In this document: in pieces, positions 1 to 64,000 of the stretch
Layout of the letters: each line of letters begins with the position of its first letter
Position numbering within the stretch: position 1 is the first letter of the stretch
Origin: an uncultured Aquitalea sp.
Lineage (GTDB): Bacteria > Pseudomonadota > Gammaproteobacteria > Burkholderiales > Chromobacteriaceae
Direction of reading: 5' to 3'
DNA length: 64,000 nucleotides
Assembly: GCF_945957525.1 (NCBI RefSeq)
Contig: NZ_CAMFLA010000012.1
Location: 1-64,000 of the forward strand
The notes under the pieces: model-generated
Told to the model about the DNA's origin: nothing
What the model saw: only the letters and a program-made list of their open reading frames with translations
The model's database searches: none
Made by a program: the position numbers and the translations under genes

Positions 1-178
1 TTGAAACGGGGCTTGTCGTCGCGCTGGTACGGAGCGCGCTCGCCATCGCGATTGTCGAAGCGGCGCTTGTCGTCGCGCTGGTACGGAGCGCGGTCGCCGT
101 CGCGATTATTGAAACGGGGCTTGTCGTCGCGCTGGTACGGAGCGCGCTCGCCGTCGCGATTGTCGAAGCGGCGCTTGT
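1..178. repeat. In-frame 54-bp tandem repeat
   Basis: The segment TTGTCGTCGCGCTGGTACGG recurs with a period of exactly 54 bp, starting at 13, 67 and 121. Three units are visible with only a few substitutions, for example GAC/GAG (Asp/Glu) and AAT/GAC changes in the encoded protein. Because 54 is a multiple of three, gain or loss of units keeps the reading frame. The array continues beyond the window edge. Confidence 0.9.
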
Positions 179-398
179 CCTGTTTCATCCCGGAAGTGGC
201 GGGGCCGGGGCGCCGCGCGGAGTAAGGGTCGCGCGGATTGTCGCCTTGCGGCGCGGCGGGCTTGCGGATGACGGGAATCGTGCCTGCTCCCGAAGCCGGG
301 GTCGCGCTGGCGTCGCTGCCCGGTTTGCCGTTGTCTGCGGCGTCGCGGGGCAGTTCTCTGCGCAGGTTCGCGCGCTGGCGGGATCGGAAGCTGGTCAT
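1..398 (-). CDS. N-terminal part of a repeat-rich, Arg/Asp-rich protein (runs off the window)
   Basis: The reverse strand is open from an ATG at 398 to the window edge (132 codons seen). The start is supported by an AAGGATG ribosome-binding site a few bases upstream. The product begins MTSFRSRQRANLRREL, continues as a Pro/Gly/Ala-rich disordered segment, and from about residue 75 becomes a tandem array of an 18-residue unit, RRFDNRDGERAPYQRDDK, with three complete units and the start of a fourth. The array is highly charged and has no folded-domain signature. Arg/Asp-rich tails of this kind often sit on RNA-acting enzymes such as pseudouridine synthases or helicases, but the catalytic part lies outside the window, so no function is assigned. 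It is divergent from mutY, with about 114 bp between the starts. Confidence 0.7.
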   Translation of the reverse strand, partial: MTSFRSRQRANLRRELPRDAADNGKPGSDASATPASGAGTIPVIRKPAAPQGDNPRDPYSARRPGPATSGMKQDKRRFDNRDGERAPYQRDDKPRFNNRDGDRAPYQRDDKRRFDNRDGERAPYQRDDKPRF

Positions 399-512
399 CG
401 GGTACATCCTTGCTGGGTAATCCTTCATTTTAACCTATTTGCCGGTTGGCCGCTTGGTGGCTTGGGCGCTTTCCGGTACCATGTCCGGTTCGATTGCGTA
501 AAGATTTCCGAC

Positions 513-1556
513 ATGTCCCAACCCCTGTTCGCCCAACGTCTGGTGGCCTGGCAACAAAGCTACGGCCGTCACGATCTGCCCTGGCAGGTGAGCGACCCTT
601 ATCGGGTGTGGCTGTCCGAGATCATGCTGCAGCAAACACAGGTGACCACGGTGCTGGATTACTACCAGCGCTTTCTGGCGCGTTTTCCCGATGTGGCGGC
701 GCTGGCCGCCGCGCCGGCGGAGGATGTGCTGGCCTTGTGGAGCGGCCTGGGTTACTACACCCGGGCCCGTAATTTGCATAAAGCCGCCATCATGGTGATG
801 GAGGTTTTCGGCGGCCAATTCCCTTCGGCCCGGGCAGAGCTGGAGCGCTTGCCCGGCGTGGGGCGCTCAACGGCGGCGGCCATCGCCGCCTTCTGCTTCG
901 GCCAACGCGAGGCCATTCTGGACGGCAATGTGAAGCGCGTGGCGACGCGCGCCTTTGGCGTGGACGGCTTTCCTGGCGAGAAAGCGGTGGAGAACCGTTT
1001 GTGGGCGCTGGTGGAGAGCCTGTTGCCCGAAGACGCGGCGGCGATGCCGGCGTACACCCAGGCCATGATGGACTTGGGGGCCACGGTCTGCACCCGTAGC
1101 AAGCCGGCCTGCACCGTCTGCCCGCTGGTGGCGGAATGCGTGGCTGCGCGAGAAGGTCGCCAGCAGGAATTGCCCACTCGAAAGCCGCGCGGGCCGCTGC
1201 CTACCCGCCATACCGTGATGATGATGGCGGTGCATCAGGGGCGCGTGCTGTTGCAGAGACGACCAGACAGCGGTATCTGGGGCGGCTTGTTGTCGCTGCC
1301 GGAAATGAGCGACTCGCTGGCGGTGGAGTCCTGGTTGCAAATGCATGGACAGGGCGATGTTTTGCCGGCCTGGCCGGAACTTGAGCACGTGTTTACGCAC
1401 TATCGTCTGATCATCACGCCCGTGCCGGTGCGCGTGGACAGCCTTGCCGATCCCGATGGCGGGGCGGCTGCCCTGCAATGGCTGGACTTGACCAAAGCGC
1501 TGGACGCCGGCTTGCCGGCCCCGGTAAAAAGGCTGCTTGGCAGGTGGTCTGCCTGA
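513..1556 (+). CDS. mutY: A/G-specific adenine DNA glycosylase MutY
   Basis: The 347-residue product removes adenine mispaired with 8-oxoguanine in base excision repair. Catalytic Glu36 lies in SEIMLQQTQV, the helix-hairpin-helix LPGVGRSTAAAIA at 113-125, and the catalytic Asp137 in ILDGNVKRV. The four cluster cysteines 193, 200, 203 and 209 have the C-x6-C-x2-C-x5-C spacing of the [4Fe-4S] loop. Residues from about 230 form the Nudix-like 8-oxoG recognition domain. The frame is open further upstream, but MSQPLFAQRLVAWQQ is the usual MutY N-terminus, so the ATG at 513 is chosen. A copy of the TTGGCCGAA word lies inside at 897-905, read as Phe-Gly-Gln on this strand. Confidence 0.96.
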   Translation: MSQPLFAQRLVAWQQSYGRHDLPWQVSDPYRVWLSEIMLQQTQVTTVLDYYQRFLARFPDVAALAAAPAEDVLALWSGLGYYTRARNLHKAAIMVMEVFGGQFPSARAELERLPGVGRSTAAAIAAFCFGQREAILDGNVKRVATRAFGVDGFPGEKAVENRLWALVESLLPEDAAAMPAYTQAMMDLGATVCTRSKPACTVCPLVAECVAAREGRQQELPTRKPRGPLPTRHTVMMMAVHQGRVLLQRRPDSGIWGGLLSLPEMSDSLAVESWLQMHGQGDVLPAWPELEHVFTHYRLIITPVPVRVDSLADPDGGAAALQWLDLTKALDAGLPAPVKRLLGRWSA

Positions 1557-1702
1557 ATAAACGCCGCCGAATCCCCCCGTGGCAAGGCCGGCCCCGCTTG
1601 CTGGCGAAACAGCTTGGCGCAGGGGTGTTTTTCAGCCGCAAAGCCCGCTTGAGGGCCGTTGTTTTCCTTGTTGATTGACGTTCGATCCGGGTAATTGTTG
1701 AT

Positions 1703-3907
1703 ATGGTTTCCGTAGTCCGTTCGATGGCCGATACCCTGGCCGACGCAGCCGATCCGCAACGTTGGCTGCAGCATCTGTCCGCCTCGCTCAGCGACGACGA
1801 TCGCCGTCTGCTGGCGCGCGCCTTCGACGAGGCCGCCGCGCTATACAAGGACAAGCGCCTGCCGTCCACCGGCGAAGACCTGTTCAGCCATGCCGTGTCT
1901 TCCGCCGCCATCGTCGCCGATCTCAATCTTCTGCCGGACGCTATTGCCGCCACCTTGCTGTTTGCCGTGCCGGATCATCGTCCGGACTGGCAGGAGTGGC
2001 TGGCCGCCGAGTTCGGCCCCACCATCACCGTGCTGGTGGACGGCGTGGGCCGCGTGCGCCGCATTACCGAGTTGGCGCGCATCGACAGGCTGGATACGCC
2101 TGAAGAGCGCGCCCGTCAGGCGGAAACCATGCGCAAGATGCTGTTGGCCATGGTGGAAGACATCCGCGTGGTGCTGATCAAGCTGGCTTGGCGCACACAG
2201 ACCATGCACTACCTGTCGCACGTCGAGGATGAGAGCATCCGTCGCGGCATTGCCGTGGAAACGCTGGAGCTGTTTGCCCCGCTGGCCAACCGCCTTGGCG
2301 TGTGGCAAATCAAGTGGGAGCTGGAAGATCTGGGCTTTCGCCACACCGAGCCGGACAGCTACAAGAAAATCGCCAAGCTGCTGGACGAACGCCGGCTGGA
2401 ACGCATCGATTACATCGAGCGCGTGCTGGAAACCCTGCGCAGCGAAATCAAGGCCGCCGGGGTCAAGTGCGAAGTGGCCGGCCGCCCCAAGCACATCTAT
2501 TCCATCTGGAAGAAGATGAAAAAGAAAAAGCTCGATTTTTCCGAGCTTTACGACATCCGCGCCGTGCGCATCCTGGTGGAGAAAATGCAGGATTGCTACA
2601 CGGCGCTGGGCATTATCCACAGCATGTGGCAGCCCATTCCCGGCGAATTCGACGACTACATCTCCCACCCCAAGGCCAATAACTATCGCAGCCTGCATAC
2701 GGCGGTGATCGGCCCGGAGGACAAGGCGCTGGAGGTGCAGATCCGCACCTTCGAGATGCACGAGCACGCTGAATTCGGCGTGGCAGCCCACTGGCGCTAT
2801 AAAGAAGGTGGCAAGGGCGACGCCCAGTACGAGGAAAAAATCTCCTGGCTGCGCCAGTTGCTGGACTGGCGCGAAGAAATGTCCGACCGCGAAGGTTTGG
2901 CCGAAGCCTTCAAGACCGAGCTGTTCTCCGACACCATTTATGTGCTGACGCCGCAAGGCCGCGTGCTGGCGCTGCCGCACGGCGCCACGCCCATCGACTT
3001 TGCTTACGCCATTCACTCCGGCCTGGGTCATCGCTGCCGGGGCGCCAAGGTGGAAGGGCAAATCGTACCCTTGTCCACGCCCTTGCAGAACGGCCAGCGG
3101 GTGGAAGTGATCACGGCCAAGGAGGGTGGCCCGTCGGTCAACTGGCTGCACGATGGCTGGGTGAAGAGCCATCGCGCCATCTCCAAGATCCGCCAGTACA
3201 TCCGTCTGCAAAACGCCGACACCGTGCGCGAGACCGGCAAGCAGTTGTTTGAGCGTGAGCTGGCGCGCCATCCGCATCTGCAACCCAACCTCAGTTCGCT
3301 GGCCGACAAGCTCGGCTACGCCAAGCTGGATGAGCTGTACGGCGCGATGGGGCATGGCGAGCTGACCGCCCGCGCGGTGAGCAACGCTATCGAAAGTTTC
3401 GCCCCGCCGCCGCCGGCCGACGTGGCGCCGGAGAGTCTGGTCAAGGCCAGCAAGGGCGCGCCGGACGCCGGCGGCATCCTGATCGAGGGCGTGGACAATC
3501 TGATGACCGTGCTGGCCAAGTGCTGCAAACCGGCTCCGCCGGACGCGGTGGTGGGCTTCGTCACCAAGGGGCGCGGCATCTCCATTCATCGCAGCAATTG
3601 CCTCACGCTCAAGCGGTTGTCGGCCGAAGCGCCGGAGCGCATGATCACCGCCGGCTGGGGCGAGCTGAAAAACAGCCTGTTCCCAATTGATATTGAAGTG
3701 GTGTCGATGGACAGGGCTGGGCTGTTGCGCGACATCTCCGATGTATTGTCGCGGGAAAAGCTCAATCTCATTGCCGTGCACACCCTGTCGCGCGACATGC
3801 GCGCCAAGATGCGTTTTACCGTCGAAGTGCGCCATGTGCAGGACATCAGCCGGGTACTGGCGCGCATGATGGAGCTGCCGGGCGTGACGGACGCCCGTCG
3901 CGTCTGA
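1703..3907 (+). CDS. relA: (p)ppGpp synthetase RelA
   Basis: The 734-residue product is a long RelA/SpoT-family enzyme that makes the stringent-response alarmone from ATP and GTP/GDP on stalled ribosomes. The order is an HD-like region (about 50-190), synthetase domain (about 240-400), TGS domain (about 405-470, starting DTIYVLTPQGRV) and C-terminal ACT domain (about 655-734). Two features mark it as RelA rather than SpoT. The hydrolase HD motif is degenerate, with LLFAVPDHRPDW where SpoT carries HD and ED residues, and the synthetase loop reads E315-F-D-D, the ExDD signature of monofunctional RelA. The stop codon directly touches the start of the Nudix gene. SpoT would have to lie elsewhere. 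Confidence 0.94.
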   Translation: MVSVVRSMADTLADAADPQRWLQHLSASLSDDDRRLLARAFDEAAALYKDKRLPSTGEDLFSHAVSSAAIVADLNLLPDAIAATLLFAVPDHRPDWQEWLAAEFGPTITVLVDGVGRVRRITELARIDRLDTPEERARQAETMRKMLLAMVEDIRVVLIKLAWRTQTMHYLSHVEDESIRRGIAVETLELFAPLANRLGVWQIKWELEDLGFRHTEPDSYKKIAKLLDERRLERIDYIERVLETLRSEIKAAGVKCEVAGRPKHIYSIWKKMKKKKLDFSELYDIRAVRILVEKMQDCYTALGIIHSMWQPIPGEFDDYISHPKANNYRSLHTAVIGPEDKALEVQIRTFEMHEHAEFGVAAHWRYKEGGKGDAQYEEKISWLRQLLDWREEMSDREGLAEAFKTELFSDTIYVLTPQGRVLALPHGATPIDFAYAIHSGLGHRCRGAKVEGQIVPLSTPLQNGQRVEVITAKEGGPSVNWLHDGWVKSHRAISKIRQYIRLQNADTVRETGKQLFERELARHPHLQPNLSSLADKLGYAKLDELYGAMGHGELTARAVSNAIESFAPPPPADVAPESLVKASKGAPDAGGILIEGVDNLMTVLAKCCKPAPPDAVVGFVTKGRGISIHRSNCLTLKRLSAEAPERMITAGWGELKNSLFPIDIEVVSMDRAGLLRDISDVLSREKLNLIAVHTLSRDMRAKMRFTVEVRHVQDISRVLARMMELPGVTDARRV

Positions 3908-4333
3908 ATGGCGATGGCTTCGTTTTGCGGCAGCAAGGCGGCGCTGTTTCATCGCAAGCGCTTGCTGGTGTACCTGCGCGACGACAAGCCCGGCCTGCCG
4001 TTTGCCGCCTGCTGGGATTTTCCCGGCGGCGGGCGCGAGGGCGAGGAGGGGCCGTTTGACTGCCTGCAGCGGGAAACGCGCGAGGAGTTCGGCATCGCTC
4101 TGCGTGCCGGCCAAGTGCGCTGGACGCGGAGCTACCCCAGCCAGCATCGTCCGGGCGAGATCAGTTACTTCATGGCGGGTGAACTGGACGACGAGCAGGC
4201 GGCGTCCATCCGCTTTGGCGACGAGGGCCAGCGCTGGCAATGGATGCCGGTGGACGACTACCTGAGCCTGAGCGCCGCCGTACCTTACCTGCAGCAGCGT
4301 TTGCGCGAGTATTTGTCGAGCCTTGCCGAGTAA
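3908..4333 (+). CDS. Nudix hydrolase
   Basis: The 141-residue protein carries a complete Nudix box at about residues 38-60, G-x5-E-x7-RETREEFGI, so it should hydrolyse a nucleoside diphosphate linked to another moiety using divalent metal. Length and single-domain architecture fit small MutT-like enzymes. The ATG follows the relA stop with no gap, so the two genes are very likely co-transcribed and translationally coupled. The substrate cannot be read from sequence. A role on oxidised nucleotides (next to mutY) or on ppGpp (next to relA) is only suggested by position. Confidence 0.85.
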   Translation: MAMASFCGSKAALFHRKRLLVYLRDDKPGLPFAACWDFPGGGREGEEGPFDCLQRETREEFGIALRAGQVRWTRSYPSQHRPGEISYFMAGELDDEQAASIRFGDEGQRWQWMPVDDYLSLSAAVPYLQQRLREYLSSLAE

Positions 4334-4344
4334 TCGGCATAAAA

Positions 4345-4450
4345 GCGGCTGACAAAAATCAGTATCGCGACCGAGGCAAGGCGCGCCGCCGCAGGCTGGG
4401 CTTGAGTACGGCAGGGAAGCGCAACGCAGCACCGGGAGTTTGTCGACCGC
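4345..4450. repeat. Copy A of a 106/107-bp palindromic intergenic repeat
   Basis: The element begins GCGGCTGACAAAA and ends with TTTGTC..CCGC, so its ends are imperfect inverted repeats. It shares with copy B (5384-5489) the ends, an internal GGCGCGCCG at the same offset (35 bases in), GTACGGCA and a GCGnAAnGCAGCAnC block near the right end. It lies between the Nudix gene and deoC. A third, more diverged copy is at 52685-52791. Similar length, conserved ends and intergenic placement mark a REP- or MITE-like family. Confidence 0.75.
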
Positions 4451-4613
4451 CCTGCATTCCGCCGGGCTTGCCATGCCGGGCTGACGAAGACGTCGCCGCT
4501 TGTTCAACGTCATTGATTTCATCTGAAGATATTTTCATAATCACTCCCTTCATCCTTTGCCCCTGGCTGCCGGCCGGGCCGGCAAGCAAGCCCCGAATAC
4601 GCAGGAAAACGCC

Positions 4614-5381
4614 ATGTCCGAACTCATCGCCGCCGCGCGCCGCGCCCTGTCCATGATGGACCTCACCACCCTTAACGATGACGACACCGACGACAAGGTG
4701 GCGGCGCTGTGCCGCAAGGCCGCCAGCGAGGCCGGCACCGTGGCGGCAGTATGCGTGTTTCCCCGTTTTGTGCCGATTGCGCGTCAGACCCTGGCCGGGC
4801 TGGGGCTGACTCACGTGAAAGTGGCCACGGTCACCAACTTCCCTGCTGGTGGTGACGATGTCGCAGCCGCCGCGGCAGAAACCGCCGCCGCAGTCGCGGC
4901 TGGCGCGGATGAGGTGGATGTGGTGTTTCCCTACCGTGCGCTGATGGCCGGCAATGCGGAAGTCGGCGCAGAGCTGGTGGCCGCCTGCAAGGAAGCCTGC
5001 GGCGACGTCCAGTTGAAAGTCATCATCGAGAGCGGCGAGCTGAAAGACCCGGCCCTGATCCGCCAGGCCAGCCTGATCGCCATCGAGGCCGGCGCGGATT
5101 TCATCAAAACCTCCACCGGCAAGGTGCCGGTCAACGCCACGCTGGAGGCCGCCGGCATCATGCTGACCGCTATCCGCGCCACGGGCGGCGTCTGCGGTTT
5201 CAAGGCGGCGGGCGGCGTGCGCACTGCCGCCGAAGCGGCCGAGTACATTGATCTGGCCGAGCACATCCTCGGCGCGGAATGGGTTGCGCCGGCGCGCTTC
5301 CGTTTTGGCGCATCCGCGCTTTTGGGCAATCTGCAAGCAGAGATCGCTGGCGGACAGGCCAATCCGGTCGCCGGTTACTAA
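4614..5381 (+). CDS. deoC: Deoxyribose-phosphate aldolase DeoC
   Basis: The 255-residue class I aldolase cleaves 2-deoxyribose-5-phosphate to glyceraldehyde-3-phosphate and acetaldehyde, the last step of deoxynucleoside breakdown. The Schiff-base lysine is Lys165 in [14 protein letters not shown], and the second conserved lysine lies in [10 protein letters not shown]. Length matches E. coli DeoC. The ATG at 4614 is preceded by AGGAAAA; an upstream in-frame start near 4557 would add a non-homologous extension and is not used. It is the first gene of deoC-deoA-deoB-deoD, but a repeat copy and a hairpin separate it from deoA. Confidence 0.96.
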
Positions 5382-5383
5382 TA

Positions 5384-5489
5384 GCCGCTGACAAAACCGC
5401 GCCGTGTCCCTGAGCCCGGGCGCGCCGACACGGTAGCGCCCGTTGTACGGCAAGGCGGCGTAATGCAGCATCAGGGTTTTGTCGGCGGG
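5384..5489. repeat. Copy B of the 106/107-bp palindromic intergenic repeat
   Basis: The element begins GCCGCTGACAAAA and ends TTTTGTCGGCGGG; the ends are near-perfect inverted repeats of each other. It is the same length as copy A (106 bp) and shares its internal blocks. It starts two bases after the deoC stop codon, so deoC is flanked on both sides by copies in the same orientation. Confidence 0.75.
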
Positions 5490-5544
5490 TTTGATCACCG
5501 CCAGGCGCCTCGCGGCAATATGCTGCGCTTGGTGCGGCATCACC

Positions 5545-5573
5545 GGTTGGCCGAAGCCCCGCTTCGGCCAACC
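5545..5573. repeat. Perfect inverted repeat of the GTTGGCCGAAGC word (uptake-sequence-like, terminator-like)
   Basis: GGTTGGCCGAAGC at 5545-5557 is followed after three bases (CCC) by its exact reverse complement at 5561-5573, then by TTGTTTT. The hairpin sits in the 235-bp gap between deoC and deoA and could act as a weak intrinsic terminator or attenuator. Its two arms are copies of a word found at least 26 times in the window. Core copies on the plus strand start at 2897, 5547, 7685, 10794, 12314, 13419, 21448, 25369, 29224, 32904, 41619, 43219, 43399, 45391, 50619, 62075 and 63203. Reverse-complement copies start at 897, 5563, 25806, 38385, 51683, 53719, 54778, 58656 and 59297. Confidence 0.8.
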
Positions 5574-5616
5574 TTGTTTTGACACTGGCGCAGCCGGCGT
5601 CGAACGGGAGAAAAAC

Positions 5617-6942
5617 ATGTTCCTGCCACAGGAAGTCATTCGTAAGAAACGCGACGGCCAACGCCTGAGCGCCGACGATATCCGCCGCTTCGTCGCCGGC
5701 ATCACCGACAACAGCGTGGCGGAAAGCCAGATCGCCGCTCTGGCCATGGCGGTGTATTTCCGCGGTATGGAGCTGGAAGAAAACGTGGATCTGGCGTTGG
5801 CCATGCGCGACTCCGGCCGCCGCATGCGCTGGGATGATCTGCAACTGCCCGGCCCGATGCTGGACAAGCACTCTACCGGCGGCGTGGGCGATGTGGTATC
5901 GCTGATGCTGGGCCCCATGGTGGCGGCCTGCGGCGGCTTCGTACCCATGATCTCCGGTCGGGGCCTTGGCCATACCGGCGGCACGCTGGACAAGCTGTCC
6001 GCCATTCCGGGTTACGACCCCTTTCCCGCGCCCGAGCGTTTCCGCCAGGTAGTGAAGGACATCGGCGTGGCCATCATCGGGCAAACGGCGGACCTCGCGC
6101 CCGCCGATCGTCGCTTCTACGCCACGCGCGATATCACTGCCACAGTGGAATCCATCGCGCTGATCACCGCCTCCATCCTCTCCAAGAAGCTGGCGGCCGG
6201 GCTGGATGTGCTGGTGATGGACGTCAAGGCCGGCAGCGGTGCGTTCATGCCCACGCTGGCGGATTCGGAAGAGCTGGCTCGACGCATCGTGGAAGTGGGC
6301 TGCGGCGCGGGCGTGGCCACCAGCGCGCTGATTACCGACATGAGCCAGCCCTTGGCGTCCACGGCCGGCAACAGCATCGAAACCCGTGAAGCGGTGCGCT
6401 ATCTCATGGGCGATGAGCGCAACCCGCGCTTGCATGAGGTCACCATGGCTTTGTGCGCCGAAATGCTTCTGGCCAGCGGGCTTGCCAGCGATGAGGCAGA
6501 TGCCCGCGCGCGTCTGACCGTGGCGCTGGATTCCGGCCGCGCTGCTGAGATTTTCGGTCGCATGGTCAGCGAGCTGGGCGGTCCGGTGGACTTCCTGGAG
6601 CATTACGATCGTTACCTCGCGCCTGCGCCCATCGTACGCCCGGTATATGCTGGAGGCAGTGGTTTTGTCGGCGGCATGGACACGCGCGGTCTGGGCATGG
6701 CCGTCTGTGCCCTGGGCGGTGGCCGCCGCCAGTCCGGCGATCAGCTGGACTATCGCGTGGGCTTGTCCGGTTTTGTCGAGCTGGGCGCGCGGATTGAAGC
6801 GGATACGCCGCTGCTGTTCGTTCACGCCGCCGACGAGGCCGGGTTTGCGGAGGCGGAGCGCCGCGTGCGCGCCGCCGTCAGTCTGACGCCGACCGCACCA
6901 TCCTTGCCGCCGCTGGTCTACCAGACCATCCGTTCCGCCTGA
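5617..6942 (+). CDS. deoA: Thymidine phosphorylase DeoA
   Basis: The 441-residue enzyme phosphorolyses thymidine and deoxyuridine to base and 2-deoxyribose-1-phosphate. The N-terminus [18 protein letters not shown] matches E. coli DeoA closely, and the phosphate and substrate loops [10 protein letters not shown] and [10 protein letters not shown] are intact. The start at 5617 is supported by GGGAG upstream and by homology; the frame is open further upstream but unlike the family. It is followed 16 bp later by deoB, whose product uses the deoxyribose-1-phosphate made here. Confidence 0.97.
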
Positions 6943-6958
6943 TCAACCGGAGAGCGTC

Positions 6959-8173
6959 ATGCAACGCGCTATCATTCTGATTCTGGACTCGCTGGGTATT
7001 GGCGCCGCCGCCGATGCCCCCCGTTTCGGCGACACCGGCAGCAATACGCTGGGACATATCGCCATGGAAGCGGCCGCGGGCAGGGCCGACAAGGGCCGCA
7101 GCGGCCCCTTGCGCTTGCCCAATCTGTCACGGCTGGGCCTGGGGCATGCCTGCCAGCTGTCTTCCGGATACTTTCCGGAAGGCATGGACAAGGCCGAACC
7201 CATCGCCGCCTATGGCTACGCCAAGGAGATTTCCAGCGGCAAGGACACCCCGTCCGGGCACTGGGAAATCGCCGGCGTGCCGGTGCTGTTCGACTGGGGA
7301 TATTTTACCGACAAGGAAAACAGCTTCCCGCCAGCTTTGCTGGATGAGATTACCGAACGCGCCGGCCTGGTCGGCTATCTGGGCAATTGCCACGCCTCAG
7401 GCACCGAGATTCTCGATCGCCTGGGCGAGGAACACATGCGAACCGGCAAGCCGATTTTCTATACCTCGGCCGACTCGGTATTCCAGATTGCCTGTCATGA
7501 AGAGACCTATGGCCTTGAGCGCCTGTACGAACTGTGCCGCATCACCCGCGAGGCGCTGGCGCCCTATAACATCGGCCGCGTGATCGCTCGCCCCTTCGTC
7601 GGCGACGGCAAGGGGCGCTTCAGCCGCACCGGCAACCGCAAGGACCTCGCAGTGCCGCCGCCATCTCCCACCGTGTTGCAAAGGTTGGCCGAATACGGGG
7701 GCAGGGTCGTGTCCATCGGCAAGATCGCCGACATTTACGCCCATGTCGGCATCACGGAAAAGCACAAGGCCACCGGCTTCGATCAGTTGTGGGACGCCAC
7801 GCTGACGGCGATGGCGGCCAGCGACGAGCGCGCCATCATCATGGCCAATTTTGTTGATTTCGACTCCAGCTACGGTCATCGCCGCGATGTGGCGGGCTAT
7901 GCCAGCGCGCTGGAAGAGTTCGACGCCCGCCTGCCGGAAGTCATGGCTGCGCTGGGGCCGGACGACATCCTGATCTTGTCCGCCGACCATGGCTGCGACC
8001 CCACCTGGGCCGGTACCGATCACACCCGCGAACACATTCCGGTGTTGTGCTATGGCCCCGGCGTGCCGGCCGGCGCCATTGGCGAGCGCGCCACCTTCGC
8101 CGACATCGGCCAGACCGTGGCCCGTCATCTGGGCTTGCCGCCCATGGACTACGGCGTCGACTTTCTGCACTGA
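6959..8173 (+). CDS. deoB: Phosphopentomutase DeoB
   Basis: The 404-residue metalloenzyme of the alkaline-phosphatase superfamily converts (deoxy)ribose-1-phosphate to the 5-phosphate. Metal-binding signatures are visible at the N-terminus ([15 protein letters not shown]), in the middle ([14 protein letters not shown]) and near the C-terminus ([21 protein letters not shown]). The family's threonine near [15 protein letters not shown] is present. A CCGGAGAG ribosome-binding site precedes the ATG. It links phosphorolysis (deoA, deoD) to the aldolase (deoC), completing the pathway in one cluster. A TTGGCCGAA word is present at 7685-7693. Confidence 0.97.
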
Positions 8174-8212
8174 CCGCCGCACCGAACCTCATATCACGAC
8201 AAGGAAAACCCG

Positions 8213-8923
8213 ATGCCGACTCCGCATATCAACGCCCAGCAGGGCGATTTCGCCGAAACCGTCCTGATGCCGGGCGACCCGCTGCGCGCCAAAATGATCG
8301 CCGAAACCTTTTTGCAAGACGCGCGCGAAGTGACCAATGTGCGCAATATGCTTGGCTTCACCGGCAGCTACAAAGGCAAGCGCCTGTCGGTGATGGCACA
8401 TGGCATGGGCATCCCTTCCGCCAGTATCTACACCACCGAGCTGGTGAAAGACTACGGCGTGAAGAACATCATCCGCATCGGTTCCTGTGGCGCGGTAAGC
8501 GCCAAGACCCGGTTGCGCGAGCTCTACATCGCCATCGGCGCCAGCACGGACAGCAAGGTCAACCGCATGCGCTTCAACGATCACGACTATGCCGCCACCG
8601 CCGACTACCACCTGCTGCGCGCCGCCATGGACACCGCCGCGGAACAAGGCAAGAGCGTCACCGTGGGCAATGTCTTCTCGGCCGATCTGTTCTATGGCGT
8701 GCAGCCGGAAATGCTGGGCGTGCTGGAAAAAATGAATGTGCAGGTGATCGAGATGGAGCTGGCCGGCATTTACAGCGTGGCGGCCCAGTACGGCGCGCGC
8801 GCGCTGGGCATACTCACCGTATCGGACATCATTCCCACCGGCGAGGCGACGTCGGCCGAAGAACGGCAGACCACATTCCGCGACATGATGGAGATTGCGC
8901 TGGATACCGCCATCAAGCTGTAA
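8213..8923 (+). CDS. deoD: Purine nucleoside phosphorylase, DeoD type
   Basis: The 236-residue product has the length and sequence of the hexameric bacterial enzyme that phosphorolyses purine (deoxy)ribonucleosides. Visible landmarks are the N-terminal [20 protein letters not shown], the phosphate site [19 protein letters not shown] in the middle, [11 protein letters not shown] for ribose/base contacts and [11 protein letters not shown] carrying the catalytic Asp. It is the last gene of the deo cluster, 39 bp after deoB with AAGGAAAA before the start. A hairpin follows about 100 bp downstream. Confidence 0.97.
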
Positions 8924-9027
8924 GCGCCAATACGGCTTTGCTGCGTCTGCACAATTTCAGGGCGTAATGCCCGATTTTGGGGCGTGAAAGGCAGGTGAAA
9001 ACACCTTGACCTGCAGCGTGAGTAAAT

Positions 9028-9056
9028 CGGAAAGCCCGCGTCCAGTGGGCTTTTCC
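9028..9056 (+). terminator. Likely terminator of the deo genes
   Basis: GGAAAGCCC and GGGCTTTTCC arms enclose a 9-base loop. It is the first good hairpin after deoD and lies about 105 bp beyond the deoD stop. The U-run is part of the 3' arm and is short, so efficiency is uncertain. Confidence 0.6.
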
Positions 9057-9128
9057 GCCAATTGGCAGCCTCCAGTCAAGGGCTGTTGTGCGCATGCCTC
9101 GAATTTATCGTGCACTGCACAAAAAGCC

Positions 9129-9157
9129 TTGCCAAATTGAAAACGCCTCCTGATAAT
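9129..9157 (+). promoter_or_regulatory. Sigma-70-type promoter of the small-RNA candidate
   Basis: TTGCCA (9129-9134) and GATAAT (9152-9157) are separated by exactly 17 bases. The predicted transcription start is about 9163-9165. No open frame with a ribosome-binding site follows before the terminator at 9238, so the transcript would be non-coding. Confidence 0.65.
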
Positions 9158-9162
9158 GAAGT

Positions 9163-9271
9163 CTGCATCAGGACGTTGCATGCAATGTGTGCGTTTTGGT
9201 GTTGTCTCCTCCATCCTCCTTCTTTTAGGTGGAACTTGGCGCAATCAGAATGGATTGCGCCTTTTTTTTTT
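9163..9271 (+). ncRNA. Candidate trans-acting small RNA of about 105 nt
   Basis: A free-standing transcription unit lies between the deoD terminator and the rplM promoter. It has a good promoter, about 75 nt of body and an intrinsic terminator made of a perfect 9-bp stem (GGCGCAATC / GATTGCGCC, 9238-9261) with ten Ts (9262-9271). The body holds a likely unpaired pyrimidine tract, CTCCTCCATCCTCCTT (9206-9221), complementary to Shine-Dalgarno sequences, plus an upstream self-complementary TTGCATGCAA. Promoter, exposed anti-SD tract and U-rich terminator are the hallmarks of Hfq-dependent repressors. I do not recognise it as a named RNA. Confidence 0.6.
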
Positions 9272-9371
9272 CCAAATGCCGCCCTAACGGCTGAAAACCC
9301 CGGAAGTGTGGCAAAATAGCCCGCTTTCAGGCCCGCTTTGCCCCTCGTCAATTTCTTTGCCGCACAATGGT

Positions 9372-9401
9372 TTGACAGCGGAAATGAGCCTGTAATAGAA
9401 T
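9372..9401 (+). promoter_or_regulatory. Promoter of rplM-rpsI
   Basis: A perfect -35 TTGACA (9372-9377) and a -10 TAGAAT (9396-9401) are separated by 18 bases. The predicted start near 9408 gives a leader of about 28 nt before rplM, too short for an elaborate riboregulator. Confidence 0.65.
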
Positions 9402-9435
9402 CCGTAACTTTCAAGAATTACGATGGAAGAGTTCC

Positions 9436-9870
9436 ATGAAGACCTTTTCTGCTAAGCCGCATGAGGTGAAGCGCGAGTGGTTCGTGGTTGACGCGGAAGA
9501 CAAGGTGCTGGGTCGCCTCGCCGCTGAAATCGCCTACCGTCTGCGTGGCAAGCACAAGCCGGAATACACCCCGCACGTTGATACCGGTGACTACATCGTT
9601 GTAGTCAACGTCGACAAGCTGCGTGTTACTGGCGCCAAAGCCCAGGACAAGAAGTACTACCGTCACTCCGGTTTCCCGGGCGGTATCTACGAACGCTCCT
9701 TTACCGAACTGCAAAACCAGTTCCCGGAACGCGTTCTGGAGAAGGCCGTGAAGGGCATGCTGCCGAAGGGCCCGCTGGGTTACGCCATGATCAAGAAGCT
9801 CAAGGTGTACGCTGGCTCCGAGCATCCGCACACCGCCCAGCAGCCCCAAGCGCTGGAATTTCGTTTTTAA
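9436..9870 (+). CDS. rplM: 50S ribosomal protein L13
   Basis: The 144-residue protein, starting [20 protein letters not shown], is a near-standard bacterial L13. The family signature around [10 protein letters not shown] is present. L13 binds 23S rRNA early in large-subunit assembly. The start follows TGGAAGAG. It is the first gene of the widely conserved rplM-rpsI pair, with only 9 bp to rpsI, and codon use is strongly biased as expected for high expression. Confidence 0.98.
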
Positions 9871-9879
9871 GGCTAAGAG

Positions 9880-10272
9880 ATGAACGGTAAATACTACTAC
9901 GGCACTGGCCGTCGCAAGAGCTCCGTAGCTCGCGTGTTCATGCAAAAGGGTTCCGGCCAGATCGTTGTTAACGGCAAGCCGGTTGACGAGTACTTCTCCC
10001 GTGAAACCGGCCGCATGGTTATCCGCCAGCCGCTGGTTCTGACCGAGAACCTCGAATCCTTCGACATCAAGGTCAATGTGATTGGTGGCGGCGAAACCGG
10101 TCAAGCCGGCGCAGTTCGTCACGGCATCACCCGCGCCCTGATCGAATTCGACGCAGCGCTGAAGTCCGCTCTCTCCGCAGCTGGTTACGTTACCCGTGAC
10201 GCTCGCGAAGTTGAACGTAAGAAGGTTGGTCTGCGCAAGGCCCGCCGCGCCAAGCAATTCTCCAAGCGTTAA
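9880..10272 (+). CDS. rpsI: 30S ribosomal protein S9
   Basis: The 130-residue S9 protein begins [20 protein letters not shown] and ends in the basic tail [17 protein letters not shown], whose C-terminal arginine contacts P-site tRNA in the ribosome. It is co-transcribed with rplM, and a strong hairpin terminator follows 20 bp after the stop codon. Confidence 0.98.
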
Positions 10273-10292
10273 TCGCCGGGATTTGTTTCCAC

Positions 10293-10318
10293 AAAAAGCC
10301 GCCCTCGGGCGGCTTTTT
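10293..10318 (+). terminator. Terminator of rplM-rpsI
   Basis: GCCGCC and GGCGGC arms around CTCG are flanked by five As and five Ts. The symmetrical A/T flanks allow use from either strand. Confidence 0.85.
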
Positions 10319-10388
10319 GCTTTTGCCGCCCATGCTTGCCGATTGGGGGAAATCGCATGTTGCAATGCGGTGCCCTAGTCTCTAGACT

Positions 10389-10410
10389 GTCGCTTTTGCG
10401 ACGTTTTTTT
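10389..10410 (+). terminator. Small hairpin with U-tract in the argC leader
   Basis: GTCGC-TTTT-GCGAC is followed by GTTTTTTT just before the argC ribosome-binding site (ACAAGGAAGTG). An AGTCT-CT-AGACT palindrome lies immediately upstream at 10377-10388. The five-pair stem is weak for a terminator; it might attenuate argC or be incidental. Confidence 0.3.
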
Positions 10411-10427
10411 ATACAAGGAAGTGCAGC

Positions 10428-11471
10428 ATGATCAAGGTGGGCATCGTCGGCGGCACCGGTTACACCGGGGTCGAACTCTTGCGTCTTCTGGCCGGGCACC
10501 CTGAAGCCCAGGTCGTGGCCGTGACCTCCCGCAAGGAGGCCGGCATGAAGGTGGCCGAGATGTTCCCCAGCTTGCGAGGTCGCGTGGATGTGGCTTTTTC
10601 CGCGCCGGACGACACGCCGCTGACAGCTTGCGACGTCGTGTTCTTCGCCACTCCGCACGGTGTGGCCATGGCGCAAGCGCGCGAACTGCTGGCCGCGGGC
10701 GTCAAGGTGATCGATCTCGCTGCCGACTTCCGTCTGAAAGACCCGGCCGTGTTCCAGCAGTGGTATGCCATGGAACATGGCTGTACCGACCTGTTGGCCG
10801 AAGCGGTGTACGGCCTGCCGGAAGTCAACCGTGAAGCCCTGAAGACCGCGCGAGTGGTGGGCATGGCCGGCTGCTACCCTACAACCGTGCAACTGGGTTT
10901 GCTGCCCTTGCTGGAAAACGGCGCGCAACTGGTGGATACCCAGACCCTGATTGCCGACTGCAAGTCCGGCGTGTCGGGCGCAGGCCGCAAGGCCGAAGTG
11001 GGTGCCTTGCTGGCCGAAGCGGGCGACAATTTCAAGGCGTACGCCGTGAAAGGCCATCGTCACTCACCGGAAATCGAGCAGGGCTTGTCCGCCATCCACG
11101 GCGGCCCGGTCAAACTCACTTTCGTGCCGCACCTGACGCCGATGATCCGCGGCATCCACTCCACGCTATACGCCCGCATCAAGCCGGAAGCGATGGACAC
11201 GGACTTCCAGGCCCTGTTTGAGCAGCGCTACGCCGACGAGCATTTTGTCGATGTGCTGCCGGCGGGCAGTCACCCGGAAACCCGCAGTGTGCGCGGATCC
11301 AACACTGTGCGCATTGCCGTGCACCGTCCGGGCAATGGCGACCTGCTGATCGTGCTGGTGGTGGAAGACAACCTGGTGAAGGGTGCCTCTGGCCAAGCGG
11401 TGCAAACCATGAATCTGATGTTCGGTCTGCCGGAAAACGCTGGCCTGGACATCGTGCCGCTGATGCCCTGA
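10428..11471 (+). CDS. argC: N-acetyl-gamma-glutamyl-phosphate reductase ArgC
   Basis: The 347-residue enzyme reduces N-acetylglutamyl-phosphate to the semialdehyde with NADPH, the third step of arginine synthesis. The N-terminal nucleotide loop [18 protein letters not shown], the catalytic Cys149 in [12 protein letters not shown] and the histidine of [11 protein letters not shown] are present. Length is normal. An AAGGAAG site precedes the ATG. It stands alone between the S9 gene and erpA rather than in an arg operon. The word TTGGCCGAAGC occurs at 10794, encoding Leu-Ala-Glu-Ala. Confidence 0.97.
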
Positions 11472-11573
11472 TTGTCGGGCTATTGAATTGTCGCCATTCG
11501 CCCTGATATCCGACTAAAATACTAGGTGAATGGCCGGCAATCCGGCCCGAAATGCGAATTGCGAGGTGAATGA

Positions 11574-11921
11574 ATGTCTGCAAACGAAATGCCGATCCCG
11601 ATCAACTTCACTGACAGCGCCTGCGCCAAGGTGCAGGATCTGATCGCGGAAGAGGGCAATCCGGATCTGAAACTGCGCGTATTTGTTACCGGCGGCGGTT
11701 GCTCCGGTTTCCAGTACGGCTTTACCTTCGATGAACTGGCCAACGATGACGACACCGCCATCGAGCGTTCCGGCGTTACCTTCCTGGTTGACCCGATGAG
11801 CTACCAGTATCTGGTGGGCGCGGAAATCGACTATCAGGAAAGCCTGGAAGGCTCCCAGTTCGTTATCCGCAACCCGAATGCCGTCACCACTTGCGGTTGC
11901 GGCTCGTCCTTCTCGGTGTAA
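11574..11921 (+). CDS. erpA: Iron-sulfur cluster insertion protein ErpA
   Basis: The 115-residue A-type carrier transfers [4Fe-4S]/[2Fe-2S] clusters to apoproteins. The three conserved cysteines are in [11 protein letters not shown] (about residue 42) and [11 protein letters not shown] at the C-terminus. The acidic N-terminal region [20 protein letters not shown] resembles betaproteobacterial ErpA rather than IscA or SufA. The gene stands alone, with GAGGTGAATG before the start and a strong terminator after it. Likely clients in the window include MutY and quinolinate synthase. Confidence 0.93.
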
Positions 11922-11954
11922 ATCGCTGCGGCGGGTGCAAAAAGGTTTAGAATG

Positions 11955-11986
11955 AAAGCCCGGGCTTCAAAGTCCGGGCTTTTTTT
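11955..11986 (+). terminator. Terminator of erpA
   Basis: AAAGCCCGG and CCGGGCTTT arms enclose a 10-base loop and are followed by further Ts (seven in the run). Confidence 0.85.
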
Positions 11987-12004
11987 GCGCGGGGAGAAAC
12001 GACA

Positions 12005-12874
12005 ATGAACAAGCTGCCGCCCATCGTGTTGCCCAAAGTGGAATTCAATCGCGAATTCGCTTTCAGCGACCAGGATTTCGAACGTATCCGCAAGCTGATT
12101 TACAAAGAAGCGGGCATTTCGCTCAACCCTTCCAAAAAGGACATGGTGTATGGCCGGCTGGTGCGGCGCATCCGCGAGCTGAAGCTGACCAGTTTTGCCG
12201 CCTATGTCGATTTTCTCGAGTCGGTCAGCGGCAAGCGCGAGTTCGAGCAGTTCGTCAACGCGCTCACCACCAATCTCACCTTCTTTTTCCGTGAAGAGCA
12301 TCACTTCCCCTTGTTGGCCGAACACCTGAAGAGCCGCGCCGCCGCCGGCGCCAGCGAGTTGTCCATCTGGTGCGCGGCCTCTTCCACCGGCGAAGAGCCT
12401 TACTCGCTGGCCATTACCGCGCTGGAAGCCTTCCCCAGCGGTCACAAGCCGGCCATCAGCATTATCGCCACCGATCTGGATACACTGGTGCTGGAAACCG
12501 GCCGCAAAGGCATTTACGCCGCCGAGAAAGTGGCCAAGCTGCCGGCCGGCTATGCCGCCAAGTACTTTGACAAGTTGCCGGACGGCAACTTCCAGGCCAA
12601 GCAGGTGCTGCGCAGCATGATCACCTTCCAGCGGCTGAATCTGATTGACGCGACGTGGTCTTTGCGCAAGCAGTTCGACGCCATTTTCTGCCGCAACGTG
12701 ATGATTTATTTCGATCGCGATACACAGTTTGGCGTGTTGAAGAAGTTCGCGCCGCTGCTCAAGCCGGACGGCTTGTTGTTTGTCGGCCATTCGGAAAACT
12801 TCTACTTCGCCAGCGACTATTTCCAGTTGCGCGGCAAAACCGTGTACCAGCACGCGGCGAAAAAGCAGGGATAG
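12005..12874 (+). CDS. cheR: CheR-type protein-glutamate methyltransferase (orphan)
   Basis: The 289-residue protein has the CheR layout: an all-alpha N-terminal domain (about 15-90) and a SAM-binding domain. The SAM motif is IWCAASSTGEEPYSLAI, with TDLDTLVLETGRKGIY and FDAIFCRNVMIYFDRDTQ following as in the family. It would methylate glutamates of chemoreceptors. No other chemotaxis gene lies in the window and terminators bracket it, so it is transcribed alone. It could serve a main chemotaxis system encoded elsewhere or a separate receptor set. Confidence 0.92.
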   Translation: MNKLPPIVLPKVEFNREFAFSDQDFERIRKLIYKEAGISLNPSKKDMVYGRLVRRIRELKLTSFAAYVDFLESVSGKREFEQFVNALTTNLTFFFREEHHFPLLAEHLKSRAAAGASELSIWCAASSTGEEPYSLAITALEAFPSGHKPAISIIATDLDTLVLETGRKGIYAAEKVAKLPAGYAAKYFDKLPDGNFQAKQVLRSMITFQRLNLIDATWSLRKQFDAIFCRNVMIYFDRDTQFGVLKKFAPLLKPDGLLFVGHSENFYFASDYFQLRGKTVYQHAAKKQG

Positions 12875-12934
12875 TCCCGATGCCGGCGCGGACTGCGCGC
12901 TGGCAAAATGATCCGCAAGGCGGGTCATGCACTG

Positions 12935-12963
12935 AACGGGCAAGACATCTTGCCCGTTTTCCG
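12935..12963 (+). terminator. Terminator of cheR
   Basis: AACGGGCAAG and CTTGCCCGTT arms around ACAT are followed by TTTCC. It lies about 60 bp after the cheR stop. Confidence 0.75.
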
Positions 12964-12989
12964 TTGCAAGTAGAGAAAGGCGATACCTC

Positions 12990-14246
12990 ATGAAGGTTGT
13001 GGTGCTGGGCGCGGGGGTGGTGGGGGTGTCTACTGCCTGGTTTCTGGCGCGCGAGGGGCACGAGGTGGAGGTGGTGGACCGTGCTGACGGGGTCGGGCGG
13101 GAAACCAGTTTTGCAAATGGCGGGCAGATTTCCGTCAGCCAATCCGAACCCTGGGCACAGCCTGGCGCGCCGTGGAAAGTGCTCAAGTGGTTGCTGCGCG
13201 ACGATGCGCCCTTGTTGTTCCGCCCGCGATTGGAGCCCGCCCAGTGGCGTTGGTGTCTGCAGTTTTTGCGGGAATGCCTGCCGGGGCGCTTTCAGCACAA
13301 TATGTCGCAGATGTTGGCGCTGGGTTTGTACAGCCGGCAAACGCTGCAAGACTTGCGCCGGGAGCTGGGCCTGGCCTACGACCAGCAGACGCGCGGCATC
13401 GTCACCTTGCTGCGCACGTTGGCCGAAGCGCGCGAGGCGGAGCGCATCGCCCGCCGCATGCAGGCTTTCGGCATCGACAAGCAGTTGATCACGCCTGACG
13501 AGTTGGCGCGGATTGAGCCCGCGCTGGCCGCTATGGCCCCGCAATTGTCCGCCGCCACTTATTGCGCTTCGGACGAGTCGGGCGACGTGCACCTGTTTAC
13601 CCGTCAATTGGCCGAGCGCGCCGCCGGCCTGGGCGTGCGCTTCCGCTTCAATACCCGCGTCAATGCGCTGGAGAGTGATGGACGGCAAGTGGCCGGCGTA
13701 TCCATCACCCAGCCGGACGGCCATTTCGCCAGTCTGCGCGCCGATGTCTACGTGCTGGCCTTGGGCAGTCATTCGCCCTTGCTGACCGCGCCGCTGGGGC
13801 TGCGCTTGCCCATTTATCCGGCCAAGGGCTACTCGGCCACACTCGCGGTACGGGAAGGCGCTGTGGCGCCCTTGGTCAGTATTACCGATGAAGCCAACAA
13901 GATTGTCGTCTCCCGTCTTGGCGGCCGCCTGCGCGTGGCTGGCACCGCCGAGTTGGCGGGGTATTCCAGCTCGCTGAACCCGGTGCGTTGCGCAGCCTTG
14001 ATCCGGCAGGCGCGGACCTTGTTGCCCGAAGCGGCTGATTGGGACGCGCCCGAATTCTGGACCGGCCTGCGCCCGGCAACGCCGGGCAATGTGCCGCTGA
14101 TTGGCCGCAGCGCTTGTCCCAACCTCTATCTTAATACCGGCCACGGCACGCTGGGCTGGACGGAGGGCCCGGGCAGCGGGCGCGCGCTGGCCGAACTGAT
14201 ATCCGGCCGCCGACCGGAGATTCCTTTTTCCTTTCTGGGTGTTTGA
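12990..14246 (+). CDS. dadA: D-amino acid dehydrogenase, small FAD subunit
   Basis: The 418-residue flavoprotein oxidatively deaminates D-amino acids and feeds electrons to the respiratory chain at the inner membrane. The N-terminal Rossmann fold [20 protein letters not shown] and the DadA-typical [20 protein letters not shown] are clear. The C-terminal FAD contact is [19 protein letters not shown]. Length matches E. coli DadA. No alanine racemase gene (dadX) follows; the next gene is purT. A ribosome-binding site AGAGAAAGG precedes the start. Related paralogues act on other D-amino acids, so the exact substrate is open. Confidence 0.92.
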
Positions 14247-14317
14247 GCCGCGTCAGCCGGCGCGGGGAAGGCGCTGTGCTACCATGCGCGCCAGACACCC
14301 CATCATGGAGATTCACC

Positions 14318-15526
14318 ATGCAAATCGGTACCCCTCGCAGCCCTTCCGCACTGCGCGTCATGTTGCTGGGCAGCGGCGAACTGGGCAAGGAAGTGACCAT
14401 CGCCCTGCAACGTCTGGGCGTGGAAACCATCGCCGTTGACCGCTATGCCGGCGCGCCGGCCATGCAAGTGGCGCATGAAAGCCATGTGATCAACATGTCC
14501 GACGCCGCGGCCTTGCGCAGCCTGGTCGAGCAGGTGAAGCCGCACCTGATCGTGCCGGAGATCGAGGCTATTGCCACTGAAGAACTGTTGCGGATCGAGG
14601 CGGACGGCATTGCCGAGGTCATCCCCACTGCGCGCGCCGCCAATCTCACCATGAATCGCGAAGGCATTCGCCGTCTGGCGGCGGAAGAGCTGGGCCTGCC
14701 CACTTCGCCCTATGCTTTCGCTTCTTCACTGCAGGAGTTGCAGGCAGCCATCGATGCCGGCATCGGCTACCCCTGCCTGGTGAAGCCGGTGATGTCTTCC
14801 AGCGGCAAGGGCCAGAGCCTGCTCAAGGGGCCGGACGATGTGGCCCGCGCCTGGGAATACGCGGTGAGCGCTGGCCGGGTGGACAAGGGTCGCGTGATTG
14901 TCGAGGGCTTTATCGATTTTGATTACGAAATTACCCAACTGACCGTGCGTGCCAGCGATGGCGAGGGCGGCATCGCCACTCATTTCTGCGCGCCAGTGGG
15001 CCATCTGCAACAAAGCGGCGACTATGTGGAGAGCTGGCAGCCACAGCCGATGAGCGAACTGGCCTTGCTGCGATCCCGCGAAATGGCCAAGGCGGTGACT
15101 GATGCCTTGGGTGGCCGGGGTCTGTTTGGCGTGGAGCTGTTCATCAAGGGCGATCAGGTGTGGTTTTCCGAGGTCAGCCCGCGTCCGCACGATACCGGGC
15201 TGGTAACGCTGGCCACGCAGCGTTTCTCGGAGTTTGAGTTGCACGCGCGCGCCATTCTCGGCTTGCCGGTGGACGCCGGGCTGCGCACCGCCGGCGCTTC
15301 GGCCGTGATTTACGGCGGCATGGAAGCGCAAGGCATTGCCTTTGAGGGTGTGGCTGAAGCCTTGGCCGTGCCTGGCGCGGATTTGCGCCTGTTCGGCAAA
15401 CCCGAGAGCTTCGTGCGCCGCCGCATGGGCGTGGCCGTCGCTTATGCCGACGATGTCGATACCGCGCGCGAGCGGGCGCGGCTGGCGGCCTCGCTGGTGA
15501 AGCCGGTAACGGGCAAGGGGGCGTAA
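14318..15526 (+). CDS. purT: Formate-dependent GAR transformylase PurT
   Basis: The 402-residue ATP-grasp enzyme makes formylglycinamide ribonucleotide from GAR, formate and ATP, a folate-independent route for the third step of purine synthesis. Visible landmarks are the N-terminal [18 protein letters not shown], the ATP-grasp segments [13 protein letters not shown] and [19 protein letters not shown], and [13 protein letters not shown]. The ATG at 14318 has GGAG 8 bases upstream and gives the standard N-terminus; the open frame extends further upstream without homology. The stop codon touches the GTG of the globin gene. Confidence 0.96.
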
Positions 15527-15922
15527 GTGCAGGAGATGACCCCTTACGAGCTGATGGGCGGCGAGGGCGTGGTGCGCTGGCTGACCGATCGCTTCTACGA
15601 CATCATGGACAGCGACCCGTCAGTCAAGCCGCTGCGCGACATGCACCCGGCCGATCTGGCCGGTTCGCGGCAGAAGCTGTTCATGTTTCTGTCTGGCTGG
15701 CTGGGTGGCCCGTCGCTGTATATGGAGGCGTTTGGTCATCCGCGTTTGCGCATGCGCCATATGCCGTTCGCCGTGGATGGCGAGGCGCGCGACCAGTGGA
15801 TGTACTGCATGAGCAAGGCAGTGAATGAACTGCTGGTGGAAGACTGGTTGAAGGCCAAATTGCTGGAGGCCTTCTACAACACCGCCGATTTCATGCGCAA
15901 TCGGGACGAAGGGCAGGGCTAG
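15527..15922 (+). CDS. Group II truncated hemoglobin
   Basis: The 131-residue protein is a 2-over-2 globin. Tyr at B10 (FYDIMDSDP), the proximal histidine in HPRLRMRHMPFAV and the Trp at G8 (DQWMYCMSKA) characteristic of group II are present. Such globins bind O2 and handle NO, peroxide or oxidative stress. The GTG at 15527 directly follows the purT stop, indicating translational coupling; an ATG at 15536 is the alternative start. The purT-globin link has no obvious metabolic logic. No transmembrane or signal segment is seen, so it should be cytoplasmic. Confidence 0.88.
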   Translation: MQEMTPYELMGGEGVVRWLTDRFYDIMDSDPSVKPLRDMHPADLAGSRQKLFMFLSGWLGGPSLYMEAFGHPRLRMRHMPFAVDGEARDQWMYCMSKAVNELLVEDWLKAKLLEAFYNTADFMRNRDEGQG

Positions 15923-15940
15923 GCCTGCCCGCAAGGGTGT

Positions 15941-16309
15941 TCAAGGCTGCAGCCGGCTTGGCGCGGTCAGCGACAGCTCGGCGGCTTCGCCGTCGCTGGT
16001 GGTCCAACGCACGGTGACGGCAGTCTGATCGCCCTTGCTGGCGCTGCGGCACTGGAAGCGAGCCAGCGTGCCGCTGGCGTTGGGTTCCGGCGGCGCGAAG
16101 TTTTCCTGATCGCACCATGCCGGACTGGCGCCGGCATGACGTTGCTCCAGCGCCGTTTGCGCCAGATTGGTGGCGGCGTTGTAGTCGTTGGCCAGTATCT
16201 GCTGATGAAACAGGTAACCCTGAAAGCGCATCAGTCCCAGTACGCCTACCGCCAGCACCACCAGGCTGATCAAGACTTCCACCATGCTGAATCCGCGGGC
16301 GCATTTCAT
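15941..16309 (-). CDS. pilV: Type IV pilus minor pilin, PilV-like
   Basis: The 122-residue prepilin has the leader KCARG followed by FSMVEVLISLVVLAVGVLGLM, with the cleavage Gly, Phe+1 and Glu+5 needed for PilD processing and pilus assembly. After the hydrophobic helix it resembles PilV (FQGYLFHQQ, then a short globular part). It is the last gene of a five-gene leftward operon, and its ATG overlaps the stop of the upstream pilX-like gene by four bases. With PilW, PilX and FimT it should form the priming tip complex of the pilus. Confidence 0.85.
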   Translation of the reverse strand: MKCARGFSMVEVLISLVVLAVGVLGLMRFQGYLFHQQILANDYNAATNLAQTALEQRHAGASPAWCDQENFAPPEPNASGTLARFQCRSASKGDQTAVTVRWTTSDGEAAELSLTAPSRLQP

Positions 16310-18111
16310 GATTGCGCTCCCGCGCCGCTGTCTATCCAGCTGTGCGGCAATAGTCTGATGGTCGGTTTCCCGCCATTGCCGCCGCCCGATGAGCCGCCGC
16401 CGCCCGGCTGAAAGCTTTCCGGCAGATCGCTCAGATCAATGGTGGTGCTGCCACTCCACTGATTCATCATCCCGTTCAAGCCCTGCCCGGCCACCGTGAT
16501 GTAGCCGTGCACGGTGCTGCTGCCGCCGCTGATCAACTGCTTGCCGGCCAGCACATTGCCGTAAACATGGTTGGACGACCCAAGGCGGATGTCGCCGCCC
16601 TGAAAGCGGCCTTCACTGGCGCTGCCGGCCAGTAAGGCAATGTTGCCGGCGGTGGTGAGACGCAGCTTGCCGGTGGTGGTATCGCACAGATTCAGCGGTG
16701 TCAGGTTTGGGAATTGCTCGTTTCGGCAAACCTTCTGGTAGCCGATGTAATTGACGGCGTAAATGGTGTGATCGCCGCTGGTTTCAATGTCGCCGGTGGC
16801 GATCAGCGCGTTGTAGTAGGTGCCGTTGCCTGCCTTGAGATTGCCGTCGAACCACAGCAGGCCCGGCGCCATGCCTACGCCGGCCAGTGCCCAGTTGCGG
16901 CCCTGTACTGTCAGGCAGTCGTTGTAATCTGAATAGCCTTTGCAGAGGGGTTCGCTCGGTCCGGTGGCGCAGCGTCCCTGTGCGTCGAGCTTCTGGCACA
17001 GCAAGTTGCGGCGGCCCTTGGCGTCGCCGGCCAGATAGTAATCGCCGTCTTCCAGCCCCGCTACTTGCCGTACGGCAACGCGTATATGGCCGCTCTGATC
17101 GGCGCTGAAGGCATAGTTGGCCAGCGCGCGGTAATCCAGCGCGTTGATGACGGGACGGCCGATGCTGACCGGCTCCACCTCTTTGATGTCGATGCTCAGC
17201 CCGGGTTGGCGGGTGACGCGGATGTCTTTGTTGGCGGTGTTGTAGCTGGCCTGGCCACCGATGGTGGCGGTGAGCGGGCCGCCCCAACCGCTGACGCTGA
17301 GGTCGCCCATCACTTGCGCCGGCCCTACCTTGTTGCTGCTGCGGCTGCTCAGTTTGCCGCGCGTGGCCAGCGAGCCTACGGTGGTATTGCCCCCGTTGAT
17401 GTCCACGTCGCCGCGCAGGCGGGCGCTGTCCACCGAGGCGTTGCCGAAGTTGCCTTTGCCGTCGGCCAGCACCACGGCGGCGGCGGCGTTGCCGGTCAGC
17501 GTTACCGAACCCTTGCTTTTGATGGTCTGGTATTGCCCGTTGGCGGCCTGGATATCGCCATTCGCATGCAGTACATCCAGCTGCTGGTTGCCCTTCAGCG
17601 TGATGCTGCCGGTGGCGTTGAGGGTGCTGATGCCGCTGACCGAGCCGCCTAGCGTCACGTTGCCGTCTACATTGAGCACAGCGTCGGGGTTGCCGGTGAT
17701 CTTGATGGCGCCGCCCAGATTGAGATCCCCCATGATGTTGATGGCGTTGTCGTCCTTGGAGGGCGGCGCGGGACTGAGGCTGAGCAGGCGTTGCACACTG
17801 ACGGTTTCGCCGTCGTGATGGCCGGCGCTGATCAGGCGCTGTTTCCCCTCGCCCAGATCTTGCACGGTGACGGTATAGAGCGCTGAGGGGGGCGGCAGGC
17901 TCTTGCCGGCGCTCAGATTGGCGATAGCGGCGGCGAGACCTGTTTCCGCATTGTCCAGCGCCTGATGATAGCGATGCTGGTTCTGCGCGTTGAACTGCGC
18001 CAGCAGCAAATGGCGCGAGCTTGCGAGCACCACCAGCGCAGCGATGGCCAGCAGGGTAACTACGACAAACAGGGTCGCCAGCCCGTGCTGACGGTGCGGA
18101 CGGTGCGTCAT
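16306..18111 (-). CDS. pilX: Very large PilX-like minor pilin with repetitive beta-rich body
   Basis: The 601-residue protein begins with a short basic leader and the hydrophobic segment GLATLFVVVTLLAIAALVV, then an alpha-helical stretch (QALDNAETGLAAAIANL) typical of PilX N-termini. Like PilX/GspK proteins it lacks Glu+5. Normal PilX is about 170-200 residues; here some 540 residues follow. Residues about 110-300 repeat short strands of the type GNVTLGGSVSGI, GSITLKGNQQL, GSVTLTGNAA and GDVDINGGNT, suggesting a beta-solenoid. The middle has six cysteines; four are within 30 residues (about 370-400), and a further pair flanks NEQFPNLTPLNL. A Gly/Ser-rich linker precedes the C-terminus. It overlaps both neighbours by ATGA. 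Confidence 0.75.
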   Translation of the reverse strand: MTHRPHRQHGLATLFVVVTLLAIAALVVLASSRHLLLAQFNAQNQHRYHQALDNAETGLAAAIANLSAGKSLPPPSALYTVTVQDLGEGKQRLISAGHHDGETVSVQRLLSLSPAPPSKDDNAINIMGDLNLGGAIKITGNPDAVLNVDGNVTLGGSVSGISTLNATGSITLKGNQQLDVLHANGDIQAANGQYQTIKSKGSVTLTGNAAAAVVLADGKGNFGNASVDSARLRGDVDINGGNTTVGSLATRGKLSSRSSNKVGPAQVMGDLSVSGWGGPLTATIGGQASYNTANKDIRVTRQPGLSIDIKEVEPVSIGRPVINALDYRALANYAFSADQSGHIRVAVRQVAGLEDGDYYLAGDAKGRRNLLCQKLDAQGRCATGPSEPLCKGYSDYNDCLTVQGRNWALAGVGMAPGLLWFDGNLKAGNGTYYNALIATGDIETSGDHTIYAVNYIGYQKVCRNEQFPNLTPLNLCDTTTGKLRLTTAGNIALLAGSASEGRFQGGDIRLGSSNHVYGNVLAGKQLISGGSSTVHGYITVAGQGLNGMMNQWSGSTTIDLSDLPESFQPGGGGSSGGGNGGKPTIRLLPHSWIDSGAGAQS

Positions 18112-18701
18112 TGGATGCTTGCCTCGGGTTGGTTGCGCAGGCTGACCAGGGTGCGGATCGCCACGGTTTCGGGTTTTTCGCCGCTATTCTCTTCGCCAGC
18201 CAGCTCGATTTCTATGCCCCCTTGCTGTTTGCCGAAGCGCAATGCGGTGATGCGGCCCAGCCCTGGGCTGCTCATGGCTTGCCAATCGGTCTCCGGCGCA
18301 TCGCAGCGCCAGCCGCTTTCTGTGGTTTGCAGGCGTTCCAGGCGAGGGCCGTCTTCGGCGGCGCGGTTCAGTCGTACGGCAAAGTAGCGCTTGCTGGAGG
18401 CGGGCATGCCGGGCGGAGTGTCGTAGGCGTAGCGCAGGCAGCTGCCGTCCGGGCTGATGAACACCTTGCCATAGGGGGTGCGGGCCGCGCCGCCGGCGTC
18501 ATAGCCGGCGCGGCGCAGATCCACGGCGATCAGCGACGCGGCACCGTCCAGCATGGCCGACAGCTGGCTGCGGCGGCGATCCTGTGCCTGGGTGGCAAGC
18601 AGATTGACCAGGACATCCGACAGTACCAGCAGTACCAGCAAGCCGACGGCCAGCGAGATCATCAGCTCCACCAGCGACAGGCCCCTCTGTGTCACACGCA
18701 T
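18108..18701 (-). CDS. pilW: Type IV pilus minor pilin, PilW-like
   Basis: The 197-residue prepilin starts MRVTQRGLSLVELMISLAVG, with a short basic leader, cleavage Gly and Glu+5. The region after the helix (LSAMLDGAASLIAVDLRRAGYDAG) is the PilW/PilJ signature that follows the N-terminal helix. The ATG at 18701 is chosen because an upstream start would put a long non-pilin extension before the leader peptide. The gene overlaps fimT upstream by 10 bp and pilX downstream by 4 bp. PilW is a core minor pilin that nucleates pilus assembly. Confidence 0.85.
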   Translation of the reverse strand: MRVTQRGLSLVELMISLAVGLLVLLVLSDVLVNLLATQAQDRRRSQLSAMLDGAASLIAVDLRRAGYDAGGAARTPYGKVFISPDGSCLRYAYDTPPGMPASSKRYFAVRLNRAAEDGPRLERLQTTESGWRCDAPETDWQAMSSPGLGRITALRFGKQQGGIEIELAGEENSGEKPETVAIRTLVSLRNQPEASIQ

Positions 18702-19192
18702 TGCGCAGCCTCCATATCTACCGCGCCGGTGATCAGCAGTTCCATGCTCAAGGGGCGGCAACCGTTGCGCTCCAGCAGGAAGCGTCCGCTGGCGGCTTGG
18801 CCGTCCAGCGTGGCCGGCAAACCGTGCAGGGGAGAGAACTCGATGCTGTAGGGCCAGGCGCTGCCCGGCGTGGCCAGCGCGATCTTGCCGGCCTCCTTGG
18901 GTTCCAGCGTTTTGATCGTGACCGCGCCGTCGTCGTCCAGCTTGCGCACTGTTGCCCGCCAGCTGCCGTCGGCTGCGGCCGTGAAGGTAATGCGGGTAGG
19001 GGTTTGGCTGGTAATGGCGCTATTGCGCGCGTAACGCAGGGTATCTGCCAACTCCCAGGCCGTGCCTTGCAATTGTTGGCGCGCTAGCCACTGACCCATG
19101 GCCGGCATGGCCATTACCGCCAGCAGGCCGAGCAGGGTGAGCACAATCAATAGTTCCATCAGGGTGAATCCGTTTTGGCAGCGGCGCATCAT
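18692..19192 (-). CDS. fimT: Type IV pilus minor pilin, FimT/FimU (GspH) family
   Basis: The 166-residue prepilin has MMRRCQNGFTLMELLIVLTLLGLLAV at its N-terminus, with the class III leader and Glu+5, followed by the GspH/FimT globular region (WELADTLRYARNSAITSQTPTRI). The start at 19192 overlaps the stop of the upstream pilin gene by four bases. FimU/FimT proteins bridge the tip complex to the major pilin; in some species FimT binds DNA and contributes to natural transformation, which matters here because the window carries an uptake-sequence-like word. Confidence 0.83.
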   Translation of the reverse strand: MMRRCQNGFTLMELLIVLTLLGLLAVMAMPAMGQWLARQQLQGTAWELADTLRYARNSAITSQTPTRITFTAAADGSWRATVRKLDDDGAVTIKTLEPKEAGKIALATPGSAWPYSIEFSPLHGLPATLDGQAASGRFLLERNGCRPLSMELLITGAVDMEAAQCV

Positions 19193-19599
19193 CGGCTCCA
19201 GCATTCGGCGGGCGTCAGGCGGGTATCGGCGGCACGTTGCTCCAGCCGCAGCGTGGAGCATTGGCTATCTTGTGCCTGCGGGCTGCCTGCCGCCGGACGT
19301 GCTTCCACATAGAAACCATCCGGTAGCAGACCGCTGCTCAGCGAGTAGTAGCCTTGTGGGCTATGATCGCTCTGACCCAGCGCGGCGAGACTGTCGGCGT
19401 AGGCGGGGTGAAAACCGCGATAGCGCACCTGCGTCTGTTGTAGATGCAAGGCGGCCTGCATACCGTCCGCACGGCGTGCGCGCAGTTGGTAATTCTGATA
19501 AGCGGGCAAGGCGATGGTCAGCAACAGGCCGACGACGGCAATGACAATGACCAGCTCGATCAGGGTGAAACCCTGCGGCTGTCTGCGGTGGCAAAACAT
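19189..19599 (-). CDS. Type IV pilus minor pilin, PilE/ComP-like
   Basis: The 136-residue prepilin has the leader MFCHRRQPQG and a consensus helix FTLIELVIVIAVVGLLLTIALPAYQNY. The globular part is short and ends in a two-cysteine loop (SQCSTLRLEQRAADTRLTPAECW) like the D-region of PilE-type pilins. It contains about nine arginines and no lysine after the leader. It is the first gene of the five-pilin operon. By length and class it resembles both the P. aeruginosa minor pilin PilE and the Neisseria DNA receptor ComP; sequence alone does not decide between them. Confidence 0.8.
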   Translation of the reverse strand: MFCHRRQPQGFTLIELVIVIAVVGLLLTIALPAYQNYQLRARRADGMQAALHLQQTQVRYRGFHPAYADSLAALGQSDHSPQGYYSLSSGLLPDGFYVEARPAAGSPQAQDSQCSTLRLEQRAADTRLTPAECWSR

Positions 19600-19782
19600 G
19601 GCGGCATTCCTGAAACATGAGGTCGGCGGCGTGGCCGGAGACTACAACGAGAGTGAATGCTTGCCATTTTACGCTGTTCATTAGAGAAGTCTAATTTAAA
19701 TGAGCGTATGTTTCATGTTGAAGTGAAAGTGTGGCAAAAACACAAAATGGATAGTGCTTATCCCGCTATGAAATAGCGAAAA

Positions 19783-20202
19783 TCAGTCTCGGGGTGGAAT
19801 GGAATATGTGCCGGTAACGTGGGCGACAGGTTCGTCCAGTTCAGCGGAGTAGAGCATCACTTCTCCCACTGCCAGCCGCTTGCCCAGTTTGAGAATGCGG
19901 CCTTCGGCCAGCACATCCGCCTGCGGCGGTTTGCGTAGGAAGTTGATATTTAGACTGGTGGTGACCGCCAGCTCAACGTGGCCAATCATGCCAAGCACCA
20001 CGGCATACAGCGTGGCATCCGCCAGCGCCATCAGCGCCGGGCCGGCAATGGTGCCGCCGGGGCGGATCAGGTCCGGGTTGAAATGCATGCGCAGGGTGGC
20101 GTTGCCGTGGCCGATTTCCTGCGTACGGATGCCGAACAGCCGCACCAAGGGCAATTCGTTGTCGATGAGGGTTTGAAAGGCGTCAACGCTCAGCTGGCTC
20201 AT
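19783..20202 (-). CDS. PaaI-type hotdog-fold thioesterase
   Basis: The 139-residue protein has the hotdog thioesterase layout: an N-terminal FGIRTQEIGHGNATLRM, the catalytic helix region GGTIAGPALMALADATLYAV with the conserved Gly and Asp, and the strand AVTTSLNINFLRKP. Such enzymes hydrolyse acyl-CoA thioesters. The substrate is not evident. It lies 125 bp downstream of folB on the same strand and upstream of the pilin operon, with no clear functional link to either. Confidence 0.8.
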   Translation of the reverse strand: MSQLSVDAFQTLIDNELPLVRLFGIRTQEIGHGNATLRMHFNPDLIRPGGTIAGPALMALADATLYAVVLGMIGHVELAVTTSLNINFLRKPPQADVLAEGRILKLGKRLAVGEVMLYSAELDEPVAHVTGTYSIPPRD

Positions 20203-20327
20203 GATGGGCTCCGGGCAAGGGGAAACCCATCCTGCATGACGATTACGTTAACGTCAATTGCAGCTGCCGCCCAAGCCGGCGTGGTCCGCCGGGAGGGCGC
20301 GAGGTGATCGCGGCAGGCGGCGGGGCC

Positions 20328-20687
20328 TTAGCGCGGGCGGTGGCCGCGTTCTATCATCACGCCCACGCGCTTGACGCCGGGCAGGATCCCGAGCTTGGTG
20401 ACCGATACCTGGACCCAGGGCGCGCCGAAATCCTCGCGGATGACTTTGGCGATGTACTCGGCCAGCGCTTCCAGCAACAGGAAGTGCTGCTCGGCCAGCG
20501 CCTTGCGCAGACGCTCCACCACCACGCCGTAGTGGATGGTGTCGCCGATGTTGTCGCTATGACACGGTACCTCGCTGGGAATGCCGATTTCCAGGTCAAG
20601 CTCGATGGTTTGCGGGGCTTTCCGCTCCCATTCATAGACACCGATGATGGTGTCGGCGCGCACTTCGCGCAGGAAAATGATGTCCAT
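20328..20687 (-). CDS. folB: Dihydroneopterin aldolase FolB
   Basis: The 119-residue enzyme cleaves 7,8-dihydroneopterin to 6-hydroxymethyl-dihydropterin and glycolaldehyde in folate synthesis. The N-terminal DIIFLREVRADTIIGVYEWE with the substrate glutamate, the TIHYGVVVERL segment, the LLLEALAEYIA helix and a catalytic Lys in VTKLGILPGVKRVGV are present. Length is standard. It is divergent from plsY with a 72-bp shared upstream region, the same neighbour arrangement found in many proteobacteria. Confidence 0.94.
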   Translation of the reverse strand: MDIIFLREVRADTIIGVYEWERKAPQTIELDLEIGIPSEVPCHSDNIGDTIHYGVVVERLRKALAEQHFLLLEALAEYIAKVIREDFGAPWVQVSVTKLGILPGVKRVGVMIERGHRPR

Positions 20688-20759
20688 CTCTTAGCGGGGA
20701 GTTGGGCTTTGCCGCCCGATACCGTAAAATCCGAAGCCTTCTATTCTAATGGATACGCC

Positions 20760-21383
20760 ATGACCACGACAGCCTTCGCCTTTGTCGTCGCCGCCTACCT
20801 GATAGGCTCCCTGTCCTTCGCCGTCATTGTCAGCAAGGCCATGGGCATGGCTGATCCGCGTTCCTACGGTTCGGGCAACCCCGGCGCCACCAATGTGCTG
20901 CGCACCGGCAAAAAGGCCGCCGCGGCGCTGACCTTGCTGGGCGACGGGCTGAAAGGCTGGGTGGCCGTGGCCCTGACGGCCGCTTTCGCGCCACGCTACG
21001 GGCTGGGCGACCAGGTGGTGGCCGCTTCGGCGCTGGCGGTGCTGATCGGCCACATGTGGCCGGTGTTCTTCGGCTTCAAGGGCGGCAAGGGCGTGGCCAC
21101 GGCGGTGGGGGTGTTGTTCGGATTCAATGTCTGGCTGGCGCTGGCGGCACTGGCTACCTGGTTGTTCATGGCCTTTGTGGTGAAGATTTCCTCCCTGTCC
21201 GCCATCGTGGCCTGCCTGCTGGTGCCGGTATATGCCTATTTCATCACCGGCACCGCCACCCCCTTCTTCGGCACCTGCATCATCATCGCCATTCTGGTGG
21301 TGCATCGTCACAAGTCCAACCTGATGAAGCTGGTTACGGGTCAGGAAGGCCGCATCGGCGAGAAAACCGACAAGCAGGGGTGA
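20760..21383 (+). CDS. plsY: Glycerol-3-phosphate acyltransferase PlsY
   Basis: The 207-residue integral membrane enzyme transfers acyl groups from acyl-phosphate to glycerol-3-phosphate, the first committed step of phospholipid synthesis. The family motifs are visible: YLIGSLSFAVIVSK and DPRSYGSGNPGATNVLR in the first cytoplasmic loop, GHMWPVFFGFKGGKGVATA and a third motif near the C-terminus. Five hydrophobic segments are apparent. The ATG at 20760 is chosen over a far upstream in-frame start that would run through the folB promoter. A perfect terminator follows. Confidence 0.95.
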   Translation: MTTTAFAFVVAAYLIGSLSFAVIVSKAMGMADPRSYGSGNPGATNVLRTGKKAAAALTLLGDGLKGWVAVALTAAFAPRYGLGDQVVAASALAVLIGHMWPVFFGFKGGKGVATAVGVLFGFNVWLALAALATWLFMAFVVKISSLSAIVACLLVPVYAYFITGTATPFFGTCIIIAILVVHRHKSNLMKLVTGQEGRIGEKTDKQG

Positions 21384-21404
21384 CGACGCCTCGCCAGACA
21401 AAAC

Positions 21405-21429
21405 AAAAGCCCGCTTAAGCGGGCTTTTT
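21405..21429. terminator. Bidirectional terminator between plsY and the deacetylase gene
   Basis: AAAAGCCCGCTTAAGCGGGC followed by TTTTT is a perfect self-complementary sequence. It lies between convergent genes and can serve both. Confidence 0.88.
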
Positions 21430-21447
21430 GCATGCTGCGGCGCAAGG

Positions 21448-21456
21448 TTGGCCGAA
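21448..21456 (+). repeat. Intergenic copy of the TTGGCCGAA word
   Basis: GGTTGGCCGAAG sits in the short gap between the plsY terminator and the 3' end of the deacetylase gene. Placement beside a terminator parallels the copies at 5547/5563, 38385 and 45391. Confidence 0.75.
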
Positions 21457-21464
21457 GAGGCACC

Positions 21465-22424
21465 TCAGCCGTCCGACAGTACTTTCACGTGTGCAGTAAC
21501 GCTGCGCGCCAGCGAGGACAGGTCGTAACCGCCTTCCAGCACCGAGACGATGCGGCCGTCGGCGTACTGGTCGGCCACTTGCATCAGATGCCGCGTCACC
21601 CATTCGTAATCGGACTCCACCAGCCCCAGCGAGCCCATGTCGTCTTCGCGATGAGCGTCGAAGCCGGCCGAGATGAAGATCATCTGCGGCTTGAAATCAT
21701 GCAGCGAGGGCAACCAGATGTTTTCCACCACTTCGCGGAATTCGCGCCCGCCGCTACCGGCCTTCATCGGCACGTTCACCATATTGGCGCCGGCTGGCGC
21801 ATCGCCGCAGTAGGGGTAGAACGGATGCTGGAAGATGGACACCATCATCACGCGCGGGTCGTCGTGGAAGATGTTTTCCGTGCCGTTGCCATGATGGACG
21901 TCGAAGTCGATGACTGCGATGCGCTCGAACTTGTAGGTGGACAGCGCATGCGCCACGCCCACCGCCACATTGTTGAAGAAGCAGAAGCCCATGGCCTTGT
22001 CCGCTTCCGCATGATGACCAGGCGGCCGGATGGCGCAAAAAGCGTTGGGGGCCTTGTCTTCGCAAACCAGCTCCACCGCCTTGACCACCGCGCCAGCGGA
22101 ACGGCGGGCGGCTTTCAGCGTGCCGGGGCCCATGGCGGTGTCCGGGTCCACACGGAAAGTGCCCACACTGGGCGCGCAGGCTTCGATGTATTCCACATAG
22201 CGGGGCGGATGGACCCGCGCCAATTGCTGCTCGGTGACTTCCGGCGCGTCAACCTCATGCAGGCTGTCGTAAATTTGCCCGGCCATCAGTTGATCGCGGA
22301 TGGCGATCAGCCGTTCCGGACACTCCGGGTGGCCTACCCCCATATTGTGTTGCAAGCAGTCGGAATGCGTAACGTAAGCAGTCAATCCGTTACGTTGCAG
22401 ACGGTTTTTCAGCCAAGTGAACAC
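21465..22424 (-). CDS. Histone-deacetylase-family amidohydrolase
   Basis: The 319-residue protein belongs to the arginase/deacetylase superfamily. The active-site motifs are complete: the tandem histidines in RPPGHHAEADKAMGFCFFNN, the zinc ligands in VIDFDVHHGNGTE and SAGFDAHREDD, and the closing GGYDLSSLA. Bacterial members remove acyl groups from acetylated lysines, polyamines or small amides. The sequence looks closest to the class II-like hydrolases of proteobacteria. It is divergent from the moxR operon with 73 bp between starts. A Pat-type lysine acetyltransferase is encoded 9 kb away, but any partnership is conjecture. Confidence 0.88.
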   Translation of the reverse strand: MFTWLKNRLQRNGLTAYVTHSDCLQHNMGVGHPECPERLIAIRDQLMAGQIYDSLHEVDAPEVTEQQLARVHPPRYVEYIEACAPSVGTFRVDPDTAMGPGTLKAARRSAGAVVKAVELVCEDKAPNAFCAIRPPGHHAEADKAMGFCFFNNVAVGVAHALSTYKFERIAVIDFDVHHGNGTENIFHDDPRVMMVSIFQHPFYPYCGDAPAGANMVNVPMKAGSGGREFREVVENIWLPSLHDFKPQMIFISAGFDAHREDDMGSLGLVESDYEWVTRHLMQVADQYADGRIVSVLEGGYDLSSLARSVTAHVKVLSDG

Positions 22425-22497
22425 GAGCGTTTCCTTGTTGCGTACAATGGGACGCGGTTATGTCTTTTTAATAAATACTGCTCGCAACCGGGGTCAA

Positions 22498-23397
22498 ATG
22501 CAATCACTCTCCCTTGCTTATCGTCAACTGAACAATCTGGTGCTGGGCAAGCCGAGAGCCATTCGCCTGGCGCTGTCCTGCCTGATCGCCAAGGGCCACT
22601 TGTTGATCGAAGACTTGCCGGGCGTGGGAAAAACCACGCTGGCGCATGGTCTGGCCGCGGTGTTGGGCTTGCGTTATCAGCGCGTGCAATTCACCAGTGA
22701 TCTGCTGCCGGCCGATATCCTCGGCGTTAACATCTACCAGCGCGATACCGGCCAGTTCCACTTTCATCAGGGGCCGGTTTTCACCCAACTGCTTCTGGCC
22801 GATGAAATCAATCGCGCTTCGCCCAAGGTGCAGTCGGCCCTGCTTGAGGCCATGGAAGAGCGTCAGGTGTCCATTGATGGCGAGAGCCATGCTCTGCCGG
22901 CGCCGTTTTTCGTCATCGCAACACAGAATCCGTCCGAGCAACTGGGTACCTTCCCCTTGCCGGAATCACAGCTCGACCGCTTCCTGATGCGCATTTCCTT
23001 GGGCTATCCGCCCGCCGAGGCCGAGTTGTCCTTGCTGATGGGGCAAGACCGGCGCGAACTGTTGAGCGCCATGCAACCGATCCTCAAGGAAGGCGAACTG
23101 CCCAAGCTGCAGCAGATGGCGGCCGCAGTGACGGTCAGTCCGGCGCTGGCGGAGTATGTGCTAAGTCTGCTCAAGGCCACGCGCGGCGACAAACGCTTCC
23201 TCGCCGGCCTCAGCCCGCGCGCTGGTTTGGCGCTGCTGGCGGCGGCTCGTGCCTGGGCCATGCTGGAGGGGCGCGATCATGTATTGCCCGAAGACGTGAA
23301 AGCGGTATTTTCCTCGGTGGCTGGCCATCGTCTGGGCCTGGCCGGCGATGCGCAATCCGAACTCGCCTCCCTGCTGGAACATGTTGCCATTCCGTAA
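22498..23397 (+). CDS. MoxR-family AAA+ ATPase
   Basis: The 299-residue ATPase has Walker A in DLPGVGKTTLAHGL (about residues 38-51), Walker B in LLLADEINRASPK, and the sensor region FFVIATQNPSEQLGTFPLPE. MoxR ATPases act as chaperones that insert cofactors or activate partner proteins and typically precede DUF58 and transglutaminase genes, as here. MQSLSLAYRQLNNLVLGKPRA is taken as the N-terminus; the upstream in-frame extension overlaps the divergent promoter region. The 3' end overlaps the DUF58 gene by 17 bp. Confidence 0.92.
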   Translation: MQSLSLAYRQLNNLVLGKPRAIRLALSCLIAKGHLLIEDLPGVGKTTLAHGLAAVLGLRYQRVQFTSDLLPADILGVNIYQRDTGQFHFHQGPVFTQLLLADEINRASPKVQSALLEAMEERQVSIDGESHALPAPFFVIATQNPSEQLGTFPLPESQLDRFLMRISLGYPPAEAELSLLMGQDRRELLSAMQPILKEGELPKLQQMAAAVTVSPALAEYVLSLLKATRGDKRFLAGLSPRAGLALLAAARAWAMLEGRDHVLPEDVKAVFSSVAGHRLGLAGDAQSELASLLEHVAIP

Positions 23398-24343
23398 ACG
23401 GTTGAGTGGCTGGTTTATCGCGCGCTTGCCGCGTGAATCCACCTGTACGCTCAATCAGCGCCGCATCTACTTGTTGCCCACCCGTTTCGGCCTGTCGCTC
23501 ATCGTGGTGGCGCTGGCGGTATGGGTGGGTGCGCTCAATTACGCAGTCAGCCTCGCTTACGCGCTGGCGTTCTGGATCGCCGCCTTATTGCTGGTGGCGG
23601 TGCTGATGGCTTACCGCCAGTTGGCTGGCTTGACGTTGAGCGGGGCCCGTAGCGAGCCGGTATTCGCTGGAGATGCGGCCAGCTGCCGTATCCGCTTGTC
23701 GCATGAGCAGGCCCTGGAGCGCCGGCTGTGCCTGCAACGGGCAGACGGGGAGGGCGATATTGTGGATTGCGCGCTGGCGCCTGCGGCTTCTCTGGACGTG
23801 GGCATCCCCCAGGTGTTGGCTTGGCGCGGGGCGCACCCCTACCCGGATCTGCGGGTATGGAGCGAAGCGCCGTTCGGATTGATCCGGGCTTTTGCCTATG
23901 TGCGGCTGGACGGTGCCTTGCTGGCCTATCCGATGCCATTGGCGGACAGGGACCGCAACGACCATCAGGAGGGCCGCGAACCCAGCGCCGCACCGCGTCC
24001 CACCGAACGCGATGAATTTTCTCACTTGTCCGAATACCAGCAGGGCGACACTCCGCGTCAGATAGCCTGGACCGTGCTGGCGCGCCGGGATGTGCTGGTG
24101 AGCAAACGTTTTGCCGGAGAGCCGGCTGGAGCAGGGCTGCGCGTGATCGCCTGGCAGGATTACCCGGCGGGCGTGGATGTGGAAAGCCGCTTGTCCCGGT
24201 TGTGCTGGCGGGTGCTGCAGTGCGAGCGGAGCGGGCAGTCGTACTGCCTGTTGCTGCCGGGCGCGCGCATCGATCCACGCCCTTTTCAAAAGGAAGCCGC
24301 GTTGTCCGCGCTGGCGGCGTACGATGGAGGCCAGCCGGCATGA
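23381..24343 (+). CDS. DUF58 membrane protein
   Basis: The 320-residue protein has two closely spaced hydrophobic segments near residues 32-75 (LSLIVVALAVWVGALNYAVS and FWIAALLLVAVLM) and the DUF58 signature EFSHLSEYQQGDTPRQIAWTVLARRD at about 215-240, which begins a VWA-like fold. These proteins are the middle partners of moxR-DUF58-tgpA operons, with no proven biochemical function. The ATG at 23381 lies inside moxR and gives MLPFRKRLSGWF; an earlier in-frame start exists deeper inside moxR. The stop overlaps the next start by ATGA. Confidence 0.88.
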   Translation: MLPFRKRLSGWFIARLPRESTCTLNQRRIYLLPTRFGLSLIVVALAVWVGALNYAVSLAYALAFWIAALLLVAVLMAYRQLAGLTLSGARSEPVFAGDAASCRIRLSHEQALERRLCLQRADGEGDIVDCALAPAASLDVGIPQVLAWRGAHPYPDLRVWSEAPFGLIRAFAYVRLDGALLAYPMPLADRDRNDHQEGREPSAAPRPTERDEFSHLSEYQQGDTPRQIAWTVLARRDVLVSKRFAGEPAGAGLRVIAWQDYPAGVDVESRLSRLCWRVLQCERSGQSYCLLLPGARIDPRPFQKEAALSALAAYDGGQPA

Positions 24344-26307
24344 GTCAGGACAATATACTGCGATGCTGGCCGGTACTGGCTGCGCTGGGTGTGACAACCG
24401 TCCCTTTGCTGCTGCAACTGCCGGTATGGATTCCGCTGCTGGTGCTGGTCATGCTGGGTTTGCGCGGCTGGATGCTGTGGGCGGGGCGTGCCTTGCCGGC
24501 GCGCTGGCTGCTGCTGTGTGTGCTGACCGCTGCGGTGCTGGTGCTGTGGCTTACAACCAAAACCCTAGTGGGGCGCGAAGGCGGCGTGGCCCTGTTGTCC
24601 TTGCTGCTGGGCTTCAAGGCCTTCGAGTCCGCTAGCCGGCGAGACTGGCAGGTGTTGCTGGCGCTGGGTTTTTTTCTGGCCGGCATGCCGCTGCTGTTTG
24701 ATCAGTCGCCGCTGGCAGCCGCATGGCTGGCGCTCAGTCTGCTGGCGCTGACCTGGGCCATGGTACTGCTGGCCGGCGCGGCGCCCAAGGGCAGTTTGCG
24801 CACGGCCATCAGCGCCTTGTTGCTGGCGCTGCCCATGATGCTGGTGTTGTTTGTGGTCATGCCGCGCCTGCCCGGGCCTTTGTGGAGCATGCCGCATGAC
24901 CAGAAACGGGCCAGTACCGGCATGTCGGATGAAATGGAACCAGGCAGCATCAGTCAGTTGATCCAGAATCAGGAGCCGGCCTTTTCAGTCGTGTTTGACG
25001 GCGCCATCCCGCCGCGCCCCTCCCTGTATTGGCGGATGATGATTTTTGATGATTTCGATGGTCGCCGCTGGCAGAACATTCGGGGCGTGACGCAGGAGCG
25101 CATGGGGCTCAGCGGCGGCGACGCCGTAAACTATACCCTGACGCTGCGCCCGGAGAAGTCGAGGTTGCCGGCACTGGAGTATGTCGAGGGCCCGTCCGAG
25201 TCGACGCGGATGGAGCCGGGCGGCGTGCTGCGTCTGGAGAAAGAAGGTGAAGAGTTATTCCGTTATCGTGCCCGCAGTCGCCCGCAGGCAGCGTATCTGA
25301 CGGACTTGTCGCTACAGGATCAACAGTTTTATCGTCGGCTTCCCGTCGGCAATCCGCAGACGCGACTGTTGGCCGAAAGGCTGCGTTTGCAGGGTGGGGA
25401 CGACGCCGGCTTTGTGCGCGCAGCACTGGAGTATTTCAGGTTGGGCGCATACCGTTATACCCTGTCGCCACCGTTGCTGGACGGCGACGAACCCATTGAC
25501 CAATTCCTTTTTTCCACTCGACAAGGCTTTTGTGAACACTACGCTTCGGCGATGGCCGTGTTGGCGCGTGCAGCGGGCTTGCCCGCGCGGGTAGTGGTGG
25601 GCTACCAGGGGGGCGAATACAACCCGGTTGGCCGTTTTTGGCAGGTGCGCTCGTCGGATGCGCATGCCTGGGTTGAGGTGTGGCTGCCCAGCCGGCAGCA
25701 ATGGCTGAGGGTGGACCCCACTGCCGCCGTCGCGCCCAGCAGGGTGAGCGAAGAGGTGACGCAGGCGATTCCTGCGCTGGCAGGCGGCGGCGCTGCCGGC
25801 GCCGCTTCGGCCAACTGGTGGCGTCCCGTGCGCCAGGGCTGGCAGGCTTTGTCTTTCAGTTGGCAACAGTGGGTGGTGGGCTACGATGCTAGCCGCCAGC
25901 AAGGGCTATATCAGCGGCTGGGTCTGGGCGATAGCGTGGACAGTGCCGCAGTGACAAAGGGTGTGCTGATAGGCGGCGCGTTGGCTTGCCTGCCTTTGTT
26001 GCTGCTGTGGCGCCGGCAAAAAGGTCTGCCGCCGCTGGCCGAGGGGCGGGCGCGCATTGTTGGGCAGTTGGCGCGGCATGGGATCGCGGTGCGGGACAGC
26101 GACGGACCGTTGGACATCATCAACAAGAGCCGCCGTTTGCCCGAACAGGAATTCAAGCAGCTGAAGCGTCTCTTCAAACGTTACAGTGCCTTGCGTTATG
26201 GCGCGGCGAAGCCGGATTCTGCCCAAGAGCGCGCCTGGCTGAAAGAGGCGCGGCGCTTCAGCGTAACGGGCAAGCATCTGGCTAGAGGCAGCCCACCCCG
26301 TACCTGA
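24340..26307 (+). CDS. tgpA: TgpA-type membrane transglutaminase-like protein
   Basis: The 655-residue protein has five or six hydrophobic segments in the first 190 residues, a large periplasmic part and a further membrane segment near 550 (GVLIGGALACLPLLLLW). The transglutaminase core carries the triad Cys398 (QGFCEHYAS), His442 (SDAHAWVEV) and Asp459 (LRVDPTAAV). P. aeruginosa TgpA has this architecture (DUF3488 plus transglutaminase core) and is essential there. The ATG at 24340 overlaps the DUF58 stop by four bases, so the three genes form one operon. Two TTGGCCGAA words lie inside (25369 and, on the other strand, 25806). Confidence 0.9.
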   Translation: MSQDNILRCWPVLAALGVTTVPLLLQLPVWIPLLVLVMLGLRGWMLWAGRALPARWLLLCVLTAAVLVLWLTTKTLVGREGGVALLSLLLGFKAFESASRRDWQVLLALGFFLAGMPLLFDQSPLAAAWLALSLLALTWAMVLLAGAAPKGSLRTAISALLLALPMMLVLFVVMPRLPGPLWSMPHDQKRASTGMSDEMEPGSISQLIQNQEPAFSVVFDGAIPPRPSLYWRMMIFDDFDGRRWQNIRGVTQERMGLSGGDAVNYTLTLRPEKSRLPALEYVEGPSESTRMEPGGVLRLEKEGEELFRYRARSRPQAAYLTDLSLQDQQFYRRLPVGNPQTRLLAERLRLQGGDDAGFVRAALEYFRLGAYRYTLSPPLLDGDEPIDQFLFSTRQGFCEHYASAMAVLARAAGLPARVVVGYQGGEYNPVGRFWQVRSSDAHAWVEVWLPSRQQWLRVDPTAAVAPSRVSEEVTQAIPALAGGGAAGAASANWWRPVRQGWQALSFSWQQWVVGYDASRQQGLYQRLGLGDSVDSAAVTKGVLIGGALACLPLLLLWRRQKGLPPLAEGRARIVGQLARHGIAVRDSDGPLDIINKSRRLPEQEFKQLKRLFKRYSALRYGAAKPDSAQERAWLKEARRFSVTGKHLARGSPPRT

Positions 26308-26318
26308 CTGCCTGTAAT

Positions 26319-26346
26319 AAAAAAACCGCCGTGATGGCGGTTTTTT
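26319..26346. terminator. Bidirectional terminator between tgpA and rpoS
   Basis: ACCGCC and GGCGGT arms around GTGAT are flanked by a run of As and six Ts. It lies between the convergent tgpA and rpoS genes, so it can end both transcripts. Confidence 0.85.
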
Positions 26347-26367
26347 CATGGCGAGGTGTGTAGAGCG

Positions 26368-27315
26368 TCAAAGCAGGAAATCCCGCGAGATGCCTTTGCG
26401 CCGCAATATCCGGCGCAGTTGTTCCAGGCCTTCTATCTGGATCTGACGCACACGCTCCCGCGTCAGACTCAGCGCGGCGGCCAGCTCTTCCAATGTGCAG
26501 ATTTCATGGCCGTTGAGACCATAACGACGCTCGATCACCATGCACTGTTTTTCGTTGAGCTGGGCCAGCCATTCATGCACAAAGCGCTCCAGTTGAGTAT
26601 TGTGCAACTGGATTTCCGGCTCTTCATGCTGCTCGTCCGGAATGGACTCGCCAATGGAAAGCATCGGATCGATATCCAGCGGCGCATCCAGCGAAGCCAT
26701 GCGCTCATTGAGATTCAGGATCTTGCGGACATCCTCTACCGGCTTGCCAACCTGATGGGCGATTTCTTCCACCGTGGGTTCGCGTCCCATCTGGTTTTCC
26801 AGAAAACGCGAGGCGCGCAGGTAGACGTTCAGTTCCTTGATGACGTGAACCGGCAGGCGGATGGTGCGCGACTGGTTCATGATGGCGCGCTCGATGCTCT
26901 GCCGGATCCACCAGGTAGCGTACGTCGAGAAGCGGAAGCCGCGTTCCGGATCGAACTTCTCCAGCGCGTGCATGAGACCGATATTGCCTTCCTCGATCAG
27001 GTCAAGCAGGGCAAGGCCGCGATTGATGTAGTGTTTGGCGATGTTCACGACCAAGCGCAGATTGTGCTCGATCATTTTCTGACGGGCTTCGAATTCACCC
27101 GCCACCACGCGTCTTGCCAGCGCCAGTTCTTCCTGCGGCGTCAGCAGCGCGTTGTTGCCAATATCGTTGAGGTAAATCTGGGTTACGTCGGCGACTTCGT
27201 CAGGTACGGCCTGACGCTCGGAAGCCTCTTCGGTTTCCTGTTCGGCAACGGTTTCTTCAGCTTCTTCTTCTTCGAGCAGTTCCTCTTCAATGAGGATATC
27301 GCTATCTTGGCTCAT
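26368..27315 (-). CDS. rpoS: RNA polymerase sigma factor RpoS
   Basis: The 315-residue sigma-70-family factor directs the general stress and stationary-phase response. It has a short acidic N-terminus (residues 1-30), region 1.2 ([21 protein letters not shown]), region 2 ([39 protein letters not shown] and [17 protein letters not shown]), region 3 and region 4 with the recognition helix [17 protein letters not shown]. Length and the absence of a large region 1.1 distinguish it from RpoD. It is the last gene of surE-pcm-nlpD-rpoS, an order shared with Enterobacteria and Pseudomonas, where rpoS promoters lie within nlpD. Confidence 0.96.
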
Positions 27316-27365
27316 AACTCCCCCCGCTACGGTGACCCAGTCCGGAGGGAGTTCTGGCCTCCGGC

Positions 27366-28460
27366 TCAGGGCTTGTTGTCAAGGTACTGCATGGGATCCA
27401 CCGGTTTCCCGAAACGGCGGACCTCAAAGTGCAGCTTCACCTGATCGGCATCGGTATTGCCCATTTCGGCAATCTTTTGCCCTTTCTTGACAGACTGACC
27501 CTCCTTCACAAGCAACTGACTATTGTGGGCGTACGCAGACAGGAAGGTTTTGTTGTGCTTGATGATGATGAGCTTGCCGTAGCCTCTCAAGCCGTTCCCG
27601 CTGTATACCACCTTGCCGTCACCGGAAGCGACGACCGGCTGGCCGCTGCGTCCGCTGATATCGATACCCTTGTTGCTGTCAGAGTAGCCGCGGATCATTT
27701 TGCCTTCAGTCGGCCAGATCCATGCCACCGTATCTTCGCCGTCCGCGGACGGTTTACTGTCCTTCTTGGTTTCCGGCTGGATTGTTGCAGCCGGCGCGCT
27801 CGCTTGCGGGGCGCTGGTGTCTTTGTGCGTCGTTGCCGCTGTTGCTGCGGGAGCCGAGCTGGCGGCGGCCTTGGCCGGCGCTTTCTTGCCGCCCTCGCTC
27901 TGAGCCGGCAGCGTTTTCACGGCGTCTTCAGAATACGGCACTTTTAGTGCTTTGGGATAGTTCTTGCTGTTTCCTGCATCCTGCGCCTGCGTAGCCGTCG
28001 CGCCAGCCGGCGGGGCGGATGCGGAAATAACCGGAGCCGTAGCCACTGTAGGGGCTGTGCCGCCGCCATCAGGCGGGGTCAGCCGGAGTACTTGGCCTAC
28101 CTTGATGTTGAAGTCTGGCAGGTTGTTCCAGGCTGCGACATCCTTGTATTTCAAACCATTGTTCAGCGAGATGCGGAACAGATTCTCGCCGGGCTGCACA
28201 ATGTGCGTTTTCTCGCCATTGGCGACGGATACTGGCTTGGCGACAACATCGCCGCCACTCTTGTACGGCGTTGCTACCGCCGGACTGGTAGTAGCGGGCT
28301 GCGCCGGCGCAGGGGCTGCGGTGACGATGGGAGCCGCTGGCGCGCTGGAGGCGGATTCCACCGGAGCGGCCTGCTGGGCCATGCTGCTGCAACCGCTTAC
28401 GGCCATGGCCATCAGCGACAATGCCAGCCACCGTGTGTGTTGTGAATGCTGTTTACGCAT
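27366..28460 (-). CDS. nlpD: NlpD-like lipoprotein, amidase activator
   Basis: The 364-residue lipoprotein has a signal peptide ending in the lipobox AVSGC (Cys at about residue 21), a LysM domain ([20 protein letters not shown], about 85-130), a long Ala/Pro/Ser-rich linker and a C-terminal LytM/M23 domain (about 255-360). The LytM domain reads [11 protein letters not shown] where active M23 peptidases have a zinc-binding His, so it should be catalytically dead and act by activating a cell-wall amidase at the division site, as E. coli NlpD does. The start at 28460 gives the signal peptide; an upstream in-frame extension would place non-signal sequence in front of it. Confidence 0.92.
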
Positions 28461-28537
28461 GCCTGGAAATTTTATATGCCGGTTAGTTGGGGTTTGTAAA
28501 TTGTCGAACAAAATCAGTGTGGCGTTTTTGCCATCAT

Positions 28538-29206
28538 TCAACCGCGGCCTGGCAGCAGCGGGACGAATTTGACCGGGTCCAGCCGGGTTTTCTGCAGGCC
28601 TTGCGAGGTTTTCTCCAAGAGCCAGAGGTGCTGCTCGCCATCGCCGATGGGCATGATCAGGCGGCCGCCTTCGGCCATCTGCTCCACCAGCGCTTCCGGA
28701 ATGTTGCGCGCGGCGGCGGTCATGATGATGCCTTCAAAGGGCGCTGCTTCAGGCAGGCCAAGATGGCCGTCGCCGTGCACCAGCCGTGCGTGTACCAACT
28801 TGGCGGCGCGCAGATTGCGTCTGGCTTTGTCCAGCAAGGCACCCAAGCGTTCAATCGAATAGACTTCCGCACCCATTTTCAGCAGCACGGCAGTCTGGTA
28901 ACCGCAGCCGGTGCCGATCTCCAGCACCTTGCCGGGTTTGCGGCCGGTAAACAGGATTTCCGTCATGCGGGCAACCGTGAAGGGCTGGGAAATGGTCTGG
29001 CCGTGACCGATGGGCAGGGAGACGTCGTCGTAAGCGCGCGTTGCTAGCGCCTGATCGACAAAAGCGTGTCGCGGCACCTCGGCCATGGCAGTCAGCACGC
29101 GTTCGTCCTGTATGCCCTGCTGGCGCAAACGGTCGGTCATCCGCCGGCGGGTGCGGTCGGAGAGCATGCCGTAGGCTTGGTTGTCTTGCGTCACGGATGA
29201 AGCCAT
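28538..29206 (-). CDS. pcm: Protein-L-isoaspartate O-methyltransferase
   Basis: The 222-residue SAM-dependent enzyme methylates L-isoaspartyl residues in damaged proteins. The signature [20 protein letters not shown] and the SAM motif [15 protein letters not shown] are intact, as is the post-motif region [15 protein letters not shown]. Its 5' end overlaps the end of surE by 16 bp, so the two are co-transcribed. Length is slightly above the E. coli protein because of about 10 extra N-terminal residues. Confidence 0.95.
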
Positions 29207-29934
29207 TGATGGATACCGTCCAGTTGGCCGAAAGCGGTCAGATCCAGCATCAGCGGGGTGACGGAGATGTCGCCGGCCGCGATGGTGGCAAAGTCGGTGC
29301 CTTCGCCGGCGTCTTGCGCACTGCCGACGGGCCCCACCCAGTATATCGTCTCTCCGCGCGGATTCTGCGATTTGATGACGGGTTCGGCATGATGACGACG
29401 GCCAAGGCGGGTTACTTTTAGCTCGCCCAGCGACTCTGGCGGCAGATCGGGCACATTGACGTTGAGCAGCACCGGTTGACGGAACGGGCTGGCCTTGCAG
29501 CGCGTCACCAGTTGATCCACTACCTTGCCGGCGCTGGCGAAGTGGCGACCGCTATAGCCCGCCAGCGATACGGCGACGGAGGGGATGCCCAGTAAGAAGC
29601 CCTCAGTGGCGGCCGCAACGGTGCCGGAGTAAATGGTGTCGTCGCCCATATTGGGGCCATGGTTGACGCCGCTGAAAATCATGTCGGGCCGGAAGTCGAG
29701 AAAGCCGGTGACGGCAAGGTGGACGCAGTCGGTGGGCGTGCCGTTGACGTAGTGAAAGCCGTTGGCGGCTTTGCGTACGGTCAGCGGGCGATCCAGCGTC
29801 AGCGAGTTGCTGGCACCGCTGCGGTCGCGCTCGGGCGCTACCACAACGACTTCGCCATGACGGGAGAGGGTGTCGGCGAGCTGGGCGATGCCGGGCGCAA
29901 AATAACCGTCGTCGTTGCTGATCAGGAACTTCAT
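29191..29934 (-). CDS. surE: 5'/3'-nucleotidase SurE
   Basis: The 247-residue metal-dependent nucleotidase starts [16 protein letters not shown], with the metal-binding Asp8-Asp9. Other family landmarks are [15 protein letters not shown] and [20 protein letters not shown]. It dephosphorylates nucleoside monophosphates and short polyphosphates in stationary-phase survival. The ATG at 29934 gives the invariant N-terminus; a longer frame upstream has no homology. It heads the surE-pcm-nlpD-rpoS cluster. A TTGGCCGAA word occurs at 29224-29232. Confidence 0.95.
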
Positions 29935-30010
29935 GTCTTCTTTCCGGAGTAAGGCCCGATTGTATCTCCCCGGCGATGACAAGGAAAACCGTCATGGCGG
30001 AACGGCAAAG

Positions 30011-30034
30011 AAAAACCCGCCGGATGGCGGGTTT
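30011..30034 (-). terminator. Terminator downstream of nadA
   Basis: AAACCCGCC and GGCGGGTTT arms around GGAT, with the A-run on the plus strand giving a U-tract for the leftward nadA transcript, which ends just before it. Confidence 0.75.
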
Positions 30035-30039
30035 CATGT

Positions 30040-30957
30040 TCAGGCGTAGTAACGCTGGCTGAAGTCCAGCATGCGTTCGATGGGCACCCGGGCCGCGTCC
30101 ATCTGCTCCGGCGTCAGGTAATCTATGCGTAAGCCTTCTCCTGCCTGGGCGCGTTTGACCGCTTCGATGGTGTTCATCTTCATGTACGGACAGGAGTTGC
30201 ACTGGCAGCCTGCATAGATGGGTGCTTGACGCAGGTCGAGGTCAGGACGGGCCAGCCCCATGTTGTAGAGGATGCCGTCTTCAGTGGCGACGAAAATCAC
30301 CGACTTGCTGTCGCCCTTGAAATTTTTCACCCAGCCCAGCATACCGGAGGTGGAGCCAACGTAATCGGCCTTCTTCAGTACGGGCAGCGGGCTTTCCGGG
30401 TGGGCGATCAGATATTTCTCGCCTGTGGCGGCGGCGAAGGCCTCGTCAAGGGCGGCTTCGTTGAATTTGTCGTGCACTTCGCACACGGCGGACCACAGCG
30501 GCATGTCATAGCCGTATTGGTCGTTGAGGTAGCCGCCCATATTGCGGTCGGGCGAGAAAATGACTTTCTTTCCTTCGGCATACAGGTGGGCGATGATGTC
30601 ATCGACATTGCGACTGGTGACGATCCAGTCGGACAGCGCCTTGTGCTCTGCGCTGGAGTTGATATAGGAAACGTGCACGTGGTCCGGGTGGCGCTGACGC
30701 CAGGCCTTGAGAGCGCCGACGTCGGTCTGGGTGACCAGCGAACAGGTGGAGCCGGCGTCCGGTAGGATCACCTCGGCTTGCGGGTTGAGGATTTTGGCGG
30801 TTTCCGCCATGAAGCGGACGCCGGCGAAGACGATGATGTCGGCGTTGGCTTCCTTGGCGTACAGGGACAGCTCCAGACTGTCGCCCACCTTGTCGGCCAT
30901 TTGCTGAATTTCGGGCTGGGTGTAGTAGTGGGCGAGGGTGACGACGCGCTTGCTCAT
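30040..30957 (-). CDS. nadA: Quinolinate synthase NadA
   Basis: The 305-residue [4Fe-4S] enzyme condenses iminoaspartate with dihydroxyacetone phosphate to quinolinate in NAD synthesis. AHYYTQPEIQQMADKVGDS, the first cluster cysteine in STCSLVTQ, the second in AVCEVHDKFN and the third in the GCQCNSCPYMKMN region are visible. The ATG at 30957 is preceded by AGGAGCAG and gives a compact N-terminus beginning MSKRVVTLAHYY; a longer frame adds about 27 low-homology residues. It lacks the roughly 35-residue N-terminal extension of E. coli NadA and resembles the shorter forms of other phyla. Confidence 0.93.
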   Translation of the reverse strand: MSKRVVTLAHYYTQPEIQQMADKVGDSLELSLYAKEANADIIVFAGVRFMAETAKILNPQAEVILPDAGSTCSLVTQTDVGALKAWRQRHPDHVHVSYINSSAEHKALSDWIVTSRNVDDIIAHLYAEGKKVIFSPDRNMGGYLNDQYGYDMPLWSAVCEVHDKFNEAALDEAFAAATGEKYLIAHPESPLPVLKKADYVGSTSGMLGWVKNFKGDSKSVIFVATEDGILYNMGLARPDLDLRQAPIYAGCQCNSCPYMKMNTIEAVKRAQAGEGLRIDYLTPEQMDAARVPIERMLDFSQRYYA

Positions 30958-31346
30958 GATGTGTTCTGCTCCTGCCGGCCCCTTGCGGGCTGCTGCCCGG
31001 GCGGCTGATTTTTGGTGCGATGCAACGCAGGTTGCCAAACGACAAAGATTAACAATATTGCCTGATGCTGGCTACCGCTGCGCGGGCCTGAGAGTGGGCC
31101 TGGAAGTGGAGGAACCCATTCAGCAAAGGCTTGCGTGATGTCAATATGACGTAGAGGTGAGGCGGGCAGGATGGAGGATGCCGCCATTAGCGTTGAAGAC
31201 TGTTTGAAGCATGCTGGCAATCCCTGATTGAATTTTATGCTGCACTGCAACAGTATTGTGATGACAACCTGCCGCGCCGGGCAGTGCCCTGCGCGCCGCC
31301 CGCTTCGGGCAACCTTCCTGACGGATCAAGAACTGGACGAGCTTGT
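30958..31346. other. Divergent intergenic region between nadA and the acetyltransferase gene
   Basis: About 390 bp without a credible gene. The nadA ribosome-binding site (AGGAGC) is at the left end. The segment 31220-31275 is relatively AT-rich and probably holds promoters, but I see no clear -35/-10 pair and no known operator. Confidence 0.5.
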
Positions 31347-34022
31347 ATGAGGCCACATTATCTCACCCCGCTGTTTTCGCCCCGTAGCGTCGCCGTTGTC
31401 GGCGCCAGTGATACGCCGGGATCCATCGGCCAGTCGGTGTTCGCCAATCTGTTGGCGGGCAACTTCCAGGGCAAGTTGTATCCGGTAAACCTCAATCATT
31501 CGGTGGTGGGCGGCATTCCCGCCGTGCCGTCGGTGCGGCAGATAGAGCCGGCTGTGGATATGGCGGTGGTGTGCACCGCCATCCGTACCTTGCCGGCCAT
31601 CATCAAGGATTGCGGCAAGAAGGGCATCAAGGCGGTGCTGCTGGCCAAAGAGTTCTCCGACAGCGAACAGCTGGAGCGGGAGATCCTCAACGAGTCGGTT
31701 TCCATTGCCCGTCATTACGGTATTCGCGTGCTGGGCCCTAATGTGCTGGGCCTGATGCGCCCGGTGGCCGGCTTCAATGCCACCAACTACACAAGCAAAG
31801 TCCGGCCGGGCAATCTGGCGCTGGTGTCGCAGTCTTCCGCGCTGTGTACCGCCATGCTGGACTGGGCCGACAGCAAGGGCATCGGTTTTTCCAGTGTGAT
31901 TTCGGTAGGCGAGGCGCTGGATGTGGATTTCGGCGAAATTCTCGATTACCTGGTGGCGGACAACTTCACGCAAGGCATCCTGTTGCATGTTCACCACATT
32001 CATAATGCGCGCCGATTCATGAGCGCCCTGCGGGCTGCCGCCCGTACCAAACCGGTGGTGGTGATCAAGTCCGGCCGCTATCAGGATGACCTGACCGGCC
32101 TGACGCATTCCAGCAACCTGGTGGAAAGCGGCGATGTGTTCGACGCCGCGCTGTCCCGCGCGGGGGTGCTGCGGGTATCGTCCATTGCCCAGTTGTTTAC
32201 TGCCGCCAAGGTGCTGGCGGCCAATTACCGTGTGCTGGGTCGTCGGTTGGCCATCGTGACCAACGGTATCGGTCCCGGCGTGCTGGCGGCGGATAGCGCT
32301 TATATCAATGGCGTGGAGCTGGCCAAGCTGTCCGACAAGACCATGGAGCTGCTCAATAGCACCTTGCCGCGCAACTGGTCGCACGGCAATCCGGTGGACA
32401 TCATCGGCGACGCCAGCCCGGTACGCTTCCGCACGGCAGTGAAAGCCTGCCTCGACGATGAAAATGTGGATGGCGTGCTCGTGATCTTCACGCCGCAAGC
32501 GGGAACCGATCACATGACCACCGCGCAGCTGATGATCGGTCTGCAGCGGGAAACCACCAAACCCCTGTTTCTGTCCTGGCTGGGCGACGCCAAAGTGTCG
32601 GAAAGCCGTGACCTGTTCTCCAAGGCGAAGTGCGCTCATTTCCGCGCGCCGGAATACGGCATCGAGGTGTTCCGCAACCTGGCGTCTTACCATCACAACC
32701 AGAAATTGCTGCTGCAGACGCCTGGCCCGCTGGAGGGCAAGGTGGAAGCGCCCGATATCGGCCGCGCGCGCGGCATCATTCAGGCGGCGCTGGCTGGGGG
32801 ACGCAATATCCTTTCCGAGCGTGAGTCCAAGGATGTGCTGGCGGCTTTCCGCATTCCGGTCAATCCTACCCGGCTGGCGCGCAGCGCCGACGAAGCAGTG
32901 AAGTTGGCCGAAGAAATCGGTTACCCGGTGGTGTTGAAGATTGACTCTCCCGATGTGATCTACAAATCCGACGTTGGTGGCGTGGAGCTCAACATTAGCA
33001 ATGAGGCCACGCTGCGCGACGCCTTCGCCGGCATCCTCGAGCGCACCCGCACAGCTATGCCGGAAGCGCGGGTGGAGGGCGTGTCGGTGCAGCCGATGCG
33101 CAAGCGACGTTTCGCGAGGGAAGTGATGGTGGGTGTGACCCACGATGGCGCCTTCGGCCCGGTCATTACCTTCGGCGCTGGCGGTATCGCGGTGGAAGTG
33201 ATGCACGACCGCGCATTGGCCCTGCCTCCCATCAACAAGTATCTGGTGGGCAATATGGTGCGCAAGACCCGTATCGGCCAGTTGCTCGGGCCGTTTAAAA
33301 ATCTGCCGGGCGTGGATATGGACGAACTGGAAGACGTGCTGCTGCACGTCTCCGAAATGGTGTGCGAACTGCCGGAAGTGCGGGAGATGGACATCAACCC
33401 GCTGGTGGCCGATGAAAAAGGCGTCATTGCGCTCGACGCCCGCATCATCGTCGAGGCCCAGCGGCCGGATCTCAAGCGCTACGGGCACATGGCCATCATG
33501 CCGTACCCCACCCACATGGTGCGTCAGGCCACGCTGAATGACGGCATGGCCGTCACTATCCGGCCGGTGCGACCGGAGGACGCCGACATGCAGCAGGAGT
33601 TCGTGCGCACCTTGTCCGATGAAAGCCGCTATAACCGCTACATGTCCAGCATCAAGCAGTTGTCGCAAACCATGCTGGTGCGCTTTACCCAGCTGGACTA
33701 CGACCGAGAGATGGCGCTGGCCATGACTTGCGAGACAGAGCAGGGCGAAGAGCAGCAGGCGGTGGCCCGCTTCATCACCGATCCGGACAACGAGGGGTGT
33801 GAATTCGCGCTGGAAGTGGCCGACAAATGGCAGGGCAAGGGAATTGGCTTCATCCTGATGAATGCCTTGTTCGACGCGGCGCGCGAGCAGGGCCTCACCG
33901 TGATGCGCGGCGAAGTGCTGGCCGGCAATAAGGGCATGCTCAAGCTGATGCACAAGCTTGGCTTTACCGTAGAGCCGCATCCGGAAGATCGCGCGCTGAC
34001 CATGGTTACCAAGATTCTCTGA
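31347..34022 (+). CDS. Pat/YfiQ-type protein lysine acetyltransferase (ADP-forming acyl-CoA synthetase-like plus GNAT)
   Basis: The 891-residue protein has the E. coli PatZ/YfiQ architecture: a CoA-binding Rossmann domain (FSPRSVAVVGASDTPGSIGQ near residue 10), succinyl-CoA-ligase-like domains (about 140-450), an ATP-grasp domain (about 480-690, with YPVVLKIDSPDVIYKSDVGG) and a C-terminal GNAT acetyltransferase domain (about 725-890, with DKWQGKGIGFILMNALFDAA as its acetyl-CoA loop). PatZ acetylates acetyl-CoA synthetase and other proteins; here the substrates are unknown. The ATG at 31347 is chosen because residues upstream lack homology. It is monocistronic and divergent from nadA. Confidence 0.88.
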   Translation: MRPHYLTPLFSPRSVAVVGASDTPGSIGQSVFANLLAGNFQGKLYPVNLNHSVVGGIPAVPSVRQIEPAVDMAVVCTAIRTLPAIIKDCGKKGIKAVLLAKEFSDSEQLEREILNESVSIARHYGIRVLGPNVLGLMRPVAGFNATNYTSKVRPGNLALVSQSSALCTAMLDWADSKGIGFSSVISVGEALDVDFGEILDYLVADNFTQGILLHVHHIHNARRFMSALRAAARTKPVVVIKSGRYQDDLTGLTHSSNLVESGDVFDAALSRAGVLRVSSIAQLFTAAKVLAANYRVLGRRLAIVTNGIGPGVLAADSAYINGVELAKLSDKTMELLNSTLPRNWSHGNPVDIIGDASPVRFRTAVKACLDDENVDGVLVIFTPQAGTDHMTTAQLMIGLQRETTKPLFLSWLGDAKVSESRDLFSKAKCAHFRAPEYGIEVFRNLASYHHNQKLLLQTPGPLEGKVEAPDIGRARGIIQAALAGGRNILSERESKDVLAAFRIPVNPTRLARSADEAVKLAEEIGYPVVLKIDSPDVIYKSDVGGVELNISNEATLRDAFAGILERTRTAMPEARVEGVSVQPMRKRRFAREVMVGVTHDGAFGPVITFGAGGIAVEVMHDRALALPPINKYLVGNMVRKTRIGQLLGPFKNLPGVDMDELEDVLLHVSEMVCELPEVREMDINPLVADEKGVIALDARIIVEAQRPDLKRYGHMAIMPYPTHMVRQATLNDGMAVTIRPVRPEDADMQQEFVRTLSDESRYNRYMSSIKQLSQTMLVRFTQLDYDREMALAMTCETEQGEEQQAVARFITDPDNEGCEFALEVADKWQGKGIGFILMNALFDAAREQGLTVMRGEVLAGNKGMLKLMHKLGFTVEPHPEDRALTMVTKIL

Positions 34023-34173
34023 GTCGCCTTGGCGTGTTCCTTACTCTTCGGCCAGGCTGTCCGCGCAGCTTGGCCGACTGTTTTTTCACGGTCTGATCCG
34101 CGCTGGCGGCGTTGCTTTTGTGGTCAAAGCGTCAGCCGCTGTTGCCGCATCGGGCCGTCTCCGGATTAAGCGC

Positions 34174-34203
34174 TTGCAAGATAAGGGAAAAGTGCCATAA
34201 AAT
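34174..34203 (+). promoter_or_regulatory. Likely promoter of rpsP-rimM-trmD-rplS
   Basis: TTGCAA (34174-34179) and TAAAAT (34198-34203) are separated by 18 bases, with a predicted start about 40 bases before rpsP. Confidence 0.5.
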
Positions 34204-34248
34204 CGTGGGCTTTTCTAAGTTACCGTTTTTATCTAAGGACAATCGACA

Positions 34249-34497
34249 ATGGTAGTGATTCGTCTGGCACGTGGCGGCTCCAAGAACCGTCCGTTCTACA
34301 ACATCGTTGTAACCGACTCCCGCAATCGTCGTGACGGTCGCTTCATCGAGCGCGTTGGCTTCTACAACCCGGTAGCCAACGAGAAGGAAGAGCGCGTACG
34401 CGTGGCTTCCGATCGTCTGAACCACTGGATCGGCGTTGGCGCCCAGGTTTCCGACGCTGTGGCCAAGGTGCTGAAGTCCCAGAAAGCTGCCGCCTGA
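34249..34497 (+). CDS. rpsP: 30S ribosomal protein S16
   Basis: The 82-residue S16 protein starts [23 protein letters not shown] and carries the family's [14 protein letters not shown]. It is an assembly protein of the small subunit. An AAGGACAA site precedes the start. It heads the conserved rpsP-rimM-trmD-rplS operon. Confidence 0.98.
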
Positions 34498-34537
34498 TCT
34501 TTCGTCAATTGACGAAACACGACGGAGCCTGAGGCGC

Positions 34538-35044
34538 ATGCACGATAACGATCTCGTCATCATGGGGTTTGTGCGTGGCGCCTTCGGTATCAAGGGCTGG
34601 GTGAAACTCCATGCCGATACCGAATATGCTGACAGTCTGTTCGACTACCCGGTCTGGTGGCTGGGCCGATCGGGCGACTGGAAGCCATACACATTTGAAA
34701 ACGGGGCTGTGCAACCCAAAGCCTTGGCCGCAAAGCTTGAGGGCGTCGAAAGTCGAGATGCCGCCGAAGCCTTGCGCGGCATGCAGGTTGCCGTCCCCCG
34801 CAGTGAACTGCCGGAAGCTGGCGACGACGAGTATTACTGGGCGGATCTGATTGGTCTGTCCGTCGTCAACAAGGACGGTGTAACACTGGGCAAGATAAGC
34901 AGCCTGATGGAAACTGGCGCCAACGATGTACTGGTGGTGGACGGTGAACACGGCCGCAAGCTGATTCCCTTCGTTGACCAGTTTGTCCTTGAAGTCAAAC
35001 TGCAGGATGCCGTCATGCTGGTGGACTGGGGTCTCGACTACTGA
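34538..35044 (+). CDS. rimM: 16S rRNA maturation factor RimM
   Basis: The 168-residue protein binds S19 and aids maturation of the 30S head. It has the RimM N-terminal domain ([20 protein letters not shown]) and the PRC-barrel domain with [20 protein letters not shown] and [20 protein letters not shown]. It lies 40 bp after rpsP, and its TGA overlaps the trmD ATG, indicating coupled translation. Confidence 0.96.
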
Positions 35045-35811
35045 TGCAAGTCGACGCCGTTACCCTGTTTCCGGAAATGTTCGATGCCATCGCCCGCTCG
35101 GGGGTTACCCAGCGGGCTTTGGACATGGGCATCTGGCATTTCAAGTGCTGGAACCCGCGCGATTTCACGCAGGACAACTATCGTCGCGTTGACGAGCGTC
35201 CCTATGGCGGCGGCCCCGGCATGGTGATGCAGATAGAACCGCTTGAAGCGGCCATTCTGTCCGCCAAAGCCAGGCAGCACAGTGCCGGCGTGGCGAAAAG
35301 CCATGTGGTGTATCTGTCTCCGCAAGGGCGTCGGCTGGACCACGAGTGTGTGGTGGAGCTGTCGCAGCGATCGGGGTTGATTTTGCTGTGCGGTCGTTAC
35401 GAAGGGGTGGATGAGCGCCTGATCCAGCGTCAGGTGGACGAGGAAATTTCCATCGGCGATTACGTCTTGTCTGGCGGAGAGCTGCCGGCCATGGTGTTGA
35501 TGGACTCCGTTATTCGCCTCCTGCCCGGCGCGCTGAACGATGCGCAGTCGGCCTGCGAAGATTCATTTGTGAACGGTCTTCTTGACTGTCCGCACTATAC
35601 CCGACCCGAAGAATATCAGGGCATGCGGGTGCCGGATGTGCTGTTGTCCGGTAATCATGCGCTGATCGCCAAGTGGCGGCTGAAACAGTCGCTGGGACGC
35701 ACGTGGCAACGTCGTCCCGAGCTGTTGCAAGGCCGCTCTCTGACAAAACAGGAATCTCGGCTGCTGGCAGAGTACCAGCAGGAACAAGATATCCAGACAA
35801 AACCGGAGTAA
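35044..35811 (+). CDS. trmD: tRNA (guanine37-N1)-methyltransferase TrmD
   Basis: The 255-residue SPOUT methyltransferase modifies G37 of tRNAs and prevents +1 frameshifting. The N-terminal [20 protein letters not shown], the [11 protein letters not shown] loop, and the trefoil-knot SAM site ([26 protein letters not shown]) are all present. The ATG overlaps the rimM stop by one base. Length matches the family. Confidence 0.97.
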
Positions 35812-35814
35812 CTC

Positions 35815-36183
35815 ATGGATCTGATCCAGAAGCTCGAGCAAGAAGAAATCGCCCGCCTGGGCAAAACCATCCCGGAATTCGCTCCTGGCGACACCGTAGT
35901 GGTTCAAGTAAAGGTTAAGGAAGGCAACCGCGAACGTCTGCAGGCTTACGAAGGCGTGGTTATCGCCAAGCGCAACCGCGGTCTGAACAGCTCTTTCATC
36001 GTGCGCAAGATGTCCGCCGGTGAAGGCGTTGAGCGTACCTTCCAGTCCTACTCCCCGCTGGTGGCTTCCATTGAAGTGAAGCGTCGCGGTGACGTACGTC
36101 GCGCCAAGCTGTACTACCTGCGCGGCCGTACCGGCAAGTCCGCACGTATCAAGGAAAAACTGCCGGCTCGCAAGCAAGGCTGA
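35815..36183 (+). CDS. rplS: 50S ribosomal protein L19
   Basis: The 122-residue L19 protein starts [20 protein letters not shown] and contains the standard [20 protein letters not shown]. It lies at the subunit interface near the 30S. It is the last gene of the operon, three bases after trmD, and a strong terminator follows. Confidence 0.98.
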
Positions 36184-36206
36184 TCCTGATACCATCAGGC
36201 TGGATG

Positions 36207-36238
36207 AAAGCGCGAGGCTTTGGCCTCGCGCTTTTTTT
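36207..36238 (+). terminator. Terminator of rpsP-rimM-trmD-rplS
   Basis: AAAGCGCGAGG and CCTCGCGCTTT arms enclose CTTTGG and are followed by further Ts. It lies 23 bp after the rplS stop. Confidence 0.9.
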
Positions 36239-36317
36239 ATGCCTGCCGCGCCCTGCTTGGTGCGCGTAGTGAACGGGATTACCATATGCCTACGCCTTAC
36301 TTCTCGTCAGACCTCTC

Positions 36318-36854
36318 ATGACCTCGCTGCTTCCTGCTCTTGACCTGCCGCTCGACAAGCCATCGCTGGCCGTACCGGATGCCGCACTCGACTACCAGGC
36401 CGTTATCGACGCACCCTTCGGCAAACTGGGCATTCTCTCTTGTGGCGATATGCTGACTGCGCTGGACTTCCTGCCGGCGGACCGCGCGGTGCAAGAACCG
36501 GATGCCGGCAGCGTGGCGGCTTGGGCGGCGGAGCAGCTGCAGGAGTATTTTTGCGATCCGGCCTTTGTCTTTACCGTGCCTTGGCGCGTGAGCGGCACGC
36601 CGTATCAGCAGCGGGTCTGGCAGGCCATCCGCGAGATTCCGCTGGGCGAGCTGGCCAGTTACCGTGAGCTGGCGGACAAGCTTAGCTCGGCGCCTCGCGC
36701 AGTGGGAGGCGCTTGCGGGCGCAATTCGCTGCCCATCATCATTCCTTGCCATCGGGTGGTGGCGGGCCGCAGCCTGGGCGGGTTCAATCGTTCCAGCGGG
36801 TTGGCTACCCGCATGATCAAGCAGTGGCTGGTGCAGCATGAGCAATGGCGCTGA
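36318..36854 (+). CDS. ogt: Methylated-DNA-protein cysteine S-methyltransferase
   Basis: The 178-residue protein removes alkyl groups from O6-alkylguanine onto its own cysteine. The acceptor motif IIIPCHRVVAGRSLGGF and the helix-turn-helix YQQRVWQAIREIPLGELASY are intact. The N-terminal domain is the short Ogt type with no Ada regulatory part. The 3' end overlaps xerD by 17 bp, an unusual pairing that suggests co-transcription. Confidence 0.92.
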   Translation: MTSLLPALDLPLDKPSLAVPDAALDYQAVIDAPFGKLGILSCGDMLTALDFLPADRAVQEPDAGSVAAWAAEQLQEYFCDPAFVFTVPWRVSGTPYQQRVWQAIREIPLGELASYRELADKLSSAPRAVGGACGRNSLPIIIPCHRVVAGRSLGGFNRSSGLATRMIKQWLVQHEQWR

Positions 36855-37725
36855 CGCGATAGACCGCTTTCTGGACCATCTGTGGCTGACAGATGGCTTG
36901 TCCGCCAATACGCTGGCTGCCTATCGGCGGGACATGAACAAACTGGCAGCGGCGCTGGCGGAAGAGGGCGCAAGCTTGATAGAGGCCAGCGAAGCCCAGC
37001 TGCAGGCTGTTTTACTGCGACGGCTGGCTGAAGCAAAACCTGCGACTCAGGCGCGCCTGCGTTCCTGCATGCGCCGCTTCTACCAGTTTCTGTTGCAGGC
37101 CGAGGTGCGCCAGGACGACCCGTCGCAGCACCTGGGAACGCCGCGAATAGGCCAACGTTTGCCGAAGAGCGTGTCGGAAAAACAGGTGGAGTTGCTGTTG
37201 CTAGCGCCCGATGTCGATACCCCACTGGGCCTGCGCGACAAGGCGATGTTTGAACTCCTGTATGCAACCGGTCTGCGGGTGTCGGAGCTGGTGGGGCTGA
37301 AGCTTCAGCAGCTTGACCGTATCACCGGGCTCATCATTACGCGCGGCAAGGGCAGCAAGGAGCGCATGGTGCCCATCGGGGAGGTGGCGCTGGAATGGCT
37401 GGATCGCTATTTTCAGCACGCTCGCCCGCTCTTGCTGGGCGGGACGCAATGCGATGAGGTGTTTGTCACTCAGCGCAAGGCAGGCATGACCCGGCAAATG
37501 GCCTGGCATCTGATTGGCAGCTACGCCAGTCGGCAGGGTTTGCCCAGAATCAGTCCGCATACCTTGCGGCACGCCTTTGCCACGCATCTGGTCAATCACG
37601 GCGCCGATTTGCGGGTGGTGCAGCTGTTGTTGGGCCATTCCGACATCTCTACTACCCAGATCTATACCCACGTTGCCCGGGAACGGCTCAAGCAGCTACA
37701 CGCGCAACACCACCCTCGCGGCTAA
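36838..37725 (+). CDS. xerD: Tyrosine recombinase XerD
   Basis: The 295-residue recombinase resolves chromosome dimers at dif together with XerC. The N-terminal SAM-like domain (DRFLDHLWLTDGLSANTLAAY) is followed by the catalytic domain with Arg147 (ATGLRVSELVGL), Lys in TRGKGSKERMVP, HTLRHAFATHL, LLGHSDISTTQIYTHV and the nucleophile Tyr276. The short N-terminus and QIYTHVARERLKQLHAQHHPRG ending fit XerD better than XerC. The ATG lies inside the end of ogt. Confidence 0.93.
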   Translation: MSNGADAIDRFLDHLWLTDGLSANTLAAYRRDMNKLAAALAEEGASLIEASEAQLQAVLLRRLAEAKPATQARLRSCMRRFYQFLLQAEVRQDDPSQHLGTPRIGQRLPKSVSEKQVELLLLAPDVDTPLGLRDKAMFELLYATGLRVSELVGLKLQQLDRITGLIITRGKGSKERMVPIGEVALEWLDRYFQHARPLLLGGTQCDEVFVTQRKAGMTRQMAWHLIGSYASRQGLPRISPHTLRHAFATHLVNHGADLRVVQLLLGHSDISTTQIYTHVARERLKQLHAQHHPRG

Positions 37726-37758
37726 CCGCTGGCTTGCGCCGTGGAGGGGTGCCAGGCC

Positions 37759-38304
37759 CTAAGGCTTGGAGGCTTGCTGCGCAGCGGCCTTTTCCAGCGC
37801 GGCAGGCACCAGTTTGTCCATTTGTCTGAACATGTCCTCGTAGACTGCCATCGGCTTGCCCCAAGCATCGGCGATGTCGCTGTCGGCGCCGCTGGCATAC
37901 TCGCTCAGAGTGAAGGTTTTGCTTGCGGCTTCGGGGAACAGGGTGAGCACCTTGGCTTTGTGTTTGGCGGTCATGACGAGGAGCAGGTCTGCGTGCCGCA
38001 CGTCATTGGCGCTCAGTTGCGCAGCCAGATGTTGGCTGACGTCGATGCCTCGCTGTTTCAGCAAGGTGGCGGCGTTGGCTTCAGGATGTGTGTCGAAGGG
38101 GTCCATATCCACCGCGCGGGAAATGATGGCGATGGACAGATGTCGCTGCTGAATAAGCGTGTTGGCCAGCGCTTCCGCCGTGACGCTGCGTCCAGTGTTG
38201 CCGGTATCGACAAAAGCAATCTTCAGCGGCTCGGCAGCGTCGGCCAGTGCGGAGAAAAACAGGAGAAAGGCTGCGGCTAGCAGCGGGCGTAGGTGAGGGA
38301 TCAT
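37759..38304 (-). CDS. Exported low-molecular-weight phosphatase-like protein lacking the catalytic cysteine
   Basis: The 181-residue protein starts with a signal peptide (MIPHLRPLLAAAFLLFFSALADAAEP, probable cut near residue 24), supported by AGGAGACC before the ATG at 38304. The mature part aligns with low-molecular-weight protein tyrosine phosphatases. Their P-loop V-C-x-G-N-x-C-R-S reads V32-D33-T-G-N-T-G38-R-S here: the nucleophilic Cys is Asp and the second Cys is Gly, while Gly35, Asn36, Arg39 and Ser40 remain. The helix TAEALANTLIQQRH, the strand ADLLLVMTAKHKAKVL and an Asp-containing loop (IADAWGKP) near the general-acid position are retained. Classical activity is not expected; it may bind a phosphorylated ligand in the periplasm. 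Confidence 0.75.
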   Translation of the reverse strand: MIPHLRPLLAAAFLLFFSALADAAEPLKIAFVDTGNTGRSVTAEALANTLIQQRHLSIAIISRAVDMDPFDTHPEANAATLLKQRGIDVSQHLAAQLSANDVRHADLLLVMTAKHKAKVLTLFPEAASKTFTLSEYASGADSDIADAWGKPMAVYEDMFRQMDKLVPAALEKAAAQQASKP

Positions 38305-38384
38305 AGCAGGTCTCCTGGCTAGTTTGCAGCGCCGACGGCGCCACATATTGCATCAGCATAGCAGCAGTGTATTGCATTTCCTGC

Positions 38385-38393
38385 TTCGGCCAA
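38385..38393 (-). repeat. Intergenic copy of the TTGGCCGAA word
   Basis: CTGCTTCGGCCAAG contains the reverse complement of the word, about 30 bp from the clpA terminator, in the gap between the phosphatase-like gene and clpA. Confidence 0.7.
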
Positions 38394-38421
38394 GCTTGGG
38401 GAGTGCGGTGATTGCGCCATG

Positions 38422-38446
38422 AAAAACGCCGGCGAAAGCCGGCGTT
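38422..38446 (-). terminator. Terminator of clpS-clpA
   Basis: AACGCCGGC and GCCGGCGTT arms enclose a tetraloop. The AAAAA run on the plus strand supplies the U-tract for the leftward clpA transcript. Confidence 0.8.
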
Positions 38447-38473
38447 GTTGTGTGCAGGGTGATTTCAAACTGT

Positions 38474-40753
38474 TCAGGCGGGTTCAGTCGCCAGGCTGGC
38501 CTTGTCAAACTGCAACTCCACTTCGTCCTTGTCGTTGACCAGAACCGTGACCTCGCCACCATCAGCCAGCCGGCCAAACAGCAACTCGTCCGCCAGCGCC
38601 TTGCGGATGGTGTCCTGAATTAGACGAGCCATCGGACGGGCACCCATTACCGGGTCGAAGCCGCGCTTGGCCAGGAAGGCGCGCAGGCTGTCGGTGAAGT
38701 GGATGTCCACCTTCTTCTCGCTCAGTTGCTGTTCCAGCTGCATCAGGAACTTGTCCACCACCTGCATGATGATGAGTTCGTCCAGCATGCGGAAGGGAAT
38801 CATCGCATCCAGCCGATTGCGGAACTCAGGGCTGAACAGCCGCTTGATGTCCGCCATTTCGTCGCCGGTCGCCTTGCTGTTGGTGAAGCCCAGCGTCGGT
38901 TTGGACATGGATTCAGCACCAGCGTTGGTGGTCATGATGAGTACCACGTTGCGGAAGTCTGCCTTGCGACCATTGTTGTCGGTCAGTGTGCCGTGGTCCA
39001 TCACCTGCAGCAGCACATTGAAAATGTCCGGATGGGCTTTTTCAATTTCGTCCAGCAACAGCACCGCATAGGGGTGTTTGTTAATGGCCTCGGTGAGCTG
39101 GCCGCCCTGTTCAAAGCCGACATAGCCAGGAGGCGCGCCGATGAGCCGGCTGACGGCATGGCGCTCCATGTATTCCGACATGTCGAAGCGGATCAGTTCC
39201 ACGCCCAGTACATAGGCTAGTTGACGCGCCACTTCAGTCTTGCCCACGCCGGTGGGGCCGGAGAACAAGAAGGAGCCGATCGGCTTTTGCGGGTTGCCCA
39301 AGCCGGAGCGGGTCATCTTGATGGCGGTAGCCAGACTTTCGATGGCCTTGTCCTGACCGAATACCACGTTGCGCAGATCGCGTTCCAGATTCTTCAGCAC
39401 GTTCTTGTCGTCGCTGGAGACCGTTTTGGGCGGGATGCGCGCGATCTTGGCGACGATGTCTTCGATCTCAGACTTATTGATCACCTTCTTCTGCTTGGAT
39501 TTAGGCAGGATCTTCTGCGCGGCGCCGGCTTCGTCGATGACGTCGATAGCCTTGTCCGGCAGGTGGCGGTCATTGATGTAGCGCGCCGACAACTCAGCCG
39601 CGGTGGACAGCGCGGACTGGGTGTACTTCACGCCGTGATGCGCTTCGAAGCGGGATTTCAGACCCTTGAGAATTTCCACGGTCTGCTCGACAGTGGGCTC
39701 CGGGATATCGATCTTCTGAAAACGGCGCGACAAGGCGTTGTCTTTTTCGAAGATGCCGCGGTACTCGTTGTACGTGGTGGCGCCGATGCAACGCAGGCTG
39801 CCGTTGGACAATGCGGGCTTCAGCAGGTTGGAGGCGTCGAGCGTACCGCCGGACGCCGCGCCTGCGCCGATGAGGGTGTGAATCTCGTCGATGAACAGGA
39901 TGGCGTGTTCGTCGTCGGTCAGCTGTTTGATGACGGATTTCAGTCGCTGCTCGAAATCGCCGCGATACTTGGTGCCAGCCAGCAGCGCACCCATGTCAAG
40001 CGCGTAAACGGTGGATTGGGACAACACTTCCGGCACTTCGCCGTTGACGATGCGGCGGGCAAGGCCTTCGGCGATGGCGGTCTTGCCCACACCGGCTTCG
40101 CCCACCAGCAACGGGTTGTTCTTGCGGCGGCGGCAGAGGATCTGCACCGTGCGTTCCAGCTCGTGCTCGCGGCCGATCAGTGGATCGATCTTGCCGTCGC
40201 GCGCTTGCTGGTTGAGGTTCTGGGTGTAGTTTTCCAGCGCGCCGCCAGCGCTGGAGGATTGTTCCTCACCGTCGCTGTCGTTGTGCTGGTCGCGCGGCTC
40301 GGGCGGGTGCTGCTGCGAGCGCTGCTTGGTGATGCCGTGCGAAATGAAGTTGACCACGTCCAGCCGGGAAATGCCCTGTTGGTGCAGGTAATACACGGCG
40401 TGGGAGTCCTTCTCGCCAAAGATGGCCACCAGAATGTTGGCGCCGGTGACTTCTTTCTTGCCGGACGACTGCACATGCAGGATGGCACGCTGAATGACGC
40501 GCTGGAATCCCAGGGTGGGCTGGGTTTCCACTTCCGTTTCCCCCGGTACGGTGGGGGTGTGTTCGTCGATAAAATCGCCCAGCTGTTTTTTCAGTTGGTC
40601 GATATTCGCCCCGCAGGCGCGCAGCACGTCGGCTGCCGACGGATTGTCGGTCATGGCAAGCAGCAGGTGCTCCACGCTGATGAATTCGTGGCGCTTGCGC
40701 CTGGCGTCCATGAACGCCATATGCAGGCTTACTTCAAGCTCCTGGGCAATCAT
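38474..40753 (-). CDS. clpA: ATP-dependent Clp protease ATP-binding subunit ClpA
   Basis: The 759-residue AAA+ unfoldase feeds substrates to ClpP and accepts N-degron substrates from ClpS. An N-terminal Clp repeat domain ([20 protein letters not shown], 1-145), the first ATPase ([18 protein letters not shown]), the second ATPase ([19 protein letters not shown]) and the ClpP-docking IGF-like loop region are present. Length equals E. coli ClpA (758). The start at 40753 overlaps the clpS stop by ATGA, so the pair is translated together; a longer upstream frame inside clpS is not used. Confidence 0.96.
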
Positions 40754-41061
40754 CAGTTTTCCTCCATAACGCACTGAAGCGGGTGTTGGTGGGATCGGGC
40801 CATTTGCTGAACCTGCTCGACCTTGGTTGCCGCTACGTCTTTGGTATAAACGCCACACACGCCACGACCCTGCGTATGTACCTGCAGCATCACATGAGTC
40901 GCTCGCTCGCGATTCATGTGGAAGAGCTGCTGCAAAACTTCCACCACAAACTCCATCGGGGTGAAATCATCGTTCAATAACAGGACCTTATACATGGGAG
41001 GAGGCTTTAGCTTCTCCCTGGATGCCTGTTTGACGGCATCGTCGCTGAACTGCGTTGGCAT
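40753..41061 (-). CDS. clpS: ClpS adaptor (N-recognin)
   Basis: The 102-residue adaptor delivers N-degron proteins to ClpA. The signature [21 protein letters not shown] contains the Asn-Asp pair that binds the N-terminal residue, followed by [20 protein letters not shown]. Length matches the family. It is divergent from the cold-shock gene with a 222-bp upstream region, and overlaps clpA. Confidence 0.96.
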
Positions 41062-41148
41062 GTCGACTTTCAGTGAAACGGCGTTTTACTTCAATTTTGG
41101 TTCCCCTGAACTTTTTTTCAAGGGGGGAGTGGGTATTTCCTTTTCGAC

Positions 41149-41177
41149 TTGACGCTGTGGCGATGGTTGCGTAGAAA
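41149..41177 (+). promoter_or_regulatory. Promoter of the cold-shock gene
   Basis: TTGACG (41149-41154) and TAGAAA (41172-41177) are spaced by 17 bases. The predicted start near 41184 gives a leader of about 100 nt, long for this window and in keeping with the structured leaders of cold-shock mRNAs. Confidence 0.5.
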
Positions 41178-41283
41178 TGCTGTTCAGGTGCTTGGCTTAG
41201 TTGTTTGGCATGCCTGCCGTTGCAGGATCACAGCAAGCTTGAGTTGGTCGGCCTCACCAGCCATTGTCAATCAAGGAAGTAAC

Positions 41284-41487
41284 ATGTCTATTGGTACCGT
41301 GAAGTGGTTCAACGACGCTAAAGGCTTTGGCTTTATTACCCCGGATGAGGGTGGTGAAGACCTGTTCGCCCATTTTTCCGCCATCAACATGCAAGGCTTC
41401 AAGACCCTGAAAGAGGGTCAGCGCGTAAGCTTTGACGTGGTGACTGGCCCGAAGGGCAAGCAAGCGTCGAATATCCAGGCAGCCTGA
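41284..41487 (+). CDS. Cold-shock protein, CspA family
   Basis: The 67-residue OB-fold protein starts [20 protein letters not shown], with RNP1 (KGFGFI) and RNP2 (LFAHFSAI) aromatic motifs intact. It binds single-stranded nucleic acid as an RNA chaperone. CAAGGAAGTAAC precedes the ATG. Several paralogues usually exist per genome, so whether it is cold-induced or constitutive cannot be told; the roughly 100-nt leader favours regulated expression. Confidence 0.93.
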
Positions 41488-41550
41488 TTCTGGATATCGC
41501 AAGGATTCCCAGGTAAGTTGATTGCAAAATCAGCATACTGACAGATTCAT

Positions 41551-41583
41551 AACAAAACCCGCCCTCAGGCGGGTTTTGTTTTT
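41551..41583. terminator. Bidirectional terminator shared by the cold-shock gene and mdtH
   Basis: ACAAAACCCGCC and GGCGGGTTTTGT arms surround CTCA, followed by Ts. The hairpin overlaps the last codons and stop of mdtH (stop at 41565-41567), so the C-terminus of that protein is encoded within the terminator. Confidence 0.85.
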
Positions 41584-42794
41584 GCATCGCAGGGGCGGCA
41601 GCCGTCAGGCGGTGCTGGTTGGCCGAAGAATTGTCTCCGCAACAGCAGGAAAGTAAGACTGCCGACACCGGCCAGTGTGAGCCATGGCAGCGAGGGCAGG
41701 GCGTTGACGCGACCGATGTCGTAGAGCCAGCCGCCGCCCAGATAGCCGGCGAAGCCGCCCAGGGCGAGGCCGATGCGGCTGGTGCCCATATAGCTGGCCC
41801 GCGCCTGCGGATTGGCTAGACCCGCCACATACGTTTCCCGCGCTGGTTCCATGATGATGGAGCCCAGATAGAACACCGCCAGCACGACGAAGGCCAGTGC
41901 CGGATGGTTGACCAGCGCCATCAGCGCCAGGCTGAGCGTCATCAGCGCCAGCCCGATCAACATACGGGTTTCCCGACGCAAGCGGCGCTCCCCCAGTCGC
42001 GCCAGCGGGTACAGCAGGGTGAGCGAGAGGCAGGTTTCCAGTGTGTACATCCAGCCCACGGCGGCCGAGGTGCCGGTCAGTTGCTTGATGGTGACCGGCA
42101 CCAGCAGCATGATTTGCACCATCAGCATGTAGTAGCCGCTGAGCGTCAGGACGAAACGCATGAAGGCGCGATCTGCCAGAACGGTTTTCATCGAAGCCAG
42201 CGGCGCCGCGCCGCGCTGGGAGGCCACCCGGTAGGGCGGCAACAGCAGCGCGTTGGCCAGCGCGGCGATGATGAACATGAGCGTGCCGCCCAAGCCCACC
42301 CATTCGAAATCAAAGCGCAGCAGCCAGGAACCCAGCAGCGCACCGATCACCGCGCCGGCGCTATCTTGCATCATCAGGATGGAAAAGAAGTGCGCGCGTT
42401 CGCGCGGGCGCACCAGCTTGGCCACCAGCGCGTTGCGCGGCGGGTCGAACAGCGTGCCGCCCAGGCCGGACAGCACGCAGGACAGAATCAGCACCCAGGG
42501 CGTGTGGGCGATGGCCATGAGGGCGAAGCCCAAGGCGCGCAGCAGCATGCCGCCGACAATCAGCGGCTTGGCACCGAAGCGGTCGGCCAGCGAGCCGCCG
42601 AAAATGCCCAGGCCCTGCTGGGTGAATTGGCGGATGGCCAGCGCCAGGCCAACGCTGGCGGCCGCCCAGCCCAGCTGGTCGACGAAGTGCAGGCTGATCA
42701 GCGGAAACACCATGAAAAAACCCAATACCACCAGGATGTTGTCCAGCAAGATGAACCATTTGCCCATGCGCCGGGCGCGCGTTGCGGATGCCAT
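41565..42794 (-). CDS. mdtH: MFS multidrug efflux transporter, MdtH type
   Basis: The 409-residue major-facilitator protein matches E. coli MdtH along its length, for example [79 protein letters not shown] and [15 protein letters not shown]-like segments. About 12 hydrophobic segments are seen. It exports drugs by proton antiport; in E. coli it affects quinolone tolerance. The C-terminal tail differs from E. coli, is rich in Pro/Lys and ends inside the terminator. It is divergent from a LysR gene 88 bp away, its probable regulator. Confidence 0.92.
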
Positions 42795-42882
42795 GTTTTC
42801 TCCCTATTGAAATGGCATTCTAGAGGGCGGCTCAGCTATCATGTAACGGTATTTCTGGTAATAGTTAATATTGGATTTTGTA

Positions 42883-43779
42883 ATGTCTATTTCTTTGGCG
42901 GATCTACAGTTGCTGGTGGATGTGGCGGAGCTGGGCAGTTTCAGCCAGGCGGCGGCGCGGCGTGGGTGGTCGCAGCCGCAGGTCAGCCAGCGCGTGGCGC
43001 TGCTGGAAGAGACGCTGGGCAATATTCTGTTTCAGCGGCATCGCCGCGGTGCGACACCCACGGCAGCTTGCCTGGCCTTTCTGGGGCCGGCCCGGCAATC
43101 GCTTGAGGCTTTTGCGCAGGCGCAGGAAGCCATGCAGGCAACGCCCGCCTTGCCTCGGCTGCATCTGTCCTGCCTGCCGTCGCTGGCGTCGCCGGTATTC
43201 GGGTTGGTGCTGACCAGGTTGGCCGAAGCGCCGATCGAGATTCGCTGCCACACCGATCACTCCCAGCAGATCATGCAGGAGCTGCTGACCGGGCAGGTGG
43301 ATGTGGGCTTTGTACTCAAATGCCCGCCGATGTCCGGCATTCAGATGGAGCTGCTGTGGCGCTCTCCCATCGTGCCGGTGGTGGCCGCCGGGCATCCGTT
43401 GGCCGAAGCGGGTGGGGCGCTGCGGCTGGCCGAGGTGGCCGAGTACCGCATCGCACCGCAGTATTGGGGTGACGGCTGTGAAGAATTGATCCGGCAGATT
43501 CGTCTTTCCCGCCCGCAGCACAGCGCCATTCACGCCATCCAGCCGGCCTCCGCCGCGCGCGAGCTGGTGTTGCGCCACGGTTTTGTTTCCTTCATGCCGG
43601 AATTGTCGATTCGCAGCGATTTGCGCGACGGCACGCTGGTGCGACTGGAGGTGGGCGAGCTGCCGCTCTGGCAGTGGGAGGTGATGATGGCCTATCGCGC
43701 CGGCAAGCGCATGGACCCCGCCAAGGGCATTGTGCTGGATGCGGCGCGGGCGCTGGCGGGGGAGTGCCAGCAAGGCTGA
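42883..43779 (+). CDS. LysR-type transcriptional regulator
   Basis: The 298-residue protein has the LysR winged helix-turn-helix at residues 3-62 (ADLQLLVDVAELGSFSQAAA, then QPQVSQRVALLEETLGNILF) and a periplasmic-binding-like effector domain (about 90-290). The start at 42883 gives the standard length; a TTG four codons upstream is also possible. It is transcribed away from mdtH, and LysR genes commonly control the divergent neighbour. Two TTGGCCGAAGCG words lie in the effector domain (43219, 43399). The inducer is unknown. Confidence 0.9.
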   Translation: MSISLADLQLLVDVAELGSFSQAAARRGWSQPQVSQRVALLEETLGNILFQRHRRGATPTAACLAFLGPARQSLEAFAQAQEAMQATPALPRLHLSCLPSLASPVFGLVLTRLAEAPIEIRCHTDHSQQIMQELLTGQVDVGFVLKCPPMSGIQMELLWRSPIVPVVAAGHPLAEAGGALRLAEVAEYRIAPQYWGDGCEELIRQIRLSRPQHSAIHAIQPASAARELVLRHGFVSFMPELSIRSDLRDGTLVRLEVGELPLWQWEVMMAYRAGKRMDPAKGIVLDAARALAGECQQG

Positions 43780-43845
43780 CATGCCGCCAGCGGTTTACCT
43801 TGGGTGCGGATCGGCGGACAATAGCCGCTTTCCCGCCTTTACCGG

Positions 43846-43878
43846 ATGACCAAGAGCATGAGCTTTTCTCGCGACTGA
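43846..43878 (+). CDS. Candidate leader peptide MTKSMSFSRD
   Basis: A complete 10-codon frame (ATG at 43846, TGA at 43876) lies 66 bp before the ABC-F start. It is followed by two small hairpins, CCCCG-ATCAA-CGGGG (43883-43897) and GCCGT-TTCAC-ACGGC (43903-43917). Short leaders of this kind before antibiotic-resistance ABC-F and methylase genes sense stalled ribosomes and release expression. The sequence starts MTxSM, as I recall the MsrD leader does. No strong ribosome-binding site precedes it, so the call is tentative. Confidence 0.4.
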   Translation: MTKSMSFSRD

Positions 43879-43944
43879 TCCGCCCCGATCAACGGGGTTC
43901 GCGCCGTTTCACACGGCTATTGCGACCTGACGCGAGTACACAGC

Positions 43945-45351
43945 ATGTCTCTTATCCGATTGCAGGGCGTCTGCCTTGCTTTTCCTGAATCTCTCTGTCT
44001 TGACGATGTGCATCTCACTTTGCAGTGGGGGCAGCGCGTGGCCATTGTCGGCGACAATGGCAGTGGCAAATCCAGCCTGCTGCGCCTGTTGCTGGGCGAG
44101 CTGGCGCCGGATGCCGGCAGTGTGTGGCGGGACGCCGCGCTGAGGCTGGGCTATTTGCCGCAATGTTTGCCGAAGGATTGCTCGTTGAGCGGCGGCGAAG
44201 CGGTAGAGCGGGCGCTGTCGGCGGCGCTAGGCGAACAGCCCGATTTGCTGTTGCTGGATGAGCCGGGCAATCACCTTGATAGCGATCGGCGGCGAGCCCT
44301 GATCAGCCGGCTGAACCGTTTTTACGGCACGCTGGCGATGGTGTCGCATGACGCCGAGCTCATTGACGCAGTATGCGATACCGTCTGGCACATGGCCGAC
44401 GGCAGGGTACGGGTGTTCAACGGCAGTTATCAGGATTATCTGCGCGAACTGGCGCAAGGGCGCACCGCGCAAGGCCGGGAAATGCAGTTGCTCAAGCGGG
44501 AGGCGCAAGCGTTGCACGCGGCGCGCATGGCGGAACAGGAGCGTGCCGGCAAAGCGCGCTTGCATGGCGCCCGCAGTATTGCGCAACGCAAATGGGCTAC
44601 CGTGCGCTCGCCGGCCAAGCTGGGGCGAGGCAATGAAACGGCGGGGCGTCAGCAAGCCGTCTTGCGGGAGCGGCGTCAGCAACTGGCGCGGCAAATCAGC
44701 GAGAACGCCGCGCCGCCTGTGGTGACACCGCGCTTTCATTTTGCGGCGGCATCGCAGGGCAAGCGGGTGATCGTGCAGATCAGCAATGGTGAGCTGGCGT
44801 TTGAGCGCGTCTTGCTGAGCAAGCTTTACCTGGGCTTGTGCACAGGGGAGCGGCTGGCGTTGGCGGGGCGCAACGGCAGCGGCAAATCCACGCTGGCAAG
44901 CGTACTGGCAGGTAGACCGACAGATTGTGCGGTGAGCGGGGAATGGCTGTTGCCCGAAGCGTCGACGGTGGCCTATCTGGATCAGCATTTGGCCGATTTG
45001 CAGCCGGACGATACGGTACTGTCGACGCTGGAGCGGCATACGCCGGCTTGGGCAATGGCGCAACGCCGGCAACATCTGGCGGATTTCCTGTTTCGGGAGG
45101 GCGGTGAAGCGGGGCGGCGCGTTGCCGTGTTGTCCGGCGGCGAGCGCGTGCGGCTGGCCTTGGCTTGCGTGGCCGCCAAGGTGCCGGCGCTACTGATTCT
45201 GGACGAAGTGGGAAATCATCTTGACGCGCGCACCCGTGCGCATGTGATCGAGGTGTTGCGCGACTATCCGGGAGCCTTGCTGCTGATTTCGCATGATGAG
45301 GCGTTCCTTGATGCGGTAGGCGGCGTCCGGCGCTACCGGCTGGGGGCATGA
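43945..45351 (+). CDS. ABC-F family ATPase, short form
   Basis: The 468-residue protein has two nucleotide-binding domains and no membrane segment. Domain 1 has Walker A GDNGSGKSSLL, signature LSGGEA and Walker B LLLLDEPGNHLD; domain 2 has GRNGSGKSTLA, LSGGERVRLAL and LLILDEVGNHLD. The linker (about 175-255) is rich in Arg/Gln/Ala as expected for the interdomain helix that reaches the ribosome. ABC-F proteins rescue or protect ribosomes. The small size and a possible leader peptide suggest the antibiotic-resistance branch over the housekeeping EttA/Uup branches, but this is not proven. It is preceded by no clear ribosome-binding site. Confidence 0.85.
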   Translation: MSLIRLQGVCLAFPESLCLDDVHLTLQWGQRVAIVGDNGSGKSSLLRLLLGELAPDAGSVWRDAALRLGYLPQCLPKDCSLSGGEAVERALSAALGEQPDLLLLDEPGNHLDSDRRRALISRLNRFYGTLAMVSHDAELIDAVCDTVWHMADGRVRVFNGSYQDYLRELAQGRTAQGREMQLLKREAQALHAARMAEQERAGKARLHGARSIAQRKWATVRSPAKLGRGNETAGRQQAVLRERRQQLARQISENAAPPVVTPRFHFAAASQGKRVIVQISNGELAFERVLLSKLYLGLCTGERLALAGRNGSGKSTLASVLAGRPTDCAVSGEWLLPEASTVAYLDQHLADLQPDDTVLSTLERHTPAWAMAQRRQHLADFLFREGGEAGRRVAVLSGGERVRLALACVAAKVPALLILDEVGNHLDARTRAHVIEVLRDYPGALLLISHDEAFLDAVGGVRRYRLGA

Positions 45352-45373
45352 AAAAGCCCGCCGTGAGGCGGGC
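45351..45373. terminator. Bidirectional terminator between the ABC-F gene and icd
   Basis: AGCCCGCC and GGCGGGCT arms around GTGA carry an A-run on the left, giving a U-tract for the leftward icd transcript. It starts at the end of the ABC-F stop codon. Confidence 0.8.
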
Positions 45374-45390
45374 TGTCCTGCTGGGGATGG

Positions 45391-45399
45391 TTGGCCGAA
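45391..45399 (+). repeat. Intergenic copy of the TTGGCCGAA word
   Basis: GGTTGGCCGAAGCG lies between the terminator at 45351-45373 and the icd stop codon (45409), again directly beside a terminator. Confidence 0.75.
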
Positions 45400-45408
45400 G
45401 CGCGGCGC

Positions 45409-46653
45409 TTACATCCGTTCGATCATGGCGTCACCGAAGGCGGAGCAGGAGACTTCGCTGGCGCCGTCCATCAGGCGGGCAAAGTCGTAAGTGACGATCT
45501 TGTCGTTGATGGCGGCTTCCATGCCCTTGATCACCAGATCGGCCGCTTCGCGCCAGCCCAAGTGGCGCAACATCATTTCAGCGGACAGGATCAGCGAGCC
45601 CGGGTTGACCTTGTCGAGGCCGGCATACTTGGGCGCGGTACCGTGGGTGGCTTCGAAGCAGGCGTATTTGTCGGAGATGTTGGCTCCCGGCGCAATGCCG
45701 ATGCCGCCCACCTGCGCCGCCAGCGCGTCGGAGATGTAGTCGCCGTTGAGATTGGTGGTGGCGATCACGTCGTATTCGGCTGGGCGCAGCAGGATCTGCT
45801 GCAAGAAGGCGTCGGCGATAGCGTCCTTGACGATGATGTCGCGGCCGGTTTTCGGATTCTTGAACTTGCACCACGGCCCGCCGTCGATCGGTTCCGCGCC
45901 GAACTCCTTGCGCGCCAGCGCATAGCCGCTGTCGCGGAAGTTGCCTTCGGTGAACTTCATGATGTTGCCCTTGTGCACCAGCGTCAGCGACTCGCGGTCG
46001 TTGTCGATGACGTACTGCAGCGCGGCGCGCACCAGTCGCTCAGTGCCTTCTACCGAGATGGGCTTGATGCCGATGCCGGAGCTTTCCGGGAAGCGGATTT
46101 TCTTCACGCCCATTTCCTGCTGCAGGAAACCGATGACTTTCTTTACCGCTTCCGACCCGGCCTGCCATTCGATGCCGGCGTAAATGTCTTCGGTGTTTTC
46201 ACGGAAAATCACCATGTCGGTGAGTTCCGGGTTTTTCAGCGGCGAGGGCACGCCCTTGAAATAGCGCACCGGACGCACGCACTGGTAGAGGTCCAGCTCC
46301 TGGCGCAGCGCTACGTTGAGTGAGCGGATGCCGCCGCCTACCGGCGTGGTCATCGGGCCCTTGATGGACACGGCGTATTCTTTCAGCGCGTCAAAGGTTT
46401 CCTTGGGCAGCCATTCGTCCGGGCCGTAAAGCCGGGTGGATTTCTCGCCCGCGTACACTTCCATCCAGTGAATCTTTTTCTTTCCGGCGTAGGCTTTCTC
46501 CACGGCGGCGTCGATCACCTTGATCATCACCGGGGTGATGTCCACGCCGATGCCGTCTCCCTCGATGAAGGGGATGATCGGCTGGTCGGGCACCGCTTGT
46601 CCTGCGACGATTTTCTGGCCGCCGGCCGGTACCTGAATATGCGAAGCTGTCAT
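45409..46653 (-). CDS. icd: NADP-dependent isocitrate dehydrogenase, homodimeric type
   Basis: The 414-residue TCA-cycle enzyme oxidises isocitrate to 2-oxoglutarate. The isocitrate site ([20 protein letters not shown]), the AceK-phosphorylatable serine in GIRSLN, the catalytic [15 protein letters not shown] and the adenine-binding [19 protein letters not shown] are present. An AAGGAGAG site precedes the ATG. It is the substrate type recognised by AceK, which is encoded 5 kb away. A monomeric isocitrate dehydrogenase lies directly upstream on the same strand, each gene with its own terminator, so they are separate units. Confidence 0.97.
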
Positions 46654-46819
46654 TCTTTTTCTCTCCTTATCTGTGGTGGTGGCGGCCTGAGCCGGCGGAG
46701 GCCGGTGTGCCGTCTTTTCTGCCGGGCAAGAGGCTGCGTTGACCCGGCATCTACAGAATTATCTACCAAACAAGCGTGAAAATCCCCTCGATTCAAGCAG
46801 CAAGCTGGAATCGAGCATG

Positions 46820-46849
46820 AAAAAAGCGCCATGGATAACCATGGCGCTT
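46820..46849 (-). terminator. Terminator of the monomeric isocitrate dehydrogenase gene
   Basis: AAGCGCCATGG and CCATGGCGCTT arms around ATAA; the plus-strand A-run at 46819-46825 supplies the U-tract for leftward transcription. Confidence 0.85.
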
Positions 46850-46869
46850 GGTAATGGGATTGCGGTAAA

Positions 46870-49107
46870 TCAGGCTTGAGCTGCAGCCAGCAGCCTGTTG
46901 AACGTGGCGCTCGGGCGCATCACGGCGCTGCACTTGCCCGTATCCGGCAGATAGTAACCGCCGATGTCGGCCGGCTTGCCCTGAACGGCCTTCAGCTCAT
47001 CAATGATGGCTTGTTCGCTGTTGGCCAGTCCCTTGGCCAGCGGCGCGAAGCGGGCTTGCAGTTCCGCGTCTTCGGTTTGCGCGGCGAGCGCCTGGGCCCA
47101 GTACAGCGACAGGTAGAACTGGCTGCCGCGGTTGTCCAGTTCGCCAGTGCGGCGGGACGGGGACTTGTCGTTGTCCAGCAGCTTGCCGGTGGCTTCGTCC
47201 AGCGTCTTGGCCAGGATCTTGGCCTTGTTGTTGTTGGTTTTGATGCCCAGCTCTTCCAGCGACACCGCCAGGGCGAGGAACTCGCCAAGGCTGTCCCAGC
47301 GGAGATGGTTTTCTTCCAGCAGTTGCTGCACGTGCTTGGGCGCGGAACCGCCGGCGCCGGTTTCGTACATGCCGCCGCCCGCCATCAGCGGCACGATGGA
47401 CAGCATCTTGGCCGAGGTGCCCAGTTCCATGATGGGGAACAGGTCGGTCAGGTAGTCGCGCAGGATGTTGCCGGTAACGGAGATGGTATCCAGACCGCGG
47501 GCCACGCGCTCCAGGGTGTAACGCATTGCGCGCACCTGGGACATGATGTGGATGTCGAGGCCGGTAGTGTCGTAATCCTTCAGGTATTTTTGCACCTTCT
47601 TGATCAGTTCGCCTTCATGCGGACGGTACGGGTCCAGCCAGAACACGGCCGGCATGCCGGAATTGCGGGCGCGGGTGACGGCCAGCTTCACCCAGTCGCG
47701 GATCGGCGCATCCTTCACCTGGCACATGCGCCAGATGTCGCCGGCTTCCACGTTTTGCGACAGCAGCACTTCGCCGGTGGCGAGGTCGACAATGTTGGCC
47801 ACGCCGTCTTCTGCGATTTCGAAAGTCTTGTCGTGGGAGCCGTATTCTTCAGCCTTTTGCGCCATCAGGCCCACATTGGGCACGGTGCCCATGGTGCGCG
47901 GGTCGAAATTGCCGTGCCATTTGCAGAAGTTGATCATCTCCTGGTAAATGCGGGCAAAGGTGGATTCCGGCATTACGGCCTTGCTGTCGTAAGGCTTGCC
48001 GTCGGCGCCCCACATCTTGCCGCCGTTGCGGATCATGGCCGGCATGGAAGCGTCCACGATCACATCGTTGGGCGAGTGGAAGTTGGTGATGCCCTTGGCG
48101 GAGTCCACCATGGCCAGGCGCGGGCGGTGTTCCTGGCAGGCGTGCAGGTCGCGGATGATTTCTTCGCGCTTGGTGGCCGGCAGGGTTTCGATCTTTTCGT
48201 ACAGGGTGGCCATGCCGTTGTTGACGTTCACGCCCAGTTCTTCAAACAGCTTGCCGTGTTTTTCGAACGCATCCTTGTAGTAGATCTTGACGCAGTGGCC
48301 AAACACGATGGGGTGGGACACCTTCATCATGGTGGCCTTCACGTGCAGCGAGAACAGGATGCCGGACTGGCGGCAGTCTTCCATTTCGCGCTCGTAGAAT
48401 TCGCACAGGGCTTTCTTGCTCATGAACATGGAGTCGATGATCTCGCCGTCCTGCAGGGCGAGTTTCGGCTTCAGCACGATGGTTTTGCCGCTCTTGGTGG
48501 AGAGCTCCATCTTCACGTCGCGGGCTTTGTCCAGCGTCATGGACTTTTCGCCGTGGTAGAAGTCGCCGTGGTGCATGTGGGAGACGTGCGTCTGCGACCA
48601 CTGCTTCCATTCACCCATGGAGTGCGGATGCTTCTTTGCGTAATTTTTCACAGCCAGCGGCGCGCGACGGTCGGAGTTGCCTTCGCGCAGCACCGGGTTC
48701 ACTGCGGAGCCCAGACATTTTGCGTAGCGGGTTTTGAGGGCTTTTTCTTCGTCGGTAACCGGGTTTTCCGGGTAGTCCGGCAACGGGTAACCTTTGGATT
48801 GCAGTTCCTTGACGCAAGCCATCAGCTGCGCCACGGAGGCGCTGATATTGGGCAGCTTGATGATGTTGGTGTCCGGATCTTGCGTCAGGCGGCCCAGTTC
48901 GGCCAGGGTGTCAGGCAGCTTTTGTTCTTCGGTCAGATATTCGGGAAACTCGGCCAGCACGCGGGCGGCCACGGAGATATCGGCGGTGTCTACCTGAATG
49001 CCTGCGGCATCGGTGAAGGTGCGGATGATCGGCAGGAAAGAGGCGGTGGCCAGCGCCGGCGCTTCGTCGGTCAGCGTGTAGATGATGGTCGGTTTTTCCG
49101 AAGGCAT
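46870..49107 (-). CDS. icd2: Monomeric NADP-dependent isocitrate dehydrogenase (IDH-II type)
   Basis: The 745-residue protein matches the monomeric isocitrate dehydrogenase family over its full length, from [20 protein letters not shown] to [13 protein letters not shown]. It catalyses the same reaction as Icd but is unrelated in length and not a known AceK substrate. Landmarks include [57 protein letters not shown] and [19 protein letters not shown]. Carrying both forms side by side allows different regulation of the TCA/glyoxylate branch point. No icd-like terminator lies before it; the promoter should be in 49108-49300. Confidence 0.97.
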
Positions 49108-49514
49108 TACTCTATCTCCATGATTATTTTGACGTCAGAACGCTTGCTCCCGGCGAGCATGTGAGGCTGGGCGGCATCCCGCCGGAGACAAGGAAAGGCA
49201 TGTGGAAAGACGCGCGGCCGCCGCGGCATGCTACCGCAGCGCTGAAGGCCGAAGACGCTCGGCGACTTTTCAGAAAAGAATTATACCTCTCAATCGCTCG
49301 CTCTGTTTGTAGCATATCGAACTTTCATAGTGAAATATGTGCAAACGCTTGTTCGAAATTGAAATGCCAGGCAGCGGATAGCGCCATTTCGTTGTTGTGC
49401 TGATCACTTGTTGAAAAAACAACGCAGGCGCCGGGCCTGTACAGGGTTTGGAGCGGGCCGGGCGGCGGCGGCTTTGTTATCATGGCGGCCAGACTTCATC
49501 TTTACGGCTTGTCC
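49108..49514. other. Divergent intergenic region between the monomeric IDH gene and rluE
   Basis: About 400 bp without a credible gene. The stretch 49265-49360 is AT-richer than the surroundings and probably contains the IDH promoter. The sequence just before rluE has no strong ribosome-binding site. I see no palindromic operator. Confidence 0.5.
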
Positions 49515-50195
49515 ATGCCCGAACTCATCCTGTTCAACAAACCCTATGGCGTGATCTGCCAGTTCTCCGAGCACGAGCTGCATCGCACCCTCAAAGACCA
49601 TATCAAGCTGCCGGGCGTGTATCCCGCCGGCCGGCTGGATACCGACAGCGAAGGCCTGCTACTGCTGACCGGCGACGGCGCGTTGCAGCATCGTATTGCC
49701 GATCCGCGCTGGAAGTTGCCGAAAACCTACTGGGTGCAAGTGGAAGGACAGATTCGCGAGGAGCAGCTGGAGGCCCTGCGCGCCGGGGTGGATCTGGGCG
49801 ACTTCATCACCCGTCCGGCGCAGGTTCGCCGCATTGACACCCCGGCATTGTGGCCGCGCGTGCCGCCGGTGCGTTTTCGCAAGACGGTGCCGGATGGCTG
49901 GCTGGAAATCATCATCAGCGAGGGCAAGAACCGCCAGGTGCGGCGCATGACCGCCAAAGTGGGCCTGCCCACCTTGCGACTGGTGCGGGCGGCCATCGGG
50001 CCATGGCGGCTGGATGGCTTGCAGCCGGGCGAGTTGCGCCGGCTCTCCGTCAGCCTTGAAGATTTGCCGCAGGTGCAGCATGCTAGCCGCATCGGGAAGC
50101 CCGGCCCTGCGCCCGCAAAAGGGAACAGCGCGCCGACGGGCGGACGCGCCGGGGCACCCCCGACCTTCCGTTTCGCCCGCAAGAACAAGCCCTGA
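49515..50195 (+). CDS. rluE: 23S rRNA pseudouridine synthase RluE-like
   Basis: The 226-residue RsuA/RluB-family enzyme has the catalytic motif PAGRLDTDSEGLLLLT with its Asp (about residue 45) and the following KTYWVQVEG and ISEGKNRQVRRM. RluE makes pseudouridine 2457 in 23S rRNA. The N-terminal S4 domain is absent, as in RluE. The C-terminal 40 residues are a Pro/Gly/Ala-rich basic tail beyond the normal end. MPELILFNKPYGVICQFSEH is used as N-terminus; an ATG at 49482 would add 11 residues. In E. coli rluE is likewise a neighbour of icd. Confidence 0.88.
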   Translation: MPELILFNKPYGVICQFSEHELHRTLKDHIKLPGVYPAGRLDTDSEGLLLLTGDGALQHRIADPRWKLPKTYWVQVEGQIREEQLEALRAGVDLGDFITRPAQVRRIDTPALWPRVPPVRFRKTVPDGWLEIIISEGKNRQVRRMTAKVGLPTLRLVRAAIGPWRLDGLQPGELRRLSVSLEDLPQVQHASRIGKPGPAPAKGNSAPTGGRAGAPPTFRFARKNKP

Positions 50196-50312
50196 GCCGC
50201 CGGATACCCTTCCTCCCGCTCGCCCCGCTTCCCGTGAACGCCCGTCAGGGCGTTCGTCGCATGGCCGCCGTTGCGAAAGACAACGCGGCAGGGAAGAACT
50301 CGAGGCGAGAAC

Positions 50313-52094
50313 ATGCAGATACCCGAATACTACAACCCGGTGGCCAGGGACATTGCCCAGGCCCTGATAGACGGTTTCAACAAGCACTACCGGCTGTTTC
50401 GCGAGTGTAATCAGAAGGCCCGTCAGTTGTTTGACGATGCCGACTGGCAAGGCGTGCAGAAAGCCATTCGCGACCGCATCCAGTTTTATGATGATCGCGT
50501 CAGCGAGACCGTGGCGCGGTTGAACACGGAGTTCCACGCCGACCTGCTGGACGATGATATCTGGCAGCAGGCCAAGCTGTATTTCATTGGCTTGCTGACC
50601 AACCACAAGCAGCCGGAGTTGGCCGAAACCTTCTTCAACTCGGTGTTCACCCGCATGCTGCACCGGGACTACTTCAACAACGATTTCATCTTTATCCGGC
50701 CGGCCATTTCCACCGAGTACATCGAGTCCGACCCCCCGTCCTACCGCAGTTACTACCCGGCCAAGAGCAGCCTGCGCGCCGTGACCAAGCGCATCATCCG
50801 CGATTTTGGCTGGCGGCGGCCCTTCGCTGATCTCAACCGCGATACCGCCTTTCTGCTGCGCTATGCGCATGAGTTTTTGCAGGGCATCTGGCCCAAGCCG
50901 GAGGCCAATTTCCAGATTCAGGTGCTGTCGTCGCCTTTTTACCGCAACAAGACGGCTTATATCTTTGGCAAGGTAGTGAATGGCGGCAATAGTTATCCCT
51001 TCGCCATTCCGGTGCTGCACGACGCGGCTGGGCGGTTGTATCTGGACACCATTTTGCTGGAACCCTGGCGTATCGGCGTGTTGTTTTCTTTCAGCCGGGC
51101 TTACTTCCTGGTGGATATGGAAGTGCCGTCTGGCTACGTGCAGTTTTTGCGCGGCATGTTGCCCAGCAAGACCAAGGCCGAGCTGTACACCATGCTGGGC
51201 TTGCAAAAGCAGGGCAAGAACACCTTCTACCGCGATTTCATGCAGCATCTGCAGCACTCCGACGATCAGTTTGTGATTGCGCCAGGCATTCGCGGCTTGG
51301 TGATGCTGGTGTTCACCTTGCCGTCCTACCCCTACGTGTTCAAGCTGATCAAGGACGTGTTCGGCGGCCCGAAGGAAATGGATCGCGCCACGGTAAAGCA
51401 AAAGTACCGCTTGGTGAAACGGCACGACCGGGTAGGGCGCATGGCGGACACCCTGGAGTTTTCCAACGTGGCCTTCCCGCGCCATCGTTTCACTGACGAG
51501 CTGATTGGCGAGTTGCGCGCGCTGGCGCCTTCGATGATGGAGGAGAGCGAGGGCAGCATCGTTATCAAGCATTTGTATATCGAGCGGCGCATGAAACCGC
51601 TCAATCTGTACCTGATGAGTTGCGATGCCGCTGAGAAGGAGCGGGTGGTTCGCGATTATGGTTTGGCCATCAAGGAGCTGGCTTCGGCCAACATCTTCCC
51701 CGGCGACATGCTGTTCAAGAATTTCGGCGTTACCCGCTACGGTCGGGTGATTTTTTACGACTACGACGAAATCGAATACATGACGGACTGCAACTTCCGC
51801 AGGATACCGCCCGCGCCCAATCCGGAGATGGAGATGTCCGGCGAGGTGTGGTACCCGGTGGCGCGCAATGATGTGTTTCCCGAAGAGTTCGGCACCTTCT
51901 TGCTGGGCGACCCCGTCGTGCGCAAGACCTTCCTCAAATACCATCGGGACTTGCTGGACGCCGGCTTCTGGCAGCAAAGGCAGCAGCGCATCCGCGAGGG
52001 TTTTATCGAAGATTTCTACCCCTATCCGGAAGAGATGCGTTTTGTGAACCGTTTTGCCAGCGCGGGGCAGGGCATGGAGAGGATTCCGGCCTGA
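50313..52094 (+). CDS. aceK: Isocitrate dehydrogenase kinase/phosphatase AceK
   Basis: The 593-residue bifunctional enzyme phosphorylates and dephosphorylates Icd, directing flux into the glyoxylate shunt. The regulatory N-terminal half ([20 protein letters not shown] on) and the kinase-like C-terminal half are complete, including the ATP loop [18 protein letters not shown] and catalytic segment [19 protein letters not shown] with [21 protein letters not shown] site precedes the ATG. It is not next to aceA/aceB as in E. coli but near its substrate gene icd. Strong terminator downstream. Confidence 0.96.
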
Positions 52095-52116
52095 CCCCGT
52101 TGTATCCACGCAGCAG

Positions 52117-52155
52117 AAAAACAAATCGGGAGGCGGATGCCTCCCGGTTTGTTTT
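52117..52155. terminator. Strong terminator between aceK and a leftward gene
   Basis: CGGGAGGC and GCCTCCCG arms around GGAT are extended by AAAACAAA on one side and GTTTGTTTT on the other. Symmetry lets it end both convergent transcripts. Confidence 0.88.
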
Positions 52156-52172
52156 CAAGGCGTGCCGGTGCG

Positions 52173-52571
52173 TCAGACCGGCACGCGCTCTACCCGCGTT
52201 GCGCCGGAGGGGTGATTGTTTTCGAAAAACGCCATCGGCCCTGCGCTGGTCAGACCGATGCGAAATCGCGTTCCTCCCAGAAACGGTAGGGATGGGTGGC
52301 GCAATCGTTGCAGCAATTCGACATGCAGTTGCACTTCATGAAACAGCCCGATCAACTCCCTGTGGCGGTTGAGGCCATCGAGAATGCGTTCGGCTTGAGG
52401 GTGCGGGGTAACGGTGCGCAGACGCTCGCCCTGCCGGCTCAGGCAGATGGCTGGCGAGAGCGGCACGCCTTGGCGTTTCAGCTCGTCAAGGGCACGGCTG
52501 GCGAAGCGGGCCAGCAGATGACGAGAGCGGCGTTGTACAGACAAGGCGGAGTGTTGGGCTTGGGCAATCAT
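52173..52571 (-). CDS. Conserved-looking protein of unknown function, paralogue 1
   Basis: The 132-residue soluble protein has no signal peptide or membrane segment, and I do not recognise its family. It is paralogous to the next leftward gene (52858-53295): both contain an ARFA/GRFA helix, a P-x-x-P-A-I-S/C strand, HPQAE-x-IL, an L-F-x-EV segment and the shared C-terminal motif GLTSAGPxAFFE. This copy is Arg-rich and lacks the CPGC pair of its paralogue. A GGAAAG site lies before the ATG. The two genes are separated by 286 bp holding a terminator and a dispersed repeat, so they are probably transcribed separately. Confidence 0.65.
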   Translation of the reverse strand: MIAQAQHSALSVQRRSRHLLARFASRALDELKRQGVPLSPAICLSRQGERLRTVTPHPQAERILDGLNRHRELIGLFHEVQLHVELLQRLRHPSLPFLGGTRFRIGLTSAGPMAFFENNHPSGATRVERVPV

Positions 52572-52684
52572 GGGGTGCTTTCCTTGCGGCGTAATGCAGG
52601 AAGTCTAGAAAGCCGAGTTCGGAGAGAGGGCTGAGTCTGTTTGTGGAAACGGCTGGTTTTGCAGTGGGGCGATTGCAGTTAAGA

Positions 52685-52791
52685 GCGGCTGACAATACCT
52701 CATGGAGACCCTTGGCCGAGACGAGCCAAGGCGGGCAGTACCGGTTTGCGACCCGCCGGCGCAAGGCAGGACCAGGGCTTTTGTTAGCGGG
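52685..52791. repeat. Copy C of the 106/107-bp palindromic intergenic repeat
   Basis: The element begins GCGGCTGACAA and ends TTGTTAGCGGG, giving the same inverted-repeat ends as copies A and B and nearly the same length (107 bp). The right-hand block GCGCAAGGCAGGACCAGGG corresponds to the GCGnAAnGCAGCAnC block of the other copies. It holds further internal palindromes (CTTGGC/GCCAAG and GGCGGG/CCCGCC). It lies between two paralogous genes. Confidence 0.7.
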
Positions 52792-52799
52792 TGCAGCAA

Positions 52800-52829
52800 G
52801 AAAACAGGGAAGCCTGGCGGCTTCCCTGT
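52800..52829 (-). terminator. Terminator of the leftward gene at 52858-53295
   Basis: ACAGGGAAGCC and GGCTTCCCTGT arms around TGGC, with an AAGAAAA run on the plus strand giving the U-tract for leftward transcription. Confidence 0.82.
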
Positions 52830-52857
52830 CGATGGAGTTTGAAGGAATGTCGGGAAA

Positions 52858-53295
52858 TTACTGTTGGTCTTGACCGCACAGGTGCTCTTCAAAGAAGGCA
52901 ATCGGTCCGGCGCTGGTCAGTCCAATATGGAAGCAGGAGGTGTCCGGGACGGTGTCTCCTGCTACTTCTGCGGCTCTTACGAGCTCGAACAAGACTTCAA
53001 CTTCCTTGAACAGGCTGCTGACGTTGGAGTTGCCATCCAGCCAAGCGAGGATTTCCTCGGCCTGCGGATGCTTGTTGCCCAAGGTCAGGCTGCAACCAGG
53101 GCAGCTTACCAGACTGATGGCCGGCGGCATGCTGATGCCGAGGGTGGCCAGTTGCTCTTGCGCCAGATCGGCGAAACGGCCCAGTTGCTTGTTGGCGCGC
53201 TCGCGGATGGCAACCAGAGAAATGCTGCCATCATCCCCGGGTGCTCCGAACAGACGAGTGATGCCGGGATTGACGACAGTGCTCTGTGACGACAT
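52858..53295 (-). CDS. Conserved-looking protein of unknown function, paralogue 2
   Basis: The 145-residue soluble protein is the paralogue of the gene at 52173-52571. It has a Cys pair in SCPGCSLTLGNKHPQAEEIL (about residues 64-67), an acidic helical stretch VSSLFKEVEVLFELVRAAEV and the shared C-terminus HIGLTSAGPIAFFEEHL. AGGAGAT before the ATG supports the start. I do not recognise the family. The CPGC pair could bind metal or form a redox pair; its absence in the paralogue suggests the two have diverged in function. The gene lies 69 bp downstream of mutS on the same strand and could be read with it. Confidence 0.7.
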   Translation of the reverse strand: MSSQSTVVNPGITRLFGAPGDDGSISLVAIRERANKQLGRFADLAQEQLATLGISMPPAISLVSCPGCSLTLGNKHPQAEEILAWLDGNSNVSSLFKEVEVLFELVRAAEVAGDTVPDTSCFHIGLTSAGPIAFFEEHLCGQDQQ

Positions 53296-53364
53296 ATAGC
53301 TATCTCCTGTTCTCGGGTTTGAATGATTTTTTCATGATAGGCCAGCCCGGAAATTTTGCTGAAA

Positions 53365-55950
53365 TTATTCAGTCATCTTTTTCAGCTGGTACACAAGATC
53401 CAGTGCCGCGCGCGGCGTCAGGTCGTCCGGGTTGAGGTCCTGCAGTGTTTCCACCGCCGGATGCGGTTCGGGTTCCGCTGCTGCCATGGGTGCCGGCGCG
53501 GCGAACAGGTCCGGCTGGACGCGAGCGGCGGACTGGTTTTCCAGTTCGGTGAGGTAGCGGCGCGCTTCGCGGATAACCTTGCCGGGCACACCGGCCAACT
53601 GCGCCACCGCCAGACCGTAACTCTGGCTGGCGGGGCCGTCTTCCACATGGTGCAGGAAGACGATGCGGTCCTTGTGTTCCACTGCGGACAAATGCACGTT
53701 GGCCACCGACGGATACTGTTCGGCCAACGTGGTGAGCTCGAAGTAGTGGGTGGCGAACAGTGTGTAGCTGCGGTTTTTCTCGATCAGGGCGCGGGCGATG
53801 GCGGAGGCCAGCGCCAGACCGTCGAAGGTGGAGGTGCCGCGACCCACTTCGTCCATCAGCACCAGCGAGTGCTCGCCCGCGTTGTTGAGGATGTTGGCGG
53901 TTTCGGTCATCTCCACCATGAAGGTGGAACGGCCGCCGGCCAGATCGTCCGAGGCGCCGATGCGGGTGAAGATGCGGTCCACCGGGCCGATGACGGCCTC
54001 TTCCGCCGGTACGAAGCTGCCCACGTGCGCCATCAGGGTGATGAGCGCGTTTTGGCGCATATAGGTGGATTTACCGCCCATATTGGGGCCGGTGATCAGC
54101 AGGAGCTTGCGTTGTTCGCCAAGACGGGTGTCGTTGGCGATGAAGCGTTCCACCTCGGCCTCCACCACCGGGTGGCGGCCGCCGATGATGTCCAGCCTCA
54201 CCTCGCGCACGAAGCGCGGTTCGACATAGTTGTGGGTGCTGGCGCGCTCGGCGAAGGCCGACAGCACGTCCACGCCGGCCACGGCCTGGGCGATGAGCTT
54301 GAGGTCGGGGATATGCGGGGCCAGTTGGTCCAGCAGGCTTTCGTACAGCTGCTTCTCCAGCGCCAGCGAGCGGTCCTGCGCCGACAGCGCCTTGTCTTCG
54401 AAGGTTTTCAGTTCCGGCGTGATGTAGCGTTCGGCGTTTTTCAGCGTCTGGCGGCGGCGGTAATCGTCCGGCACGTTGTCGGATTGCGCTTTGGAGACTT
54501 CGATATAGAAGCCGTGCACGCGGTTGTATTCCACCTTGAGGGTGCTGATGCCGCTGCGTTCGCGTTCGCGCGCTTCCAGCGCCAGCAGGAATTCGCCGCA
54601 GTCGGTCTGGATGGCGCGCAGTTCGTCCAGCTCGCTGTTCAGGCCCTGATTGATGACGCCGCCGTCGCGCAGAAAGGTGGCGGGCTCGGGCAGGATGGCG
54701 CGGGTCAGCAGTTGCTCCACCGGCGATTCGTCCGGCAGGACGCGCGACAACTCTTGCAATAACGGCGCGCCGCAGGCTTCGGCCAACCTTTTAACCGCCA
54801 GCAGCGATTTGAGCGAGTCGCGCAGCGCGGCGAGGTCGCGCGGGCGGGCGCTGCGCAGGGCGATGCGGGCGGTGATGCGTTCGATGTCGGCCACTTCGGA
54901 CAGTGCTTCGCGCGCGTCCTGGTGGCGATCAAGCAGGCTGCGCACCGCTTCCAGCCGGCGGGCCAGCTTGTCTTGCTGGCGGATGGGGTGGTGCAACCAG
55001 TGACGCAGCAGGCGGCTGCCCATGCTGGTGGCGCAAGTGTCCAGCAGGGACGCCAGTGTGGGCGAGGCTTCGCCGCGGATGGTTTCAGTCAGTTCCAGAT
55101 TGCGGCGGGTGGCGGCGTCCATGCGGATGATGTCGCCGGTGGTTTCCACCGTCAGCGCGCTGATGTGCGCCGGGTTCACGCTTTGCGTGGCCTTGACGTA
55201 TTCCAGCAGCGCGCCGGCCGCCCCCACGGCCACCGGCAGGGTGTCCGCGCCGAAGCCGGCCAGGTCGCGGGTGCCGAAATGGCGGGTCAGCGACAGAGTG
55301 GCCGATTCGCTATCGAACTGCCAGGGCGGCAGTTTTTTCCTGGGGCCGGCGATATTGTCCAGCGCGGCCAGGCCGGTGTCGTCCGGCATGAGCAGCTCGG
55401 CGGGTTTGAGGCGTTCCAGCTCGCTGGTGAAATCTTCCACGCCGGCTTGCATCAGGCGGAATTCGCCGCTGGCCAGGGACAGCCAGGCCAGGCCCAGCAC
55501 ACCCTTCACCATATTGACCGCCAGCACCAGGTTGTCGCGTTTATCGTCCAACAGGGCGGCGTCGGTCAGCGTGCCGGGGGTGACGATGCGCACTACCTTG
55601 CGCTCAACCGGGCCCTTCGCCAGGGCGGGGTCGCCGATCTGTTCGGCAATGGCGACCGATTCTCCCATTTTCACCAGCCGGGCCAGGTAGTTTTCCGCCG
55701 CGTGGTAGGGGATGCCGGCCATCTTGATGGGGGTGCCGGCGCTGGCGCCGCGCGCGGTAAGGGTGATGTCCAGCAGGCGGGAGGCTTTTTCCGCATCTTC
55801 GTAGAACAGTTCGTAGAAGTCGCCCATGCGATAGAACAGCAGCTTGTCGGCGTGCTGGCTTTTCAGCGCGAGATACTGCTGCATCATTGGCGTGTGTTGC
55901 GCCTTGGGCTGCTTTTTGTCTTCTTGATCTGTAGTGAATTCGTTAGCCAA
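53365..55950 (-). CDS. mutS: DNA mismatch repair protein MutS
   Basis: The 861-residue protein recognises mismatches and starts methyl-directed repair. The mismatch-binding motif is [16 protein letters not shown] (the conserved F-x-E), and the ATPase has Walker [14 protein letters not shown], the signature [20 protein letters not shown] and Walker [19 protein letters not shown]. The length matches MutS1. The C-terminal tail has the Pro/Glu-rich linker and a short dimerisation helix ([12 protein letters not shown]). Two TTGGCCGAA words lie within (53719 and 54778). Confidence 0.97.
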
Positions 55951-56273
55951 GTCTGTGAAGGTCCGTTCGTGGGTGGTTTGAGCCCTTGCGCGGACGGCTT
56001 CCGGAGGCCGGACGGCGGCCGTTCGGGCCTGAGGGCGGCGGGAAGTCTGATGTCGGGGGCAAGGGCAAAGCGATGGGGGAGTATCTTACCAGCCCTCGCC
56101 AGCCTGGTCTTGGCACAAGCGGGCCGCACCGGGTGGCCCGGCCTGGGCTTCCGGCGAGTGTCTCAGCGAGCCAATCCGGGTGATGGGAAATGCTTTCCTT
56201 GTTATGTGATTATCGGCTAGCTGTTTTTTAATTGGATTGTCTTACAGTTTTTAAATTGGGAGGCGAAGTTTTT

Positions 56274-56312
56274 ATGAAAATAATGGTGCTGGCATTTTGC
56301 TGGTGGTGCTGA
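56274..56312 (+). CDS. Possible 12-residue micropeptide MKIMVLAFCWWC
   Basis: An ATG at 56274 is preceded by GGGAGG (56258-56263, 10 bases away) and followed by 11 more codons and TGA. The peptide is hydrophobic with the ending FCWWC. It lies in the AT-rich region upstream of an FNR/ANR-type palindrome. With no comparative evidence it may be chance. Confidence 0.25.
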   Translation: MKIMVLAFCWWC

Positions 56313-56326
56313 TTTTTTTCGTGTTC

Positions 56327-56340
56327 TTGATAATTATCAA
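56327..56340. promoter_or_regulatory. Perfect FNR/ANR-type binding site (upstream)
   Basis: TTGATAATTATCAA matches the FNR/ANR consensus TTGAT-N4-ATCAA exactly and is a complete palindrome. It lies about 450 bp before the triple-Rid start. Confidence 0.6.
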
Positions 56341-56545
56341 ATGGCTGTTTTTTGAGTTGTGTTTGGCGAAAATGATTTGGTGTGGAGTGTACAATTTGTC
56401 TTGGAGGGTTTGGTTGATTTTGCCTGCTGATTTTAGCGCGCATTTTTATTCAGAATTGAGACATGCTGAATAAGTACATTCAATATTGGCGGCTATTTAC
56501 TCAGTTTGAATTTGTGATCAAGTTTATTTTCATTCCTGGCTTGTG

Positions 56546-56574
56546 TTGACAGGGTTGGGTAATGCGCCCATAAA
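56546..56574 (+). promoter_or_regulatory. Promoter-like pair upstream of the triple-Rid gene
   Basis: A perfect -35 TTGACA (56546-56551) is followed after 17 bases by CATAAA (56569-56574), four of six matches to the -10 consensus. The predicted start near 56581 gives a leader of about 210 nt that includes the FNR/ANR-like site at 56629. Confidence 0.4.
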
Positions 56575-56628
56575 ATTCGTGAATCGTGAAAACGTTGCCA
56601 GAATGAAAATTGCCGGTCTGCTTTCTGT

Positions 56629-56642
56629 TTGATTTAAATCAA
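56629..56642. promoter_or_regulatory. Perfect FNR/ANR-type binding site (downstream)
   Basis: TTGATTTAAATCAA matches the FNR/ANR consensus TTGAT-N4-ATCAA exactly. If it activates from -41.5, transcription would begin near 56677, about 115 bases before the triple-Rid start; alternatively it could repress the promoter at 56546. Confidence 0.65.
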
Positions 56643-56792
56643 ATTTTGAAATCAGGGGCTGGGAAGTTTTCAGTCATGGCCAGGGCGGATGAGATAGCCG
56701 CTTGGCCTGCGTGGTGGCAACTTGAATTGGCGAAGTGGAGCACGTGCTGCCACGCAATCGGCTAAATCCAAACTGAATAGGTGTTTATTATC

Positions 56793-58064
56793 ATGAGCGG
56801 CTTCAACGCGGTATTGGCAAGAAATACGGAAAACGCACCCAAGGCTTTCGGCCCGTATTCTCACACTGTTGCTTTCTCCCATTACAACAACCTGTCGGCA
56901 CAACTGCCGGTAGACCCGCAAACCGGCAAGCTGGTGGCCGGCGGCGTCAAGGAGCAGGCTGAACAGTGCTTTAAGAACATCAAGGCCGTGGTGGAGAGCA
57001 TCGACCACGTGATGGACGATGTGGTGCGCATCAGCATTTTCGTGAAGAACATTGCCGATATGGAAGTGGTGAATGCGGTTTACGCCAGCTTCTTCACCAG
57101 CTACATGCCCGCACTGACCGCCGTGGCTGTGGACGCGCTGCCGCTGAACGCGCTGGTGCAAGTGGAAGCCCTGTTGTCCAACGGCGAGGGCACCATTCCC
57201 AATGCGCCGCAAGCCGGCGACCTGATCAAGCTGGCGCGCAATACCGACAAGGCGCCGCAAAGCCCGCTGTCTACGCAAACCGTGGCCTTCTCGCACTACA
57301 ACAACATCTCGGCCCAGCTGCCGATTGATCCCGCTACCGGCAAGCTGGTGGCTGGCGGCGTAAAAGAACAGGCTGCGCAGTGCCTGAAGAACATCAAGAC
57401 CATTCTGGAAAGCATTGACGTGCCGTTCGACGACATCGTCAAGATCAACATCTTCCTGAAGCAGTTTGCCGATGTGGACGCGGTCAACGAGGTGTACAGC
57501 ACCTTCTTCCCGGATTCCGCCATCGCCCGCGCCGTTGCCTACGTGCCGGCTCGCACCGTGATCGCCGCCGCCGGTTTGCCGATGGACGCGCTGGTGCAGA
57601 TCGAAGCTGTTGTGTCCCACGGCGACGGCACCCCGCCGCAAGCGGTTGAAGACCGTCACGGCATCGTGATCAAGGCCAGCAATACCGACAAGGCGCCCAA
57701 GTGCGCGCTGTCCACCCAGACCGTGGCCTTCTCTCACTACAACCATATTTCTGCGCAACTGCCGCTGGATGCCAATACCGCTGAAGTGGTGGCGGGCGGC
57801 GTGAAAGAGCAGACTGCTCAGTGCCTGCGCAACCTCAAGGCCATCGTGGAAAGCATCGGCCACGCAATGGGCGATGTGGTGAAGGTGAATGTCTTCCTGA
57901 AGAACATCGACGACAGCGCCGCTGTTGACGAGATGTATACCGAGTTCTTCAAGACCGGTGTACCGGCTCGCCGCACCGTGGGTGTTTCTGCTCTGCCCAA
58001 GGGCGCGCTGATCCAGATCGACGCCGTGATCGCCAACGCCGAAGGCACTCCGCCGAACGCCTAA
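56793..58064 (+). CDS. Single-chain protein of three tandem Rid (YjgF/YER057c/UK114) domains
   Basis: The 423-residue protein consists of three Rid domains (about 6-130, 146-275 and 292-415) with linkers of about 15 residues. Each contains TVAFSHYNNLSAQLP-like and AGGVKEQAxQCLKNIK blocks, about 60-70% alike by eye. Normal RidA is about 128 residues and forms homotrimers that hydrolyse reactive enamines/imines, with active sites between subunits. Domain 1 keeps the GPYS tyrosine (Tyr22) but has Leu108 where RidA has its carboxylate-binding Arg. Domains 2 and 3 keep that Arg (Arg254, Arg393; PART/PARR) but lose the GPYS tyrosine. The glutamate near the end is Glu125, Glu271 and Asp410. The ATG at 56793 has AGGTG upstream. 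It is monocistronic with a strong terminator. Confidence 0.88.
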   Translation: MSGFNAVLARNTENAPKAFGPYSHTVAFSHYNNLSAQLPVDPQTGKLVAGGVKEQAEQCFKNIKAVVESIDHVMDDVVRISIFVKNIADMEVVNAVYASFFTSYMPALTAVAVDALPLNALVQVEALLSNGEGTIPNAPQAGDLIKLARNTDKAPQSPLSTQTVAFSHYNNISAQLPIDPATGKLVAGGVKEQAAQCLKNIKTILESIDVPFDDIVKINIFLKQFADVDAVNEVYSTFFPDSAIARAVAYVPARTVIAAAGLPMDALVQIEAVVSHGDGTPPQAVEDRHGIVIKASNTDKAPKCALSTQTVAFSHYNHISAQLPLDANTAEVVAGGVKEQTAQCLRNLKAIVESIGHAMGDVVKVNVFLKNIDDSAAVDEMYTEFFKTGVPARRTVGVSALPKGALIQIDAVIANAEGTPPNA

Positions 58065-58095
58065 GCCATGGCAGGGCCTGACCGCCTTGTGAATG

Positions 58096-58126
58096 AAAAG
58101 GGAGCTGGATATCCAGCTCCCTTTTT
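58096..58126 (+). terminator. Terminator of the triple-Rid gene
   Basis: A perfect self-complementary stem AAGGGAGCTGGAT / ATCCAGCTCCCTT with A and T runs at its ends, 31 bp after the stop codon. Confidence 0.9.
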
Positions 58127-58205
58127 GCATTGTCGGCCGGTGATCCCTCCGGCGAGGCGATGTCGTCGTCCTATAGTGGAGAAACGTATTGGACGAGGAT
58201 GAGCC

Positions 58206-59012
58206 ATGGCGATGTGGCGAAAAGCGGCGAGACTGCTGGCAGCCGGTTTGCTGTGCCTGAATGGCACTGCTGTGGCCGGCGCGGTGTGCGCGCCGGATTT
58301 GCGCTTTGCCGCCGATGAGATCGGCAGTTTCTGGCATGCGGCGCCGGGCGGCTACGGCGGCATCGACAAGGAGGTGATGGAGGAGGTGGCCAAGCGCCTG
58401 CATTGCCGGCTGTCGCTGGAGTCGGATTCGGTGGTGCGGCTGATCAAGCGGCTGGAAGAGGGCAGCGTGGATGTGGCCGGACACAAGTTTTACTCCGCCG
58501 AGCGGGAGCGGGTGGCCTGGATGCTGCCCTATGTGCAGGATCGCAATGTGGCGCTGGTGTCGTCGGCCATCGATGTGCGCGATGCGGAAAGCTTCATTGC
58601 CAAGCCCGGATTGCGGTTGGGGGTGGGACGCTCCTTTGCCTATGGTTCGTCGCGCTTCGGCCAACTGATCAAGCGGCTGGATGCGGCCGGCCGGGTGGAG
58701 TTCGTGGCGGATAGCCAGCAGATGTACCGCCTGCTGCTGGCGGGCCGGGTGCAGGCCATCATCACCACGCCGCCCGCCTACCATCTTGAGTTGCCTCCCG
58801 GCATGGTGGGCAGCCGTTATCTGGTGCAGGACTGGGTGCCGGATCAGGAGCAGGCCGCGCTGTACCTGATGTTGTCCCGCCAGCGTTTCAATGAAACGGA
58901 AAAGCGCAGGCTGGAGGCGGTGCTGGCCGCCATGCGCAAGGACGGCACCATGTTGCGCATTCTGGAGAAGTACATGGGGGAGCGAGACGCCCCCGCGCTG
59001 ATGCTGCGTTAG
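58206..59012 (+). CDS. Periplasmic solute-binding protein, family 3-like
   Basis: The 268-residue protein has a signal peptide (about residues 1-25, ending TAVAGAVCA) and the two-lobed layout of family 3 binding proteins: LRFAADEIGSFWHAAPGGYG, then GIDKEVMEEVAKRLHC and DVAGHKFYSAERERVAWMLP. Such proteins deliver amino acids or small molecules to ABC transporters or sensors. No permease gene follows, so it may be an orphan or partner with a distant system. AGGATGAGCC before the ATG supports the start. A second ATG is two codons downstream. Confidence 0.78.
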   Translation: MAMWRKAARLLAAGLLCLNGTAVAGAVCAPDLRFAADEIGSFWHAAPGGYGGIDKEVMEEVAKRLHCRLSLESDSVVRLIKRLEEGSVDVAGHKFYSAERERVAWMLPYVQDRNVALVSSAIDVRDAESFIAKPGLRLGVGRSFAYGSSRFGQLIKRLDAAGRVEFVADSQQMYRLLLAGRVQAIITTPPAYHLELPPGMVGSRYLVQDWVPDQEQAALYLMLSRQRFNETEKRRLEAVLAAMRKDGTMLRILEKYMGERDAPALMLR

Positions 59013-59144
59013 ACGTCGCCCGCGCCAGTCGCTGTTGCTTATGCAACACGTGGAAGCGATTGCCTGCATGACTCCCTTGTTGATAGCGGTTTTGTTTTCG
59101 CAAATTTTCTTTTTCTGACCGTTTTGACGTCAGATATCACGTTA

Positions 59145-59162
59145 ATGTCACGCCTTTGTCAT
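59145..59162 (+). promoter_or_regulatory. Pho-box-like direct repeat before ugpB
   Basis: TGTCA at 59146-59150 and TGTCA at 59157-59161 are spaced by 11 bases, the layout of one PhoB binding unit (two TGTCA-type repeats, one helical turn apart). It lies 67 bp before the ugpB start. ugp operons are PhoB-activated in E. coli, so the site fits the gene. Confidence 0.6.
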
Positions 59163-59228
59163 TTGTGCTGCTGATAATCCGTCGCTTCACACGGTGGTGA
59201 TCACGACTCAATGAGACGGAGGCTTCGT

Positions 59229-60554
59229 ATGGCATCTTCTGGTTTTTCTCCCCTTGTCCGCCTGACGGCGGCGGCAGCCCTGACGGGCGTCATGGCTTCG
59301 GCCAACGCAGTGACGGAAATCACTTTCTGGCATTCCATGGATGGTGCGCTGGGCGACAAGGTGAACAGCATCGCCAGCCAGTTCAATGCGTCGCAGAAAG
59401 AGTACAAGGTGGTGCCGGTGTACAAAGGCCAGTACGACGAGTCGCTGGCAGCCGCCATCGCCGCGTATCGCAGCGGCAATGCACCGGACATCGTGCAAGT
59501 GTTCGAGGTGGGCACCGCTACCATGATGCAGGCCAAGAAGGCCGTGAAGCCGGTATGGCAACTGATGGCGGAAAGCGGCGAAAAGTTTGATGAAAAAGCC
59601 TTTATCCCGGCGGTGGCTGGCTACTACGCCGATGCCAAGACCGGCCATCTGATTTCCATGCCGTTCAACAGTTCCACTCCGGTGCTGTATTACAACCGCG
59701 ACGCTTTCAAGAAGGCGGGCCTGCCCGACGCGCCGCCCAAGACCTGGCCGGAATTGGCCGCCGCCGCCGCCAAGCTCAAGGCCAGCGGCCTTAGTTGTGG
59801 TTACAGCACCGGTTGGCAAGGCTGGGTGTTGCTGGAGAATTTCAGCACCTGGCACAACCTGCCTTACGCCTCGTTGGACAACGGCTTTGGTGGCAGCAAG
59901 GCAGTATTGCAGTTCAACAGCCCGCTGCACGTGAAGCACATCGAATTTCTGCAGAAGATGGCCAAGGACGGCACCTTCACCTATGCCGGCCGCAAGGATG
60001 AGGCCAGCGCCAAGTTCTACAGCGGCGAGTGCGGCATCATGACCGGCAGCTCCGGCTCGCTGGCCAATATCCGCAAGAACGCCAAGTTCGCCTTCGGCAT
60101 GGGCATGATGCCGTATTACCCGGATGTGAAGGGCGCGCCGCAAAACGCCATCATCGGCGGGGCCAGCCTGTGGGTGATGGGCGGCAAGAGCGCGGCCGAA
60201 TACAAGGGCGTGGCCCGCTTCCTCAAAATGGTGTCCAGCCCGGCGGTGGCCGCCGACTGGCATCAAAGCACCGGCTATCTGCCGGTGGTGAGCGCCGCGT
60301 ATGAGCTGACCCGCCAACAAGGCTTCTACGACAAATTCCCCGGTGCCGACATCGCCACCCGTCAGATGATGAACAAGCCGCCCAAGCCGTATACCCGCGG
60401 CCTGCGCCTGGGTTATATGCCGCAGATCCGCACCGTGGTGGACGAAGAGCTGGAAAGCGTGTGGAACGGCCAGAAAGCGCCCAAGGCCGCGCTGGACAGC
60501 GCCGTGGCGCGCGGTAATGAGTTGCTGCGTCGTTTCGAGAAAACCGCCGACTGA
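59229..60554 (+). CDS. ugpB: sn-Glycerol-3-phosphate-binding protein UgpB
   Basis: The 441-residue periplasmic protein has a signal peptide ending near residue 25 ([17 protein letters not shown]). The mature N-terminus, the segment [40 protein letters not shown] and [19 protein letters not shown] match E. coli UgpB. It captures glycerol-3-phosphate and glycerophosphodiesters during phosphate starvation. The ATG at 59229 has GGAGGCTTCGT before it. It heads ugpBAECQ, the E. coli gene order. Confidence 0.95.
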
Positions 60555-60668
60555 TCCGGAATCCGGGCAGGAACTCAGGGCTGGGCCGCCGGTATCGGCG
60601 GCCTTTCTGACCCTTGTACCGACACGAAGCGGGCAGGCAGACCATCCGCTTCGGCGTCATGACTCGGA

Positions 60669-61556
60669 ATGATCATGCAAAACCGGATCCGGTTTCCCGG
60701 CGGCTGGCTGGGATTTCTGCTGATGTTGCCGCAACTGGCCATCACTGTGCTGTTTTTTGTCTGGCCAGCGGCGCAAGCCCTGTGGCAGTCCACGCAGTCG
60801 CAAGACCCCTTCGGCTTGGCCACGCGCTTTGTCGGCGTGGACAACTTCAGCGCGCTGTTTCAGGACCCGCTGTATCTGGGCACGGTCAAGACTACCTTGC
60901 TGTTCAGCGCGCTGGTGACGGCGCTGGGGATGGGTTCGGCCTTGCTGTTGGCGGCCATGGTGAATCAGGTGCGCTTCGGCAAACGTTTCTATCAGACGGT
61001 GCTGATCGCGCCCTACGCCATTGCGCCCTCCATCGTGGCAGTGCTGTGGTTGTTCCTGTTCAATCCTTCGCTGGGCTGGATCAGCTATCTGCTGCGAGGC
61101 GCGGGCTATGAATGGAACCACGCGCTCAACGGCGGTCAGGCGCTGGCGCTGGTAGTGATGGCCTCGGCCTGGAAACAGGTGAGCTACAACTTCCTGTTCT
61201 TCTACGCCGGCTTGCAAGCCATACCCGCATCTTTGATAGAGGCGGCCGCCATGGATGGGGCCGGGCCGCTGCGGCGCTTCCGCGACCTGGTGTTGCCGCT
61301 GTTGTCGCCCACCAGCTTCTTCCTGCTGGTGGTGAACCTGGTGTACGCCTTCTTCGACACCTTTGCCGTGGTGGACGCCGCCACCGGCGGCGGGCCGGGC
61401 AAGTCCACGGAAACCCTCATCCTCAAAGTGTATCTGGAAGGCTTCAAGGGTCTGGATCTGGGTAGCTCCGCCGCCCAGTCCGTGGTGCTGATGGCCATTG
61501 TCGGCCTGCTGACGGTCATCCAGTTCCGCTATGTAGAACGAAAGGTGCAGTACTGA
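60669..61556 (+). CDS. ugpA: Glycerol-3-phosphate ABC transporter permease UgpA
   Basis: The 295-residue inner-membrane permease has six hydrophobic segments and the MalF/UgpA-type EAA loop [20 protein letters not shown] contacting the ATPase. A second in-frame ATG two codons later is an alternative start. The 114-bp gap from ugpB is larger than the overlaps that follow. Its TGA overlaps the ugpE ATG. Confidence 0.94.
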
Positions 61557-62398
61557 TGATGGTGGAAAACCGCAAAGGGCTGAACCTGCTCTGTCACGCG
61601 CTGCTGGCGCTGGGCATGCTGGCGGTGGCCTTTCCCCTGTACTTGATGCTGATGGCGGCCACACAAAGCGCCGAGCAAGTGACGGCGGTGCCCTTGTCCT
61701 TGCTGCCGGGCGGCCATCTGCTGGAAAACCTGAGTCATGTGCTGGCTTCGCCCGACGGCGGCCTGGCGGTGCCACTATGGCGCACGCTGGCCAACAGCCT
61801 GGTGATGGCGCTGGTGATTGCCGTGGGCAAGATCGTTATTTCCTTCCTGTCGGCCTTTGCTATCGTCTGGTTTCGCTTTCCCCTGCGGCAGGCCGGTTTC
61901 TGGCTGATCTTCGCCACCTTGATGTTGCCGGTGGAGGTGCGCATCTTCCCCACGGTGGAGGTGGTGACGCAACTGGGGTTGATCAACAGCTACACCGGGC
62001 TGACGCTGCCCTTGATTGCCTCGGCCACAGCCACCTTCCTGTTTCGCCAGTTCTTTCTCACCCTGCCGCCGGAGTTGGCCGAAGCGGCGCGGGTGGACGG
62101 CGCGGGGCCCTTGCGCTTCATGCTGGATATCGTGCTGCCGCTCTCGCGCACCAATATCGCCGCGCTGTTCGTCATTACCTTCATCTATGGCTGGAACCAG
62201 TATCTGTGGCCGCTGCTGGTGACGCACGATCCGGCCATGTCTACGGCGGTGATCGCCATCAAGGGCATGCTGGGTGAGGGCGCGGTGCAATGGCATCTGG
62301 TGATGGCCACCGCCTTGCTGACCCTGATGCCGCCGCTGGCGGTGGTGATGCTGATGCAACGCTGGTTCGTCAAAGGGCTGGTGGACAATGAAAAATAA
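61556..62398 (+). CDS. ugpE: Glycerol-3-phosphate ABC transporter permease UgpE
   Basis: The 280-residue second permease has six hydrophobic segments and the EAA loop [32 protein letters not shown] encodes part of this loop (62075). The ATG overlaps the ugpA stop by one base, so translation is coupled. Confidence 0.94.
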
Positions 62399-62410
62399 GG
62401 ATGTGGAATC

Positions 62411-63493
62411 ATGGCGACACTGAGCCTGAAACAACTGGCCAAGCGCTACCCCGGCGCGGAGCGCGACGTGCTGACCGGCATTGATGTGGATATCGCAGAT
62501 GGCGAGTTCGTCGTGATCGTCGGCCCTTCCGGCTGCGGCAAATCCACCCTGCTGCGCATGGTGGCCGGGTTGGAAAGCACCGAACGGGGAGAGATCCTGC
62601 TGGATGGCCGTTGCGTCAATGCGCTGGAGCCCAAGGACCGCGACATGGCCATGGTGTTCCAGAATTACGCGCTCTATCCACACATGAGCGTGGCGGAGAA
62701 TATGGCTTACGCGCTCAAGATACGCGGCTTGCACAAGGCCGCCATCGCCGAGCGCATTGGCCGTGCCGCCGCCATTCTGGAGCTGGACGCGCTTTTGCAG
62801 CGCAAGCCGCGCGAGCTGTCCGGCGGCCAGCGCCAACGCGTGGCGATGGGGCGCGCCATTGTGCGCGAGCCGGCCCTGTTCTTGTTTGACGAGCCATTGT
62901 CCAATCTGGACGCGCGTCTGCGCGGACAGATGCGGCTGGAAATCCAGCGCCTGCATCGTCGCCTCGCCACCACCAGCCTCTACGTGACGCACGATCAGGT
63001 GGAGGCCATGACGCTGGCTGATCGCGTCATCGTCATGAATCAGGGGCGGGTAGAGCAGGTGGGCGCGCCGGACGACATTTACGAGCGGCCTGCCTCGCTG
63101 TTTGTGGCCGGCTTCATGGGCGCGCCGGGCATGAACCTGCTGGAGGCCACGGTGGATGCCGATGGCCGGCGCGTGCTGCTGGGCGACGGGGCGGCGCTGC
63201 GCTTGGCCGAAACGCGGACTGATCTGGCCGGCAAGCCTCTGTCCGCCGGCGTTCGCCCGGAACATCTGGAGGCCGTTGGCGAGGAGGAAGCGGATGTCGT
63301 GATGCATGTGGAAAGCGTCGAATTGCTGGGAGCGGACAATTACGTCTATGGTATGTTGTCCGGCCAGGCGGTCGCCGCGCGCGTACCGCATGGGCTGAGA
63401 CCGATAGCCGGCAGCCGGCTGCCGCTGCGGCTCAAGCCGTCATCCCTGCACCTGTTCGACAAAACCACGCAAAGGAGAGTGAGCGATGTCTGA
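62411..63493 (+). CDS. ugpC: Glycerol-3-phosphate ABC transporter ATPase UgpC
   Basis: The 360-residue MalK-type ATPase has Walker [15 protein letters not shown]-loop [13 protein letters not shown], signature [14 protein letters not shown], Walker [13 protein letters not shown] and the H-loop THDQ. The C-terminal 120 residues form the MalK-like regulatory (TOBE) domain. It powers uptake with UgpA/UgpE. It overlaps ugpQ by 8 bp. Confidence 0.95.
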
Positions 63494-64000
63494 TCGCACT
63501 TGGCCCTATGCCGCGCTGGTGGCCCATCGCGGCGGCGGCGTCATGGCCCCGGAAAATACCCTGGCCGGCTTTCGCGAGGGTGTCCGTTACGGCTATCGCG
63601 CGGCGGAATGCGATGTGAAGCTGTCGGCGGACAATGTCTGTTTTTTGCTGCACGACGACACGCTGGACCGCACCTCCGACGCCAGAGGCCCTGCCGCCGG
63701 CAAAACCATGGCCGAGCTGGCCTGCGTTGACGCAGGCGGCTGGCGCGGCGCGGCCTTCGCGGGCGAAGCGCTGCCCACGCTGCATCAGGTGGCTGCTTGG
63801 TGTCGCGCGCAAGACATGCTGCTCAATATCGAAATCAAACCCTGCCCGGGGCGTGACGAGGAAACCGGCCGGCGGGTGGCGCATGAAGCCGCCCGGCTGT
63901 GGCAAGGCGCGACCATTGCCCCCTTGTTGTCCTCTTTCAGCGACAGCGCACTGCGCGCCGCGCAGGCGGCGGAGCCGCAACTGCCGCGTGCCTTTCTGGT
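63486..64000 (+). CDS. ugpQ: Glycerophosphodiester phosphodiesterase UgpQ (truncated by window end)
   Basis: The first 171 codons of a cytoplasmic GDPD enzyme that cleaves glycerophosphodiesters to glycerol-3-phosphate and an alcohol. The catalytic motifs are seen: [20 protein letters not shown] with the first His and the Glu of [19 protein letters not shown] with the second His, and [10 protein letters not shown] with the metal-binding Glu residues. AAAGGAGAG lies before the ATG. The gene continues beyond the window. Confidence 0.93.

Follow-up and report, generated by a model that had tools for sequence, protein, structure and literature searches.

Copies of a 12-nucleotide word, GTTGGCCGAAGC, are scattered over the stretch of DNA analysed here (64 kb, hereafter the window), which raises the question of what maintains them. 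Neisseria recognises its own DNA for uptake by a short "self" tag, the DNA uptake sequence (DUS), and ComP is the receptor of that sequence. The preliminary description of the window proposed a DUS-like role for the word. Our analysis of genomic sequences indicates that it very probably belongs to an uptake system like Neisseria DUS/ComP, outside the Neisseriaceae and with a CCG core instead of CTG.

Abundance of the word in the window and the genome

An exact-match scan of both strands of the window found 26 copies of the core, TTGGCCGAA (dinucleotide shuffles: mean 0.93, maximum 3), and 14 copies of the full GTTGGCCGAAGC (shuffles: 0.03). The preliminary description had reported 26 cores and about 14 full copies; every core coordinate and strand was correct, and all 14 full copies lie where it placed them. 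Its GC content of about 64% was too high (61.5% measured), which does not affect the conclusion. The sites, together with those of a second word, GTTTGCCGAA, are as follows.

895..906, minus: main word GTTGGCCGAAGC, inside mutY-like gene
2897..2905, plus: core TTGGCCGAA with T instead of G before it, inside relA/spoT-family gene
5545..5573, plus: inverted word pair (5546-5557 plus, 5561-5572 minus), intrinsic-terminator-like hairpin 3' of deoC-like gene
7685..7693, plus: core word, inside deoB-like gene
10793..10804, plus: main word, inside argC-like gene
12314..12322, plus: core word, inside cheR-like gene
13418..13429, plus: main word, inside D-amino acid dehydrogenase-like gene
21448..21456, plus: core word, intergenic, flanked by convergent called genes
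25369..25377, plus: core word, coding
25804..25815, minus: main word, coding
29224..29232, plus: core word, opposite strand to surE-like gene
32904..32912, plus: core word, inside acyl-CoA ligase/acetyltransferase-like gene
38385..38393, minus: core TTGGCCGAA preceded by C, intergenic
41619..41627, plus: core word, opposite strand to MFS transporter-like gene
43218..43229, plus: main word, inside LysR-like gene
43398..43409, plus: main word, inside LysR-like gene
45390..45401, plus: main word, intergenic, flanked by convergent called genes
50619..50627, plus: core word, inside isocitrate dehydrogenase kinase/phosphatase-like gene
51681..51692, minus: main word, same kinase/phosphatase-like gene as the core at 50619
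53719..53727, minus: core word, inside mutS-like gene
54776..54787, minus: main word, inside mutS-like gene
58654..58665, minus: main word, coding
59295..59306, minus: main word, inside ugpB-like gene
62074..62085, plus: main word, coding, in the gene immediately upstream of ugpC-like gene
63203..63211, plus: core TTGGCCGAA preceded by C, inside ugpC-like gene
15392..15401, minus: second word GTTTGCCGAA
16722..16731, minus: second word
18227..18236, plus: second word
36417..36426, minus: second word
37157..37166, plus: second word
44165..44174, plus: second word
60975..60984, minus: second word

Across the 4.05 Mb of the window's genome (G000), the 10-mer GTTGGCCGAA occurs 1,368 times on the two strands (reversed control, 21), and TTGGCCGAA occurs 735 + 762 times (reversed control, 42 + 50). 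No 9- to 12-mer is more over-represented than the word; its copies number in the hundreds to thousands and lie on both strands, as is characteristic of a DUS. The top 10-mers across seven word-bearing samples were GTTGGCCGAA, GTTGGCCGAG or GTTGGCCGCA.

The word could simply be a favoured spelling of Leu-Ala-Glu, since in the 464-kb sample (464,000 of 4,045,770 bases) used for codon shuffling and placement, 77 of the 127 copies in coding sequence are read in frame as xLAE. However, when synonymous codons are shuffled within genes, only 9.5 coding copies of GTTGGCCGAA are expected (sd 2.5; no more than 17 in any of 100 runs), where 127 were counted; TTG-GCC-GAA occurs 86 times against 9.6 expected, whereas CTG-GCC-GAA occurs 21 times against 45.5. 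The preliminary description had already argued that codon use does not explain the word, pointing to about five window copies of the alternative spelling CTGGCCGAA (five were counted), and had named a frequency no higher than in codon-shuffled sequence, or confinement to one protein family, as grounds for abandoning its view; the shuffles give no such frequency, and many unrelated genes carry copies. The Phe-Gly-Gln and Ser-Ala-Asn readings that it noticed are enriched too, on the opposite strand, and our own gene calls place 41 of 168 copies between genes. A codon-usage or protein-motif artefact thus has practically no chance of being the explanation, being ruled out by the synonymous-codon shuffles and the other frames.

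Placement, orientation and extent of the copies

Intergenic copies in the sample lean toward convergent gene pairs, and few lie in divergent spacers (3, where 9.8 are expected; P 0.009). The genes of lowest GC3 are also poor in the word (about 2 copies, where 9.7 are expected; P 0.004). Even spacing, for which the preliminary description suggested a test, was not seen: gaps in the 464-kb sample fit an exponential distribution (CV 0.88, P 0.51). Strand balance, another test that it suggested, was found (54:60 over 320 kb). Main and second words showed no blockwise segregation (90 switches against 97, P 0.15).

The word is short, non-palindromic and abundant in genes, as a Chi-like recombination hotspot or a chromosome-orienting (KOPS-like) motif would be. 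Nevertheless, the 54:60 balance holds over 320 kb of C1 within which each of eight 40-kb parts has a negative GC skew, and no orientation bias along one replichore was found there, a 75:25 bias being excluded (P < 1e-6). Dialects that differ at one site (see below), together with the paucity of copies in divergent spacers and low-GC3 genes, also count against such a motif, which we consider very improbable.

The inverted pair at 5545-5573 is a textbook terminator: it has a 13-bp stem, a 3-nt loop and a T-rich tail, its predicted fold reaches -26.6 kcal/mol (z -4.0), and a terminator scan agrees. Such close inverted pairs number only four in 464 kb of G000, one of them coding (4% of words). They are present in six of seven genome samples and take up 26-29% of words in G013 and G021; none was seen among the 23 words of the G010 sample. 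The earlier remark that copies lie next to terminators therefore holds for the intergenic share and the convergent lean, but only to a small extent for inverted pairs.

Inverted pairs might also be expected of a REP/MITE-like mobile repeat or of a site bound by a regulatory protein, but conservation around the 10-mer fades within about 3 bases, and at the coding sites seen, word-free orthologues carry substitutions relative to the word. Copies are moreover mostly genic and scarce in divergent spacers, and we give this explanation hardly any weight. Strand balance, short conserved extent and substitution differences led us to reject the Chi-like and mobile-repeat readings.

Dialects and distribution across relatives

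We then compared related genomes, where g-numbers denote genus-level groups and the family is taken to be Chromobacteriaceae. The word set aaGGTTGGCCG(AA/AG/CA) occurs as genus-level dialects in 23 of 61 family genomes, and the 386 genomes sampled elsewhere in the order showed no similar excess. The dialect GTTGGCCGAA is found in G000, g2, g3, g6 and g10, GTTGGCCGCA in 5/5 g5 genomes counted, and GTTGGCCGAG in both g4 genomes; every dialect found here has the CCG core. A 5' A-A-G tendency is present in all seven genomes profiled, with A at -2 in 50-83%. The word is absent from nine genomes placed in the genus of G000, and the second word GTTTGCCGAA is private to G000 within the family. On an rpoB-rpoC tree the dialects agree with the phylogeny, as those of the DUS do: AG (2 rows) and CA (3 rows) each fall on one side of a branch, and AA is scattered. 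The named hosts include the culture-collection strains Gulbenkiania mobilis DSM 18507 and Pseudogulbenkiania subflava DSM 22618.

Dialects differ at one shared site, the spacer downstream of rpoB, where ten word-bearing genomes have the word in three dialects and no word-free row has it. Over the whole 4.7-kb region, 13 word-bearing genomes have 33 words, 31 of them in the dialect of the genome that carries them; the 17 word-free rows hold one word. Between genera, where overlaps are small, two of eight G000 words are kept in G010 and one of three in G018.

ComP-type pilin and putative uptake genes

ComEC is present in 37/37 family genomes examined, and a ComP-type pilin in 15/15 word-bearing genomes examined. 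The best solved relatives of this pilin are ComP (E 2e-10 for G000, 1.5e-13 for G019); ComP was not among the solved-structure matches listed for three other pilins. In G000, comP closes a gene cluster that also contains GspH/FimT-like and PilX-like members; minor-pilin clusters vary between genomes, as judged by the prepilin motif TIGR02532 in six word-bearing genomes only.

Word-free genomes also carry the pilin (g1 9/9, g7 5/5, g8 4/4), and because most word-free relatives examined retain it, ComP alone does not explain the word pattern. G015, a word-free genome, reaches 50.7 bits against a profile built from two Neisseria ComP fragments, more than 9/14 word-bearing genomes do; scores with profile A1 favour word-bearing genomes because A1 was built from them. 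Pfam PF16732 (ComP_DUS) matches pilins of word-bearing and word-free genomes alike and picks out no word-specific pilin, and the window's own PF16732 pilin (19192-19599) is not among the matches of the Neisseria ComP profile. No relaxation of selection on comP was found where the word is missing: dN/dS is 0.09-0.49 in word-free genera and 0.18-0.54 in word-bearing genera, with saturation in some pairs. The ratio of comP dN to rpoB dN is 14-50 in g1, 17-33 in g8 and 8-16 in g7, compared with 8-29 in word-bearing genera; faster comP change in g1 and g8 is therefore possible.

The receptor of an uptake sequence might instead be another minor pilin, for example of the FimT/GspH type, as proposed for ComN of Pasteurellaceae. 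The occurrence of the ComP-type pilin beyond word-bearing genomes favours this, as do the FimT/GspH-like gene in the same cluster and a cysteine pattern unlike that of Neisseria ComP: 14 of 15 word-bearing orthologues have two cysteines and that of G000 has three, so that the four-cysteine, two-disulfide pattern occurs in none of the 15. Both disulfides of Neisseria ComP have been reported as essential for DUS binding (PMC12061091, PMC12616744), and the USS receptor proposed in PMC12616744 is a pilin resembling Legionella FimT. Yet when pilins were matched to solved structures, the ComP-type one alone found its best matches in a pilin of proven word specificity, and a different receptor seems to us rather unlikely.

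A model for the word and its evolution

Most testable genomic properties (copy number, both strands, codon independence, paucity in divergent spacers and low-GC3 genes, dialects, sequence change in place, ComP homologue) fit the DUS-like reading first proposed. How often and where the word occurs, its dialects and the ComP homologue are observations; we infer that the word drives uptake, with the ComP-type pilin as its receptor, by the following drive model. DNA carrying 5'-(AA)GGTTGGCCGAA(G) would first be bound outside the cell by a minor pilin belonging to the type IV pilus, the candidate being the ComP-type pilin encoded at the end of the GspH/FimT-like and PilX-like cluster in G000. Pilus retraction would draw word-bearing DNA in, ComEC-dependent import and recombination would follow, and word-carrying alleles would spread through the population. 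Copies would build up where few substitutions create one cheaply, in Leu-Ala-Glu, Ser-Ala-Asn and Phe-Gly-Gln stretches, and also downstream of genes, where two facing copies could double as a terminator. Drift of pilin specificity between genera would yield the dialects.

This would make a third bacterial family with uptake-like words, with at least three dialects and a patchy occurrence consistent with repeated loss. Dialect change at one shared site, alongside a diverged ComP, would offer a natural experiment on how a receptor and thousands of sites change together; since culture-collection strains are among the named hosts, direct testing is feasible. Two tenets are called into question, namely that the CTG core does not vary and that the DUS arose only once the lineage had split from C. 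violaceum. Tentatively, uptake specificity may predate the Neisseriaceae: the Neisseriaceae-Chromobacteriaceae ancestor might have read such a word with a ComP from a FimT/PilX-type operon, the CTG core having arisen later or being one of two alternatives (CTG or CCG), with several losses, including in Chromobacterium violaceum. That species is the outgroup behind the inferred later DUS origin.

Comparison with known uptake-word systems

The Pasteurellaceae USS has the core AAGTGCGGT, which was not the top 10-mer in any of the seven word-bearing samples. USS/ComN (proposed) resembles the present case in being a genome-wide enriched short word with dialects and a proposed minor-pilin receptor, but the word is unrelated, the hosts are gammaproteobacteria and the candidate receptor is FimT-like.

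The preliminary description knew of no uptake word in this group, in agreement with the literature searched: PMC3630211 lists five genomes of this kind as having no obvious DUS, one of them, we assume, the strain behind L037. It suggested an unreported dialect or a different system; there is more than one dialect, with three at the genus level in addition to the second word of G000. The word may already stand among the over-represented 10-mers of "no DUS" genomes in Table S1D of PMC3630211.

Compared with seven DUS dialects, AGGTTGGCCGAA agrees with two at 9/12 positions, a match equalled by 237 of 20,000 shuffled words (free offset and strand). Positions +6 to +8 read CCG here but are reported as CTG in all eight published dialects (PMC3630211, PMC12061091); +5 is G here, and g4 ends in G at +10. 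The present system further differs in its host family (Chromobacteriaceae, not Neisseriaceae), in the extra cysteine pair of Neisseria ComP, mostly missing from the orthologues, and in the position of comP, which in G000 ends the cluster with FimT-like and PilX-like genes. In DUS numbering, on the other hand, G1, G4, C6, G8, A9 or C9, and A10 are bases known from dialects. The two systems share a word 10-12 nt long that occurs hundreds to thousands of times and on either strand, with dialects that go with species groups and with copies that lie inside genes or form terminators. Both also have cases of two words side by side that differ at a single position (kingDUS/simDUS in Simonsiella, the main and second words in G000), and a ComP-type minor pilin with ComEC.

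Abundance, codon use and placement of the word in the Aquitalea genome

The copies and coordinates of the preliminary description were reproduced exactly, with 26 copies of the 9-bp core TTGGCCGAA and 14 of the 12-bp word GTTGGCCGAAGC in the window; after plain GCC/GGC runs, the core is the top 9-mer of the window, and GTTGGCCGAA is the top 10-mer. The genome that includes the window, G000 (4.05 Mb, 35 contigs), contains 735 forward and 762 reverse copies of TTGGCCGAA (reversed control, 42 and 50), and GTTGGCCGAA occurs 670 and 698 times on its two strands (control, 9 and 12). Detailed statistics for G000 rest on 464,000 bases, made up of the window and 20 stretches totalling 400 kb. This sample holds 168 copies of GTTGGCCGAA, 127 coding and 41 intergenic, and some of the latter may be coding because gene starts are approximate (405 genes called by a simple codon-score script, 84% coding). 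The density is 0.33/kb in coding versus 0.55/kb in intergenic DNA (P 0.006).

The proposal that codon use does not explain the word held: within-gene shuffling of synonymous codons gave 9.5 coding copies of GTTGGCCGAA (sd 2.5, maximum 17, 100 runs) versus the 127 observed. In the same sample, Leu-Ala-Glu was written as TTGGCCGAA 86 times (9.6 expected) and as CTGGCCGAA 21 times (45.5 expected), Phe-Gly-Gln as TTCGGCCAA 19 times (4.7 expected), and Ser-Ala-Asn as TCGGCCAAC 27 times (3.3 expected). These three tripeptides occur at about twice the composition prediction (1.85- to 2.13-fold, compared with 0.95 to 1.21 for permuted controls), so the word seems to bias protein sequence as well. Val-Gly-Arg, a rarer reading of the word, was not enriched in the G000 sample (1.01).

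Among 40 intergenic copies counted, divergent spacers were short of the word (3 copies versus 9.8 expected, P 0.009), and convergent spacers held 8 versus 3.9 expected (P 0.053). One inverted pair in the window forms a hairpin:

5545-5573, 3' of a deoC-like gene: inverted word pair, 13-bp hairpin without mismatches, followed by a T-rich tail

Even spacing had been put forward as a check; the spacing in the 464,000-base sample was random instead. Orientation was 54:60 over 320 kb with one-sign GC skew, unlike that of Chi. The tenth of genes lowest in GC3, which serves as a rough indicator of foreign DNA, spans 39 genes and 28 kb and carried about 0.07 words/kb (about 2 versus 9.7 expected, P 0.004). 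Two DNA repair genes of the window also contain the word, a mutY-like gene (246-1556) once and a mutS-like gene (53365-55950) twice; DUS, the DNA uptake sequences of Neisseriaceae, are common in genome-maintenance genes.

Three dialects within one family

Top 10-mers were surveyed in 100 kb per genome (400 kb for G000). The leading 10-mer was GTTGGCCGAA (dialect AA, after its last two bases) in G000, G010, G011, G014, and G018, GTTGGCCGAG (AG) in G021, and GTTGGCCGCA (CA) in G013; no such word came on top in the samples of G001, G016, G017, and G032 of the same family or G040 and G043 of other families. Whole-genome counts were 1,871 to 2,057 for GTTGGCCGCA in five genomes of genus-level group g5, and 1,590 and 1,940 for GTTGGCCGAG in the two g4 genomes. 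A 5' A-A-G tendency is common to the dialects. The share of words in close inverted pairs was 4% in G000 (400-kb sample), 0/23 in G010, 29% in G021, and 26% in G013.

Across 61 family genomes, AGGTTGGCCGMR had 88 to 1,173 copies in 23 and 2 to 22 copies in the other 38. The word-bearing genomes are G000 and all those of g2 (3/3), g3 (2/2), g4 (2/2), g5 (13/13), g6 (1/1), and g10 (1/1); AGGTTGGCCGMR does not tell the dialects apart, so CA as such is established for 5 of the 13 g5 genomes. The word-free genomes are the nine others of g1, the group of G000, and all those of g7 (19/19), g8 (6/6), and g9 (4/4). The nine word-free g1 genomes are said to share the genus of G000. Two g8 genomes (G024 and G033) have a slight GTTGGCCGAA excess (62 and 45 versus controls of 13 and 11), which may be what remains of a lost system. 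Matches to the inverted-pair pattern in named genomes number ten, all from Pseudogulbenkiania (subflava, ferrooxidans 2002, a MAG) or Gulbenkiania mobilis, which belong to Chromobacteriaceae, Neisseriales. We take the family surveyed here to be Chromobacteriaceae.

An even sample of 386 genomes of the order outside the family yielded no comparable excess: GTTGGCCGMR peaked there at 223 copies (control 98), whereas the eight word-bearing family genomes in the same search had 1,304 to 3,107. A few genomes outside the family stood four- to fivefold above control at low counts (e.g., G288, 139 versus 31).

One intergenic site in three dialects

We compared 30 loci at the rpoB end, with the spacer and next gene taken as rpoB-rpoC by position, from 13 word-bearing and 17 word-free genomes (14 of the family, three of other families). 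The spacer contains the word in 10 of the 13 word-bearing genomes:

AA: G010, G011, G014, G018, G019
CA: G013, G022, G031
AG: G021
AG and AA, on opposite strands: G012

The spacers of G000 and G020 lack it, G026 lies outside coverage, and none of the 17 word-free spacers has it. Over the 4.7-kb region, and setting aside two copies of a second word, GTTTGCCGAA, 31 of 33 dialect words in word-bearing genomes match the dialect of their own genome, and the 17 word-free genomes hold one word in total. Coding word sites show substitutions in word-free relatives, such as CTGGCCGAG (small numbers).

In the tree for the region, AG and CA each form one clade, and word-bearing lineages lie on either side of the family root. 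At least five changes are needed to account for presence and absence, and branches with good support force three of them. An ancestral word with losses in g9, g8, g7, and g1 is consistent with this pattern, although gains may also have occurred. G000 does not clearly join the other g1 genomes on this tree.

A second word private to G000

GTTTGCCGAA, the main word with one base changed, has 616 copies in G000 (control 8) and at most 66 in each of the other 60 family genomes, and is private to G000 among the 61. Its positions in the window, and a nearby gene cluster, are as follows:

15392, 16722, 18227, 36417, 37157, 44165, 60975: second word
15944-19599, minus strand: prepilin cluster (PF16732 pilin, GspH/FimT-like protein, two further prepilin-motif proteins, 601-aa protein)

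The cluster sits inside the longest main-word gap of the window (13.4-21.4 kb), yet two second-word copies fall within it, and the adjoining gene has another at 15392. Relatives of its pilins are present in other genera; none was found among the g1 pilins fetched, G000 excepted.

A candidate receptor

ComEC (PF03772) was found in all 37 family genomes searched, word-free ones included. Among the pilins compared with solved structures, one type had its best matches in ComP, the minor pilin that is the DUS receptor, both in word-bearing genomes (G019, E 1.5e-13; G000 contig C9, E 2e-10) and in word-free ones (G032, E 1.6e-7; G001, E 8.5e-7); ComP was absent from the matches of three other pilins at E up to 1. 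A shared stretch reads ALLENAHFMEKFYLQNGRFKQTSTKWPSLP in 2m3k (meningococcal ComP) and ALLDNAHFLERWYSEKGTFKQSSTAWPSLP in G019. The G000 gene is the last of a cluster with GspH/FimT-like, prepilin-motif, and PilX-like genes and an open frame without a family match.

A profile of nine word-bearing orthologues, whose scores favour word-bearing genomes by construction, found this pilin in 15/15 word-bearing family genomes examined (122 to 214 bits) and in word-free g1 (9/9, 151-166 bits), g7 (5/5, 105-142), and g8 (4/4, 84-116); it found no clear ComP-type pilin in g9 (4/4), where the best scores (64-73 bits) were taken as other pilins. On fetched loci only, a profile of two Neisseria ComP fragments scored 14 word-bearing genomes at 33 to 60 bits and seven word-free ones at 13 to 51, with no match in the fetched loci of G016 and G024. 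The gene is under purifying selection in word-free genera as well, which probably reflects a pilus role, and the orthologues here have mostly two cysteines, versus four; both points count against a simple receptor story.

Comparison with known uptake sequences

Aligned ungapped to DUS 12-mers, AGGTTGGCCGAA matches AGGTCGTCTGAA and AGGCTGCCTGAA at 9 of 12 positions and the other five compared at 6 to 8. Because shuffled words also reach at least nine matches (237/20,000 with free offset and strand, 97/20,000 at fixed offset), common descent is suggested by this resemblance, not proven. In G013 (loci L111-L115) and G021 (L106-L110), overlapping dyads (e.g., TGCGGCCAACGTTGGCCGCA and CTCGGCCAACGTTGGCCGAG), in which two facing words join at AACGTT, resemble the Simonsiella dyads in a passage of PMC3630211.

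Passages of the same paper report obvious DUS missing from Laribacter, Lutiella nitroferrum 2002, Pseudogulbenkiania NH8B, and two Chromobacterium genomes, and place DUS origin after the C. violaceum split (PMC3630211). Lutiella nitroferrum is the present P. ferrooxidans, and an 8-kb piece of strain 2002, chosen for a pair, holds five words, namely two pairs and a single. PMC12616744 restricts uptake sequences to two families. Among the matches listed in the open-licence literature, titles and abstracts on Chromobacterium, Chromobacteriaceae, Pseudogulbenkiania, and Vogesella do not report the word as an uptake sequence, nor do those on natural transformation or competence for two of these groups or those matched by the word itself. 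Collectively, we regard as real an uptake-sequence-like system that extends across the genome, has dialects, and belongs to a third family, and we infer the uptake function of the word and its receptor. It differs from DUS at the core: CTG is present in all eight dialects in a passage of PMC3630211 and is called invariant in one of PMC12061091, versus CCG in the words described here.
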